The notes beneath the pieces are model-generated. The model saw only the letters and a list, made by a program, of their open reading frames with translations. It was not told the origin of the DNA and ran no database searches. A stretch of DNA of 64,000 bases, taken from contig OX359250.1 of NCBI GenBank assembly GCA_947179485.1, positions 29,522,654 to 29,586,653 of the forward strand, given 5' to 3'. The translations under genes were made by a program, and so were the position numbers. The stretch comes from Allacma fusca. Taxonomy: Eukaryota > Arthropoda > Collembola > Symphypleona > Sminthuridae. This document shows, in pieces, positions 1 through 64,000 of the stretch; position 1 is the stretch's first letter, and every line of letters starts with the position of its first letter.

Positions 1-3000
1 GTGGCGGTGTTACTTTATCTGAAGACTTTGGGTCTGGTAAATCCGTTGACGGCGATAAATTATCCTTTGTTTCATGAATAAATTCTTCCTGTTCTGGTGA
101 TGTCACACTAAAGTGGGGCTCAGGATGAGAAACTGTCTCCCCTGCAGGTGATTCCACGCTGTCCACTTCCGTGGAGGCTGAGGATAAGTTAATTTCATCA
201 CCACACTGCAGATTCCGTTCAAATTCACTTACAGAAATGACAGAATCTGGGGACATAAACACAGGTTCGTCTCCTTGCTTATCAACTTCAGAAGGGGTAT
301 CAATAGGGCTAACTTGTCGCTGCTTCCCCTCTTCGTTTGTATTGTTCGTGGGTTCGAGACGATCATCTACTGGTTCTACTTCACTGGTTTCCACGCTCAT
401 TTCCAGACTCTGGCCATCCGCATCAACAAAAGAATCATTCGATTCCGATGTTGACGCGCTTATCTCTCTTTTGTTGTTGGTTTCGTCTTCAAAATGCAAG
501 TTGATTTCAAGACCCCGGTTAGAAACGGTAGAACTTCGAACATCCGGTTCAGGCATTTCCGCTCGCGAAGCACTGATAATGTCTTCAGATCTACTTTCAA
601 AGGGAATTGTAACACCAGCGATTGCTGGTTCTGGCGAAGAACCTTGTTCTTCAATCTTTAAGGCATCCTCAGGTAATGAGTATTCCGTTGTGGTAACTTC
701 CCGAAATATACGTACTTTCGACCTAGTTACCAACACAGATCTGGACTTTTTAACTTGTGTATCTTCAGATATTGAGTCGTCAAAGTCTAGCCGGGCTACA
801 AGATCAGGTTTAGGAGGGATAGGGCTTGGAGTTTCACCTTTAGGCATTTCATCGTACATGTATGACTGACTGGTACTGTTAGCAGGTTTCTCCTCAGACG
901 GAATGGTAACACCAGGGGAAGCCAATTTCCCCGCAGTACTTTGTGTAAACATTCCAGCCACATTGAAAACATCACTAGGTGACATGCACTCAGGAGATTT
1001 CATTTCTTCCCCTGAATCCGGGTCCAAGAACCGAGTTTTCAGGGAAGATCTGCTACGACTGGATCTGTCACTTTTCTACAAAAAAATGTTTTTATAAAGT
1101 ATAAGCGAGTATAAGTATAATAAGCGAATAAGCCTAAAAACTTATTTGGTATAATTTTATGATACCTTCAAAATGGAGTGCATATCTTCCCCTGGCGGAG
1201 GTGTTTCGTAGCGAGAATTATCAACAGAACCTTCACGATTATCTCGCCAACGAGATTTCCGGTGGTCCACAACTGGTGTTTTTAATATAGATTCCACATC
1301 AAACGTAGCAGGTCTTCTAGTTAGAATTTCAGAATTCGTTTCAAGATTCATGTTTCCATTAAAGTTGTCGCCTGAATTCTCAGGAGAATCTAATCCAGTT
1401 GTGTGTTTTGGAACGTATTTTCTCAACGGGCTCATTTCTGCATAGTCTATAGATTTGAATTCGTGAGCATTAGTTGACAAAGATGATGCCACCAGGTTGA
1501 CGATTCTTCTGGGTCTAACAGAAATTACTGGCGCTGGAGGTGGAACATCTAATAAGAAAAGGATCAATCAGTAAGAATGGTAGAAAATACGATTCAATTA
1601 TATCTCAACATTACACACAATATTCTGAACTGTTAAATATCAAACCTTCCGATTGTCTCTTCATGTTCAAAAAATCCATTACAACATTTTCTTTCTTCAC
1701 CATTTCCCAGCTGCTCATTGTTGCCTTAAGGCGAGACCACACTTCTCTTTGTGTTGGATTCAACCCACGTTCTGATCCCCAAATGTCTCTCATTACTTTA
1801 TAGAGTTGGTTAGCCTTGTCTATATTGTACAATTTGGCATGGAATGCTAATAAAAGGCTGCAGTAGTCAAAACTAGATTGCTTTTCCAGAAAAGACAAAA
1901 GCTCAGTAGGAATAGGTTCTGGAGCTTCGTGCAACTTCTCGTTAATAAACTCCAGGAGGAAATTTCTTTCCTTAGCCACTACAAATAACAAAACATAATG
2001 TAGATTTAAGATGTGTTGAATAGACCAATTATTTAACAATTAAAAAGGTTTAAACTAAAGAAAAAGCGACTACCTTTGAAAAAATGATGCAAGATATCTG
2101 GTTCCAACATTACAGAGGTTTTACACACATCGTTCAACAATTTCTTGTACAGCAATTTATCTTGTCCCAACACATTAATGTATAGCCTGAAAGACAGAAT
2201 CTAAATGTCGATACTGGTTTTATAAACAAACACAATGCTTCACAATTCGATTTACTTACTTTCCCAAATACGGTGGGCAGCCCATGCTAAGAAGTCCAGA
2301 GACAGCTTCACTAGACTTAAATCCAGTGATGATAGTCAGAGCTGTTGCCCAAGCTAATGCACTTTCATCTCTTCCATTGAACCTGGGGCTTTGTGCCAGG
2401 TAGGCTAGAGGTTCATCAAAATAGCCATGATCCACATGCCAAATGTTATACACTTCCTCTTGTTCTTCCGTAGTCAAGCGTATCACAGATGAAAAGTCTC
2501 CTCTAAGTTTGGAACTACAACAATTCGTCAATGGTAATCACTGCTCATAATTATGCTTTTCAAAATCTGAAAGCTGCTTTAAATGAGAACCAGTTTACCT
2601 TGGAAGCCCAGCTGTAAACATAAAATCCAGAATAAAGTAAAATACAACACGTGAAATAAGCTTGAAGTCAATGTTTCTCCACATTATCATGTTATTCACG
2701 TATCCAGCATGTCTAGGAGGATAAAGGTCATCCGTAGATTCTAAATTCCATTCTTTCCGTACAAAATCTTCTCCGAGTGAAGAAATCATCTGATCGATGA
2801 CAAGGTACTGATAGCTCTGTAGACAAAAAATCCTCACTATTTAAATTTCCCCGTCACAGAAGAAGGATTTTCCCATTAAGAAACAACTTATTTGGTTCAT
2901 TCACGTATATTTTAAAGGTATCGTATACCAGAGAAGTAAAAATGAAGTACGTGAACTCTTGCTCCCTTATAAGGGATTTTTAGATAAAAAGAGATTGAGA

Positions 3001-6000
3001 TTTACCATCCCGTTTTCCGTTAACACAATATATATGAGACTATGCTTATAAGGGACAAATTTTGCCGGTCCCAGAGCATCCTATATAGGAGAGTTGAGCG
3101 TAAAATAATTATAACTAACTAATTAAATACCTCTTTAACTTCCGCTGGAATTACATCACAATTAGCCAGAGCTTCCTTCACTACTAGTCGTCTCTGGGAA
3201 TGATACTCTGCCATGGACTCGATGATTACATCATTTGTTGGTAAAATATCCGCTTTGAAAAACATCAGCATAGCCGCAGAGTACTGAACTAATTTCTCCA
3301 ATGAAAATTTCAAGCCATCTAACGTCGTCATTCGAGAAACTAAATAGTTAATAAGCCAGCAATAAAATCTGTACAATGTGCATCAAATCAGGAAAATAAG
3401 GGTGTTCTTAATGCTTTGAAAGATTTATTTGACCTTACCGTTGTAAACTTCATCGTGCCTAATAAGGATGCTTAATAGTGAATGAAGAGAGTTCCAGATG
3501 AAGTTTGAGTATCCGAGAAAATTCTTGCTCTCGGGTAACATGTTTTCAGCTGATAAATTGAATACGTTATCCCAGTGTTGCTCCGCTATATAGCGAACAG
3601 TTAATGACAAATCTCTAATCCAGTAAATGATGAGATCAATAGTGCAACCAACATTTGAGAAGGAACCATCCAGCCATGCGTTTGCCATTTTAACGATTAC
3701 AGAAGGTCGCTTACTTTCTAACAAGGCAGTGAATATGTAGAATCTATCAATATCCTAAAAGAAATCAATAGCCCGATTGTTATCAATAGATTTAAAAAAA
3801 TTCGATCAGTAAAAATCAACTCCCAAATGCAACAAATAAAATATTGAACTGATTAGTCCCTGACCTTATCCGAAAATATTTCAGGCTCATAAATCTTCGT
3901 CGTTAGAGGTTGTAGTCCATAAGTACGGCAGTATTGACGGAGTAAAGCTGGTTCTGCCATCAAGGTATGTCCATCCCTTAATATTATCCGAATAATTTTT
4001 TCCTGTATTCCGAATTGCTCGAAAGAGTAATATCCTCTTGTGGTGAGGCACACTCCCTCTGTAATACAGCATTTTGCATTATCACTATCACACTTAATAA
4101 AAAAAGCAACTGAGCTTTGCCAACCAAGACAATACAAAAAATAACGATTATAAATCAACTAAAAACTGACTACACTTTTATTACACAATTTATACTTACG
4201 AAATGTTATTGACGAAGGATAAAAATGAATATCAACTTGTTTGTACTGATTTTCCCACCGCTGCAACGAAGCTGGAACCATTCGGAAATCCCACGGGATT
4301 GAGCCTTCTGAATCTGTGATTTTAAGTAAAACGACTCACGTAATTCAGTTCTCCACCTCAGTATTTCAGCAACTTTAGATGGAAAATAGTGACACGAGTA
4401 GCAGATTTTCTTACTGTTTCGTTCCACAGGTATAGTAACCCAAAAAGGGCCTAGTTCTGCCGTTGGAACCCTGGCTGATGTGTAAGATGAATACCACTGA
4501 TTTAAATCAAATATTCCAACATAGAAGAGCTCTGATCTACTAACTTTCCAACTAATAAAAACCAATTCATTCTTTATCCACAACCGCAAGGGATGGACTA
4601 GGTATCGATCTAAAGAATCTTGTTCATCTTCAATACTTTCATCTCTAGGTAGAAACACGTCTTCTAGTGTAATTGACAAGCTCTTGGCACACTTTTGAAG
4701 GTTCTGAAAAATGACAACAATCAATCATTACAAAATTAGGCCAGAAACTGAGTCGACAAATTTATTTAAATTGGAAAAATTTAAATTTAAATTAATGGAA
4801 ACCCACTTGGTAAATACTTCCAAAATTTTCGATATTTGACTTTTCTAAGAAGAAAAGCTGGTACAAGTCTAATTTAGACTGACTCATCTTGTAAGTTTGA
4901 GCCCCATACAGAACCCATATGTAGCAGAAATTCTTAGGATCATCGATGGGCTGCTGAAACCCAAATGAGAGTACGGATGCTCCATAATCCGGTAAATTTG
5001 AGCTGTACCTAAATTGCAAAATAAGTGTTACAAAGGAATGCAACTATAACAAATTTACTTTAATTTAATTCTACTTTAATGGACTTTTCTTACTGCAAGG
5101 ATAAGTCATCAACTCTCCACAACTGAAATCCACCAAAACTAAAGCCAACCAATAGGCAGCCTATGTTAGAAATATAGTCCAGTGCAGTTACATCAACTTG
5201 ACTCTTTGGAAATTGAGCAATTTCAACACCAGTAGAGTGCGCATAAATAAAAGTATCTTCACTATTCGAGTTTGCAGGATCTACAACCAAGGAAATTCGC
5301 TATATAAGCAGACTTCTAAAATAGTAAATGCTCAGACAAAACCAAGTAAACAGCTTACCTCCTACAGAAAGACTAATAAGATTATTTTGCCTAATGGCGT
5401 TATGTCGATTAGTGGCTATCAGTCGTTCGAATGGATCAACATCCACAACCGTGAACGGAATCGATTGCTTCGGTGCAGCTACAGAAGCAAATGTGACATG
5501 TCCAGTGGCAGGAATAAACTCTGTTTTATCTAAACCTAAATCTAATATGATGACTTTCCCTCCTTTCATTCCTATGGCAGCTATTCCAACCATTGCCATC
5601 ATGGCTCCGTTGAAAAATGGCTTAATGGAATCACCGGCTTCAAAATGACTCAACACTTTCACATTACTGACCTGTAAATAACACAATAGTCAATCAAAAT
5701 TTCCCCATAAATTCCCACATCATCCCCATCTTCCAAAAAACTTACCGGTTCCGGCAGAGGTATCCACTTAACCACCTGCTGCTGAACTTGGTCATAAATA
5801 GCTACGGCCCCTTCCCCACCTCCCTGATTGTAATGAGGTGCAACGCCCGAACAGTCCAAACCCACCAACACACGATTTAATCCTCCCGTCCAACTCCGAT
5901 GTTTAAACAGACCCAGCTCACAAGCACAAGTGATTACACACCTAGGAGGGAAAGAATACGTAGACGCCGGGATGGACAAATTCACGTGGGATCTGGGTAC

Positions 6001-6330
6001 ATAATGATAATCACTGATTTTGGTGTCCACCGAGAAACACTGAATGGATGCATTGTTGAAAAAACATCCCCATTTGCAGTCTGTAACACCAAAAACACAT
6101 CAACAACATTAACACCAAATTACCAATTATTACTCCCTCACTCCTACTTCACCTCCCAATGACAACCCTCCCAAAATACTCAATTCCCAATTACCTTCCG
6201 ATATAAATCCCTGGAGATACTTCGTCCTCGGAATCAACGTCCTATCGATCTCCGGTAACTTCGTTTCCGCACTGTAGCAAAACGGAGACATCAAGTGTTC
6301 CATCTCTCCAAAAATACCTTGGTCCCCCAT
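1..6330 (-). CDS. AHCTF1: ELYS/AHCTF1-like nucleoporin, 5' part of gene (3' end outside window)
   Basis: ELYS binds chromatin and recruits the Nup107-160 complex to build nuclear pores after mitosis. Predicted exons, 5' to 3' on the minus strand: 6330-6195, 6080-5746, 5671-5359, 5280-5094, 5008-4807, 4703-4415, 4313-4200, 4109-3865, 3754-3439, 3339-3131, 2816-2599, 2514-2260, 2186-2074, 1978-1646, 1548-1166, and 1075 to the window edge. All phases agree, giving 1574 codons in the window. Residues 1 to about 525 match the ELYS N-terminal beta-propeller (for example DDPKNFCYIWVLYGAQ in exon 5). Residues about 700-1000 match the helical ELYS domain. Exon 16 is a long Ser/Glu/Pro-rich, probably disordered tail that is open to position 1. 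The start is the first ATG of the frame, at 6330. The acceptor of exon 7 could also be six bases further 3', giving a start at 4307. Any C-terminal AT-hook would lie outside the window. The family call is from remembered similarity, not a search. Confidence 0.85.
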
Positions 6331-9279
6331 ATTTCCAATTGTTTTTTTTTCAATTCCAACAGTCAAGACAAGAGTTCAACTTCAAAACTACTCAACTCAA
6401 TAATTACATTAATTTATTATGAACTACACGAAAAAAAAACTATAACACTACGCTCTACTTGAAACTCCCACTATACTATAACCATTCACTCCAACTCTTT
6501 CACTTGTGAGTTTCTACAATAATAATAATTATTATTCCTACTTTTTAAAAATTATGAAAGAATTTATTATATCAAGTCGTCCTTTCAAGAATTTAAGCGG
6601 GTAGTTTCGTCCCACATCTTCCGAGTACACTTGAAGGAACTCACAACCCAAATCCAACTAATATTCACCATTAAACCCAAACAGTGTAACATTCAAAACA
6701 AAATTGGTAGCACGGATTTATATCATTTTAGTGTCATCACAATTAGTCACTTTGAAAGTATTTTTAATTTATATACAATTTTTAATTGAAATGTTAATCC
6801 CCTCCGGTTTAAATTCACTACTAACGGCAAACTAAACAGTGAAGTAAGAACCAGCAGTTGCCGAGCTTCATTCTCGTAATATTTCAAGAATCCTGCAGTT
6901 TCGACTGATATAATAATGAGGGAATGAGCGAATCTCTATTTGCATTTTTACCAGTTATTTAACAATCTCCAAAATTAAACACAACGCCGACGTTCCCTGC
7001 TCACGTTCGTTCACTGTCTCCTCAAAACTCACATAAGTACTCTACCACTGCATAGGTGGTTGTATGTATACGGACGGAGTTTAATGTATGTAACTATATG
7101 CACGTCCTTTAGGATAGGCAACTGCATCACCTCCACGGCGGAATCTATCTCTCCGCGGTGGGAAAGTCAGAGTCCGCGCCTTTGCATGTGCTAGCATTGA
7201 GAAGCATGTTAAACCGCTACATTCGAAAGTCAACACATGGCAGACTGTCTCTGGAAACAACGAATTATCTCAAGAACCAGTGTGGGGCGAGTCTGGACTC
7301 ATTCATACTATTAAGACTCTGAAGAAACTGTACACTTGTCATTTCATAACAAAAGCACACAGAAAACTCATTGTATTGTGTACAGTAGATTGTCTTAAAT
7401 GAAAATACCCCTCAACACATCAAATTCCGACAAATATTCTGAGAAATAGTAGTAGAAATATTTAGAGGTGGTGAGATCGGGCTAAAGTCCTAATTTTGAG
7501 GATTTTACAGGAGGAACGAAAATCTTGTTAATTCCAAACTATTGAGAATAACAAGCTCGCAGTGTTTTTAAATTGAAGAGTAGTAACATGTGGAATCTCA
7601 CATAATTTCGAAAAAATCCAGGTTCGCTACTGCGGCGGGAATTGAATTTAAAAAAAAAAGCGTTTTCTAATTTGCATCAGAGTCAATCAAATTTTGTATT
7701 GTGGGAATGAGTACGTGAGCAAGGAAAGACAGGACAATATTGATGTTGTTGTATATGTAACAAAACTAATAGGATCTTGTATAAAGTATATTAAAATAAA
7801 AAAAAACAATATTTGCGTGTATTTATTTGGTGGAACTGTGGATTTACAATGATTTAAATTAAAGAAGCGTTTGGACTGCCGTTTGGCACTAAACTTTTTG
7901 TTTTCTCCCAATTATTATATATATTTCATATTACATTTGAGCTTTACGATTTTACCCATGTATGACCCTTGATTTAGAGTAACATTATGAAATGAATTTT
8001 AGAAAAAATGGGCTTATGCCGGTTTCCAGTTTCCATCATTTGGATTCCGGTAGATAAAATAATTTTGTAAGGGCTCTGATAGACCCGCTGCACTGCAGTA
8101 CTACCATTATTGTTGCCAACCGGCTGAGCTTATAAAAGTCAAGAAATTGGTCAAATATTTATAGAAAAACTTAAAATCCGCCCTTGATAGTTCAATAATA
8201 CAATTATTACTTTGCAAGGAATACTCCTGCGTTGAATGGGTTTAATTTAAAACCCTTTAAGCGTTTAATTCAAAGTATTTTCAGCATTGAATTTAAATCC
8301 CTTTGTCTTTAATTTAATATCCTTTAAGCGTTTAATTCAGAGTATTTTCAGCATTGAATTTAAATCCCTTTGTCTTTAATTTAATATCCTTTAAGCGTTT
8401 AATTCAAAGTATTTTCAACATTGAATCTAAATCCCTGTCTTTAATTTAATACCCTTTAAGCGTTTAATTCAAAGTATTTTCAGAATTGAATCTAAAGCCC
8501 TTTCAGCGTTTAAATTAAAGTATTTTACGCCTTGAGTCTAAAGACCAATTCAGCGAGACTTGTGCCGACCCCGTGTTATACAACGTATAGTTTTGATGAG
8601 GGGTGAAATGGGCTAGATGTAGTTTTGGTTAGAATCAAAATAATCCGTTTAATTTTTGAAAATGAACTGATTTTTACTTTATAATAACCAATTATTTTCA
8701 AAACCCCCCTTCTTAACAACTGGACTCCTTGCAATTTTCGAACAAAATGAAAGGGAAATTAGAGTTCGTACAGTGAGAAAAAATCCAAATGCACATTACA
8801 TATACGTTTGATAAAATAAAATAAATACAGTATATGACGAAAGTATAGCCCATGGTGCTTTCATGATAAATTGAAAGTAGTACTTTTTTTACTTAAATCT
8901 TTTAGCTTTTTATTGTACAAAACTCCATGTAGACTATTTCGTTTTTAATCAAAAATGCTCCCAGTCCATTGTGCCTCTCCCCGTTAAAAGGAACTACAAA
9001 GTGGATGCGGATACTAAACTTTAGCAGGACTTAGCCTGAGGCGGAAGCAGTGAAGAACTCTGCCACACTGTCACTGATCCTGGACGGAGCAGTGCTTTAA
9101 AACTACAGCCCTTTCGTCGTGCAGTCCATCGAGTCTGCTAGGTTTATTACGTTTATTGTGCTCTGAGGAATTAATTTAAAAATCCGAAAGATATCTTCAT
9201 TGAAAATATAATTGAATTTGTGTTATATATATATAATTATTAATTCGGTTAGTTGTGTTATTCTTGTGATATTATTAAA
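6331..9279. other. Divergent spacer between ELYS and NIP7
   Basis: About 2.9 kb of AT-rich sequence lies between the two divergently oriented start codons. It must hold the 5' regions of both genes. I see no convincing coding exon. The only structured element I recognise is the minisatellite at 8231-8540. A short TA run (TATATATATA) lies about 50 bases upstream of the NIP7 ATG and could act in its promoter, but that is a guess. Confidence 0.6.
8231..8540. repeat. 67-bp minisatellite, about 4 copies
   Basis: A tandem array whose unit contains CTTTAAGCGTTTAATTCAAA. The GCG landmark recurs at 8261, 8328, 8395 and 8460, so spacings are 67, 67 and 65 bases. A shortened, degraded copy follows at 8506. 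The second and third copies are almost identical, which suggests recent unequal exchange or slippage. Units diverge towards both ends of the array. No coding potential is seen. Confidence 0.9.
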
Positions 9280-10593
9280 ATGAGACCTCTTACGCCAGAA
9301 GAAACCAAGATATTTTTCGAGAAATTGGCCAAATTGTAAGTCCACGTTGTGAATTCATACGTACAGTAAATGTGCCATGATTGATGACTGAAAATAAGGA
9401 CTAACAATTTTGAATTGAATTTTTTACAGCATTGGGGAGAATATAAAATTGCTGATTGACCGCCCCGATGGAACCTACTGCTTTCGACTTCATCAAGAAA
9501 GGGTTTACTATGTCAGCGAAGAAATTATGTTGAAAGCGGGGAACATTGCAAGACATAATCTGGTGTGTCTAGGAACCTGCATCGGGAAATTTACAAAATC
9601 TAAAAAGTTCCATCTGCACATAACAGCATTAGATTATTTGGCTCCATATGCATTGGTACATTTTTTGAGCTACCTAATTCAAATATAATAAATTGTTGTG
9701 TTGAATTTGTGGGATCCAGGAACATGTAAAATAATGTCTCATTAGTAGAAAAATGGAAGTAATAATACTTGATGTAAATATTGTTTAATTGTTGTTGTAA
9801 ATTATATGCAATTTGTAATGTGATTGGATTTAATTCGTATTGGATGCTTCTCTGGTTTTTTTCTGTGTTGATGGTACTGAACTTGAGGACTACGTAACTA
9901 TAGTGGTCCTCGGAATTGTAATGAACGTAATAATGGATGATCATTGACTGGAAGTTTTGTTTGAATTGTAGGGCAAGATGTGGTTGAAGTCTTCAGCTGA
10001 GCAGCAGTTCCTTTATGGGAATAACGTTACAAAATCTGGATTAGGACGAATTTCTGACAATGTCAACAGATATGATGGTGTCGTTCTATTTTCCATGCAC
10101 GATATCCCTCTAGTGAGTTCAGTTTTGGATTTTCTGCTGCTTTGTTATGTACTCTGGGGTTTCAGATGAGGATGGGAAATATCCGTCTTGCAGATTATTC
10201 CATACCTTTCAACTTGTCAGTACTGCTAGTAGTAGATGTAATGCTAGTGTGTGGCTGAGTCCGTGGTTGTAATATGTAGGGATTGTTTCATATGTGTGCT
10301 ACTTTGTTTGATTTGTAATCATTTTCTCGTGGGCAAATTCCGAATTCTCGGTATTCTAGTTAATGCTTCAAATTAGTATTCCCATACTTCCAAACTTCCC
10401 ATATTTCATTTTACAAGTCTGTAAAGCCCTCTGAACGAAAATGCGATGATTAATTTCATTTGAATGATTTTAGGGTTTTGGAACAGCTGCCAAATCCACC
10501 TCAGATTGTCGACACGTTGATCCATCTGCCCTCATTTGTTTCCATCAGGGTGACATTGGCGAGTACATCAGAAGTGAGAACACCTTGACGTAA
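9280..10593 (+). CDS. NIP7: 60S ribosome subunit biogenesis protein NIP7
   Basis: NIP7 is a nucleolar pre-ribosome assembly factor needed for 27S pre-rRNA processing and 60S subunit formation; it carries a C-terminal PUA RNA-binding domain. Four exons are predicted: 9280-9335, 9430-9655, 9972-10112 and 10474-10593. They splice in frame to 180 aa, the usual length of the family. Conserved stretches are visible throughout: MRPLTPEET at the start, [13 protein letters not shown] and RVYYVSEE in exon 2, [15 protein letters not shown] in exon 3, and [13 protein letters not shown] and [10 protein letters not shown] in exon 4. All introns have GT-AG ends. The ATG at 9280 is fixed by the conserved N-terminus. 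No breaks are seen, so the gene looks functional. Confidence 0.96.
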
Positions 10594-12891
10594 AGGTGGT
10601 TTTTGTAGAGAAATTTTGTTCTTGGAGTCTGTTATTTCTTTTTCATTATAACACTATTTTTTAAAACCGTATAAATAGCCTTGAAACATTGCGGAGAATA
10701 TATATGTGAAAGTAAGCCTTTGAATAAATGCAATTACCTACTTCACTTCTAAATATCAGGTTTATATGATTTAATTCCATATGTTCCTTATGAATGCATG
10801 ATCGTTTGGAATAGTTTATCGAAGGGGAAAACTACCGCTTTCCAGTGTGTGGTTGCGCAAAAGATTTTTAACAAGCATTACTTAAACGAACTCATTAAAT
10901 AATTCAAGGAAATGTTTTGAAGTAACTACTCACTAGGAAACACTTTCATCAACCAAGCAGAAAACTACTACGATCTATGATTTTCGAATCTGTCAAGCAC
11001 TTTAACAGAAAACTTACCGGCCTGCAATAGTCAAGGCAATTCTCTTCTCTCAAGTCTATTCAAATTCAAATCCACCTATTCGTCCTTGAATCATGCGTGT
11101 CCTCAGGGAATATTCCTACATACAAAAAAATGTGTTTGCATAGCTTACATGAAACCTCACCAAATCCCATGTTACTCAAGTTTGTCTGCCAGATCTGCTG
11201 TTTGAGCGCATAAAGACAACCAATTAGTCTCACAAGTTGCAATTAGAGATGTTGTTGGTGCATAAAATATAAGCCCGAGCCAATTTTTCTGTGTTGGCAA
11301 AGCTATTCTAACTTGTTCACTTATTACCTCTAACGCTTTTGTAGTAGAAGCTCCACGAGCAAGAATTCCCCAAACGCATCATCGATTTTCCTTGTTTGAT
11401 TACCGTCGAAGGCTCGTAAGCGAGCCGGGTAATTCTTGACAGCGCCAGTTAAACCGAATGATGTGCCGGCACTGCTTCGATGCCCAAGGTTTGATTATAT
11501 TAATATATTTTCAATTACTACTCCCTGCCCGTTACCTTCACATTTATACCATGAATCAAAATTTCCTATCTGATCGAATGCATGTAAATACATCTTATGT
11601 ATCCACAGCCCAAAGCCATCGTCATTCAAGTTTCCTCAGATAACATGGATGGTTAAAAACACATTGCGTTCATTAGATCTAGAACGGCTCTCTACTTTAT
11701 TATTAGCCATTTTTCCACTTTTAACCTCACTCCGACCATCGTACAAAGAATCATGGGTAATTAAATATAGCCAGTATGATCATTGTTCTTGGAATTACTT
11801 TCAATAAAAGCTCATCAAATAAATTTCTATGACTGAAAGAAAATACATAGACTTCTGTCGGCACGCCCCCTCATGAAGGATAAGTTTCAGTAAAACTTTT
11901 GTGTACATTCCTTTCATTAAAATGTATACAAACTTATACTAAATAAGACATGTGAGCATGCTGATGCTCCGCTCAGAATGAATGCTTTCGAAACAAAATG
12001 AAGACACATTTTATTATGTGGTGAGAGGTGGAAAAAGCCTTGCGTGCTCGTGCTCTATCCTATAGAGAAAGCACGGAATAATACGGAGTAGCTATCCATA
12101 GATATGTGAACTGACGACTACTTAATTTCCTCAGGATATGTACAGTGGGTTGTGTTACTGATATTATTATTTTTTTGCTCGGGGTAAAAACATTGGCAAG
12201 GTTATGCTGAATATAAAGTAGTCACAGGTCCATTTCATTTCGTATGCATGGAATGATGATAAAAGGAAGGCACATCTCTCTCTCTGTAGTTTCTTTCCCT
12301 GAATCTTACCTTGCAATGTCGGATCATGTGACGGAAATGGTGTAAAAAGGAAGAACAGTAGGAAAAATCCATTCTGTATGGAGTTCCATGGAGGGGGCAG
12401 GCAATCAGTTTTACTTACACTAAAAATAATAAGAGATGATCCTCAATGGAAGAATCTTACAGGAGTAGTGTTTTTGAGGAGATAAATGACGACATGGGAT
12501 TTTTTTTTTCATGGAGCAAGTACATACAGATATTAGTATGCGACATCTCTCTTGCAGTTTTCCGTAATGTGAACGCACAAATCTATTTTCATGTTTTTGC
12601 ATATGTCTCACGTCACGTTGTAGGTAGTTGACATCACTATCGCTTCACTGGGTCCCGACCCAATTTTTTTTATATCATTGTCTAATTTTAATTTTCTCAC
12701 AAGGATGCCAAAGGAAAAGGGAGAGAGTTTTCTCACCGTCCACCAGTTTTTCCATGGACCTCGATTCTTTGGAATTGAAACAAGTTAAAAAATAGAGACC
12801 CAGAGGGTTTTTATTGGTATAGATTGATTTCACCAGTGTAAGTTGTGAAAGTAACGGAGGAGCTCCTGGGTTCCGAAGGTATCCCGTAAAC
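10594..12891. other. Spacer between NIP7 and scramblase-like gene A
   Basis: About 2.3 kb that must contain the NIP7 3' UTR and the 5' region of gene A. It is AT-rich with short microsatellite-like runs. The short open frames in it have no recognisable domain, and I see nothing else I can support. Confidence 0.6.
10723..10728 (+). terminator. Probable polyadenylation signal of NIP7
   Basis: A canonical AATAAA lies about 130 bases after the NIP7 stop codon, a normal spacing for a 3' UTR. Use of the site is inferred. Confidence 0.5.
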
Positions 12892-15800
12892 ATGGACCGG
12901 GACTACCTTGCCACCTTCGACTATGGTAAGGACTTGGGATTTTTTTTATTGTAATTATAATAATTGTAGTTTAGCGTGCTATTCGGAAATCCCTTTGAAT
13001 TTCATTGTAGGATTTTATTGATGAAACATTTTTCTCATTTTTCTGGACGGACAAGTGCAACTGCGTCGGAAATTTATCAAATTTGGTCTAGATAATTAAT
13101 ACCCCTTAGGCAGTCCTATTTTGTTGGTATCATTGGGGAGGAACAATGTGAAGTTATTTTGTGTAACAAGGATGCTCTCTCTTCTCCTCTCTGCTGGAAA
13201 TATGCAATTCATATAAGTTTGAAGCGGAAGACGGAGAATTGACAGTATTTTTGATTTACAGTGCTGACTCCGAGGTTATATTGTATAATAGTCAGAGAAT
13301 TAATAAATAAATAAATTGGAACTCTCCTCTCCTATGGCCCTGAGTCCCACGAGGCCTTGTAATTATAACGTTCTATTGAGTATTAATGAACACCAAAACT
13401 TGTATTTTCTTTAGAATTTGAGCCTCCGCCTGCCATTTACAGAGAATTATATCCAGTTCATTTAAAATATGCAAAACCAACGCTGAATATTTCCCAGGAT
13501 ATGGACACCGTCATTGTAAATCAACCACATTCACATGGAAGTAAATCTCCGGGGGGAACCTCTACCACAACAACATTAACAAGGGGCCTCCTGGGCTTTG
13601 AATCTCTCATTCCTGTCCAATCACTTAAATTAACCTTTTCTGGTATATTTAACTTATTGATTTTTTTTTGTCCTAAAATATAATCTATCATTTACATTTG
13701 ATTATTTATTCACCGCTCTAAAGTCCAATCCTCAAAACAAATCCTCTGTGCCTAGGGTCAGCCTCACTTTATCTCTCTCTCCTCCTCCTCCTCCTCCTCA
13801 AACGGAAATGTGCTCCAAGTAGTTCCTCTCCACTCTCCCATCCCTCCTGGATTTGTATTGGAGTATTTGTGTCTACTCTACATCTTTTGCCGACTGACTC
13901 TTCTGCATAGGCACAGTTGCAATTTAAAACTGTAGTCAAATTAAATTTGAACCCTTGAACTCTTCCTGTTACAGTATAGGCCTGTTTTAGATATTTATAT
14001 ACCGGTCAACTTGAGACACTATATAGTGTAGTTGTACCATCCGTGTCCTGTGCACCACATTGCTTTAATTGAGTTTAATGATTGCGGTATCCTCGCAAAT
14101 GTTGCAGAACTTAACGACTGCTGTCCAGAGATTTGCATCAAGAATGTACATGGTGATTTGCTATTCAAAGGACATTTCGGAACGAACCTTTGCTGCACAT
14201 GCTGTCAATGTCACCCGGAAGACAAGGAAGTTTTCATTAATGATTTAAATGAACGAAGTATTTCGCGTCTTGTGTTTCGTGCCGAAGCCTGCCGCTGCTT
14301 CGTAAGTGTGTAGATATAAATCCTACATAATTGAAACCTTCGAACAGTGCTGCTTTTAAATTTTAATTGGCCATCTCCTCTACATATAATTACATACTGA
14401 GGTAGACACACAGATCTAAATACTTTGAGGGAACTCCTGTAAATATATAGGGAGAATTACAGAGGTGAAAGTGAAATCAAATTAAAGGAAATTCCCTCTT
14501 CCCCTAGACTTTTCACTCCTGTATCGTTACTATTATCACAAATGGTACAAATACCCAATGCAGCTGTTGTGTGAACTACATTATAATAGTATGAAACATC
14601 CAGACCCGAGAACTTATGATAAGTTATATAAGCTGAGAATAATTTCATAGATATAGTTTGGAGTACAATTCGCACGGTGTTATTAACGCAGTCCATTCAT
14701 TTCCTTGCCGATTGTGACGATTCAAATAGACTTTTGTCGTTTATTATGTTTTTGCCGTTTAGCTCTATTTTCACACATTTTACATTGGACCACCTGCGGG
14801 ATACGTTCTCATGAAGCTGCATTCACGTCCAAATGAAACCAAATCACATGCCCCGTTCCATTGTAATCATTTTCTCCTCTCTTTATGAGCCCGTCATTAA
14901 GGGGAAATAATATTAACTCCAAATGAACTACCTCCCGGTCCCAGCCATGCCACTGGTAAATTAGCCGCCGGATTTCCATTCCCACATAAATAAGGGCTGC
15001 AGAGCTGACATTCACAAATCAATGCATACTCCCGATTTTCTTTTCCGTCAGTCATTAGTTTCATTTAATACTTGGACGTGTATTCAATTGCACTCATTTC
15101 GACAGGGATGATGTGTGTCCCTCAGAGTTTCTGTCGAGTCGAGATATATCTACGTATACAGTACTCTATTTTTATTCGTAAAGCCCTCCTTGATTACCCG
15201 GAGACAATTGGACCCTAGTACTTATTTTCAGAGTAATATGTAGTCTAGCTTGTTGTGTCGAGCCCTGGATGATATTACAAGTGGAGGAATTAATGAATTG
15301 TACACAATGGAATGTCTTTTTCCTCAGGACGAGACGGATTTTTATGAGATATTTGCCCCGATCCGTCAACGAGTGGGGACTGTTAACTACCAGTACAACC
15401 GAGGAGAGCAGACGTTTGTGATTAAAAATGAAATTTCCACGGAGGAGTTCACTGTGAAACGAGGGATCGGAGAAAATGCTCATGTTTGTGCACAATATAA
15501 AATATTTTCCCTCCCGTTTTTATTGATTTTATCACTGTACTGGAGATTTAATTGCCTTTTATTCCCCTCATCCTCATTGTGAGAGGAGTACTTTCCTCAT
15601 AATGGTCCTGGCCCATTTCCCCCCGGAACAATGAACCACTCTGGTTGTATAAAATTCTTCCACTTTTTTGTATATTTTCAAGCTATTTTTAACTCTTTGC
15701 AAGTCATTTTTCTCCCTTCCCCCTTCCCCATCATTACTCCTGTTCAGTTACTCCACTTCATTTTTGATTTCTTGTTTTGAACATTTTTGTTTACCAGAAT

Positions 15801-17360
15801 TTAATAATAATTATTACATTTTTTAATGAAATAAATTATTATTGCATGGATGAGAATAAAATTTGAAAGGTAATTACCCTTTAAAATATAGATAGATACT
15901 TCATTCCCGGCCTAGCCATATTTGATTTATTTGATGAAACTGCGTGTACATGTTATCTAGTATGTGCAAGCAATTATTATTTATTACTGATATCTTGCTT
16001 CTGATGAATTGCGTTTTTCCCCAACCCATCCCTTGTGTTCTAGCTCGAAACTTTTTGGACAAGGATTTTGTGCTTCCATAACTTGTCATCCAAACCTGCT
16101 CCATTTTCCCAAATCATCGGTCCTCTGGGACGACCCTGCACGGTCAGATCATTGATGTTAGCCTCTGACTGAGGAAATTTTGATGTGGTTACTTTTAATG
16201 TGGACTTCTGCCGTTCTCGATGTACTAAAACTTGTTATTTGTTTATTTTCCTTTACGTCCTACTACTACCACTACTACTCCAAATACTGACTCTCCCGAC
16301 TTTGTGAAGCTCCGATAACCCTTTTGCTTTCCAACTTGCAACCTCATTAAATGGAGTGGTTTCGGAAATTATGCACTATATTTTGTTTACTTGAGCGTAC
16401 ATATGGCCTGTGAGATCCGATGAGTGTTTTCCGCATCCTGGGTTCAAAGTAACCATGAACATGAAAGGCGGAACGGGAAGAGAATGTGACTTTTAAGTAC
16501 TTAAGTGATATGAAACGTTGGAATTGATATGATGCATTTGGATTTTTTGACGCAACTTTTGAATTTTTTAGATCAAGACAGTCACGGGAGATGTAATTGC
16601 TGTAGTGGACATCAATAGGCCTGGTCGGAATATTCGACCAAGCTACACACTCACATTTACTCAGCAGGAAATAACACTAATCGATAAGATATTGCTAATT
16701 GGATTCCTGATTTCACTGGTAAATTGAGCTTATAAATTAAATTGAGAGATATCCTGTAAGTTTTGTAGTAGTCATTAACCTTCAATCTTCATGTATTTAA
16801 ATGTGAGTCTAATCTTCCGAGAGTTATGGTGTAGTCCTCATCTAACGTACCTAATACCCCTAACAATATCCCACTGTATAAGCCTCTGTTAGGAGGGGTT
16901 CGTATAGATATAGCATGGAACATGAAAAAGTGAGTTTCCGTTTTATTTCCCTCTGGAATCTCTTGGCTGGATATATGTATCTATACAAATGACTATAGAA
17001 AGGGCTGGCCTATAGAAACGGAGTTGACATAATACTTCTAATCCATTTAACACTCTCCATAGCAGTTCCACACCTACAGTATATAATAGAGCCTGTCCTT
17101 AAAGTCATACCGCTTAAATTGGTGGATGGGAAGGAAGGGAATAACCAAATTTAAGGAGCGCAATCTCTATAATCTGTCTAGTTTGTGGAAATCAAATGGT
17201 GTAGAGTTCTAGAGTGAAAATCCGATGTAATTTTCATTTTCCACAGGACGTTCTCTACTTAGAGACCACATTTATCTTCCAATGTATCTTCATCCCATGC
17301 TTTTCTTTCGCATTTGCCATTCTGGTCTTCCTCATCTTGTACTACAAGCTCTCATCATGA
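12892..17360 (+). CDS. Scramblase-like gene A (divergent phospholipid scramblase family)
   Basis: Six exons are predicted: 12892-12925, 13415-13642, 14108-14301, 15328-15483, 16572-16718 and 17247-17360. They splice in frame to 290 aa. Order along the protein: a Pro/Thr/Ser-rich N-terminus; a segment (GFESLIPVQSLKL, about residues 71-83) aligning with the PGLEYL-type start of the scramblase barrel; a Cys-rich block (CCTCCQC, residues 116-122) where PLSCR proteins have paired cysteines; DLNER (about 133-137) where they have a DNLGRE-like turn; then EIFAPIRQRVGTV in exon 4. The family's C-terminal hydrophobic helix corresponds to IDKILLIGFLISL (about 241-253), but a second strong hydrophobic segment (about 262-286) follows it. 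The acidic calcium-loop residues of PLSCR1 are not visible. Family knowledge: scramblases move phospholipids between leaflets or bind membranes, and many are palmitoylated. The activity of this protein is unknown. The exon 3 acceptor was chosen by phase and by homology to gene C. Confidence 0.75.
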
Positions 17361-17485
17361 CACCAATTACGGGTGATTAATTGACTCGTTTACAAAAAAA
17401 AACTATCAAATTGTTTGCGTAAGACTTGTACACACACACACACACACATAATTGAGTGAATGGTCCCATTTCAGTGGGAGACGGC

Positions 17486-17491
17486 AATAAA
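17486..17491 (+). terminator. Probable polyadenylation signal of gene A
   Basis: AATAAA lies about 126 bases after the gene A stop codon, just after a short CA repeat in the predicted 3' UTR. Confidence 0.45.
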
Positions 17492-18350
17492 TGAATGTAT
17501 CTATTTCAAAAGCTCCATTTTCTGCTCAAAACAAAAAAAAAAGCATAAAGCCGGATAAAAAAAATCGAATTTATGCGGGAAATAAAAGCAACCATACCAT
17601 CATTGTATATTCTTATTTAAGGGACACATTCTTTTGGGCACGATACGATCTAACACTTGGGAGCTTATCTCCTTTCATTCCTCACTCCTGCTTTCCCACT
17701 CACCATGTAATTTCCCCTGCTAATCTGTACAAGGTTGTTATATTTAAGGATCTATGTATGTATATACACCCACATTCCCAGCTTATGCAGTGTGGAGCTA
17801 CCATATGGGCTTATGGGACCGTCCGTGTAGAAGGATGTGCACGCAATTGTGTAACTCTGAGGCAATGCTTGACTTTGATCCTCCCTCCATGAAGATTCCT
17901 TTGGAGTCTCACACATTTGTGTACCTACTTTATGTACATACAATAAGCATGAAAGAATTAACGGTCCGAATTCCTTTTAGTTTCGAGCCCCCGTATCACA
18001 GAATATATAGATACGAAAATCGGAATCTTGGCTGAGAAATATCCACCCGTCCTCACACATGACACTGTCAGTGTAGATTCAATTCAGCATGTGCATTACC
18101 ACTACCACTGGGGTTGAGTATGTGTAAATTATTCGGGAAACAGATGTTCTTTGTCTCATACTAAAAGTTTCCAGGCGTAAAGAGAAAGAGTTGCATGTCT
18201 GTGGTCAATTTGGTCATCATTGCCAGAGCTGGTGATAAGTAACGGCCCTGCTACGAGGCTCCTCACCTAACCTGGGTCTCTCTCTCTCTCTCTCTCTCTC
18301 TTTCCTAACAAGGTACGCTCTTCAATACCTCCCAGGCTGGTTCATTTCAG

Positions 18351-18537
18351 TATATAAAAAAGTATTTCCACAACGTTTTCTTTACTCGTGGTTCGGTCTA
18401 CAGCACCGTTACGTCTGTATGCTGGGGAAGTTGGCTCTCCCAGTGTAATATGGCTCAGGATGAGGATGAGAGTACGAGAGACCGGGGGAATGTGCACAAC
18501 GCTGAGAGCATCCCGAGGAAATGCATACCTATAACAG
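18351..18537 (+). promoter_or_regulatory. Possible TATA box and orphan first exon
   Basis: TATATAAA at 18351-18358 is followed about 90 bases later by an ATG (18450). That ATG opens a 29-codon hydrophilic frame beginning MAQDEDEST and ending at a good donor (ACAG/GTACTT, exon end 18537) in phase 1. Genes A and C both have a short first exon ending in phase 1, so this could be an alternative first exon of gene B. However, I cannot find a convincing phase-1 acceptor joining it to the gene B frame. It is speculative. Confidence 0.2.
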
Positions 18538-18668
18538 GTACTTACATGCTAGGACATAAAAGAGAGATTCGCAAAGAAAATGATGAGATGCACTCATTTC
18601 ATAAGTCTCTTTTTACGGAGGATCGCGAGGTTTCTCCTTAGCTGTAGGTACATGCAGGGGTAGAGAGC

Positions 18669-18699
<31 letters not shown>

Positions 18700-21600
18700 G
18701 GAGAGAGAGAGAGAGGAAGAGAGAGAGAAGATTGTACGAAGGAAGGAGAGCAAGCTTTCGTTCCAAATGCAGTTATCGATCGATCTGTGAACAGCGTGTA
18801 TGTACATATGTGTGGCTGTTCGTAGGCCTCTCATTTCTCAAGATCCTGAGTGTAGACAGTACTACAGGGCTGAATGAAGGAAGAGAGAGAGATACACACA
18901 TCTATACATTGCAGACTTTCTCCTCGTTTTTCGCCAATCCTTTCGCCTTTCAAATTCATTCGATATCTTTCACTTTCCTCTCTCGCTTTCAACTTACACA
19001 TCATTCTAATTCCTACAGTCTCATATTGAAATCCTATGCAAAAATAAGAGATAGATCTCTGTGTGGAGCAGATTTTATCTCCCAACGACAGGCAGTCTCC
19101 CTTCAAGTGATATAACACACATCTAGGAGGAAGCTCCTTCCCTCCACACGTACCTATCACTCGGTGTGATCCTCCGTTCGACTTGTTTATAGTCCCAGTT
19201 AGGTCTGTTTATAACGACAAGCCTGCATTTTATAACGGTGTTTATACCACGCGATGTGTTCATACCAACTTGTGCACACAATCAAATTCAAGTAAAAAAA
19301 AAGCGACTCTTTAGGGAAAACATCCGACTCTCTACTTATCCAACAGGAGAAAACGCCAGCCAGGAAAGGGCCTGGCCTCCACATATCCCAATGCTAAATA
19401 CTTTGTCTATACTGACAACTCCGTCGGAAACTCGAGCAAGTTCACTTCGAATCTCCTCATCCATCCAGAAGAGTCGCATTTTGGGAGACCGAGAATGAAC
19501 ACCGCGAGCCCAGATTTTAATGAGAATTGAAAAATTAATTCTCTCCGAAAAGTTTACAGAGAGCAAAGACTAAAAGGCGGAGAGGGCAGTCGTAAGACGG
19601 GAGGGGGGAAAGAAAGAGGAAGAGGGAGGAAGACGAGGCAACGTTTTTACGAAACCGCATCGAATACTATCAAATGGTAGTTTGGGTTAACTCAAAGTAA
19701 AACTCATGTTGACTTTCCCTCTTGGGCTCAAAAACCCAGTAGCTGCTGTAATAGTAAAAGTAGTGGTTGTTGTAGTAAGTAGTACGGAGCAAGATAAGTC
19801 GTACAACGGAATATACAATGTTCGTGAAGCCTAACGTGAGCAAGCAAACAAGCACCACTGCACGTCCAGAGAAGCTGATGTAGTTGAGGTGCCGCCGTGC
19901 CGCCTGAGAATCATCCACTAGCAAAGCTACCAGTTGTAGTAGAGGTAGTAGTGTGAGCAGCAGAGCACACACACACACACACACACACACAGTTATCATC
20001 CCATGGTCATATATAGTTATATTCGCACATTTTACGGCCAAGTCTGTACTACAATTTTCAGGAGCTAGCTCCGAGAGAGCTGGCAAGAGAGAGAGAGAGA
20101 GAGAGAGAGAAAGAAGAGAGACAGAGTGAAAGCGAGAGAGAGAGAAGGCTCCATAGATGGGTCCCAGCTGAATCAAAAGCTATATCCTTAAAAGTGTGCC
20201 TGCTCACTAGTCGGTCGGTACACAGATCGAGGCTATCTAGGTCCCGGTCCAAGAGGGAATGTCGAGCGAGAGAGTTGATCCTGCTTCCCTTGAAGCACAT
20301 TGAGGAGAACCAACGAGGAGAAGAGTGAAAGCGAGAAAGAGAAAGACGGGCCTCGTTGTCTTCTGTCTGATTGCTCAATTGGTTGTGAATAATTAAGTCG
20401 TGTCTGAATGTATAGAGGTAGGGAATTTTCGTTTCAAATCTTATTAATTCACGTCAGCTAAACCCACTCGGTGGTCATCCTCCCAGCCCACGTTCACCGA
20501 ACAGGTTCAGAATCGTCAGACAATCTCCAGAAATCCCAGGAATGTTAAAAAACGAACCCGTGTGAATAAATAACCCAGTGGCAACAATAAATTCCGAGAA
20601 ACTCCTCATCACCTATTATAATCCTCTCAGCATACGTCAACTTGTAAATCCTACTTTGGAATCTATTCAAAAGTGATAATAGTTACACAAGTCTGTCTTA
20701 TCTACAATAAATCAACTGGGTCAAGGTCTACTACCATTTAATACTATCTCCTTTATCGTCCCCGTCTTGGTTTTTTTCCTCTTTCCCTGGGAACACCAGA
20801 AGAAAGTAAAACGTAAGAAGAAAAAAAATACACAACTCTCTCCGCAGCCCTATACAAGTCATCAAGAAAACTTGTGTGCATATAATTGCATACAATGTGA
20901 GTAGCTTAAGTATCTACTCATAAGTTTCTAACAAAAAAAAATCTCTTAACTACTCCACCGTGGACTTTTAAAACCTTCCGTAATCATTGACGCAAAAAGT
21001 GTGCATTAGACTCACGATTAAAAAACTTTCACCCGGAAATTTAATCTTTTACCTTCCCACGACTCATTCTCACGACACTACATACCCTCATTCTTCCCAG
21101 TTTCCAAAAAAATTTATGAAGGGTGTAATCCTCAGTGGAATAGAATTCGGACATTGAAATGACACACAGTTTTCCCAAAGAAACTCAGAAACAATCTTCA
21201 CATCTTTAAATTATTATTTGGTGCAATCAGTGAGCCCGTTCAAGTGCTCAAAATCTCAAAAAAAAAAAATATTGAGTTCTTCCGAGCAGTCCTTTGACTT
21301 AATAGGATTTTTTTCAGATCTGAAAAATAAAATGAATGTGCCCTGAAAATTGTTTTCTTTTTTTACGTAATAACGAGTGGGAAAAAAAAAATCTCTGGAG
21401 TTCAGTCGTATCCCATGGTTTCAAATCGCTCCAATTTTCAAGTAAACTCAATATTTTTCCTACGAGAGCATATAATTTCATGATAGCCGAGAATATTACC
21501 GTTGAAAGAAGGTAATCTAATTTGACTCACAAGAAACTTTGAAGTATTTCCAAGAATTTCTGTAGCCATTGCGTTTGAATTTGACCCTTTTTTTCCCCAA

Positions 21601-21876
21601 CCATCTCATCCTTTTTTTTTTATCACCGTTCCTCCTCCAATAAAAACGTCTCTCACTCTCCCAGTGACCAAAATCACTGAGACATACTAAAAGGATTATT
21701 GGGGAAAAAAAAAGAACTTTCACACCTGACCGGGAATATTACATATGTGTGGCTGGAGGGAGCATGAAGTGGGAGAGACGTGAAGACGGGACTGCATGAG
21801 AGAAAGACAAGGGCTGATTATCACTGGAGTAATCCGGTTGAATATTTGAAGTGCTTCATAATAACTTGAAAAGAAC

Positions 21877-24800
21877 ATGCATTTTGAGCCTCCGAATGAA
21901 GTTCACAATCCCCAATTTTGTGAGTCACCGGATTTCTCATCAGGTTATTTACATGATAATAATGAGAAGGACTCTGGCTCCGTGGAAAATATCGACCTTG
22001 AGGCCGATCTCCCATTTTATGTACCTGAATTTGAAGTCCTAGAGGAGCTGTCCTTCCTCAAGTTAACTGTCTCAGGTAAGAGAGTCATATTCTCCTTTAT
22101 TTCCTTCAATCTCCACTGATGAGGAGTAATAATAAATTACACTATTATTATCTACAACCAACTCTCTGCAGAAACATCCCAGGGTCTTACATTCATTTCC
22201 ACTCTACATTACCAAATCTCATACACATTTTCTCTATATATGCAAAAAGAACAAACAGATTTTTTTCTGTGAACAAAACAATAGACCGTCGGGAAAAATT
22301 CTGAAAAGTACCTCTTGCTATCTCGCAATTCCCCTTAAAAAGTATCTATTATTTCTGAAGTCCAAGGGGTACTTTTTTAGAATTTCGTCGATGAATTGGA
22401 TTTGTTCCTTGTGAACAACCCAACATAGTTTTTTTTTGTCCTGTGAAGGGAACAACACACATTTGTGCTCTGCACAGATATCCATATATATTACAAGTGT
22501 TCCCAACCTAAATACATGAATACATGGAGTTCTCATACATTGGGACACATGCAGATACCCTGCCTGTACAATGCCATTCTCACGAATCTCCATTGAAATC
22601 TCCGTCGTTTAGTAGCTACAGTATGACTGTACTTATAGGGACGTGCCTATAGAACTGTGGATATTTCCTAAAGGCTACCTTCCCCAAGAGAACGCCCACA
22701 TATCTCCGGTGGAAATCTGCATAGAGAGTCGGAAAAGACTCCATGTGGGCCACACATATTATCCCCTCTCCCTAAATATACAAAATTTTGGGCCGTTTAC
22801 TTTTACAACTATTTTAACCTCCAGAATGGGATGACAAAGTTCCAGTTCTAAGAAGGTTACTATCCCCCGATTATCATCAACACTTTAAGATATAACATTA
22901 TCCTTTAACTCAGCCCGGCACCACTGGGGGGAGGAGGTACAGTGAGAGTATTATTTATTTTCATTACCCAGCAAAGTACAAGTCAATTTCTCCGTGGGTA
23001 CATGGTGCTGGGTGTGTAAGTATGCATGTCATTATGATTATGACTCTCATAATGACCCTCCCTGACTTTTTTTTCTTCTTTATTTTGTTCTCCACAAAAA
23101 AATTTTTTTTTTGTCTCTTTTAAAGGGGGTTCAGCCACGCCAAAATTTACGATCCAAGACAAATTCGAGCAATTTCTACTGAAAGGAGAAGTGACGAGGC
23201 GTACTGTCTCTAACCAGAATGAAGAGGAAACGGAAATTACGATAATTAACACAAACTATGGCTGCATCTTGAAGATCCTCTTCTCTGAAGTAACGACAAT
23301 AATATAAAATGCTCTTGTTTCTATATATACTTCCTGCTGTTTCCCCCAATTTCTCCCGTCTTCCCCAGCCCTTCTTGTTGTCCTTAACTTTCTTATCTGG
23401 TAACTACTTTTACAGTCATTAGAAAAAGAACCACTCCTCCGGACCCATATGCATGCTCCTTACATAAGCTATTTTCTTTCTCATTCAAAGGGCCATTTCG
23501 TGCATGGGAAATGCTTCCCTACCGGTAGTTTATAATGTATGAGCATTGTGATTATTGCTTGGGTTCCTCCAAAACCATGTTGTACATACCGAGCTCCGGG
23601 TTTGCTCCCCAGTAATTATCCTCCACACAACCAGGACACTTTACAAGGGAGAAGTATAATTCTGCTTTCTCATTATTTAATCGAACACTTTATCCTCGTT
23701 TTACTTCCGAACTCTCCCGTCTCAGAGTCGTTTGTTCTGGAGAGAAAAAAAAAGTCGTTTTTGTTACAAACCCGGGGAGAGAAGAGTATCTGAAAGCCTA
23801 TAGGCTCTCTCTCTTTGGCGTTGTAGTACACCCTAAAGCGAGGCCTTTTTTTTCTCCCTGGCCTCGCAACCAACAACTAAAGTAGTAGTAGTACCCCAGC
23901 TCTTTGCCAAAAAGTTTCAAAGGACATGGTCGCGGAGTTTTGCTGGTGTAATCTCTGGATGTGTGTATGTGCTCATAAATGAATGCTTGCCTATGTAGTA
24001 ACGGGAACACCTTTTTTTTGCCAAGTGATATTATCTGTAATATTGAGTGTACTTAAGAGCATGGACATTTCCACTGTGAGAATAATAATAATCATCATCA
24101 TGAAGCTGGGAGGGAGAAACTTGAGTATGTATGGAGGAAATGGTTGGAGGAACCGCAGGAAGGAAAGTAATCGTACCAAGTGATGTTCCCACCACTTTGT
24201 CTTCTCTTTTCTTTGGTGTGTAGAGTCGACGTTGCTTTGCCATCGTGGCCCCACCTAACAGTCTCATTGGAACAGTGAGGCTGGATCGACTTCAGAATTT
24301 TATCGAAATCAAAAACTTCATCGATGGAGAAGCCTACAAGTCACCTTACTCCAGGATAGAAGTTTGTGTAAGTGCTCGATCTCAATGTCCTTGATGTATG
24401 GGGATGTTCCAGGGTTTGTCACCAAGACGATTTTGAGTGTCTTGAAATTATTTAGGAGTTTTTTTTTTTGAGGACTTGTGGATGTATGTATGTGAATCTT
24501 GAAACTCAGGCGAGAGTTGTTTACGGGAGGAATTTTAGTAACCCAGGGAGAGAGTAAGGTGCTCTCCATCTATGTAAATTACTCATTCCAAAGTAATTGC
24601 TTTCGGTTTTAAATATTCCCAGGAGTTGGGCTACTTAAGAGGCATTCATATACTTTAATAAAATACGTTCTTTCCCCATTTTAATAAAACTCCTAGCCTA
24701 TAAATAATAGCCTGTAATATCTTGTTGAGGGAGAGCTCCCCCCATGTTAATCTCAACTAATACCTATGTCTAAGCCAGTACTAGAAAAAAATAATTAATA

Positions 24801-27231
24801 TACTTAACAGTCTCTCATTTACGTTCTGCAGTATACATAGTAGGAGCGGATCGCGGAATAATTTAAAGCAGAGCTACGATTTTAATTAAGTTACGACATT
24901 TTTTACCCGTCCCATCCCGAGTTGCCTAGCGTCGCAAATACCATTTTTAGTATGAGTTAATAAGCTTTAGGGAGAATCCTGGGAGACTCTGAGAGACACA
25001 GAAAATAGGAAAAGTTTTTGCGGGTCATAAAAGTAGTACTTGAGATGAGCGAGGGGAAAGTATTAACTTTTCCTTTTCCCTCTTCGTCAGTTATTTCCTT
25101 CTTACTAATTCTCAGGAAATACTAACCTCCGCCAACGGGACGTATGCTTTTCAATTTTTTCTCCAGGAAATTGTTTTAACCTCTAAATCTCTATTTTTTT
25201 GGGGGGGGGGGAGGTTAGGTGAAAAGCGTTCTCAAAGTTTTATTTTTTTAATTTCGTTCAAGTACAGCCAATGTCTTTGACTCTGACTGTGATAATAATT
25301 ATTTTAGTACATGTAGCTGACTTTCAGTGTTGAAATTGGCCTTCCAAATGAAATATTGTTTTTAGAAGGGGTAGGTACTTTATGGTGAAGAAATTGTACG
25401 GCTCCGCATTATATATGGGAAAACAACTCAGGATTATTATTTCACAGGGGAAAAAACTCTGGAACAAGAAAATTTTTTTTTGGGGATAAAAATTGTAGGC
25501 TGAATCCACTATATCTGGATTTGGTCTTCACATTTTTGGGTGTGTGTGTATGTGTGTGTGTGTGTGTGTGTGAGTATGTGTGAGCCAGGGAGAAAATAGT
25601 GAAAGAAGAAGTCGAGGGTTAAGTCGTGACTGGAATTAATTTAACTTGTGTGATGAACAGCTACGGCGTCAAAATGGTCTCGTTGTGGCTCGAGCAACTT
25701 CCAATCCTAATAATCAATCTGGTCGTTTCTACCCCACGTATCCATTCTTGGTGGTGGATTTATCTGATGGGATTGGAGTTATTGATAAAGCACTGATTAT
25801 TGGATTCCTGACTGCACTTGTGAGTTCAAATTTCTTTTGAAAGTATTTTCATGACTGAAATAGCATATAGTTTAGAGCTACATAACCTTAGATATGTCGA
25901 ACTTGAGTAGAATTCCACCCTGAGAGAGGCCTCCTTATTGAGGAATAAGACTCCAGGCGGTATCTATTACAGAGAGGCAATAAGAGAATAAACATCCATG
26001 AATAAATAAATAATGGCTACTTGGAAAATCTTTTTATCTTGTTTTTTGTCCTCCTTTCAACCCTAACAAATCCGTGCTAAATTCGCCTTTGAGCGTAACG
26101 CCATTTAAACATGATTACATCCCCATCTCCCATGATCTCCTCCATGGCAATAAAATTGCCTCCAATTCAATCCCAAGTCTTCGGATTTGTACTTATATTC
26201 CTCGAACGGGTTCGGAGTTGTGTGATCACGAACCGGGATAATCGGTCTCAAGTTAAAGTCGATCGTTTTTACACCCAGATTTCAATAGAGTTGTAGTTGG
26301 GAATAACATTGCTATTCCAACGCTGGGGATCATGGATAGGGTCCTTTTCCCAGACAGTACTCCCAGATGATGGATATGTCTCCACAGATATGAGATATAT
26401 GCAACAGTAGCCAAAAGCTAAGGATGTAATTTTATTCAAGTTGACAGCTTTTTTGTTCCACTGTCGCACTCTCTCCCACCTTCACATAAGACAAACTTTC
26501 ATCTGTTTTTGTGTGAGGCTTTGTGAGAAACCTACAGGGCCATGTATTCTATAGCTATTAATAAAGATAACGAAAATTCTGCTATAAAATACTAGGGTGA
26601 TAAAAGCTCCGCGTCTCTTTAAATCCCAGTGACTCTTCTTCTCCCTTCGCCTTGTTCTACAGTCTCTTGATATCTACAAGCATTTCAACTTGAGAGTGTC
26701 ATTCCGTCCCTGTCCCCTATAGAGTCGGTGTGGAGAGTGTCTAAATGGTGAGGCATTAGACCCAGCACCATCTGCAGTATGTAGGCGGATGACTGACTCC
26801 GTATAATTATACCGGGCCTTGTTGTGTAAATTGCATGGAGCAAAGGGTTAATTTACAGTTGACTCTCTACAAGATTTACTTTACGTGTGACGTCTCCCCA
26901 CTCCCCCCACGTTCTTTTAGAGACTCGGGACTTCAAAGGGAAGGTGGAGATGCGGAAATCTTTTAATAATCAAATATACTATTAATGTTTGCCGTCCGGG
27001 GTGACACGTCACTATGGGATATACATACATAAGAGATGCTCATGAAGTGAGCCGTAAATTAAGCCCCACAAGTTTTCACTTTTACAAAATTATAATCTCT
27101 TGAATTATTCACAGGGAATGGACATAGCTGATGGGTTGAAAGGAACAAAGAAGATCATGCTATGGACGCTCATCTCTCTGACTGCTATTCTCTCCGTTTG
27201 CATCCTTATCATATATTTTTCATATGCGTGA
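21877..27231 (+). CDS. Scramblase-like gene B (divergent phospholipid scramblase family)
   Basis: Five exons are predicted: 21877-22075, 23126-23289, 24224-24367, 25661-25819 and 27115-27231. They splice in frame to 260 aa. The acidic N-terminus leads into FEVLEELSFLKLTVSG (about residues 51-66), aligning with the start of the scramblase barrel. Exon 3 carries RRCFAIVAPPNSLIGTV, homologous to RCFAVFSP in gene C. Exon 4 ends in VIDKALIIGFLTAL, the counterpart of the C-terminal helix of scramblases. Exon 5 adds a further hydrophobic segment (about 237-257). The cysteine block of gene A and the PLSCR calcium loop are both missing. Intron phases (1,0,0,0) match introns 2-5 of A and C. No 34-base first exon is found: the ATG sits at the FEPP sequence that opens exon 2 in gene A, with an in-frame TAA five codons upstream. 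Function is unknown beyond the family. Confidence 0.72.
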
Positions 27232-27715
27232 AATTAAAAGCAGGACGAAAGCTCAATCACTTACGTCCCAGTGTCCTATCATACTATCTACTCCGGGTGT
27301 AAACTTACCGTCGGGCTAAACCCTAGGAGTTAAGTGCTAGTGATGATGTGGTGGTATAGAGCGGATCTATGACTATGTCACTAAAAAAAAACTATGCAGA
27401 TTCCAGAGGACGAAGATCCGTGTGGAAGTAAATTGTAAAGCGTAATGCGATACTATGTAATATCTACCTTCCGTAAAAACACTTAATTATGTATATCTAT
27501 AGGTAAGCAAATTTTAAAGCCCAGCTGTTAAAATAATATCTTGGTTGAAACACCAAGAGTGAAGTATATCTTCCCCCCCCCCTCAGAGAACCCCACCTTA
27601 AGCCCTACTACCTTCCCCCGGTACTGTCTTTAGCATCTAACTGGTATGGTTGGTTCCTTCATGAAAGTGAAACACTCCCAAGAGATTGTTATAATGCAAG
27701 GTAAGATTACATAGA

Positions 27716-27721
27716 AATAAA
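27716..27721 (+). terminator. Possible polyadenylation signal of gene B
   Basis: AATAAA lies about 485 bases after the gene B stop. Position and use are inferred. Confidence 0.3.
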
Positions 27722-28955
27722 TTATGTCACCCTTATCCCTGCTTTACGCTCCGAAATGGGAGAAAAACAAATTAGAGTCATCTATAGAGTAATCAAAAGT
27801 TAGATTTGACTCGTCACTTGAGTTGAGCCCGAGAAAGGCACGTCTGGTTATCTGCACCCTGGTAAAATCAGATAGAATGTATGCTGATTGTATTAAAAAT
27901 TTATGAGCCCAGTCCCTCCTACTTTTACAGGTGGGTATTGACCTTGTTATGAAATGTGGGGAGGGACTTGGTCCAACAACATTGTGTATCTTTCCGAAGA
28001 GACAACATTCACATAGATACATAATTACATATAATTATAATTATACATACATATACTCAGCAGAGTTCATAGAATCCGGCTCAGTTCTTACTATTTACTG
28101 AAATTGTTATGTAGCAAAGTTCGGGTCTTGTCAGACATTTTTGGGTCGGAACCTGTGAACTGTCATTGCTTTTGTTGCACCTATTCCTATGCATAGCCAC
28201 TTATGTGCTTGAGTTTCAAGTCTTGTTACGTTCGCGTTAAGCCCGTGACTTGTTTGCTTATTTTATAATCCGAAAGCGAATTTGGTTCCAGGCCGCAATT
28301 CCCGTTGCGTAGGTAAACAGACTGTATCAACTTTCCCATAGTGAGGAGGCTGAGGACAGGACTGGTAAAAAAAAATTACAATAATCAGGTACTTGCCCAA
28401 ATGCAAAGAGTAAAGACTCATAAATAAAAATTATTACGGGATTAAATTGTATAGCTGGGGAAATTTGAGGATATTACTTCACAAAAGCATACACAAAAAT
28501 AAACTTTGCTCAGCCTGATACGTGTTAAAAATATTAACGGCCCATGTAGTGATTCCCCTCCGTTGAAGTACATGCGTTTATGAGACTAGTGGAATGAGTT
28601 CCCTCGGAGTCATATACCACAGGAAGCGGAGATTAAAATTTGAAAGCTGGGAGTATGGTTAAGTTGGAATAACAGGGAGATCTGCATGGAAACATTACAC
28701 AAAGGTATTATTAGTTCTAGAGAGCCGTATCCCGAGCGAGGCTAACTTCCCCGACACTATCATACACCCTTGGATATAAGTTGTAGTTTCATGAGGACAA
28801 GGGCCATGAAAGAGGCTTGGAAATTTCCACAAAGAGACACAATTTTATTTTAACTTGCAAATATCCCAGAAAAAAGGTACGCCGACTACCAATAAGCACA
28901 CATGTACACTGCTCACTTGAGCACACTCCCCACTAGTTCCCCTATGAGCGTCGCC

Positions 28956-28957
<2 letters not shown>

Positions 28958-28995
<38 letters not shown>
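28958..28995. repeat. (GA)n microsatellite
   Basis: A perfect GA dinucleotide tract of about 38 bases. Confidence 0.95.
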
Positions 28996-28996
<1 letters not shown>

Positions 28997-31900
28997 CTGC
29001 ACACTAAAAATTCTAATTTACCTTCCAATTTTCTAATCAAGAGCCCCAAAGTCGAAGTCAAAGTTCGGGGGGAATGTTAATCATAATTTCATGAAAACTA
29101 GACCAGCTCCGGGATTCTATTTGGAAATGAAACAGTTGCGAGGACAAGATTGTAAAAACAATATGTGCCCAGTGGATTTTTATTTGTTACTTTGCTACTC
29201 AACGAGAGCGGAATGATGTATGGGATCCTTTAAGTTTTATCCAATAATAACCCAACTTTTGACATTTCCATCCTCCTCTTTGCATCACTTGCTATTGTAA
29301 CAGGAGACTCGACACGTCCCTCTCGGTGTGGAAAGAGGAGGATGAGGGAGATACTTAAGAGTAGTAAATATGTAGTAGCCAACTGGGAGCAAATTCTGCC
29401 GGACTCAGAGAGACTGGGACTCTGTATACCTGTGTTCCCATATAATAATTATTTCTTTTTGAGGACTTACACAGATCCGACTGAGCCTCCCCTCACTTAT
29501 CTCCTCATCCTTTCTCCCATCTTGTGAATTAAAAAGCCCTGGAGATTGAAAAATGTTTACACTTACACAGCATATGTTTCAATGTGTCACAAGTGGGAAA
29601 CTAAGGCTGTTCAAAACTGATTGCCTCACTCAACTAGATTATACCCTTTCAACCTATAAACAAGTTAATAGTTACAACGTTACAAGAAATGACGGGGGAA
29701 TTTGTTCTGGCAAAAAAAGTTTTCATTCCAAAAACGCACACAGACATATACCTTTTTTTCGGGTGAGTATGCATTACGACTGTAATTGGAGTCGTCTATA
29801 CTCCCAGGTATTACGTCAGTATCTCCTACTCCTAATATATATAAGATATAGAGAGTTATCACAATCATACATCAACTTGCTAATCAAATTTCCAATGCTC
29901 TCTCCCTTTCCCTCTCCAGGAGGTTATCAAGTAACAGCATTGTGTGAAACTTGGCCCTTTTGTTATGTAATGTGGACTATAAAATAAATTGGTTAAGTAC
30001 GAAACATGTTTCGTGCACTTAGTAGCCTCCTAGCGACATACATATATGCAGGGAGCTCTCACATTGTGTAACTTGCCGAGGTAACCAGATTTTAGGTTTC
30101 CTTCCCTCATAACTTACATACTGGATGTATATTGTGTGTACATATGCATCCAGAAGATTTTAGATGTAGTTACTCTCTAACTACATTACAACTAAAGTAA
30201 TGGCAATTCTTCACTCAATTTTTCCCCCCTTCACAGAGATACAAGAGCACAATAGCTGCCAAATATCGTTGGCTTATAATACTTCTCCTCACAAATCACT
30301 TGTTTATTTCGCTTCAACTTACCCGATTCATTTGAGACCTTCAGTTCCCCTCCCAGCCCAATGTCCTTTTCCCTGTCAATAATTCACTCGGAACAAAACT
30401 TCTCTTGCCACCTTCTCCCAGTAATTAATTAATACTTTCCCTTTTTTTTCAAAACTTAGAGCAAAGGTTCAGGGATTGGTTTACTATACTCCACACACAA
30501 GGCAGTCCAGACCAAACCGGGGAAGTCTGTAGTGAGCACTTGTGTAACTCGGTCAAAATATAAGCACACCACAAAACTTTTCCGTTCACTAGAGCAGAGC
30601 TGGAAAGTTTGGTTTCGACAGAATGAAAACCAATTCTTGGTGGAAAACCCGGTTATTTTTTTTTCGGGTTCTATATATCGCAATAATTGCACCACCTTCC
30701 GTGGGAGTTGTAAAAATGCTGAACCTCCACTACTGTTTGCATGGAAACGTCCTGCAGTCTCCTAGCAGTGTGTGTGAATCCTTGAAGACCCCTCGTGTTT
30801 AGCATGACTCTTCTTATGTACCTAAAGGAAAATGTTGTAATACAGTTACTAGGATGTAATTACTATTAATTTATTGGATATCATATAAAATATCTACAAC
30901 AAGCATAATATGTCTCCCTCAAGTAATGAGTACTTTTGTGAAAGTTTCAAGTTGAGGTTACTCCCTGGAAATATTTTCTAATGGAATATGAACTGAGAGT
31001 TGAGGGATGATAAAGTTTTAAAACAGTAATTAATTATTATAGGAAGTAGGTTTTATGCAGGTTATAATTCGCTCAAATAAAATTCTATTTAATCCGTCAA
31101 AAAAAAAGAGTAACTAACATAAACCAAATGCTTGTAAATAGTCACAAAACCTTGTGTAATTTAGTAATTATAGTAACATACATATAAGGAAATGTAAAAT
31201 TATTAATATTGTTCCAGATGACACAAATCGAACCAGAATTTTAAGGAAGATTACTAATACTGTAAAAAAAAAAAGATTAAGTAATGACTTCTATACAAGA
31301 CACGTTGAAAATGCGAAATCTATAAATTTTATGAAGGAAACTCTTTACAACTCACTCTGTCTCTGTCTCTTAGTTAAGTAGATGTTTATAGGTGTATTAT
31401 CTTCCCTCGGAGAAGATCTGAACGACTTACTCAAGACAAGTATGTACCTCCATTGGAAAAACCTGTACGCGGACAAGAAATTGAGAAATTCCTCTTGTAT
31501 TTCAGAAAAAACAAAGTTGGATAATGCAACTTTATAGGAGCGCCGTGTAATATTGCTGTTGTTTACTAAAAAAAAAATTATAGATGAATATTATCTAAGT
31601 CCTTGTAAACTGAGTTTAGGTACAGGAGATTGTATTGGCATGAGTTGTTTCGTATAACAATAGTATACTCTAACAATTGTTGACGGTTGATGTTCTTATT
31701 CAATTTTACAGCTCTAGACTTACTGTTACTACTATAAACTGCTACGTCTGTTGTACTGGAACGAGACTATATATAAATATATGTAGAGCGTCATATATGA
31801 TTGGGGAGGTTAAGCATTATGGCCAAAATTAAATTAAATTGTTCAAATAAAATACTCTTCTGGAGAAACTCAACTTGTGGGGTTTTCTACACTTCATTTT

Positions 31901-34900
31901 AACTTTGGCAATTGTTTGGCATCTGCTACTGCAAGATGAAAGGCTCCAGGTCTCAAAAGTGAAAAAAGACGGATGGGAAAGGCTGGAGGGCTATCTCATA
32001 TCTGGGGAAATGACTTGTACGGTAAGGATTGCTGAAGTAGTAGACTCAATAAATAATATGTACATAGGACTGAATCATTTATATGATGTTGAGATCCTAT
32101 ATGAAGAATACCTGCATTCATTTATTTCTCATGGAGTTCCATACTACTATGATTATGATTATTATTACTATAGGGTTATTGCATATGAGGGTCTTCTTGT
32201 TGATGTAACTTTGCGTGTGTGTGTGTGTGTGTGTTTGTGAGCGGAGTTCCCTCACAGCTTGAGATGCTAACCCCAGGAGAGACGTTGTAGATGGGCCTTA
32301 TAGAGAAAAATAGATGTGTATCCAAGGCTGTACTTCCACGGAGATACAGTCCTGCGGGGCTGAGAGCTTTAAGTGTGGAAGTGAAAGGTGGAAGCATGAT
32401 AAACTGACACATCACATCATTTACGCTTCTCAAATATTTGATTATTTAAGTAAAGAATGAATTGCAAGTTTATCGACCCCAGCTTGGAAATATAATCCTA
32501 GTTTAGAGACAGAAAGAGCTCCGAGCATTTTGAGACATATGTAGACCGTATTTTTTTGACATGACAGATAAATATGGATAATACACCTCCCCATACAGAG
32601 TCGGGGATGTGGGGAAGGTGTGTGTGTGTGTGTGTGTGTGTGAAAGAGTGGAGGAAGAATCGAAGAATTCACCAGATGATGGGAAGACATCAAACGATAA
32701 ACAACTCTCCCTTTGATAGGATTTCCTTGGATTTTCCTCCGAATCTATAGGTACGAACTTAAGGGGCGGAGAGGTATAAAGAATTAAATCTAATACACAT
32801 ATGTCCCACAATTATTCTGTCTCCTCAGCTAAAGCCTCCACCACCAACTGGATGTTTACATCTCAAGACTCCTTGGCATGCGGGAGTGACTCAGTGCAAT
32901 GGGAGAAAGCACCTTTGTTATTCTTGGTTTCTGGTCCCGTAGTATAAAAACCCTCACGGAAGCTTAACCACATTGAAGCCTCTGCTTTCATCGAGAACTA
33001 ATTCTATTCAGGAAATTTTATCAAACACTTTCAAGAGGATTTCCACAGACTCCTTAAAACTCTGACGGGAGGCACGTCGGTATTTCTTCCCCCAGCCCTT
33101 CACCCCGCTCTTCTTCCATGGAGCGTCGTTAAGAGAGATAGAAAAAAAATCTCACAATTACTTTATTACCCATTTCAATGGTAATCCCTCCTCAATTGTG
33201 TCCGTGGGAAGGGACTGACAATGAGCTGGGAGTTCTCCCTGTATTAGTTATTACTGCATTAATTGTGACACAACAGAATATGTATAATTATACAGAGTCG
33301 TTTGTACTCTCCATTCGTCTTTGAGACACTTGAATCTCTCCCTTTGTTCCCAGCTCTCTCCCCTGCTTAAGTAACGCAATTGAGGTAGCGTCTCACAGGA
33401 AGAAAATATGCTTACACAATAGTATTTGTATAAAATCCACCAGCTCCTTGTGAAACCAGATACATATGTACATGACAACATGGGAGATACTAAATGTAGG
33501 ATTTAATTTATTAGAGTGGCAAAACTGAATTGAAAGTTTCCTTTGAGGAACTTGCCCCTTTCAAATATTATCAGGCTAATGTTAAGTAAGTATCTACTAT
33601 GAGCCAAATTATATAAGGATGTCCAAAGAAAATCAGTTTTGTAATTTGAGCTAATTCAGTGTGATTATGCATGCAACTCATTCATTTGCATTTGTAACAA
33701 TTTGAGGGGGCAGTCAAATTAATTCAAATTACTTTTAACTACTGGTTGGGAAAAACAGGGCCTTCCGCTTGCTTTCAAAGGTAATTAACAATTTTTTTTC
33801 TTAACTTCCCAAAGGGATTCCCTCATTTAAACTTGGACAGCTGCCATTAAAATATGCTTTCAAGATTTATTTAATCTGACATTCACTTATTGCAACAATC
33901 CTCCGTATACTTTGTACGCTATTATACTAGATTCCAGGTTGATATTTCCACTAAAACTCATAAAGTATCCCCTGCTTGGGGTCTCAGAGTCCGATATATG
34001 TATGTTTCAGATGCTTGGAGAAAAAACCTGGGGTTTATTTATGCTTCCTCATAATATTGCACCACAATTAATCTAGCATTGAACATGTTGGAGGAACATA
34101 CAGAACCTGAGTTATATTAATCACAGTTACTGTGTCAAAGCTTCTCCCATAAAAATTCAAATACATATTTGGTAATTTACAGAGGCTACAAATTAACTTA
34201 ACCTTGGCCCTACAATGTTAATTGTTACAAGGGAGAGCGAGGGGATGAGTTTGGAAACTATGGGGAAAGCTACAATGTATAGATATAGTAACTTCATCTC
34301 TGCCATTACATTAGTCTCAATTTATGTAATGAATGTGGGACTTGTCCAATGAATCAATTAGTTGTAGTATACACCTTATCGAAAATACACCAGGTAATTA
34401 AATGCTACCTAGCAATGACGCTGGGGATTTCCATGCTACTTACTTCCAATATAGAACTCCTGCTTGGAAATTCCATTGTGTGGTGTTGGAATGTGTAGGG
34501 GAAAGTTTGCACTGCCAGCCCAATGATTTCTAGCCTGGACTGAGAAATTGCGAGAACATCCAGTCTGTCAGAGAAATCTCGGCTTGTGGGGCTAACAAGC
34601 TACCTTGGTTCCGGACTTTGGAATTTGAGCAAGGAGGTTAAATGTAGCTGTTTGTAACCTGGTAAGGTGATTAGTTCCTATCTATAGCTGTGGCTTCCCA
34701 TGCTGACAAACTAGGCCGCTCTGTGTGAAAATCGACTCTATTCATCACTTGTAAGTAGGGTGTATGTATGTTGATGTGTAACTTCCCATCACTTCCCAAA
34801 ACCAGGAGTCAAGGAGATTTATTAATTACGATATGGTACTCTCTCTCTCTCCCTCTCTCTCTCTCTCCCTCTCTCTCTCTCTCCCTAGCTAACACTGACT

Positions 34901-36558
34901 CCAGCTATGCTTAACTAGCAATGAACATCAAAACTGGAACAATTTCGGAGCCGTATCATGAGCGCCGTCATTTATCACTTAATTTGAATCACTCCATGCA
35001 CATTGCTCACACTGGTCTACATGCAAGTGATACTCACGTGCATGAGGAATGTCATTTGTAAAAGTTAGATTAGTATATGTGTGAGGAGCTTAGAGTCAAA
35101 ACGGAATGAGTTCATTTTTTCCTAAATTCAGTATTTCATTTTAAAATCCTCCAGAACAAGAGTCATAACGGAAATCCTAAAGGTCACCGGATAAAATAAA
35201 TGATAAATGAGTAAAATAATTAGGTCAGTACTGCCAAAGATACAGAAAGGGAAAACTCAAAGACATCTTTGTTCCTGAGAGGAATAAGTCCACAGTTCCT
35301 GCTCTACTAAATGTAAGTAAAGTGTATTCCTCAATTTGAACAGACCTTATAAATTTTTAATGGCTCACAAAAGCATTAGAATATGTACATGATAGGATTT
35401 TAATACGAAAAAATGCCGCTCGTGTGACACTTTTTAGAAAATATAGAACAAGGGTTGCTACTCCTTAGCTTCCAAATAGTAGTGTGTAGGTATCTGTAGG
35501 TAGATATCTATCTATAAAAAAAATTTAAGTAGGTTTTAATTCTCAATAGTTTGGAACTGGGGAGATTATTTTTCTCCTGTGGAATTTAGGAAATGTGGGA
35601 TTTTGTGCCATTTTGCATCTATACTCCTGTTATGGAGGGATATGTAATTACTAGTATTGACATGCGGACATTAAAATTGCTGCAACTCAATGTGCACCAT
35701 CCATGGTGATTACGTTCCATTCATAATGATAACGGTTGGATGAGTCCTCCAGAATTTTTGGAATTTATGGAAATTATCGTCAGGAGAGACGCATCAATAA
35801 TACTTAAAGTGAGAGTCTCCACAGTGCGGAGTGCTTGCTCAGCCCGGCCCTCTCTGCATCCCTGAGCAGTCTTAACAGAAACAGTTATGAAGGGAGCCTG
35901 GGAGTCTCGGTGTGTGGGAAAGAAGGAGAACGGAGTGGAGCGGATATGGTAGCTGAGCATCATTTTTGACATGGTTGCTTTTGTCTCCTTTTATCTTTTT
36001 AATGACTTCTCCTTGACACTAATCAAAAAGTTTGACAAGAGGCATGATGGGTTCACAGAAATAATTACTATCCCATGCCTGATCATTCTATTTGCTCCGT
36101 TGGCTCTCATCCAGTAGCCAATCCATTTGAAGCTATAAATCCTGCAATCTTCCTATCTTCCTTACCATAGTCACTCCCTCACTGTACGGACAACTGACTC
36201 CGTCGGGATCAAGATAATACTCCCGAGGATCTGTATACGTACTCATGGAGATGGAATGATCGTGGTACTCCATTCCGATTCGGCGTGTACCTATCCCACT
36301 CTTGTACTTGTGACCGCTCATCCTATATAGATTTCTTCCCAAGATTTCTCTCCTCTCTTTTAAACAACTTGGAACAAGCACGAAGAACATCAAATAAACC
36401 ATGTAGACACATACATTCACAGTTTTCCCCCTTTAGCATCAAGTTAGGACAACAAACCTTGTACGTATCTACATCCAATAGCCCTGACCAACACTAGTAA
36501 TATCTAGCACCACTCACAGCTCCCACTATGTCCGCAAAAATTATAGGAGTCAGCAGGA

Positions 36559-36624
36559 ACCCACATTTGTAACTGTGGGTACTTTAGTGAAACCTCACCC
36601 ATATGGGTCTGCATAGTGAGGTTT
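36559..36624. repeat. Two adjacent short inverted repeats (stem-loops)
   Basis: ACCCACA (36559-36565) pairs perfectly with TGTGGGT (36574-36580). Ten bases later AAACCTCAC (36590-36598) pairs perfectly with GTGAGGTTT (36616-36624). The 17-base loop of the second contains the palindrome CCATATGG. Either stem could arise by chance; two perfect stems side by side is less usual. No known RNA family is recognised. Confidence 0.5.
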
Positions 36625-36749
36625 GCCCAGACATGACTCAATGAAATACGTACGCTCATACTCCTACCTCAAATGCTATAAGATACGGGTGACCACGTCT
36701 ACCTCCCTCCTGAATCGAGTTCGTTAGAACGTAGTACTTCCAGAGTATA

Positions 36750-36751
<2 letters not shown>

Positions 36752-36786
<35 letters not shown>
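36752..36786. repeat. (GA)n microsatellite
   Basis: A GA dinucleotide tract of about 35 bases in the B-C spacer. Confidence 0.95.
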
Positions 36787-36787
<1 letters not shown>

Positions 36788-37106
36788 CATTGTGGACTCA
36801 GGTTGCAAGAGGCTCTCACAGGGCAAATTTGAGGTACGAGGTTATCTCCCTATCCAAGTGGATGTGTTCATAATAACGGACCCAATGCTCATGAACATTC
36901 AATCGTAATAAAGAAGAGCTGGTAAATCTAGAGGTTGAAAGGTTTAGGGAAGGAATTCCTCCCATAAAATACTACGTGCATTAACTCGAGGATTCTCAAC
37001 AACTTGATTCCTTCGACGAAAGGACATCCTTTCCTCCAAAGCCCGGCCAACAGAAGAAGGTTAGTGTGTTAGTTTAGCAAGAGAGTGAGACTTGACAAAG
37101 TTGAAA

Positions 37107-37301
37107 ATGATGAGGAAACACAAGTGTGAACAGAGATACGGCTTTCTCTTATACTCCCGGAGTGTTTTCATGTTTGCTATTACCATTGTACTAACTATAG
37201 GCCATTGTCGAGCTACTCCTTCGGATTTCAATATGGAACGTTTGTATGTATGTATGTACCTTAACGAACCTCAACCCTCAAGATGGCTCTTTCCCTTGTA
37301 A
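37107..37301 (+). CDS. Possible small secreted-protein frame (doubtful)
   Basis: A 64-codon frame from an ATG at 37107 has a basic start (MMRKHK) and a hydrophobic core (FMFAITIVLTIGHCRA) that could be cut after the RA, as in a signal peptide. Mature-like sequence begins TPSDFN. The frame may be a first exon, since a weak GT follows ATGGAAC near 37240. No homology is recognised and no downstream exon was found, so this may be chance. Confidence 0.15.
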   Translation: MMRKHKCEQRYGFLLYSRSVFMFAITIVLTIGHCRATPSDFNMERLYVCMYLNEPQPSRWLFPL

Positions 37302-37650
37302 CATTCCCCCAGTTACATGGGTCTTTCCAAGACAGCTATGTGTATCTATCTGTATCTATATGTAAGGCTCTGCAGGGGATTGATATGGGTTCACATCTGT
37401 AGAGGGGTCCTGCTACTGGAAAATTCCTATTATGTAGATTGCTCTTGTTTTACACTCAAATTATTGACATTTGTAATACGTTGCAGATTGCCTTATTGCA
37501 TTATTTATTAAATTGGAAATCCTTTCCAGCATAAGTTTCAGAGCTAATCCCAGTTTATTAAATTATTATTCTTTTTAGCTATTTTGAATATAATTACGTA
37601 GATATTTACATTTTTTTTTAAATGCATAAGTGCTCAGGTTGGATTTTAAA

Positions 37651-37790
37651 TAAAACGCTTTGACTGAAACAAATGTAACATGCTTTGACTGGAACAAATG
37701 TAAAACGCTTTGACTGAAACAAACGTAAAACGTTTTGATTGAAACAAATGTAAAACATTTTGACCAAAGCACGTGTAAAACATTTTTCAG
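37651..37790. repeat. 25-bp tandem repeat, about 5 copies
   Basis: The unit contains GCTTTGACTGAAACAAATGT and variants. Landmarks recur at 37657, 37682, 37707, 37732 and 37757, an exact 25-base period, with a decaying sixth copy near 37782. Because 25 is not a multiple of three and the frame through it carries no domain, I treat it as non-coding. Confidence 0.9.
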
Positions 37791-39569
37791 GCTTTCAGAA
37801 CTGTCAGGAGGACCTGTTTAAATTGGGTGTAACACATAAAATAGGATTATTAAACAAAGTAAAGTTTTGTGAGCTGAGGGTTCAAAGGGATTGTTCCATT
37901 TCAAGTAAATGTATATCTAATAATCTAATTCAAAACTTTGACCGTTTACTTTACGGATGGATTTGGAGGTCAGATATTTGTTTTATTTCAGAGGGGGGTA
38001 AAAATATGAATTCCTAAGGATTTTTCAAGGGCTGACTTGAATGAAATTTTGTAAAGTAATTTATCAGTTTTAAAGAAGGTCGTCATAAAAAATGTACCGG
38101 ACATCTTCTAGTTTTTCGTATCGATTAATAACTCTTCGCGTGACAATTGGGTGTCGCCGGGTCTTCTTTCTCTCCCTTGCTCCAGTTGTCTCGTTTGGGT
38201 ATGTAAGATGCTTGGGCCAGCTAGTAGTAGTGAAGTTAGTAAGTAGTAGGTTGGAAAGTGTGTTACAGTGTTCATAAAATGTCTCCAACCATGTTCACCC
38301 GCATCTATAGCATAGGGTTATTACCCACATGTAAGAAATGACTTGTCTTCTACACTCTGTGGATGTAAACCTGCTGCCACCTTAAACTGGTTTAATAGTT
38401 GCATCAAAAGCCAACTTTGTCTGACGTAAGCTACAGCAGGGAAGAAAGGATGCTATAATAATAACGTCAGATACAGCACCAGCCTGTACAAAAAGGACTT
38501 TGTATGTGTATGCTCTTGGGTGTATTGTACTCAGGGACAAATGGAAGGACTATGTACATACTCATGGAGGAGAAGTAGTTCAGAATAGGATATCATTCCC
38601 TCTGCTCTCGTCGTCGTCCACTCCCGCAGCCTCCTCTGCTAATGCTTATGCACGTAGGTATACATGTATCTACATGTGCACACATTCTTTATGAGGACTG
38701 AAGGTGATTTCAAGTGTGGTGACAGTGACGGCTGCCTGACTTCCAATAAACTATCTCTATCCTGGAAGAGACCCGCGTCAAGTCGAACAAAGTAGTAACA
38801 AAGAGCCTCTCTGAAACAGTTTCTGATTTTCTTGTTCCAAGAACACTTCCTTTAGTTCTAAAATCTCACCCTGTCCTCATTATTTTCTCATGGAAATGCA
38901 AGGTAATTTCTCAACAACAATTTTTCCTCTTCCGAAACCAAACCCCTACGTCGTCTCCGTCTCTCATGAATATTATATCATGTCTTTGAGGGAGGCTATT
39001 TACTTTCCAAACGAAAACAAATCAAATCCCCCCCAACATTATTTGTACACTCAACAAACGCCAGAGAAAACTTTCAGGGAACAAATATACATTCGGGTTT
39101 GTTTTGATTATCCTTTCTCCTTTTGTCTTTGTTGGGATGAGCCCCGGCCCTACCTGAGAGCCAAGCTAATTCTTATGTTTTAGTTTTATTGTACTGGGAG
39201 TACCGAGTTACGTCCCTGGACGACGACGGGAGTGGGGAATAAAACAAGAGAAAGTACGGAGGAATGGTCAAGGGAGACACACCTACAGATACCAACATAA
39301 ACTTTAAGGAGAAACGGACGACATCACTCTGGCACTCAAGGAATTGCTAGGGAAAGGAAAACGGAACTAGGAAAAAGGAGAGGACGAATGAGGGGAAAGC
39401 AAGAAAAAGGCACAAGGTTTGCTTTCGTATATATAATTTACGGACTCTGCTAAGGCCTACTGTTTGACAACGTGTGTACTCCAGGCAAACGGAGTGTGTA
39501 TTCCAGGCGAACAGAGGGTGTGTAGAGACGCGAGTGAGAGACCCAGGACTGCTATAGGGAAAATAGAGC

Positions 39570-39822
39570 GCGAGAGAGAGAGAGAGAGAGAGAGGCAGAA
39601 GAGAGAGAGAGAGAGAGAGGCAGAAGAGAGAGAGAGAGGAGAGAGAGAGAGAGAAAGCAAGGGGGAGGAAGAGAAAGCAGAGAATAAAAAATGTACGACT
39701 GAAATCGTCAAAAAGAAAGGTACAAGGTAGGACCAAAACCAGGACCATGCTGCTGTCTACATATAAGAGCATGCCTTTGTGTGTGTGAAGTGGAAGCAAC
39801 TCCGAGTACTTTCCCCCGAAAG

Positions 39823-39853
<31 letters not shown>

Positions 39854-40560
39854 AACAAATCCAGAGAGGAGAAAGCTGATACAGTATAGGTCTCTGCATA
39901 GGCCGAGCAGCATGTTTTATGAATCCTCACCATTCGAGGGAGAGTAGGCTCCTCGTTAAACTACTACCTTGTTCATGGGAATGAAGCAGAGATATGCTCT
40001 TCCGTGCACGTTCCCTCTTACGATGTAAGAATCAGGGTGAAATGGCTTCCTCAGCTGCTTATAGTATGTTCGAGGCTCGCTCGCGAAAACTACTACATTG
40101 CATTCGTATGAACATACAGAGAGAGAGAGAGAGAGAGAGAGAGTCAGTCACTCATACAGTGCACACATCCATAGCTATAAGAGATCCAGCGGGTGAGAGA
40201 GACAGACAGAGAGAGAGTGAGGGAGAAAGTGAGCACACTAGTAGCAGCAGCTCTCGACGTTCGTGGTAGAGACTCTGTGTGTAGAGGAGGGGAGACTCTC
40301 AGCCATATATGAAGACACACAGGCACTATTGTGAGTATACGGTGGGAGGCAAGAGAAAAGATCGTATTGAATTCTGTGTCCTGCCAACTGCGGATTCCGC
40401 GTATCGATCGGGACATTTTCCGCCAGTGAGCTAGGTTACCTACAAACTAACGGCTAGAGAATGTGAAGAGAGAGACTAGTGAGGACTCAACACACGACGA
40501 CGAGGAGCAAGAACCGAGAGAGAGAGAGAGAGACAGCAAGAGAGAGAGAGAGAGAGAGAG
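39570..40560. repeat. Cluster of GA tracts upstream of gene C
   Basis: Within 1 kb there are GA-rich runs at 39570-39655, 40118-40143, 40195-40232 (interrupted) and 40516-40560, plus a CA tract at 39822-39849. The last GA tract runs directly into TATATAG at 40561, some 430 bases before the gene C start codon. In insects, GA tracts near promoters bind GAGA factor; that role here is only a suggestion. Confidence 0.85.
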
Positions 40561-40992
40561 TATATAGTGTTGGGACGCCTGGTTTCGTGTAGTTAGTTAT
40601 CTGCAAGATTTACTTCCGTGTGCCACCACTCCCTCCGCTCCTGCAGCCGCCAAATGCAAAACGAACAGATTTAGTTTTTGTTGGCGTGAAAAACCCCTGA
40701 TTTCATCATAACTCGACTAACCTCTCAGTAGTTACTGTCCTCATCTGTTCAATAATTTTGAGTCGAGTCGAGAAGGAGAGAATCTTACCTCAAGCACTGT
40801 TCTTGTTCCCAGAGATTTTTACCATGGAAAATGAAAATGGTCTGGGCGTGACTGAAACCCATTTAAAATCCCTTGTGTGACAAACTCCAGTCAATTAACA
40901 AGCTTTTATCACTCATTTCCAATCTAATAGTTGGTGCGGTTTGGGGTTGGCAACTGATAGGAACTATCGAGTCAACACTATTGTGATATAGC

Positions 40993-42695
40993 ATGGCAGA
41001 TCCTTACTACCCGCGGGCACCGCCAGGTAATTCTTCTCAATCCTTTTCACTTTCTCTGGTCCTCCTTCCCTCCTTCCATGTGTGACGGGCGTCAAAAGTA
41101 GTGACCGAAGTCATGGAAGGAAACATACGGACCAGATATCATCTCCAGTCAATCTGTTCCATCTCAATAAACTCATGTATAACATAGTTGATCTAGCTCT
41201 GAGCCTCTGCTCAAAGGGGAAGAAACAACCGTTTTTCTCCATTTCTCATGCACAGGTCACCAATAACAGCAATCATTTAATTTCCTGCTGATAAAGTAAA
41301 AGGGAAAACACTCGCAGGGGCTTTCCACTTTTCAAGCCTTTCTTATGCGTTGATCCAAGATTTACCTTATACATAGATACGGGCCTACTCATATCTATCT
41401 ATATATGTACCTTAGGGAATTTAGATCCTACATAAACCTCTATAAATTCTCTCCAATGGAGCATCTTCCTTGCAGGAGTGTGCACATGAAGGGATGGCTG
41501 TATTAGTAGTGTGTTTTTTTTATGGCACATCAAGTAATCTTTGGAGGAGCATCCACCATAAATATCTGGTAGTATAAATATCTATCTGTAGTGCTCTGGG
41601 ATATCCCCTTTTACCTCCATGCATACTAGATATTCCATTCATACATGTAGATACTTATGAGCTGAGTATTTATCCCTACACAGCATTATTTTAGTGGGGA
41701 TGGAACGCCGGGCGACGAGGCTGGATGAACGGGTTAATTTCCCTATTTACGGAAAACTGTGAGGGGTTTTTATTAGCTTTTATTCCGAGAGTTACTCAGT
41801 TCATTAGGCATCTTATCAAAGGATATGTACATGTAATTATATATTTATTTCAAAGGAATGACTCTCTCTCTAAAAGTATGTTTGTTGGTGTTTGAGGAGC
41901 GGACTACAGCTCGGAAAGCCGTAATACAGGGATATAAGAAGTCAAAAAGGTAATTTAGGAACCATTGAGAGTACACAATAGTTGGGTGAGGAAAATGGTT
42001 GCAGTAAGATTAAGTCAGTTGTTCATGAAACTCTTGTTTTGAGGCTTGGAGTGTAACTTTGTTTTCGGAATAATGTTTATGGATTGCATCGACGGTGAAT
42101 AACATTATTATGACTATGGCGGTAGTTGAGAGGATGTGAGAACAGAGTGTCAGGGAAATTCGGAACAATGCCCCGTTGATATGATTCTTGTTGTTTTTGT
42201 TCGTCCTCCCCGGAGCAGTGGTGTGTGATAGCGTTTAATATGTACCCTTCACATTTAGAATTCGATCGACAAGTATCGAGTTACCCGAAGCTGTACCGAC
42301 CCGTCGTTTCCAACGACGACCATCATCACCATCATGGTCCATTCGTCCCGGTGCCTCTAAGCGACGTGATAACGGAGCAACCTATTCAGAGTTATGGTTC
42401 TCAAATTTCGACTGGACTACCTGTTACTTTTGGAACGAGCAGTAGTTCAAGACCGGGCCAAGCGTCTTCAATGATGTCACCAACTCAGATCGGTATCCCA
42501 CTTCCCGGACTCGAGATTCTCGACCGAATCCCCTTCCTCAAAGTTCACGACTTGGGTAAATTTAGTGGAAAACTTATTATTTTGCCTTGAGGCTCAACTT
42601 TTAACTTTTATAACCAAATGACTTCTCATTAGTAACGCTGTCTTGATAGACTGCTCCATACTACAGGCAAGTGAGTGAGGGGAGGGTAAGGGAAT

Positions 42696-42744
<49 letters not shown>

Positions 42745-45700
42745 GGAAAAGGAGATAGGGAGGAAAACATTCCATAAACTTTTTCTACTCTTCTCTCACT
42801 GGGTATGTCCGCACGGATGTGCTTTCCCTCCACACACTTTCGTCTTTACTTTATCTCTTTCTCATCTCCTTTTGCCTTAAACCTCTCTAACACCCGCGAA
42901 CACACGTCCGTAGAATTCCTAATCAAGGCGGTTTCAAAGGGCGTTTAAGAAATTAATGAATTCCTTATTGAATATTTAATACCATTCATTAATTTAAAAC
43001 CCGAAATTCCCTTGATTGTTCTCTAATACGCACCGTCTTTGTGACCGTCTGACTTGATGGGACTCACTAATCTGTCATTTGAATTATCCAGGACTGTTTT
43101 CGGGAGGCTCCATTTGTTCACCTGGCTATCGAATACATAACATGCAGGGGGACATGGTTCTTCGGGGTAAAACCGACACGCTCTTCTGTCCTTTCGACTC
43201 CAAACACAAGTCCGTCTTCATTAAGGACCTCAATGAAGAAGTTATATTTCAAGTCAAATTCACTCCATCAATTTGCGAGTGTGACTCGGAGGTGAGTTTT
43301 CCCTATATCTTACTCTCGTCACTTACCACCATCTCTCACAATCAATCAGTCTCCCCTTATCCTCGCAGATCTCCATAAATTCCCTCCTGCTATCATTGAC
43401 AAGGCCAGACACTCATCAAAATACCAGCATCTCTGGGACTAGCTCTCTCTCTCCCTCTCTATATTTTTATAGAAACCTTTCAAATCTTTTTATCAAGCTT
43501 TTATAATGCAATAGTATTTACTATCCCTTTTACTGTACCCTGCTACTATCAAACAAAAACTGCCGTAGGGTAGCAAAAAAAAAAAAGAAAGGGAAAGGAG
43601 TACCAAAAGGCACACAAATCATCTCACAACCATGCAAATGCCAAATATCCATCAGCATTAGAAACCTCAGTAGGAAGACCGGGGACGAACAAATGGGAAG
43701 TATGCATTAGAGCTAAACTCCCAAATATAAAGTACGGAAGCATACAAATGACAAATATGTACGTAGTAAAATTAGAACTATATAAATGAAGGAAGCCGAG
43801 AAAAATACAAGTGCAGAGGCGTCCTTGTGTGTTGGCAGGATGAAAGGGATTTGTAGCTATAGCAAGTGCCGTAATAGTAGCACCTTATAAACTCCAACCG
43901 ATTCTGGAAAGCCCCGAAACTTCAATTTGTTCAAAGTCCAGAAAAACTAGGATGTGTGAGGAAATCAATGGAAATCGGCATGAAAGAATCAATTAGAAGG
44001 ATGGGAGCTATACTCTGAAGGCGAGGGAAGCTAGGGTGAAAGTGTGAGTGTGTGTATTGGAGCAAAAGAAACCCTACACATAGAAATCCCCAAAACCAGG
44101 TGAATGGTATCACACCATATATAGAAAGTTAAAGACGGGAGTGTAGATATAGATACTATGTGTGTACACATGGAACGCCCTAATGTTACCACCCACTCCT
44201 CCAGGGACAAAAAAAAACGTTGGAGATGATTGAGAGAAACTAATGAAATCGTTCCAACTGTTTCGATCATATAGTCGTTACTGTAGATGGATACATGTAC
44301 GTGGAAGTGCCAGAGGAAATGTGTAACTGCTCTGTAAGTGTGTAGAAAACTCTAGCAAACAAATGAGGGAGCGATAAAATGATTGTGCCACTACCACTGA
44401 AAAAAAAAGAAGAAGTTAGAGTCATTTGAAATTTCCTAAGTTATATGATTGCCATATGGAAAAAATTAAGATGAATAAACTTTCTCCCCCGACTATTGCT
44501 CCTGCACTTGACTCCTGTCCCTGAAACTGTAACTACTTTTACTTAAATTATAAGTAGCTGGTTCATTCTAGATGACATTTCCATATTAGAACTTAGACTT
44601 GATGAATTATTGCATTTGTATTTCCTTTGAAAAATGTATACCCCTTTGTATTTTAATTGTCTACTCCGATATATAATTATATTTCCTTGGGATGAGAGAA
44701 TCTATGCAATGACTATAAATTATCTTATCAATTACAATATATACCCACGTGATCCATACATGGATTTCAGAGAAGCATAATTTGGGGAGAGTATGTTTGA
44801 ATAATACTGAAGACTCTGGCCCTGCTGGTTGCTCTAATGAGATGATTGGTAAAAGTTTTGCATAGATTTCCTGTGGATTGTTATATATATAGATACATAA
44901 TTATGCATGTGTATGTGTGACTCTGTAGGAGAAGCGATGCTTTGCTGTATTTTCTCCCGTCTATGAAAATCCATTCGGTGCAGTCATGTTTGAAGCTGGG
45001 CAGTTGAAGTACTCCTTGAAAATCCTGAACGCACTCGAGGGAGAAACATTTGCTGTACAATTCCTTGGGAGCTCGGATATCTCGGTGAGTACTAAATATG
45101 TCTTACGGTTATGTGCACCTTTTTGGTCCTCCACCATAAGCATTGTGGCCTCACGTTCCTTGGACTTATGTGCTTACGGGAGCTTCATATGTATATATCT
45201 ATATGTGTAGTTACCCATCTGTAGATATGTATTTATGTATGTGTGGAGACTCAAGCTCGACGGCTTTTCCGCTTCATGGAAATTGCAACTGATATGTTAC
45301 TATCGAATTCATTCTAATCTGATCCCTCATATACGTTTCTTGAGTACTCAAAGTCTCCATTTTCTGTCTTTATCTCTTGCCTTTTATGACCCTATTGTTT
45401 CGCCGTCCTTCCTCACTGTACGATTTCCTGGCTCACATGCTATGGAGGAGCGGGCGGCGGACGCAGTTATTATTCCTGAGACCCTCCAACAGTACAGCTG
45501 GTAGGGACCTCCTCCTGAGGTACTCTCAGTGTAGGGTTTTGGAGGAAGGGAAGGAGAGCCGGAGATTCCTTTCTCTCTGTCGTTTTTATTTTGGGCGGGA
45601 GGAGAAAGAACAAAAGCTCATACAATTTTTTTTTTCGATGTAAATACTCGCAGATCAAAGGAGCTGATGGAACGATTGTAGCCATCATCAATATACAGAG

Positions 45701-46873
45701 GAAACGAGGAGAAACTCTCAAGTACACGTTGACTTTTACCGAAGAAATCAGCTCAGCAAACAAAGCCCTCTTCCTTGGCTGCATCGTTACTCTCGTAATA
45801 ATCATCTCTTCACTATCTCTTTTCACCATTTTATTTCATTTCGCTCTCCAATTCACATTTGATAGTCTCTCCGGCCTTATAGCACTCTCCTCACTCTTTA
45901 CTCCTCACTCCTCACACACACACACGCAGTCACCATCCAAGTTCCTTCAAGATCAAGTCAAGTGTCTGGTTACAAAACGGTTTACATGCGTTTGCTCTTT
46001 GAGTTCAAAAACGGGTTTAAGTCCTTTAAAATAACGATTTTAACAACCACTCCCCAACCCCACACTTGGAAAAAAAAGAGCCCACTGTAATTCATTTTCT
46101 CCAGCAATCATTTCCAAGTGTGATATCATCTCCGGGTCGTCCCGAGGTTTACTACTTTTTACGTTCCCCTCAAACCGTGATGAAAAAAGTGTTACAGCCG
46201 GAGTTAATGCTCTTGGCCCCGTTTCCCTGATTTTTCTCAACTTTCCAACCCCCCAAAAACTTAGCATAAAGTTTTAACAAAGGATTTAGATGGACCTTTG
46301 CCGTTTACCATAGGGATTTAACCCGGGCTTTCAACAGGGAGCTTATGATGGCGCCTCAAAATGAGTTTTCCCCGTGTTGCACTCAAACACCTCGTAGCGG
46401 CTCAGAAAGGACTTTATAGTTGTCTATTGTGAGGCCCTATCACCGGTAGTAGTAGGAGTATAAAGTATATAGGACTAGATAGTAGTAGTAAAATGGGGGA
46501 ATGGAAGAGAGCCGTGCTTGCCAAATACTATTTGAACCCTTGACAACTATCTAAATATCATACAAAAGGGAAAAAAAATTGCTGATACCATTGGTCTCCA
46601 CCTTTCCCCAACGATTTGCATTCCACCACACCAAACGTTCCCACTTGAGAAAGCTGGAGGCTCAAGCAATGAAGCAGAAGTAATATTGAGATTTGGGAGG
46701 ATTCCCTGTCCTTTCCATAAGCTAGTGTAGAATGACTGGAGGAGAAAAAAAGAGAAAGATGGACAAATCCTCATGGAAAAAAAAAATGAGCAGATCTAAA
46801 ACAAATCATGTGGTCAGGATTTTTTGAGCCCATGGGATGAATAGCTTAAATTGTATTCCTGTCTCTCTCTCTC

Positions 46874-46917
<44 letters not shown>

Positions 46918-47110
46918 CAGGAATGAATGACATGGAATATGCGGAGTGTAAAAATAACTTTATTTTCTGTCTTTTCAGGATTTGGTGAGCTGTGAGGCTG
47001 ATTGTAGTAAATGCATTTGCCTTTCACCGTTTCTCGTCGGATGTCTCACTATCCTAGGATTAACCTTGTTTTCCCATACAGCCACAACTAAAACCAGCTC
47101 TATTAAGTAG
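40993..47110 (+). CDS. Scramblase-like gene C (divergent phospholipid scramblase family)
   Basis: Six exons are predicted: 40993-41026, 42232-42555, 43092-43291, 44929-45084, 45654-45794 and 46979-47110. They splice in frame to 328 aa. This copy shows the family best. The Pro-rich N-terminus (PYYPRAPP) and a low-complexity region with five histidines are followed by LPGLEILDRIPFLKV (about residues 102-116), close to the PLSCR consensus PGLEYL..I..L.V. Then come YRIHNMQGDMVLRG and FIKDLNEEVIFQV (exon 3), RCFAVFSPVYENPFGAV (exon 4), and a hydrophobic stretch KALFLGCIVTL closing exon 5. Exon 6 adds a cysteine cluster (C290, C294, C297, C299) and a last hydrophobic segment (about 303-317). Exon 1 is 34 bases and exon 4 is 156 bases, exactly as in gene A, with identical intron phases (1,1,0,0,0). 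The exon 2 acceptor was chosen because a nearby alternative would give a stop. The calcium-binding loop of PLSCR1 is not seen. Confidence 0.8.
42695..42744. repeat. (GA)n microsatellite in gene C intron 2
   Basis: A nearly perfect GA tract of about 50 bases, interrupted once by AAAG. Confidence 0.95.
46862..46914. repeat. (TC)n microsatellite in gene C intron 5
   Basis: A TC tract with one CCC interruption, ending about 65 bases before the exon 6 acceptor. Confidence 0.95.
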
Positions 47111-49940
47111 TAAAACGTTAATAGTTCACAAATGCACGGACACACAGACAGACAGACACACAGACAGTCACACACACCTACACAAACAAGCACAGACACA
47201 CGCAGACACGCATGGACAAGAAGAGACCGACACCGTAACTCGGTTACAGTTCCGAGACACATAATTATGACATGTCCCATCCCACGTCAGTACCCGCAGT
47301 AGGACACGTAATTACAAGAACGTCCCCCCTTTTTTGATGAAAGTAATTTCCCACAAAAATTGAAACTAGCCTTCCCAACATTGGAAAATATCTCACGCCC
47401 CCTCGGACTATAAAGGGATTGATTTCTGACTGTGGGAGTCCTCACCGGAAATCTCCCTCCATGCCCTGTCTCCAACCAGAACTAGAACTTTGGGGTGTTT
47501 TCTCAACCACAAAAGTATTTGTATGTACAATTTCCTTCATACCAAAACTAAATCTGCCAGCTTCGTTATTGTGATCGCACCGGTGCGAAATGTCAAGTGA
47601 GCAATACACACAGTAAAACTTAAAAAAAAAAAAGAAACTGTCAGAGACTAAGAGTTCCAAAAGAATTTACAGACCGAGAATCAATCTCCAAAACAAAAAC
47701 TGATCTTATCTATTACAAAATGTCACATGAAACAAGTTTTTGTCACAAAAAAGTCACTTGTCTCAAATTGTTTGTGTCACCAAAAAAAACAAACGATGAC
47801 TGTGGTACGCCGCTATACACATGTACTAAAATAAGAATCAAGGCAAGTATTAATAGACAAAAAAAAAATCTCAGAACCAAAAGATTTCAGATTCAAAAGA
47901 TATACACTAATACAATATTAATACTCTTTAGGTTTTGACCTCGTAGCCTATAAACATACTACTAGGATATAAGCTCATAGGTGAAGACATACAATCTTTT
48001 ACACAAGCTGTTGGAACGAGATTGAAACGAACATTATTTCATAGAATTGAAGCAAAAAGGACAAAGAAAATATAGGACTTTAGAGAGGAAATTCCTAGGA
48101 TAGACATATTTAACAAGCACATTTTAAATATATCGTGTGAACATACAATATAAATATACTTATATTAAAAAAAAACGGAACTCATACAAGGTTATTTATT
48201 GAATTCTAAAATATAAAATATGTAATTAATTATTATTATTATTATTATTATTATCCATTTTACTAGGTGAATATTTTATTTAAAGATAAGTCTCTATATA
48301 CACTCATTCCAAGTACTTCTAGTTCCAAGATGACTGTAGCATTTTACTCGAGGAGTATGATATGGGAGTATTACAATTAAGAGAGGTAACAAGGTTGTGT
48401 ACATATTATGTAAATACATACATCAAGTTTTGTGAGAGAACAAAAACTTGTCGGAAAAAAAAAGAGTTAACTATATTTCTCTGATTTGGAATGTTAATAT
48501 TACGGTCCGTTCATCGACAAGAACCGGACTACTAAGGTTTCAAAAAAGATAAAAAATTATAATCTGTAAGAAGAAAGAAAATGATACTCAATAGTGAAGT
48601 CAAAAAGTTAGATAAATCGCACATTGATTATTCAACTGAACTATATTGTAAACAGGGATACAAAATATTGAGATTAGGGTGTAGAAAGTTTTAAAACAAA
48701 TTCATACATACATCAACATACATAAGTAATTAATTATTTGTAGAGGTTGTCCGGAAAGGGAAATATTTGAAAATCATGAGCAAGTTTGTAGTTTTTATTT
48801 ACACTCTATATGAAACTCTAATGCTAACTCTATACTATATAATGTCAAGTACTACTAAAAAGTGCTAAAAAAAACCGCTCCACCTATAAAAAAAACTATG
48901 CCCATTACAATTCAAACTGTTACATGATATAACTCGGGGTAAGTATTAAGGAAAGAGTTTTTGTTTTGCTGAGGAAAAAAAATATTATGATACTATATCT
49001 ATAATAATAATAATAATAATAATTAAAATGGGAAAAATAAAAATGAAATTAATCATTACTCATGTTACTAAAAAAATGCTGTTTCTGATAAAAGAATTTT
49101 TTCTATTATTATAAACATTATATCCATCCGTAGACGGTAGTTCGAAATGAGACACACAAAAAAAACGGGAGAGTAGTGCTTCAGCTACTTACGACATACT
49201 ACTACACTCAAGAGATGAAAAACACGGGAAACTACTGATCACATTGACAAGAAATGTAAAAGGGTACAACTATACAGACAGACGGGAAAAATAGAGAGTC
49301 TCTCTTCCGAGAATGCACTGACGTATGTAAACATGGGGAAGGGGAAAAAAAAGCTCCTATCAAAAATGTATCTATGGAGCCCTGGCTCTCGGAGATACAT
49401 ACATATATGTGTCTATGTACCCATGCATATGTAAAAGTGAAACCAATCCGCTACACTGCACTCCTCCTCGGGAGATTGCAGGAATTATTGGTTCCTTCAT
49501 CGATACGTCCACAAGAATGTAACACTCATGTTATCAAGTCATGAGGGGGAAAAGAAAGAGAAGAGAAATGGATGGAGAAGAATACTACAAGTGATGGGAA
49601 AATTTTTCCACTCAAGACTCCACAAAAGCCATGGAGGGAGAGAAGACAGAGAAGTGAAAGGAAATGTTGAAAAGAGAAGAACGCTTAAAAACCACAAACA
49701 TATTATAGTATATGTATGACATGTGATGTAAAATGTGGAGTTTTAACCCAAAAAAAACGTGATTGTACGTATAAAATGTATACGAGAGTAATAAAAAAAA
49801 AGTTTTTGCTCAAAAAATATAGCTTTTATTTACATTCCTCCTCTCCCTACACTTCCCATTTATTTCACGCCCAGCTTTTTTTATCGGTCTCTCATGAAGG
49901 ATAAATAGTGCAGTGGCAAATGCATACAATCCCTCCAGAG

Positions 49941-49947
49941 AGAGAGC

Positions 49948-50038
<91 letters not shown>

Positions 50039-50062
50039 TGAGAGAGAGAGAGAGAGAGAGAG
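49941..50062. repeat. Compound (GA)n microsatellite
   Basis: About 120 bases of GA broken at intervals by a repeated GCGAGT interruption, suggesting a higher-order duplication of an interrupted tract. Confidence 0.95.
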
Positions 50063-51054
50063 GAGTCAGTTTTGTTCCCGAATCACAACAGGAAAAACCT
50101 AAATGAGAGCATTGAGCGGGACTCCAAATATGGAGGAAGAGGAACAGAGCCCGAAATAAATAGCTGGAGAGCTAATGCTTCCACACAAGCTCCGGAGTAC
50201 ATAACACGGGATGAGTAGCCCGGAGAATAGGCTCGAATCACAAGGGATAGAATGACTACTTCAAAGGTACAGTCGTAATGAAAAGTACAGTCATTTTATC
50301 AAGAGTACATTTGTTCTTCTTTGGGGGGGAGATGTATGTACTTTTAGCAGTAAATTAAACACAAGTCACAAATAGGCATGATTTGAAGGAAGACTCTCCC
50401 TGAACATGAGTATTGTGAAATGAGAGTTATTGAAGGGGAACAACACACTTACAGGGGACTTTTCATATACACACATGTACATAATTACCTACATCCAAAA
50501 GACGGACTGTGGAAGATACATATGAAAATTGAGAAGTTCCGGGGGAGTAGATACCACATGTGAAAAAACATTGTTGAAACACCTTGAACAAGGACCATGT
50601 ACATGATTAACTTCCTCATCATTATTATGTAGATACATCAGAGGTTTTCTAAAATTGGGTCACTCCAGAGGGGTTAGGTTGACAGGGACTGGAATTCATG
50701 GGTTTTTAGCACGCTATTTAAAACAGGGGGCTACATTGACATTATGCAGACATCTCATAGTGACATTGTATCCTCCATCTCACATCTGTATCCATCACTT
50801 GAATGTATGTATAAAATTATGTATGTACGTGTGAGGATCCATCCTTGGAGTACACAAGTGGCTTCCTGGTTCTCCTCATATTGAATTTTTTTTTTTCAAT
50901 CCCGCGTCTCACTGAACACGTCCAGGAAGGTCTGGAATGAGCTTGAGGACAGGAGAAATTCCCTATCTCTAACCTTACCCCTGGGTAGTTTAATGAACAA
51001 CATGGTACTAAATGAGTGTGGGAGTGTAGTGGAAAAGATTGCTTAATCATTGAA

Positions 51055-51060
51055 TTTATT
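51055..51060 (-). terminator. Possible polyadenylation signal of the minus-strand gene
   Basis: AATAAA on the minus strand starts three bases after the stop codon at 51064. That is unusually close, so a later signal may be used instead. Confidence 0.25.
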
Positions 51061-51063
51061 TTA

Positions 51064-54000
51064 TCATTTAGGTACTTGCTCCTCTCGTCCTATTTGAAAA
51101 TCATGATCTTTTCCCTTGATGACTGACTTAGATGAGACTACAAAAGGTTCCCTCTCCAAGGCTCTCATCATGTGACACTTATTTCTTTCCTCCTCGGCCT
51201 CTGATTTGGAGATACACGCTGTTTTCCCCATCATCCCTCCCATTGTGCTCCCTATCATCAAGTCAGTCACGTTAGCTCCTGCTGAAGTGGTTTTTCTTAG
51301 TAGCGGCTCTTCGTCTGCTAATTCTGTCCCAAGTAGGATCTCACTACTGGAGCTCGTCACCCTTCCCTCCCTAGTACTGAGGAAGGACTTGGGAATGGGA
51401 ACTGGAGGGGTTTCCGTTCCTGAGGCTCCTGGCCCTGTGGCCGTAGTGGTAAGTTTGGGCTGGACCGAGGAAGCCAGGTCAAAGGTACTGTTGGAGCAGT
51501 CACTCTCCGTCACATTTCTCCCTACCAGGAGTTGACATAGATACAAAACAAAATAATATTTCTGTATCTAACAAAAGTGTAGGGAAACTAATGTGGGCGG
51601 GTGGGGGGGGAGGGCTAGGTAATAGATTACAAATAATTCCTCATGGATCTCCTCCAAGACACAAACCCCTTCCCCGTTTTTAAGGAAACAAAATCAATTC
51701 CTTCAGTTCCAATGTTTTTATCTTAAAAACTTGTGACAACTCATGCGTCTCCGACAAACTTTTAACGAGGGAAAGAAATTACACTACAGGAAACTTCCCT
51801 CGTTGAAAACCTATTGATTTAGAGTGTTTAGATAGTCGGGAGAGGAGGAGGAGGAGGACGGAGTTGAAAAGTAACGTGAAGGAAATTCCACGTGAAGCTC
51901 AAATGGCTATAAACCTATTCGGGCAGGGAAAAAGGGCAAGGGAACGACAGCTAAATCTAAAGGAGAGGAATTCATGAGCAGGAGGAAATTCCTAGAATGT
52001 AAATCACAAAAGGAGACAATAACAATGGCTGAAGGAGTCGTCTTGGATGAGAACTCAGAGCCCGTACATACTAAAATGCTTTTTCCATGTAAAGAGTACA
52101 AGTAAAGACGAGTCAGTGACAAGGATCATGGCAGTAGTTCCTGTCGCCCTTGTTTACCTTCAATCTCACACTGAAGAAGTCTCCGACGAACGTAGGACTC
52201 ACCCACTGTTGTCGTGGTAGTTGTCTCCTCATCATTCTGAGATCCGGCCCTGTCGGATGCCTCATCTCCTTCATCAATGTCTTCCTCACTTGCAGGTCTC
52301 ACCGAGGATTTCTGCCGACTACAGAACCTTACGGAGTTGAACTTCAGACTAAGAAAGTTTTTGATACGACTGCAGAGTCCCTTCGAACCACTTTGTTCCT
52401 GCAAGGACATCAACGACGACTGATCCTCTGGAGGATTTAACTTTAAAGGCCCATCCTAAATAAATTATGTCTCCGTTTGTCACATTTACTTCACCCCGTA
52501 AACAGTTTTTGAATAAACAAAGTCCCTGAGATAAATTACTCCCAGAGGCCATCCTTGACTCTAAGAATTTTCACTTATATGTGAAACAATACCCATTAAA
52601 AGGAATGTACATACTGTAGTAGGAAGTAATAATAGAATACAAAAAAAAATGACAAGTAGATATTTCACATGACACAGTTTCTTGAGTTATGGAAATAAAT
52701 GTCAAGTATGTATCTATCTCAAGTGATCTTGAAGAAAAATATTTGTATAGAAAAGACTAATAATCCTTGTAGCTATGTTCATGATTGGCTAACTTTTTCC
52801 CTCGAGTCTCTGTTAGTTATGTTAGAATGGAGAGAGGAGAAAAAAAAGGGGGAAAAAAGTTGACAGTTGAGAGTAAGTAAGGAAGAAGAAAAAAAAGTTT
52901 TTTTTTTTTTTTTTGCTCACGTGAAAGTTAGACCTAGTCCTCTTTGCACGCCTCTCTTGCTGGTCCCTGAGTAGAGAGTGGAAGACGAGGAACTTTAAAT
53001 ATCTTTCCATACCCTCATAGTCCAGCTCGACTAAATCAAACGCATCGAATCGATTAGGATCATTGTATTTGTCAGGTTGACTCAGGATTTCACGTTGAAG
53101 TCGCAGCATTTTATGAATACTTGCCTACACAGAACAGATCATTTTTTTTTTGAATCATCTCCTTTAAAATTCTACACTTAGATCAACTTTCCCCATATGG
53201 TTTGATTCTTCTCTCTTTCCCCTCCAACCGCCCGCACGGGAACGAGAATATGGGTAAGTGTAGGTATAGATATAGGGAGAGGAAGTTAGGGAAAAAGTTT
53301 TTCCCTCTTGATTCTTTAATGTATTCAAAAGTACATACTTGACATAAAATGGGAACATTATTATGAGCCAAGGGTTAGTATGTTTAGGCCTCAATATTAC
53401 TCTGACTATGTTTATTTATTTATTCTCCTCTCATTGAACTGATATCCGCTACCCCTTTAGTTGAAGTTAAAATGGAGAGAAACAACTCTCGTCTTCAGAT
53501 TCATAAAGAGTAATTATGTAATTATACATATCTACATATGTAGATAGATATGTAATGTAATTCAATCCAATTTGCGTAATCCTCCCGAGAAGGTTGTTGT
53601 TACTGAAAAAGAGCCGGTTCTGACCTGACCCACTAAAATTAATTATATACGGCTTCAATGAATCCCACTGTGAGTTGGGATATCTCAGACGGAGTGTGTA
53701 AATACAAGAACTTACATTGTACCTGAATGTGGGGAAAATTCATTAGGAGCACTTGTCATTTATCCGAAGCTTCCCTCACCACTCTCCTCTTTACTTTGAC
53801 TCCATTTGAAATGAAACTCAAAACACAGGTTTGCTTTTTGAAGTAAATTAATTAATCACAGTAGCGTCGTAATAATAATTCTCATAGAACCCCACCATTG
53901 TTTACGTAAATTAGTGTTTTCATTGTTCCCAACATGCCCCAAGGCTTCAGGCCTTTTCCTACAGTCATAATCGTAACCTTCTCAGGCGGCAGTACAACAC

Positions 54001-54477
54001 TGGTTCAATCGGACGGGTTATTTTTCCCTTGTGTAAAAGTAATTATTATGTACTATTGCGTATGTACTTCCCTTTTGTCTGCCCGACCAGACTGATTGTG
54101 AGCCTGAGATTATATCTAGACTATGTACTTATATACTTATATACTTGAACACTATGTATGTAGATAGTACATATAGGAGTAAGTACCTCCTCATATGTAG
54201 ACACAATTTCCCTGAAGGTTGAAATTGGAAATTATAACCCCCAGCCCAGATCCCCTTTCCCACCCCTGAACACATACATAGGTACAAACTGGATGCATGG
54301 AAGCAAATACAGATTTTAATATTTTTCCATGGAAAAATGGGAGAGAGAGACGCAATTTTGTGTTTCATATTCTCGCTTGCATTGTTCTATGCAGTTATGA
54401 GCATTACAGTTAAAATGGTATTTATTACCGGGGGCACATATGTCCCTGTTGGGAAAGTGCATAACGGAAAGGAGGAA

Positions 54478-54515
<38 letters not shown>

Positions 54516-56006
54516 CAGAATGAGGGGAAAAACTTACAGGTCTTATTCGAATGTTTTCCAACTTTACTGATCCGGACATCTCCTCGTCTTTTCCTTTCCT
54601 CTCGTCTGGACTCATCACAGCCGAGTCGGCTTTCCTCATGCGGGGATCGGCCTCAGCAGTTGTAGCAGTAGACGAGGGCTTATAACCTTGCACCACTGCC
54701 CGTCGCCCTGAGTAAGCTGGATTGGGCGTGATGGCTTCATATTTCCCAGCCCTGTATATTTTCAAGAGAGGGAAGATGGAGATAGACAGTTTTCATATTT
54801 TATCTTCAAAAATTCAGGTAGATATCCCTATCCCTACAAGCCTGGCAAAGCACCGGATTTTTAACTCACTAGGGATGGAGTAAGGTATTAATAAACATAT
54901 TTTTCAAAGCCCAACTATACTGCAATCTCCAATGCCAAGTGTGATGCTTCCCCTTGAATACATAAGTCAAGTCACATGACTAACAAAATTATGACAGGAG
55001 AGTAAACTGGAACTATACCATGATTATACAAATATAGGAGTTTACAATTACTATAAAAAATAAAGGTATTATTTTCGTTGTGATAATTATTAGATTGAGC
55101 TCTATAGGCTGGCCTTTGTTATTTATAAGTGCATAGATTGTAAAAAGTTTAATTAATTGTTGATAAACGGATGAGAGGGATTTATTTTAAAGTGGGAATT
55201 ATACAGTGGATGGTGTGATGGGAGAGGGGGGGGGAGCTGGAAGATGAAATAAAATATATTTGAGAGACCTTGAATTTTGTAGAAGTATGGTAGGGATGCT
55301 TTCGGTGCATATATATGTATCTATTGTATTTATGTATAATATCAGAAGTATGAAAGAAGATAAAAATGAGATTTACTCGACACGTCCGGGTGCAGATAAA
55401 ACTGTGCGGGGTGACGAGGATTGAATCAAGTTTACAAGACAAGTGGGATCACAAGAACAAGATTTTGTTTCACTTTTGGAATCTCCTTCCAATTCGTAAA
55501 TACTCTCCGAATCTGCGTTCTCTGAGGGGATCGAATCCGACACGGCGACTTCACTAACCTGCATTTTCCAATAAAAAAAATACTCTTGAATCATCCTCGA
55601 GAAGAAGATATGTTGATGGGAAATACAATTTCCGATCTCATAGCTCAATCCCAACCATCCCGAAGCTTGAGTCAACTTGTACTACTCTGACCAAATCAAA
55701 AGTAATAGTTCTACTTTTGAGTCCCACATCTGTTGTACTGCTCTCCTACAACAAAAAGTATGTGAGGACTGTCCGCACGGAGCAAGTGAGCAAACAACGT
55801 TGGAGGAAATTGCATTTCTCAAGTTTTGCATATATGTCAAGTGTACTACTGACAAAGTTGAGAGTGGCTATTGCAAAAGTTTATATTGTTTCAATTACAT
55901 CCCTGCATTCGCTATACTAGACTACAGTAATCTACTTGTACATATGTAGTTCCCCCTCTGTTTGTTGTGTGGAATATAGGTGAGTTGGGTGAGGGAGATG
56001 TGTGTT

Positions 56007-56037
<31 letters not shown>

Positions 56038-57616
56038 GTGTGTATATATATATATATATGTGTGTGTATGTGCTCACCATAGCATGGGTAAGGGAAGAGT
56101 GGCTGGTAGAGTCGGGATGTGGAAGGAGTCCAATTTTTGAATCCTTTTCGACTAACGAAACGGAGGAATCTAAATGAGTGGATGAATTTGAAGCTTGTGT
56201 GGATGCCTCTTCCCGAGAGGATTTGCTGGGGTGGGCTGAGACGGGATTATTATTGGTGGCACTTTCACTAGCAGGAGGGGGTTCATGAGAAGGAATAAAT
56301 TGTTGAGAGTTTTCAGTCGAGATTTGAATTTCAGGTTTAATTTGTTCCTCCACTCCGACGACTACTCCTCGTAAATTAGAAGAGGAGAAAGAATTTTCAT
56401 TTAATTTTGATATGGCAACTCTTTTTCTACGTGGAATTCCTTCCTTTCCTTGTGCTACTTCTTCTTCTCCTTGTTCTTTCTCTGGATTTGACCTCGTACT
56501 CCTGCCTTGCTCCCTTTTCTCGGAAGCTACAACATCCAGCATTGCCATGTAATCCTCCGTTTCACTCACTTGAAAAGCGGGCGTAATAGCATTACCCACG
56601 TTATCCGTGTAAGGTAATTGAATAGCTAAAGATATTTGAGCTAAGCCTTGTTCATACTCTAGTTGTTGGCGGGCTGTAGTCGAGTCACATTCTATTCCAT
56701 TAGTGGTGTTATCAGAGGGAAATATGGTGGTAACCTTAGATTGTCTCGTCCAAAATTCCGGCCCGATCCCTTCCCTGGGTGGACTTACTCGAGCCTTCCC
56801 CTCAATCTTATCCAGCTCTTGTCGGGTAAAGTCATAGAAATATTCGTATTCATTATCCATCTCCCTCATTCCACTCGAGTCTGGCTCATTACAGAGCTCG
56901 CCATTATTATGACCGGATTTATGACTCTCACAACACCCTTCCTCCGATGATAATGGTTCTTTAAAAGTGAGGTTCTTTTTCTTCCGATTCCCTCCCAGGA
57001 GGACCACTCGTGGGGGTAACCTTGAGTCGGGCATTTTATTCCTGTTATTTATCACCCGCATCCCTACTGAGGATGGGGTGGGCTCCGTCGGAGTAGTCAA
57101 CTCACTCTGCTCGAAATTGACCCCGTCAGACTCCTCCACTTGTTCCGGGGACTTACTACTCAGACTGAACTGTTGTAAACTCTGACGTCTACTGGGATAA
57201 GGATTACTTGTCCTAGTCACTAAAATCGGTTTAATTCTACTATCTCGATAATATTCAACTTGCTTGAGAAACACTGAGGGATGGGGGTGGAGATTTAAAC
57301 TAGAAGCACTAAGGTAAGAATAACTTAAATGATCACGTCTCTTTTTCTTTTTCTTTTTCGTTTCCTTCCGGTCGTCCTCCTCCGGGGCCGGGCTCGCCAG
57401 TCGAAGGGAACTGGTGGAGTTGACTTTATCCTCATTATTCGGGGCGTCATCAGCAGCCGCCATATCATTAGAATCTGTGCTTGTCGTCGTATCACCCTCA
57501 TCCTCTGACATAATCATTTTTGCTCGTTTCTCATGCCATTCTGATTTTTTAAATGCAATATGTCGGGCCAGCTCGTTTATATTCTTTGACTTAGTTTTAT
57601 TCATCAGATGCTTCAT
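51064..57616 (-). CDS. Unrecognised 964-aa low-complexity protein, six exons
   Basis: Exons on the minus strand: 57616-56078, 55558-55377, 54751-54538, 53124-52921, 52455-52158 and 51521-51064. All have GT-AG introns and consistent phases (0,2,0,0,1). The start ATG at 57616 is the first in the frame, with an in-frame TGA four codons upstream. I do not recognise the protein. It is rich in Ser, Glu, Thr and Pro and probably mostly disordered, with no membrane segment or signal peptide. Visible features: a basic, nuclear-localisation-like run KETKKKKKKRR (residues 84-94); an aromatic-acidic patch NEYEYFYDFTRQELDKIEGK (255-274); and a more ordered, helix-prone exon 4 (about 646-713) with FDLVELDYEGMERYLKFLVF, the best candidate for a conserved domain. 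A CA/TA repeat begins right after the exon 1 donor, so an open frame runs on past the splice site. A nuclear or cytoskeletal role would be a guess. Confidence 0.7.
54481..54512. repeat. (GA)n microsatellite in intron
   Basis: A GA tract of about 32 bases lying 26 bases beyond the exon 3 donor of the minus-strand gene. Confidence 0.9.
55991..56071. repeat. TG/TA compound microsatellite in intron
   Basis: Alternating TG, TATG and TA runs start only a few bases from the exon 1 donor (minus strand) of the unrecognised gene. They lack stops and so artificially extend that exon's reading frame. Confidence 0.9.
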
Positions 57617-60600
57617 AGCAAGACGTCACGAGAGACATCCTTTGCTCTATGACATTGGGATTCGTAGCCAAAATCCTTTCTGTGAGGTTGCCACATCCCT
57701 CAACTCCATCACTTACTTAAATATCACATCCACTCAACACAACAACGACAACAAAACAACATCCACCTCCACCGCTGATAACACTTCTCTGTGTATAATA
57801 AACTCTCTAATTCACAAGTAGTCAAAGCTCCGGCTTCCTCTTCAACTCATCCTTGTTGGTACATTGCATGGTGGGATGGTCAGGTCAGGTATGTGGGTTT
57901 TCGGAAGTCAAGCCTGCATTTTCAGCCGTACTTTCTGTACACTACTAAGACTAACTCTAACTCTACTGTGGGGTGGTGGGATCCTAACCGAAAACCACAT
58001 GGGATTTCCAGCTTTTTCTCATCTCGGACTCAACTTCTCCTTTAAAGTCTGATTCTTATTTTGTGGTCTCAACGTCTGCTACTGGTCCTCTGTTGTTCTC
58101 TTCGTACTCTTACAATTACCTACCTGCCCACAGATCCCGCATCCCCTTATGACCTAATTAGAGGCAGGAGAGTGGAAAACTTACATACAAAACTTAATTG
58201 ACGGAAATTCAACGAAATACTAAACTCCGTGTCCCATTGCATTTCAACAACCTTTCCTTTCTATTCAGTAGCCTCTGCAGTAAGTTGTTCTCAATAGTTT
58301 TATTTTGAATTAAAATATTTGCTGGGTGGAAAAAAACAAAAATATCTTTAAACTTTTCTAAATAAAAAAAAAGTATAAATAAAAAAATATTATTTTATTT
58401 TTTCGTTTATTAAATAATTACATTTTTGAAAGTTGCTTTTATTTTTACTGTAACTGCACCAAAAGTAAAATCATTGAAAATAATAAATTACTTCTTGCTG
58501 ACTGCTTCTAAAAAAAGCTCCTCTGAAACTACTTCTGAGCGCCTTAAGGGCTTAAAGTGGAATAGTCAACACTCAAAATCTCAGAGAACAGAGATGAAAC
58601 AGATATGCTACCGTATGTGTAACTACTGTAAAAGCTAATATGTATATATGACTTTCATATACAAATCATGGAATATTTTCAGGGTCTTTCCAAGCACTCA
58701 ATAGGATAACAATTTACAAAGTGTATAGAAAATATTACTGCAAAGCTCTGTATTTAAGGTCAAATACCCTTAAAATTATCATGTTGTAACCAGGATCGTC
58801 ACTGCAGTAATAATAATTAAATAATTAAAAACTCACAGGCAAATTTATATGAATTTGAAACCAGGGTCGAACCTTTTAAGGGTTGATGCTTTTGAAATCC
58901 TTAAAATTAATACTTTCAACTTGAAACGTTGGGACTGGAGGTTAAAAAAATCCTAGCTGAAAAATTGTTATTGTAATACGATCTTGAGTAATAAATGAAA
59001 AGATACATTAGAATGAAAACAGTTTAAAAAAAATATATTTCAAAAATTGCACTATGGAGGACAACACAAACACAGTAGGTATAGTTTCCAGTGTCTTCGT
59101 TAACTGAATGGCATCAGAAAGTGCATTTTAACCCATAGGCATTTGGCACTTCATCCGCCCACGTAATGTTATTTACGGCATGAGTGTTAGGAAAGTGTTA
59201 ACCAAACCCCATCGATTTTAGGGGTGAAGACATATTTAAGACCTTGATGATGCGCTACATTCAGTGATCCGGCAACTTTGGGGATGCACAAATTGCATTA
59301 TTTATAACGATCTTATCCCATGTCGCCCAGAGTAAATAAACCCATGTATATTTATTCACTTGATGCACACATACAGTAATATTCTGCTTTTGTTGATATA
59401 AATATTTATCAGTGAGTACAACATACATAACTATGACTACTGGATTTTTTTTTTCAAATCAGTGCAAATCGTAAAGAAGCGGATTTTTTGTTGACTTATA
59501 CTGCATATGATTACCAAACGTTCGTATAATAAATTATCCACAGTCGTCTATATATTTTTCTCTTGAAAATAAAAGAGAAAGCAAAGAAAGTATTTTCTCT
59601 AGAATTGAATTGATTACACACATGGAAGGTAGCATTAATTTAAAAGAATTGACAACAAATGAGATGATATGGTTCAAGTATTGTTTTCTTCTTCTTTCTA
59701 TTAGACCCAGAGCTCCCAGCAACAAATGTATCAGCTTCTGTGGCTGATGTTTTTATTATTATAAATTTTCATTGTTCCCATTTTTCTCTGCCGTTATTCA
59801 ATCCTCATACTCAGTGAGCTTTATGTGGAACTCAGTATTTATTTCCCTTTTGAATTTCCCCTCTGAAATGTATTTTATTCCCAAGTGGATATTGGGAAAG
59901 GGCTAAAAATGGAGCCACGCGCTTTCAACCAAACGTTCATTGTAACTTTGAACAAATTGCGGCATAAGTTAATTTGTGGAAGAAAAGCTTAAATAATACT
60001 TGAAGGATCTTGAAAAGCGATCGATGACGCTGGGGGGAAGGATGCAATGACAAAGACACGAAAAGAGAAAATAGAGGAGGAAATCAATAATTATTTTTTT
60101 AAAAAATTTCTTGGAAGAATGACAGGCATTAGCTCTCCACAAAGTACGTGAGAGGATATTGAATTAACTATAAATTAGAAGTGATTCATGTTTGAGAAGT
60201 ATTAGAACCTTGCAAGTACTTGAAAAGAGAAGAGAAAATCCCACTGCAAACAAGCCACTTGTGTAGGCAGGAGGAAGAGATTTATTGCAAAAGAAAAATA
60301 TTGACGTAAATAAAATTCCACTTTAGGCACAGTTCTCTGGTCTCTCTCTCTTTTTCTCTCTCTCTCTCTCTCTCCCTCTCTCTGTCTCTTTCTCTCTCCC
60401 TCACATGAAAGTGTAGTGGAGTGGCCGGAAAAAGTAAGGCGGAAATGTCAAGGGAATTGTTAACTCAGGGAGCTCAGCGTGTTGCAGAAAAGGATTGCTC
60501 ATTTAAATGACTTCCTTGGAAATTCCCAAGTATAGCTCCGCACTTGCCTGTAATCTGCTAATACATGAATGGGGAAGACAGTGGGGGCAAGGAGTGTGTG

Positions 60601-60969
60601 TGTCGGGTGTGTGCAAGTTTGGTAATGGCATGGGAACACCAACTAGTAATAATTATTTTAGAAGTGATAGCAATTGGGGAGGAAATTAATAAACTCTTAT
60701 CGATTCCTCCGTCAAGTAATGTCCCCTAATAATAACAGGATCAAATTAAAGGAATGTCATCGTTATTTCCAGGCTGATTTCAGAGCTTTAATTGCCTCGT
60801 CAAGGGTTCTACGATCCAAGAGTTCAAATATGTGAGAGTTGAGTTTGATGATTATTGTGCTGCTAGAGATAGAATTAGTTGGGATTTGGACAAGGAGCAA
60901 CAGTTGAGGATATGGATGCTCTGCGTGTAAGTAAGTATGTATGTGTGAGTAGCTGAGCTCATGGAGCTA
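57617..60969. other. Spacer between the unrecognised gene and the retrotransposon
   Basis: About 3.35 kb of AT-rich DNA, presumably with the upstream region of the minus-strand gene at its left end. It contains a CT-rich run (about 60342-60400). No supported gene is seen. Confidence 0.6.
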
Positions 60970-61295
60970 TGTTAATGATTAGTAACTGATGGATCCTAAC
61001 AATGATCAGGGACTTGGTCACACAACAATTAGTATTTTATATTTATTGATTGGTATAATTTGCACTGCTGACAATGATTAGAGAAATTGCACCGATTTAT
61101 GCAAAATGTGGCTAGCGCAACAATGATGTTCACGGTCTCACACGATCTTCCACACTGACTCTGCCTCTTCAGTCCAGTATCTCTTTCACACACATACATA
61201 CGAGATGAGCTGAGCGCTCGCAAGATCACATGATTACATAACCTCATATTCTCGATGCTACAGACAACACATACTTATTCTTTGTAAACTCAACA
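60970..61295 (-). repeat. Probable 3' LTR of the BEL/Pao element
   Basis: On the minus strand, a segment starting TGTTGAGT (61295) and ending ATTAACA (60970) lies about 110 bases after the polyprotein stop. It has TG...CA ends. A G-rich, polypurine-like run (GGCGGAA) sits directly before it, where plus-strand DNA synthesis would prime. An AATAAA (61042-61047) lies inside. The 326-base length is plausible for this class. The other LTR is outside the window, so the ends cannot be confirmed by comparison; the 3' end is the less certain. Confidence 0.45.
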
Positions 61296-61404
61296 TTCCG
61301 CCGGCCAAATTAAGTATGATTAGTTAATTTAAAATAGTGAAATAAATGAAAATAAAAAACAAAACACATGCTAGAGCATGTGTATACATAGTTTCACTAT
61401 TGCC

Positions 61405-64000
61405 TCAAGCTTCTTCTTCCACTGGCAAGCGGCAAAGCTTAACGATAGGGCGAACCAACTCTCCATCCGCCGTCTTCACTGTCGCTACCCGGACCCGGCC
61501 ATCATTTCCGGGATGAACCTTCAGCACTCTAGCCATCTTCCACTGTTGCGGGGGGAATCTTTCATCCTGTATGACCACTAAGTCGTCAACTTTCAAGTTG
61601 GGACGTTCATCACTCCATTTTGATCGGCGCTGTAACTGCCGCAAATATTCTTGCGACCAGCGGTTCCAGAAGTGCTGGTTCAATTGTTGAACGTGCTGCC
61701 ACCTAGAAAGGTGGCTAATCTTGATCTCAGTCAAGTCGGGCTCTGGAATAGCTGCTAAGGGAGCTCCAATCAAAAAATGCCCTGGGCTTATTGGTAGTAG
61801 ATCCGATGGATCTGAACTTGCTGGAGTTAGCGGCCTAGAGTTGAGGCACGCTTCCACTTCACACAATAACGTGTAATACTCCTCGAAGGTTAGGGCGGTG
61901 TCTCCCAGACATCGTCGCAGATGAAATTTCGCAGATTTTACGCCTGCCTCCCACAAGCCTCCCATGTGAGGGGCTCCAGGCGGGTTAAAGTGCCACTGAA
62001 TTCCCTTCTCTGCCAATTCACAAGAAACAATCTCGTTATTCGATTGCGTTTTAGCAAATTGAAGGAATTCCTTCAGCTCCCTATACGCTCCTATAAAATT
62101 AGTCCCACAATCGCTATAAATGTTGGTTGGGCGGCCTCTTCGGGAAGTAAAACGATGCAGCGCTTGGATGAAAGCTTCCGAAGTCATGTCCGACACCAAT
62201 TCCAGGTGAATAGCTTTGGTGCTGCAACATACAAATAATGCTATGTAAGCCTTGAACGACTTTGCCCTCTTCCCATGCCATGAACGAAGTACAACAGGTC
62301 CAGCGTAATCAACGCCTACGTTACTGAACGGACGACTGGGAGTTACGCGATGCTCTGGTAAATTTCCCATAACTTGACTCATCGTCTCTGCCCGTTGAAT
62401 TACGCAAACCTTGCATTGGTTGATGAGTTTTCTAACTAGAGACTTCCCCCGCATGATCCAGTAATTCCTCTGAAGATGATAAAGTACTAGTTGACATCCT
62501 GCATGCTTCAAGGACCGATGAATATTTTCCACGATGAGTCTGGTCAACCGATGACTGCGTGGCAGGAGTATTGGATGACGTGCATTGAAAGTTAACGGGG
62601 CTTTCTCCAGCCTTCCGCCCACCCTGAGGAGTCCAGCGTCATCAAGCATAGGACAGAGAGTGAGTAAGTGTGACTTGTGAGGAATCGGAATTTTACTCTT
62701 CAACGCTGTGACTTCCTCAGAAAAATGAGTACGTTGAGCTGCCCGAATCCAACCATTAAGCACTGAATGCAATTCTTTTACGGTTAGGGGTCCCCGTAGA
62801 ATAGTATTTTTGTTCTTGACTTGGAGGTACATACAAAACCGGGCAAGCCAAGCAGAATGGCGCTGAAGTTTTCCAAGTGATGAGTACTTCTCAACGATGG
62901 ACGTGTCGAGGTTAACGCTGTGACTTAAAATAACCAATTTCTCTTCCAAAGTTGCGGTCTTGATTTGTTCTGGTGGTAAGTGGTAAGACACCGTTGGCAA
63001 AACAAGTTCTTGGAGAAATGGCGGCTCCCACCAAAGTTGATGGCTGCTTAACTCTTCCGCAGAAATGCCTCTAGTAGGAAGGTCAGCAGGGTTAAGGTCT
63101 CCGTTAATATGATTCCAGGAGCTTGGCTGTATCACCTGGATGATATTAGTGACCCGATTGGCGATATAAGTTTTCCATCTGTGTGGCGGCGAGCATATCC
63201 AGTACTTTACAATTGTAGAGTCTGTCCATCCAAATACAGTCACATTCTCAATGGGAAGAGCAGTTTTGATGACTGACATAAGGTTAGCTAAAAGTTCCGC
63301 TCCACATAATTCAAGCCTAGGAAGGGAAATTTTATGTAATGGAGCTACCTTAGATTTAGAAGCAATGAGTCTCACAGTTACTTTTCCAGTGCTATTTACA
63401 TTGCGTAAATATACGACCGCAGCATAAGCCTGCTCCGAAGCGTCACTAAAACCATGCAGCTCATGACGTACTTCACCTGGGCCTGTTATGCATCTTGGAA
63501 TTCGAATCCGAGTAATCTGCAGAAGATCTCGATAGAAAGCATTCCAAGCGTGAGTAATGTCAGACGGTAGAACTTGATCCCAGTTAATTTGCAATTTCCA
63601 TAAAGATTGCATAATTAATTTTCCCCGAATGGTTACAGGTGACATAAGACCCAATGGGTCAAACAGCTTCGCAATTTCGGACAACACAGTTCTTTTTGTA
63701 ACCTTTACCGTGTCTGCTCGGGATTGGAATGTGAACCGGAAATCGTCTGCCAAAGGGCTCCAGTACATGCCTAGTGTTTTCACAGTCTCGTCGTAATTGA
63801 AACTGAGAGGTAATTGAGTCTCCCGAAACTCTTCCGGTACTGCAGCAAGCACCGCTGATTCCGACGATGACCACTTGCGTAGAATTAAGTTAGCAGACTT
63901 TAAAACTGACATGAGCTGCTTCTGAAGTTCGAGCGCCTCCACTAACGTGGATGCACCAGTCATGCAATCATCCATATAGAAATCCCTCAGAATTGACTTG
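61405..64000 (-). mobile_element. BEL/Pao LTR retrotransposon polyprotein, 3' part (5' end outside window)
   Basis: An unbroken frame runs from the window edge (first whole codon at 63999) to a stop at 61405, 864 residues. Domains in order: the end of reverse transcriptase with the catalytic YMDD (about residues 8-11); the Pao-type linker and RNase H region with GFSDAS, LPRLELCGAELLA and GWTDST carrying the acidic residues and NPADLPTRG; the integrase zinc-binding HHCC region (HRSLKH ... CKVC); the integrase core with D, D and E in VDYAGP, YSDCGTNF and GGLWEAG; and a C-terminal domain of the DUF5641 type (LSRWQHVQQLNQHFWNRW onward). All catalytic residues visible here are intact and there are no stops or frameshifts, so the insertion looks young. 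Gag, protease and the first part of RT lie beyond position 64000. Confidence 0.95.

What the first reader, a model, noticed from the sequence alone, without database searches (positions are those of the whole stretch)
12892..47110. Tandem triplet of highly diverged scramblase-like genes with conserved intron plan
Genes A, B and C lie head-to-tail with no other gene between. Protein identity is low, yet intron phases are the same (1,1,0,0,0; B lacks the first), exon 4 of A and C is exactly 156 bases, exon 1 of both is exactly 34 bases, and the final intron falls at the same point after the helix (L/D, L/G, L/D). This means old duplication followed by fast protein divergence, as expected of an expanded lineage-specific family.
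Basis: partly seen in the sequence, partly recalled or inferred. Interest (0 to 1): 0.75.

Follow-up and report, generated by a model that had tools for sequence, protein, structure and literature searches.

The report
Three old, diverged scramblase-family genes
Three neighbouring genes in what looks like an arthropod genome are old, strongly diverged cousins of the phospholipid scramblases, and most of their shared exon layout was inherited from ordinary scramblase genes rather than being special to them.

Summary
Three head-to-tail + strand genes (A 12892-17360, B 21877-27231, C 40993-47110) splice into open frames of 290, 260 and 319 aa, phases 1,1,0,0,0 (B: 1,0,0,0), with 34-base first and 156-base fourth exons in A and C.

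They are kin of Scramblase, but only at profile level. Single-protein Pfam scores miss the cut-off. Profile against profile scores 48.8; the best of 150 shuffles was 21.4.

Two corrections to the interpretation. First, the core intron plan does not mark the triplet: ordinary scramblase genes of this genome share it. The last intron agrees exactly in five of five alignments; the one before it depends on the alignment. Second, the triplet is not the whole sub-family: a fourth, dispersed member, D, lies on contig C12.

A, B and C lack the [DE]xDN start of the Ca2+ site (as do 10 of 15 paralogues), and B has no cysteine at the palmitoylation site. All four end in a second hydrophobic segment, as do 8 of 20 paralogues. 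Best reading: membrane-anchored, tubby-like scramblase relatives, probably not Ca2+-gated. New variant of a known kind.

The parts
12892..12925 (+). gene A exon 1 (34 bases, start codon, phase 1)
   Evidence: splice site and length only
13415..13642 (+). gene A exon 2 (Pro-rich N-terminus, GFESL...SLKLTFS)
14108..14301 (+). gene A exon 3
   Evidence: 35% identical to C exon 3
15328..15483 (+). gene A exon 4 (156 bases)
   Evidence: weak donor GTTTGT
16572..16718 (+). gene A exon 5 with core helix DKILLIGFLISL
17247..17360 (+). gene A exon 6, second hydrophobic segment and stop
21877..22075 (+). gene B first coding exon (MHFEPP..., matches A exon 2)
   Evidence: start codon inferred
23126..23289 (+). 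gene B exon 3 equivalent
24224..24367 (+). gene B exon 4 equivalent (144 bases)
25661..25819 (+). gene B exon 5 equivalent with core helix DKALIIGFLTAL
27115..27231 (+). gene B last exon, second hydrophobic segment and stop
   Evidence: least certain exon
40993..41026 (+). gene C exon 1 (34 bases, start codon, phase 1)
42259..42555 (+). gene C exon 2
43092..43291 (+). gene C exon 3
44929..45084 (+). gene C exon 4 (156 bases)
45654..45794 (+). gene C exon 5 with core helix NKALFLGCIVTL
46979..47110 (+). gene C exon 6, second hydrophobic segment and stop

Best explanation
A, B and C descend from one gene of the phospholipid scramblase (PF03803) family, copied in tandem long ago; a fourth relative, D, lies on another contig. 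Shown here: common descent of these genes, profile-level kinship with scramblases, and core introns in the phases (1,0,0,0) and, mostly, the places of scramblase genes. Inferred: each protein folds as the scramblase/tubby-like domain with its central C-terminal helix. The acidic start of the Ca2+ site is absent in A, B and C and the palmitoylation cysteines are few (A, C) or absent (B), while a second hydrophobic segment in the last exon gives a membrane tail. So they most likely work as constitutively membrane-anchored, Ca2+-independent scaffold or lipid-binding relatives of scramblases, with the proline-containing N-terminus recruiting partners, rather than as Ca2+-activated lipid scramblers.
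For: hhalign of the ABC profile against 14 paralogues (of 24 places): score 48.8, E 1.7e-6; best of 150 column shuffles 21.4, reversed 19.1; core with helix 46.8 against 25.3; without any hydrophobic helix 36.9 against 20.9. Against 8 paralogues E 3.7e-7. With D added 62.6. D, found only on recheck, scores 59.8 against ABC (100 shuffles at most 21.8) and 30.7 against the 14 paralogues (at most 22.5) and has phases 1,0,0,0 and the same kind of last exon. Introns: last one in the same column in 5 of 5 alignments; first core intron within 3 columns of the C9 cluster in 4 of 5; second within 2-4 columns of it in 4 of 5. In the first alignment the chance of such agreement is about 5e-6 to 1e-5 per gene, from 2-4 hits in 400,000 draws; the genes are not independent and the reference places were those of the best-agreeing genes. 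Core helix keeps the K....G spacing (DKILLIGFLISLD against MKAVMIGACMLID). Clades: ABC 100/100, ABCD 100/99. Second hydrophobic segment KD19 2.83, 2.53, 2.21, D 3.13; 1 of 155 comparable frames of the window reached 2.2.
Against: PF03803 is below its cut-off (25.4 bits) for A (13.6) and C (12.2) and not reported for B or D; C, scanned without exon 1, scores slightly better to PF05826 phospholipase A2 (15.4) and RET_CRD (12.8), both also below cut-off (B was scanned without its last exon). B alone against the paralogues is not significant (18.8). Direct spliced search of the window with a canonical profile sees nothing. The third core intron lies 16-18 columns from the C9 cluster's in 2 of 5 alignments, and E-INS-i moved the second by 8-9 columns without D and the first by 44-49 with D. 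Loss of [DE]xDN is not special: 10 of 15 paralogues lack it too; A and C have as many cysteines at the palmitoylation site as L012 and L013. One of 100 shuffles in the ABCD control scored 137.9 over 9 columns, which I take for an aligner artefact (next 19.8; a second 100 at most 21.6). Function, expression and topology are untested.
Confidence: 0.62

Rival explanations
1. They are ordinary, working phospholipid scramblases whose sequence has simply drifted, still moving lipids when Ca2+ rises.
For: Family descent and core helix kept; most other paralogues also lack a strict [DE]xDN, so that motif may not decide activity.
Against: [DE]xDN absent in 3 of 3, and B has no cysteine at either cysteine site.
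Confidence: 0.15
2. The genes belong to some other family, and the similarity to scramblases is chance or due to the hydrophobic helix.
For: No single protein passes a Pfam cut-off, and C has a weak phospholipase A2 match; canonical spliced search is blank.
Against: Signal remains without the helix (36.9 against 20.9 in shuffles), rises when D is added (62.6), and introns agree in phase and mostly in place.
Confidence: 0.05
3. One or more of the three (B above all) is a decaying pseudogene.
For: B has the longest branch of the three (1.78 against 1.06 and 0.98), no separate first exon was found, and its last exon is uncertain.
Against: All three have open frames across every exon with GT-AG introns and kept core positions despite great age.
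Confidence: 0.1
4. Intron plan and exon lengths were gained in the triplet itself, marking a lineage-specific gene design.
For: Identical phases and two identical exon lengths in A and C; the first intron (phase 1, after 34 bases) could not be matched to canonical genes, and the third core intron matches only in some alignments.
Against: Three core introns agree with canonical genes in most alignments, the last in all five; D on another contig has the same core plan.
Confidence: 0.07

Closest known systems
Phospholipid scramblases (Pfam PF03803; human PLSCR1, Drosophila Scramb1)
   Same: Domain order, core C-terminal helix, core intron phases and mostly places as in scramblase paralogues of the same genome.
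   Different: Below Pfam cut-off singly; start of the Ca2+ site missing; palmitoylation cysteines few or absent; an extra hydrophobic segment at the C-terminus, whereas human PLSCR1 is described with a single membrane helix at 288-306 (PMC12003403, passages read).
Canonical tandem scramblase cluster C9:28.385-28.423 Mb of the same genome (L009, L010, L034, L011)
   Same: Core introns of phases 1,0,0,0; same chromosome, 1.1 Mb away; tandem arrangement.
   Different: Over-threshold PF03803 matches; the model tails are short, 0-13 residues, without a second hydrophobic segment.
Paralogues with a second hydrophobic tail (L012, L013, L014a, L014b, L015, L019, L035, L037)
   Same: Hydrophobic segment after the core helix.
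   Different: The six with a model in the intron map lack the intron between exons 4 and 5 that A, B, C, D and the C9 cluster have.
Gene D, C12:25783822-25785078 (-), L052
   Same: Same sub-family: phases 1,0,0,0, D after the last intron, hydrophobic last exon.
   Different: On another contig, no start codon found, even longer branch (2.33).
Tubby-like / LOR proteins
   Same: Proposed to share the fold with scramblases (Bateman et al. 2009, seen only as a reference entry in PMC12003403, otherwise recalled; the paper is not held).
   Different: No direct match of A, B or C found; fold not tested here.

Membership tests
Scramblase PF03803 (by descent) | single-protein score over the Pfam cut-off | tested here: not met
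   A 13.6, C 12.2 bits, B none; cut-off 25.4. So I file them as relatives of the family, not as Pfam members.
Scramblase PF03803 (by descent) | profile-level similarity over the domain beyond shuffled controls | tested here: met
   for B only through A and C
Scramblase PF03803 (by descent) | intron positions and phases of scramblase genes | tested here: met
   phases of all four core introns; places of the first, second and last in most or all of five alignments; the third is alignment-dependent
Scramblase PF03803 (by descent) | core C-terminal helix with K....G and following acidic residue | tested here: met
   B has G instead of D after the last intron
PLSCR1-type Ca2+-dependent scramblase | Ca2+-binding segment starting [DE]xDN | tested here: not met
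   0 of 3; also absent in 10 of 15 other paralogues
PLSCR1-type Ca2+-dependent scramblase | palmitoylated cysteine cluster | tested here: inconclusive
   2 cysteines in A, 0 in B, 2 in C at the site; 0-5 in 15 paralogues; modification not testable
PLSCR1-type Ca2+-dependent scramblase | lipid scrambling activity | not testable with these tools
   needs an assay
Tubby-like superfamily | beta barrel around a central helix | not tested

The most novel reading that the evidence does not exclude
A, B, C and D mark a membrane-anchor swap inside the scramblase family: the conserved 'membrane' helix stays buried in a tubby-like barrel, lipid anchoring through palmitoyl-cysteines was given up (wholly in B), and a true tail anchor encoded by the last exon took over, turning a Ca2+-switched protein into a permanently membrane-bound adaptor.
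Probability: 0.2. Interest if true: 0.5.

Novelty: new variant of a known kind. Interest (0 to 1): 0.36.

Why it matters
It shows how far a scramblase gene can drift while its exon layout stays readable: profiles and introns recover a kinship that single-sequence searches miss. It also points to scramblase relatives with a second hydrophobic tail and without the usual Ca2+ site, which could help separate the proposed roles of the family (lipid scrambling, membrane scaffold, tethered regulator).

Tried and rejected
Chance similarity was tested by column shuffles, reversal and removal of the helix, and rejected. A direct spliced search of the window with a canonical profile failed and is reported as a negative. 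The solved-structure search with the canonical gene L016 found no scramblase relative (2 weak matches, E 0.38 and 0.69).

Family size. Whole-genome searches: with A, A and C; with B, only B; with C, C, A and eleven other weak matches, E 0.028-0.82. I first took those eleven for chance; on recheck I fetched their places. One is the real relative D; one, L057 on C12, is an intronless scramblase-like gene (canonical profile 76.3; PF03803 13.0 bits, below cut-off); eight on C9:17.18-17.21 Mb and one on C9:39.28 Mb lie in repetitive, stop-bearing sequence and gave no gene. A search with D returned D, a weak match to C (0.287) and one on C8 (2.9, not examined); a search with C exon 5 returned C and D but missed A. 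Such searches are weak here, so four members is a lower bound.

The first intron could not be matched to canonical genes. Naming the species failed. Literature: searches returned no paper; none of the 15 listed (of 41) held the word scramblase; others (12 of 12 listed; 10 of 20; 5 of 5) showed nothing on such genes by title or abstract start. Of two papers I read found passages only. Paralogues left out: of 24 scramblase places modelled, 15 went into the intron map; nine were dropped for a spliced score under 150 or, L034, a stop. Of the 15, L016 has no introns and five models start downstream of the first core intron. The tail count uses the 20 models with score 90 or more; some may be incomplete at the end.
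Full report
What was checked. The window lies on contig C9 (29,522,654-29,586,653) of an unnamed 392.7-Mb genome in 91 contigs.

Gene models. Reading the + strand with splice sites gave A (12892-17360, six exons, 290 aa), B (21877-27231, five exons, 260 aa) and C (40993-47110, six exons, 319 aa). 14 of 14 introns are GT-AG. Phases are 1,1,0,0,0 in A and C and 1,0,0,0 in B. Exon 1 is 34 bases and exon 4 is 156 bases in A and C. The last intron follows the core helix at the same point in all three. B's coding sequence begins HFEPP after its ATG, matching EFEPP at the start of A's second exon, so B has lost the first intron, or starts inside, or has an unseen first exon.

The three are related. 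Exons 3 and 5 of A and C find each other in the window (35%, E 6e-8; 39%, E 2e-6). B aligns with the A+C profile over 188 columns with score 69.3; the best of 150 shuffles of B was 27.3. In a tree of 19 rows the three form a clade with support 100/100, A and B closer to each other (95/77). No shared repeat of 40 bases or more remains between the copies except simple and local tandem repeats, so the duplications are old.

They are kin of scramblases. Singly they miss Pfam: A 13.6 and C 12.2 bits for PF03803 (cut-off 25.4), B nothing; C has a slightly better sub-threshold match to phospholipase A2 (B was scanned without its last exon, C without its first). As a profile they reach score 48.8 (E 1.7e-6) against 14 paralogues of the same genome; 150 column shuffles reached at most 21.4 and the reversed profile 19.1; without any hydrophobic helix the score is 36.9 against at most 20.9. 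Singly against the same profile A gives 39.6, C 31.3 and B 18.8, so B belongs through A and C. Against: a spliced search of the window with the canonical profile scored 40.5-42.3 in the three gene regions, inside the 35.9-55.7 of 34 scans of the window.

A fourth member. The search with C gave, besides C and A, eleven weak matches, which I at first dismissed. On recheck one of them, C12:25783822-25785078 minus strand, is a gene, D: exons of 163 or more, 188, 168, 144 and 114 bases, phases 1,0,0,0, D after the last intron and a hydrophobic last exon (KD19 3.13). No start codon was sought. It scores 59.8 against the ABC profile (100 shuffles at most 21.8) and 30.7 against the 14 paralogues (at most 22.5); Pfam sees nothing in it. 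ABCD against the 14 paralogues scores 62.6; in 100 shuffles one gave 137.9 over nine columns, which I take for an aligner artefact, and the next 19.8; a second 100 gave at most 21.6. ABCD is a clade with 100/99, D and B on long branches. So the sub-family is partly dispersed and has at least four members.

The intron plan is largely inherited. PF03803 matches fall, by my grouping of the 38 matches, into 24 places; A, B, C and D are not among them. There, canonical introns lie at columns 116-117 phase 1 (9 of 15; five models start downstream and L016 has no introns), 196-198 phase 0 (14 of 15), 271 phase 0 (4 of 15, all in the tandem cluster on C9 1.1 Mb from the window) and 333-334 phase 0 (13 of 15). 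A, B and C have 118/119/114 (1), 198/199/199 (0), 271/271/271 (0) and 333/333/333 (0). Four introns thrown at random agree as well with chance about 5e-6 to 1e-5 per gene (2-4 hits in 400,000 draws). But the result depends on the alignment. Over five alignments (L-INS-i and E-INS-i without D; L-INS-i with D; E-INS-i and G-INS-i with D) the last intron agrees exactly in five; the first core intron lies within 3 columns of the C9 cluster in four (44-49 off in E-INS-i with D); the second within 2-4 columns of the C9 cluster in four (8-9 off in E-INS-i without D); the third is exact or within 6 in three and 16-18 columns off in two. So three of the four core introns are well supported as inherited and the third is likely but open. 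The first intron of A and C, after 34 bases, could not be matched. A 156-base exon also occurs in canonical L010, and D follows the last intron in most canonical models.

What changed. At the Ca2+ site, L009a, L009b and L016 read DADN, L011 EADN and L015 ESDN; the other 10 of 15 paralogues read otherwise; A reads IRPS, B FYPT, C ETLK. At the palmitoylation site A and C have two cysteines and B none; the 15 paralogues have 0-5. Human PLSCR1 is described with a cysteine palmitoylation motif, a Ca2+ motif at 273-284 and one membrane helix at 288-306 (PMC12003403, passages read); in Drosophila Scramb1 the palmitoylation cysteines are needed for slit-diaphragm formation (PMC11335299, passages read). 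The last exons of A, B and C each carry a second hydrophobic segment (mean hydropathy over 19 residues 2.83, 2.53, 2.21); among 155 comparable terminal-exon-like frames of the window one reached 2.2. For B this is weaker, since its last exon was chosen with hydrophobicity in view. The same kind of tail is present in 8 of 20 other paralogues examined and in D.

How it probably works. Shown: descent, gene structure, absence of named motifs, presence of the hydrophobic tail. Inferred: a tubby-like domain whose core helix is retained, anchored by the tail, not switched by Ca2+, with the N-terminus as a binding platform. That scramblases share a fold with tubby-like proteins, with the helix inside the barrel, is recalled from Bateman et al. 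2009, which is not held. The side of the membrane on which the domain lies is not settled here; the passage seen in PMC12003403 calls the PLSCR1 N-terminus extracellular. No structure was predicted.

Verdict. A real, strongly diverged branch of a known family; new variant of a known kind.

Noticed in passing
L009, L010, L034, L011 (C9:28.385-28.423 Mb): Tandem cluster of five canonical scramblase genes on the same chromosome; the model in L034 is partial and has an in-frame stop.
   Followed up: partly
L052 2323-3579 - (C12:25783822-25785078): Gene D, a dispersed fourth member of the sub-family, missed by Pfam and nearly missed by protein search.
   Followed up: yes
L057 1619-2560 -: Intronless open frame of 313 aa that looks like another diverged scramblase relative (canonical profile 76.3, PF03803 13.0 bits, below cut-off).
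   Followed up: partly
L019 926-1825 + and L035 1397-2278 -: Two nearly identical intronless scramblase relatives on different contigs (C5, C8), both with a second hydrophobic tail.
   Followed up: no
L016 1471-2478 -: Intronless canonical scramblase (335 aa) with a long N-terminus; best PF03803 match of the genome.
   Followed up: no
L012 and L014 (C8:42.19 and 42.00 Mb): Two nearly identical scramblase genes about 190 kb apart, a much younger duplication than A, B and C.
   Followed up: no
window 55922-57625 -: Open frame of 567 aa with no Pfam match.
   Followed up: partly
window 1157-6099 -: Several minus-strand open frames that may be exons of one gene; the five frames tested had no Pfam match.
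   Followed up: partly
window 62155-62310 -: Frame that resembles a BEL/Pao-type retroelement integrase (label recalled, seen as a chance hit).
   Followed up: no
window 8240-8555 and 37651-37786: Tandem arrays with periods of 67 and 25 bases.
   Followed up: no
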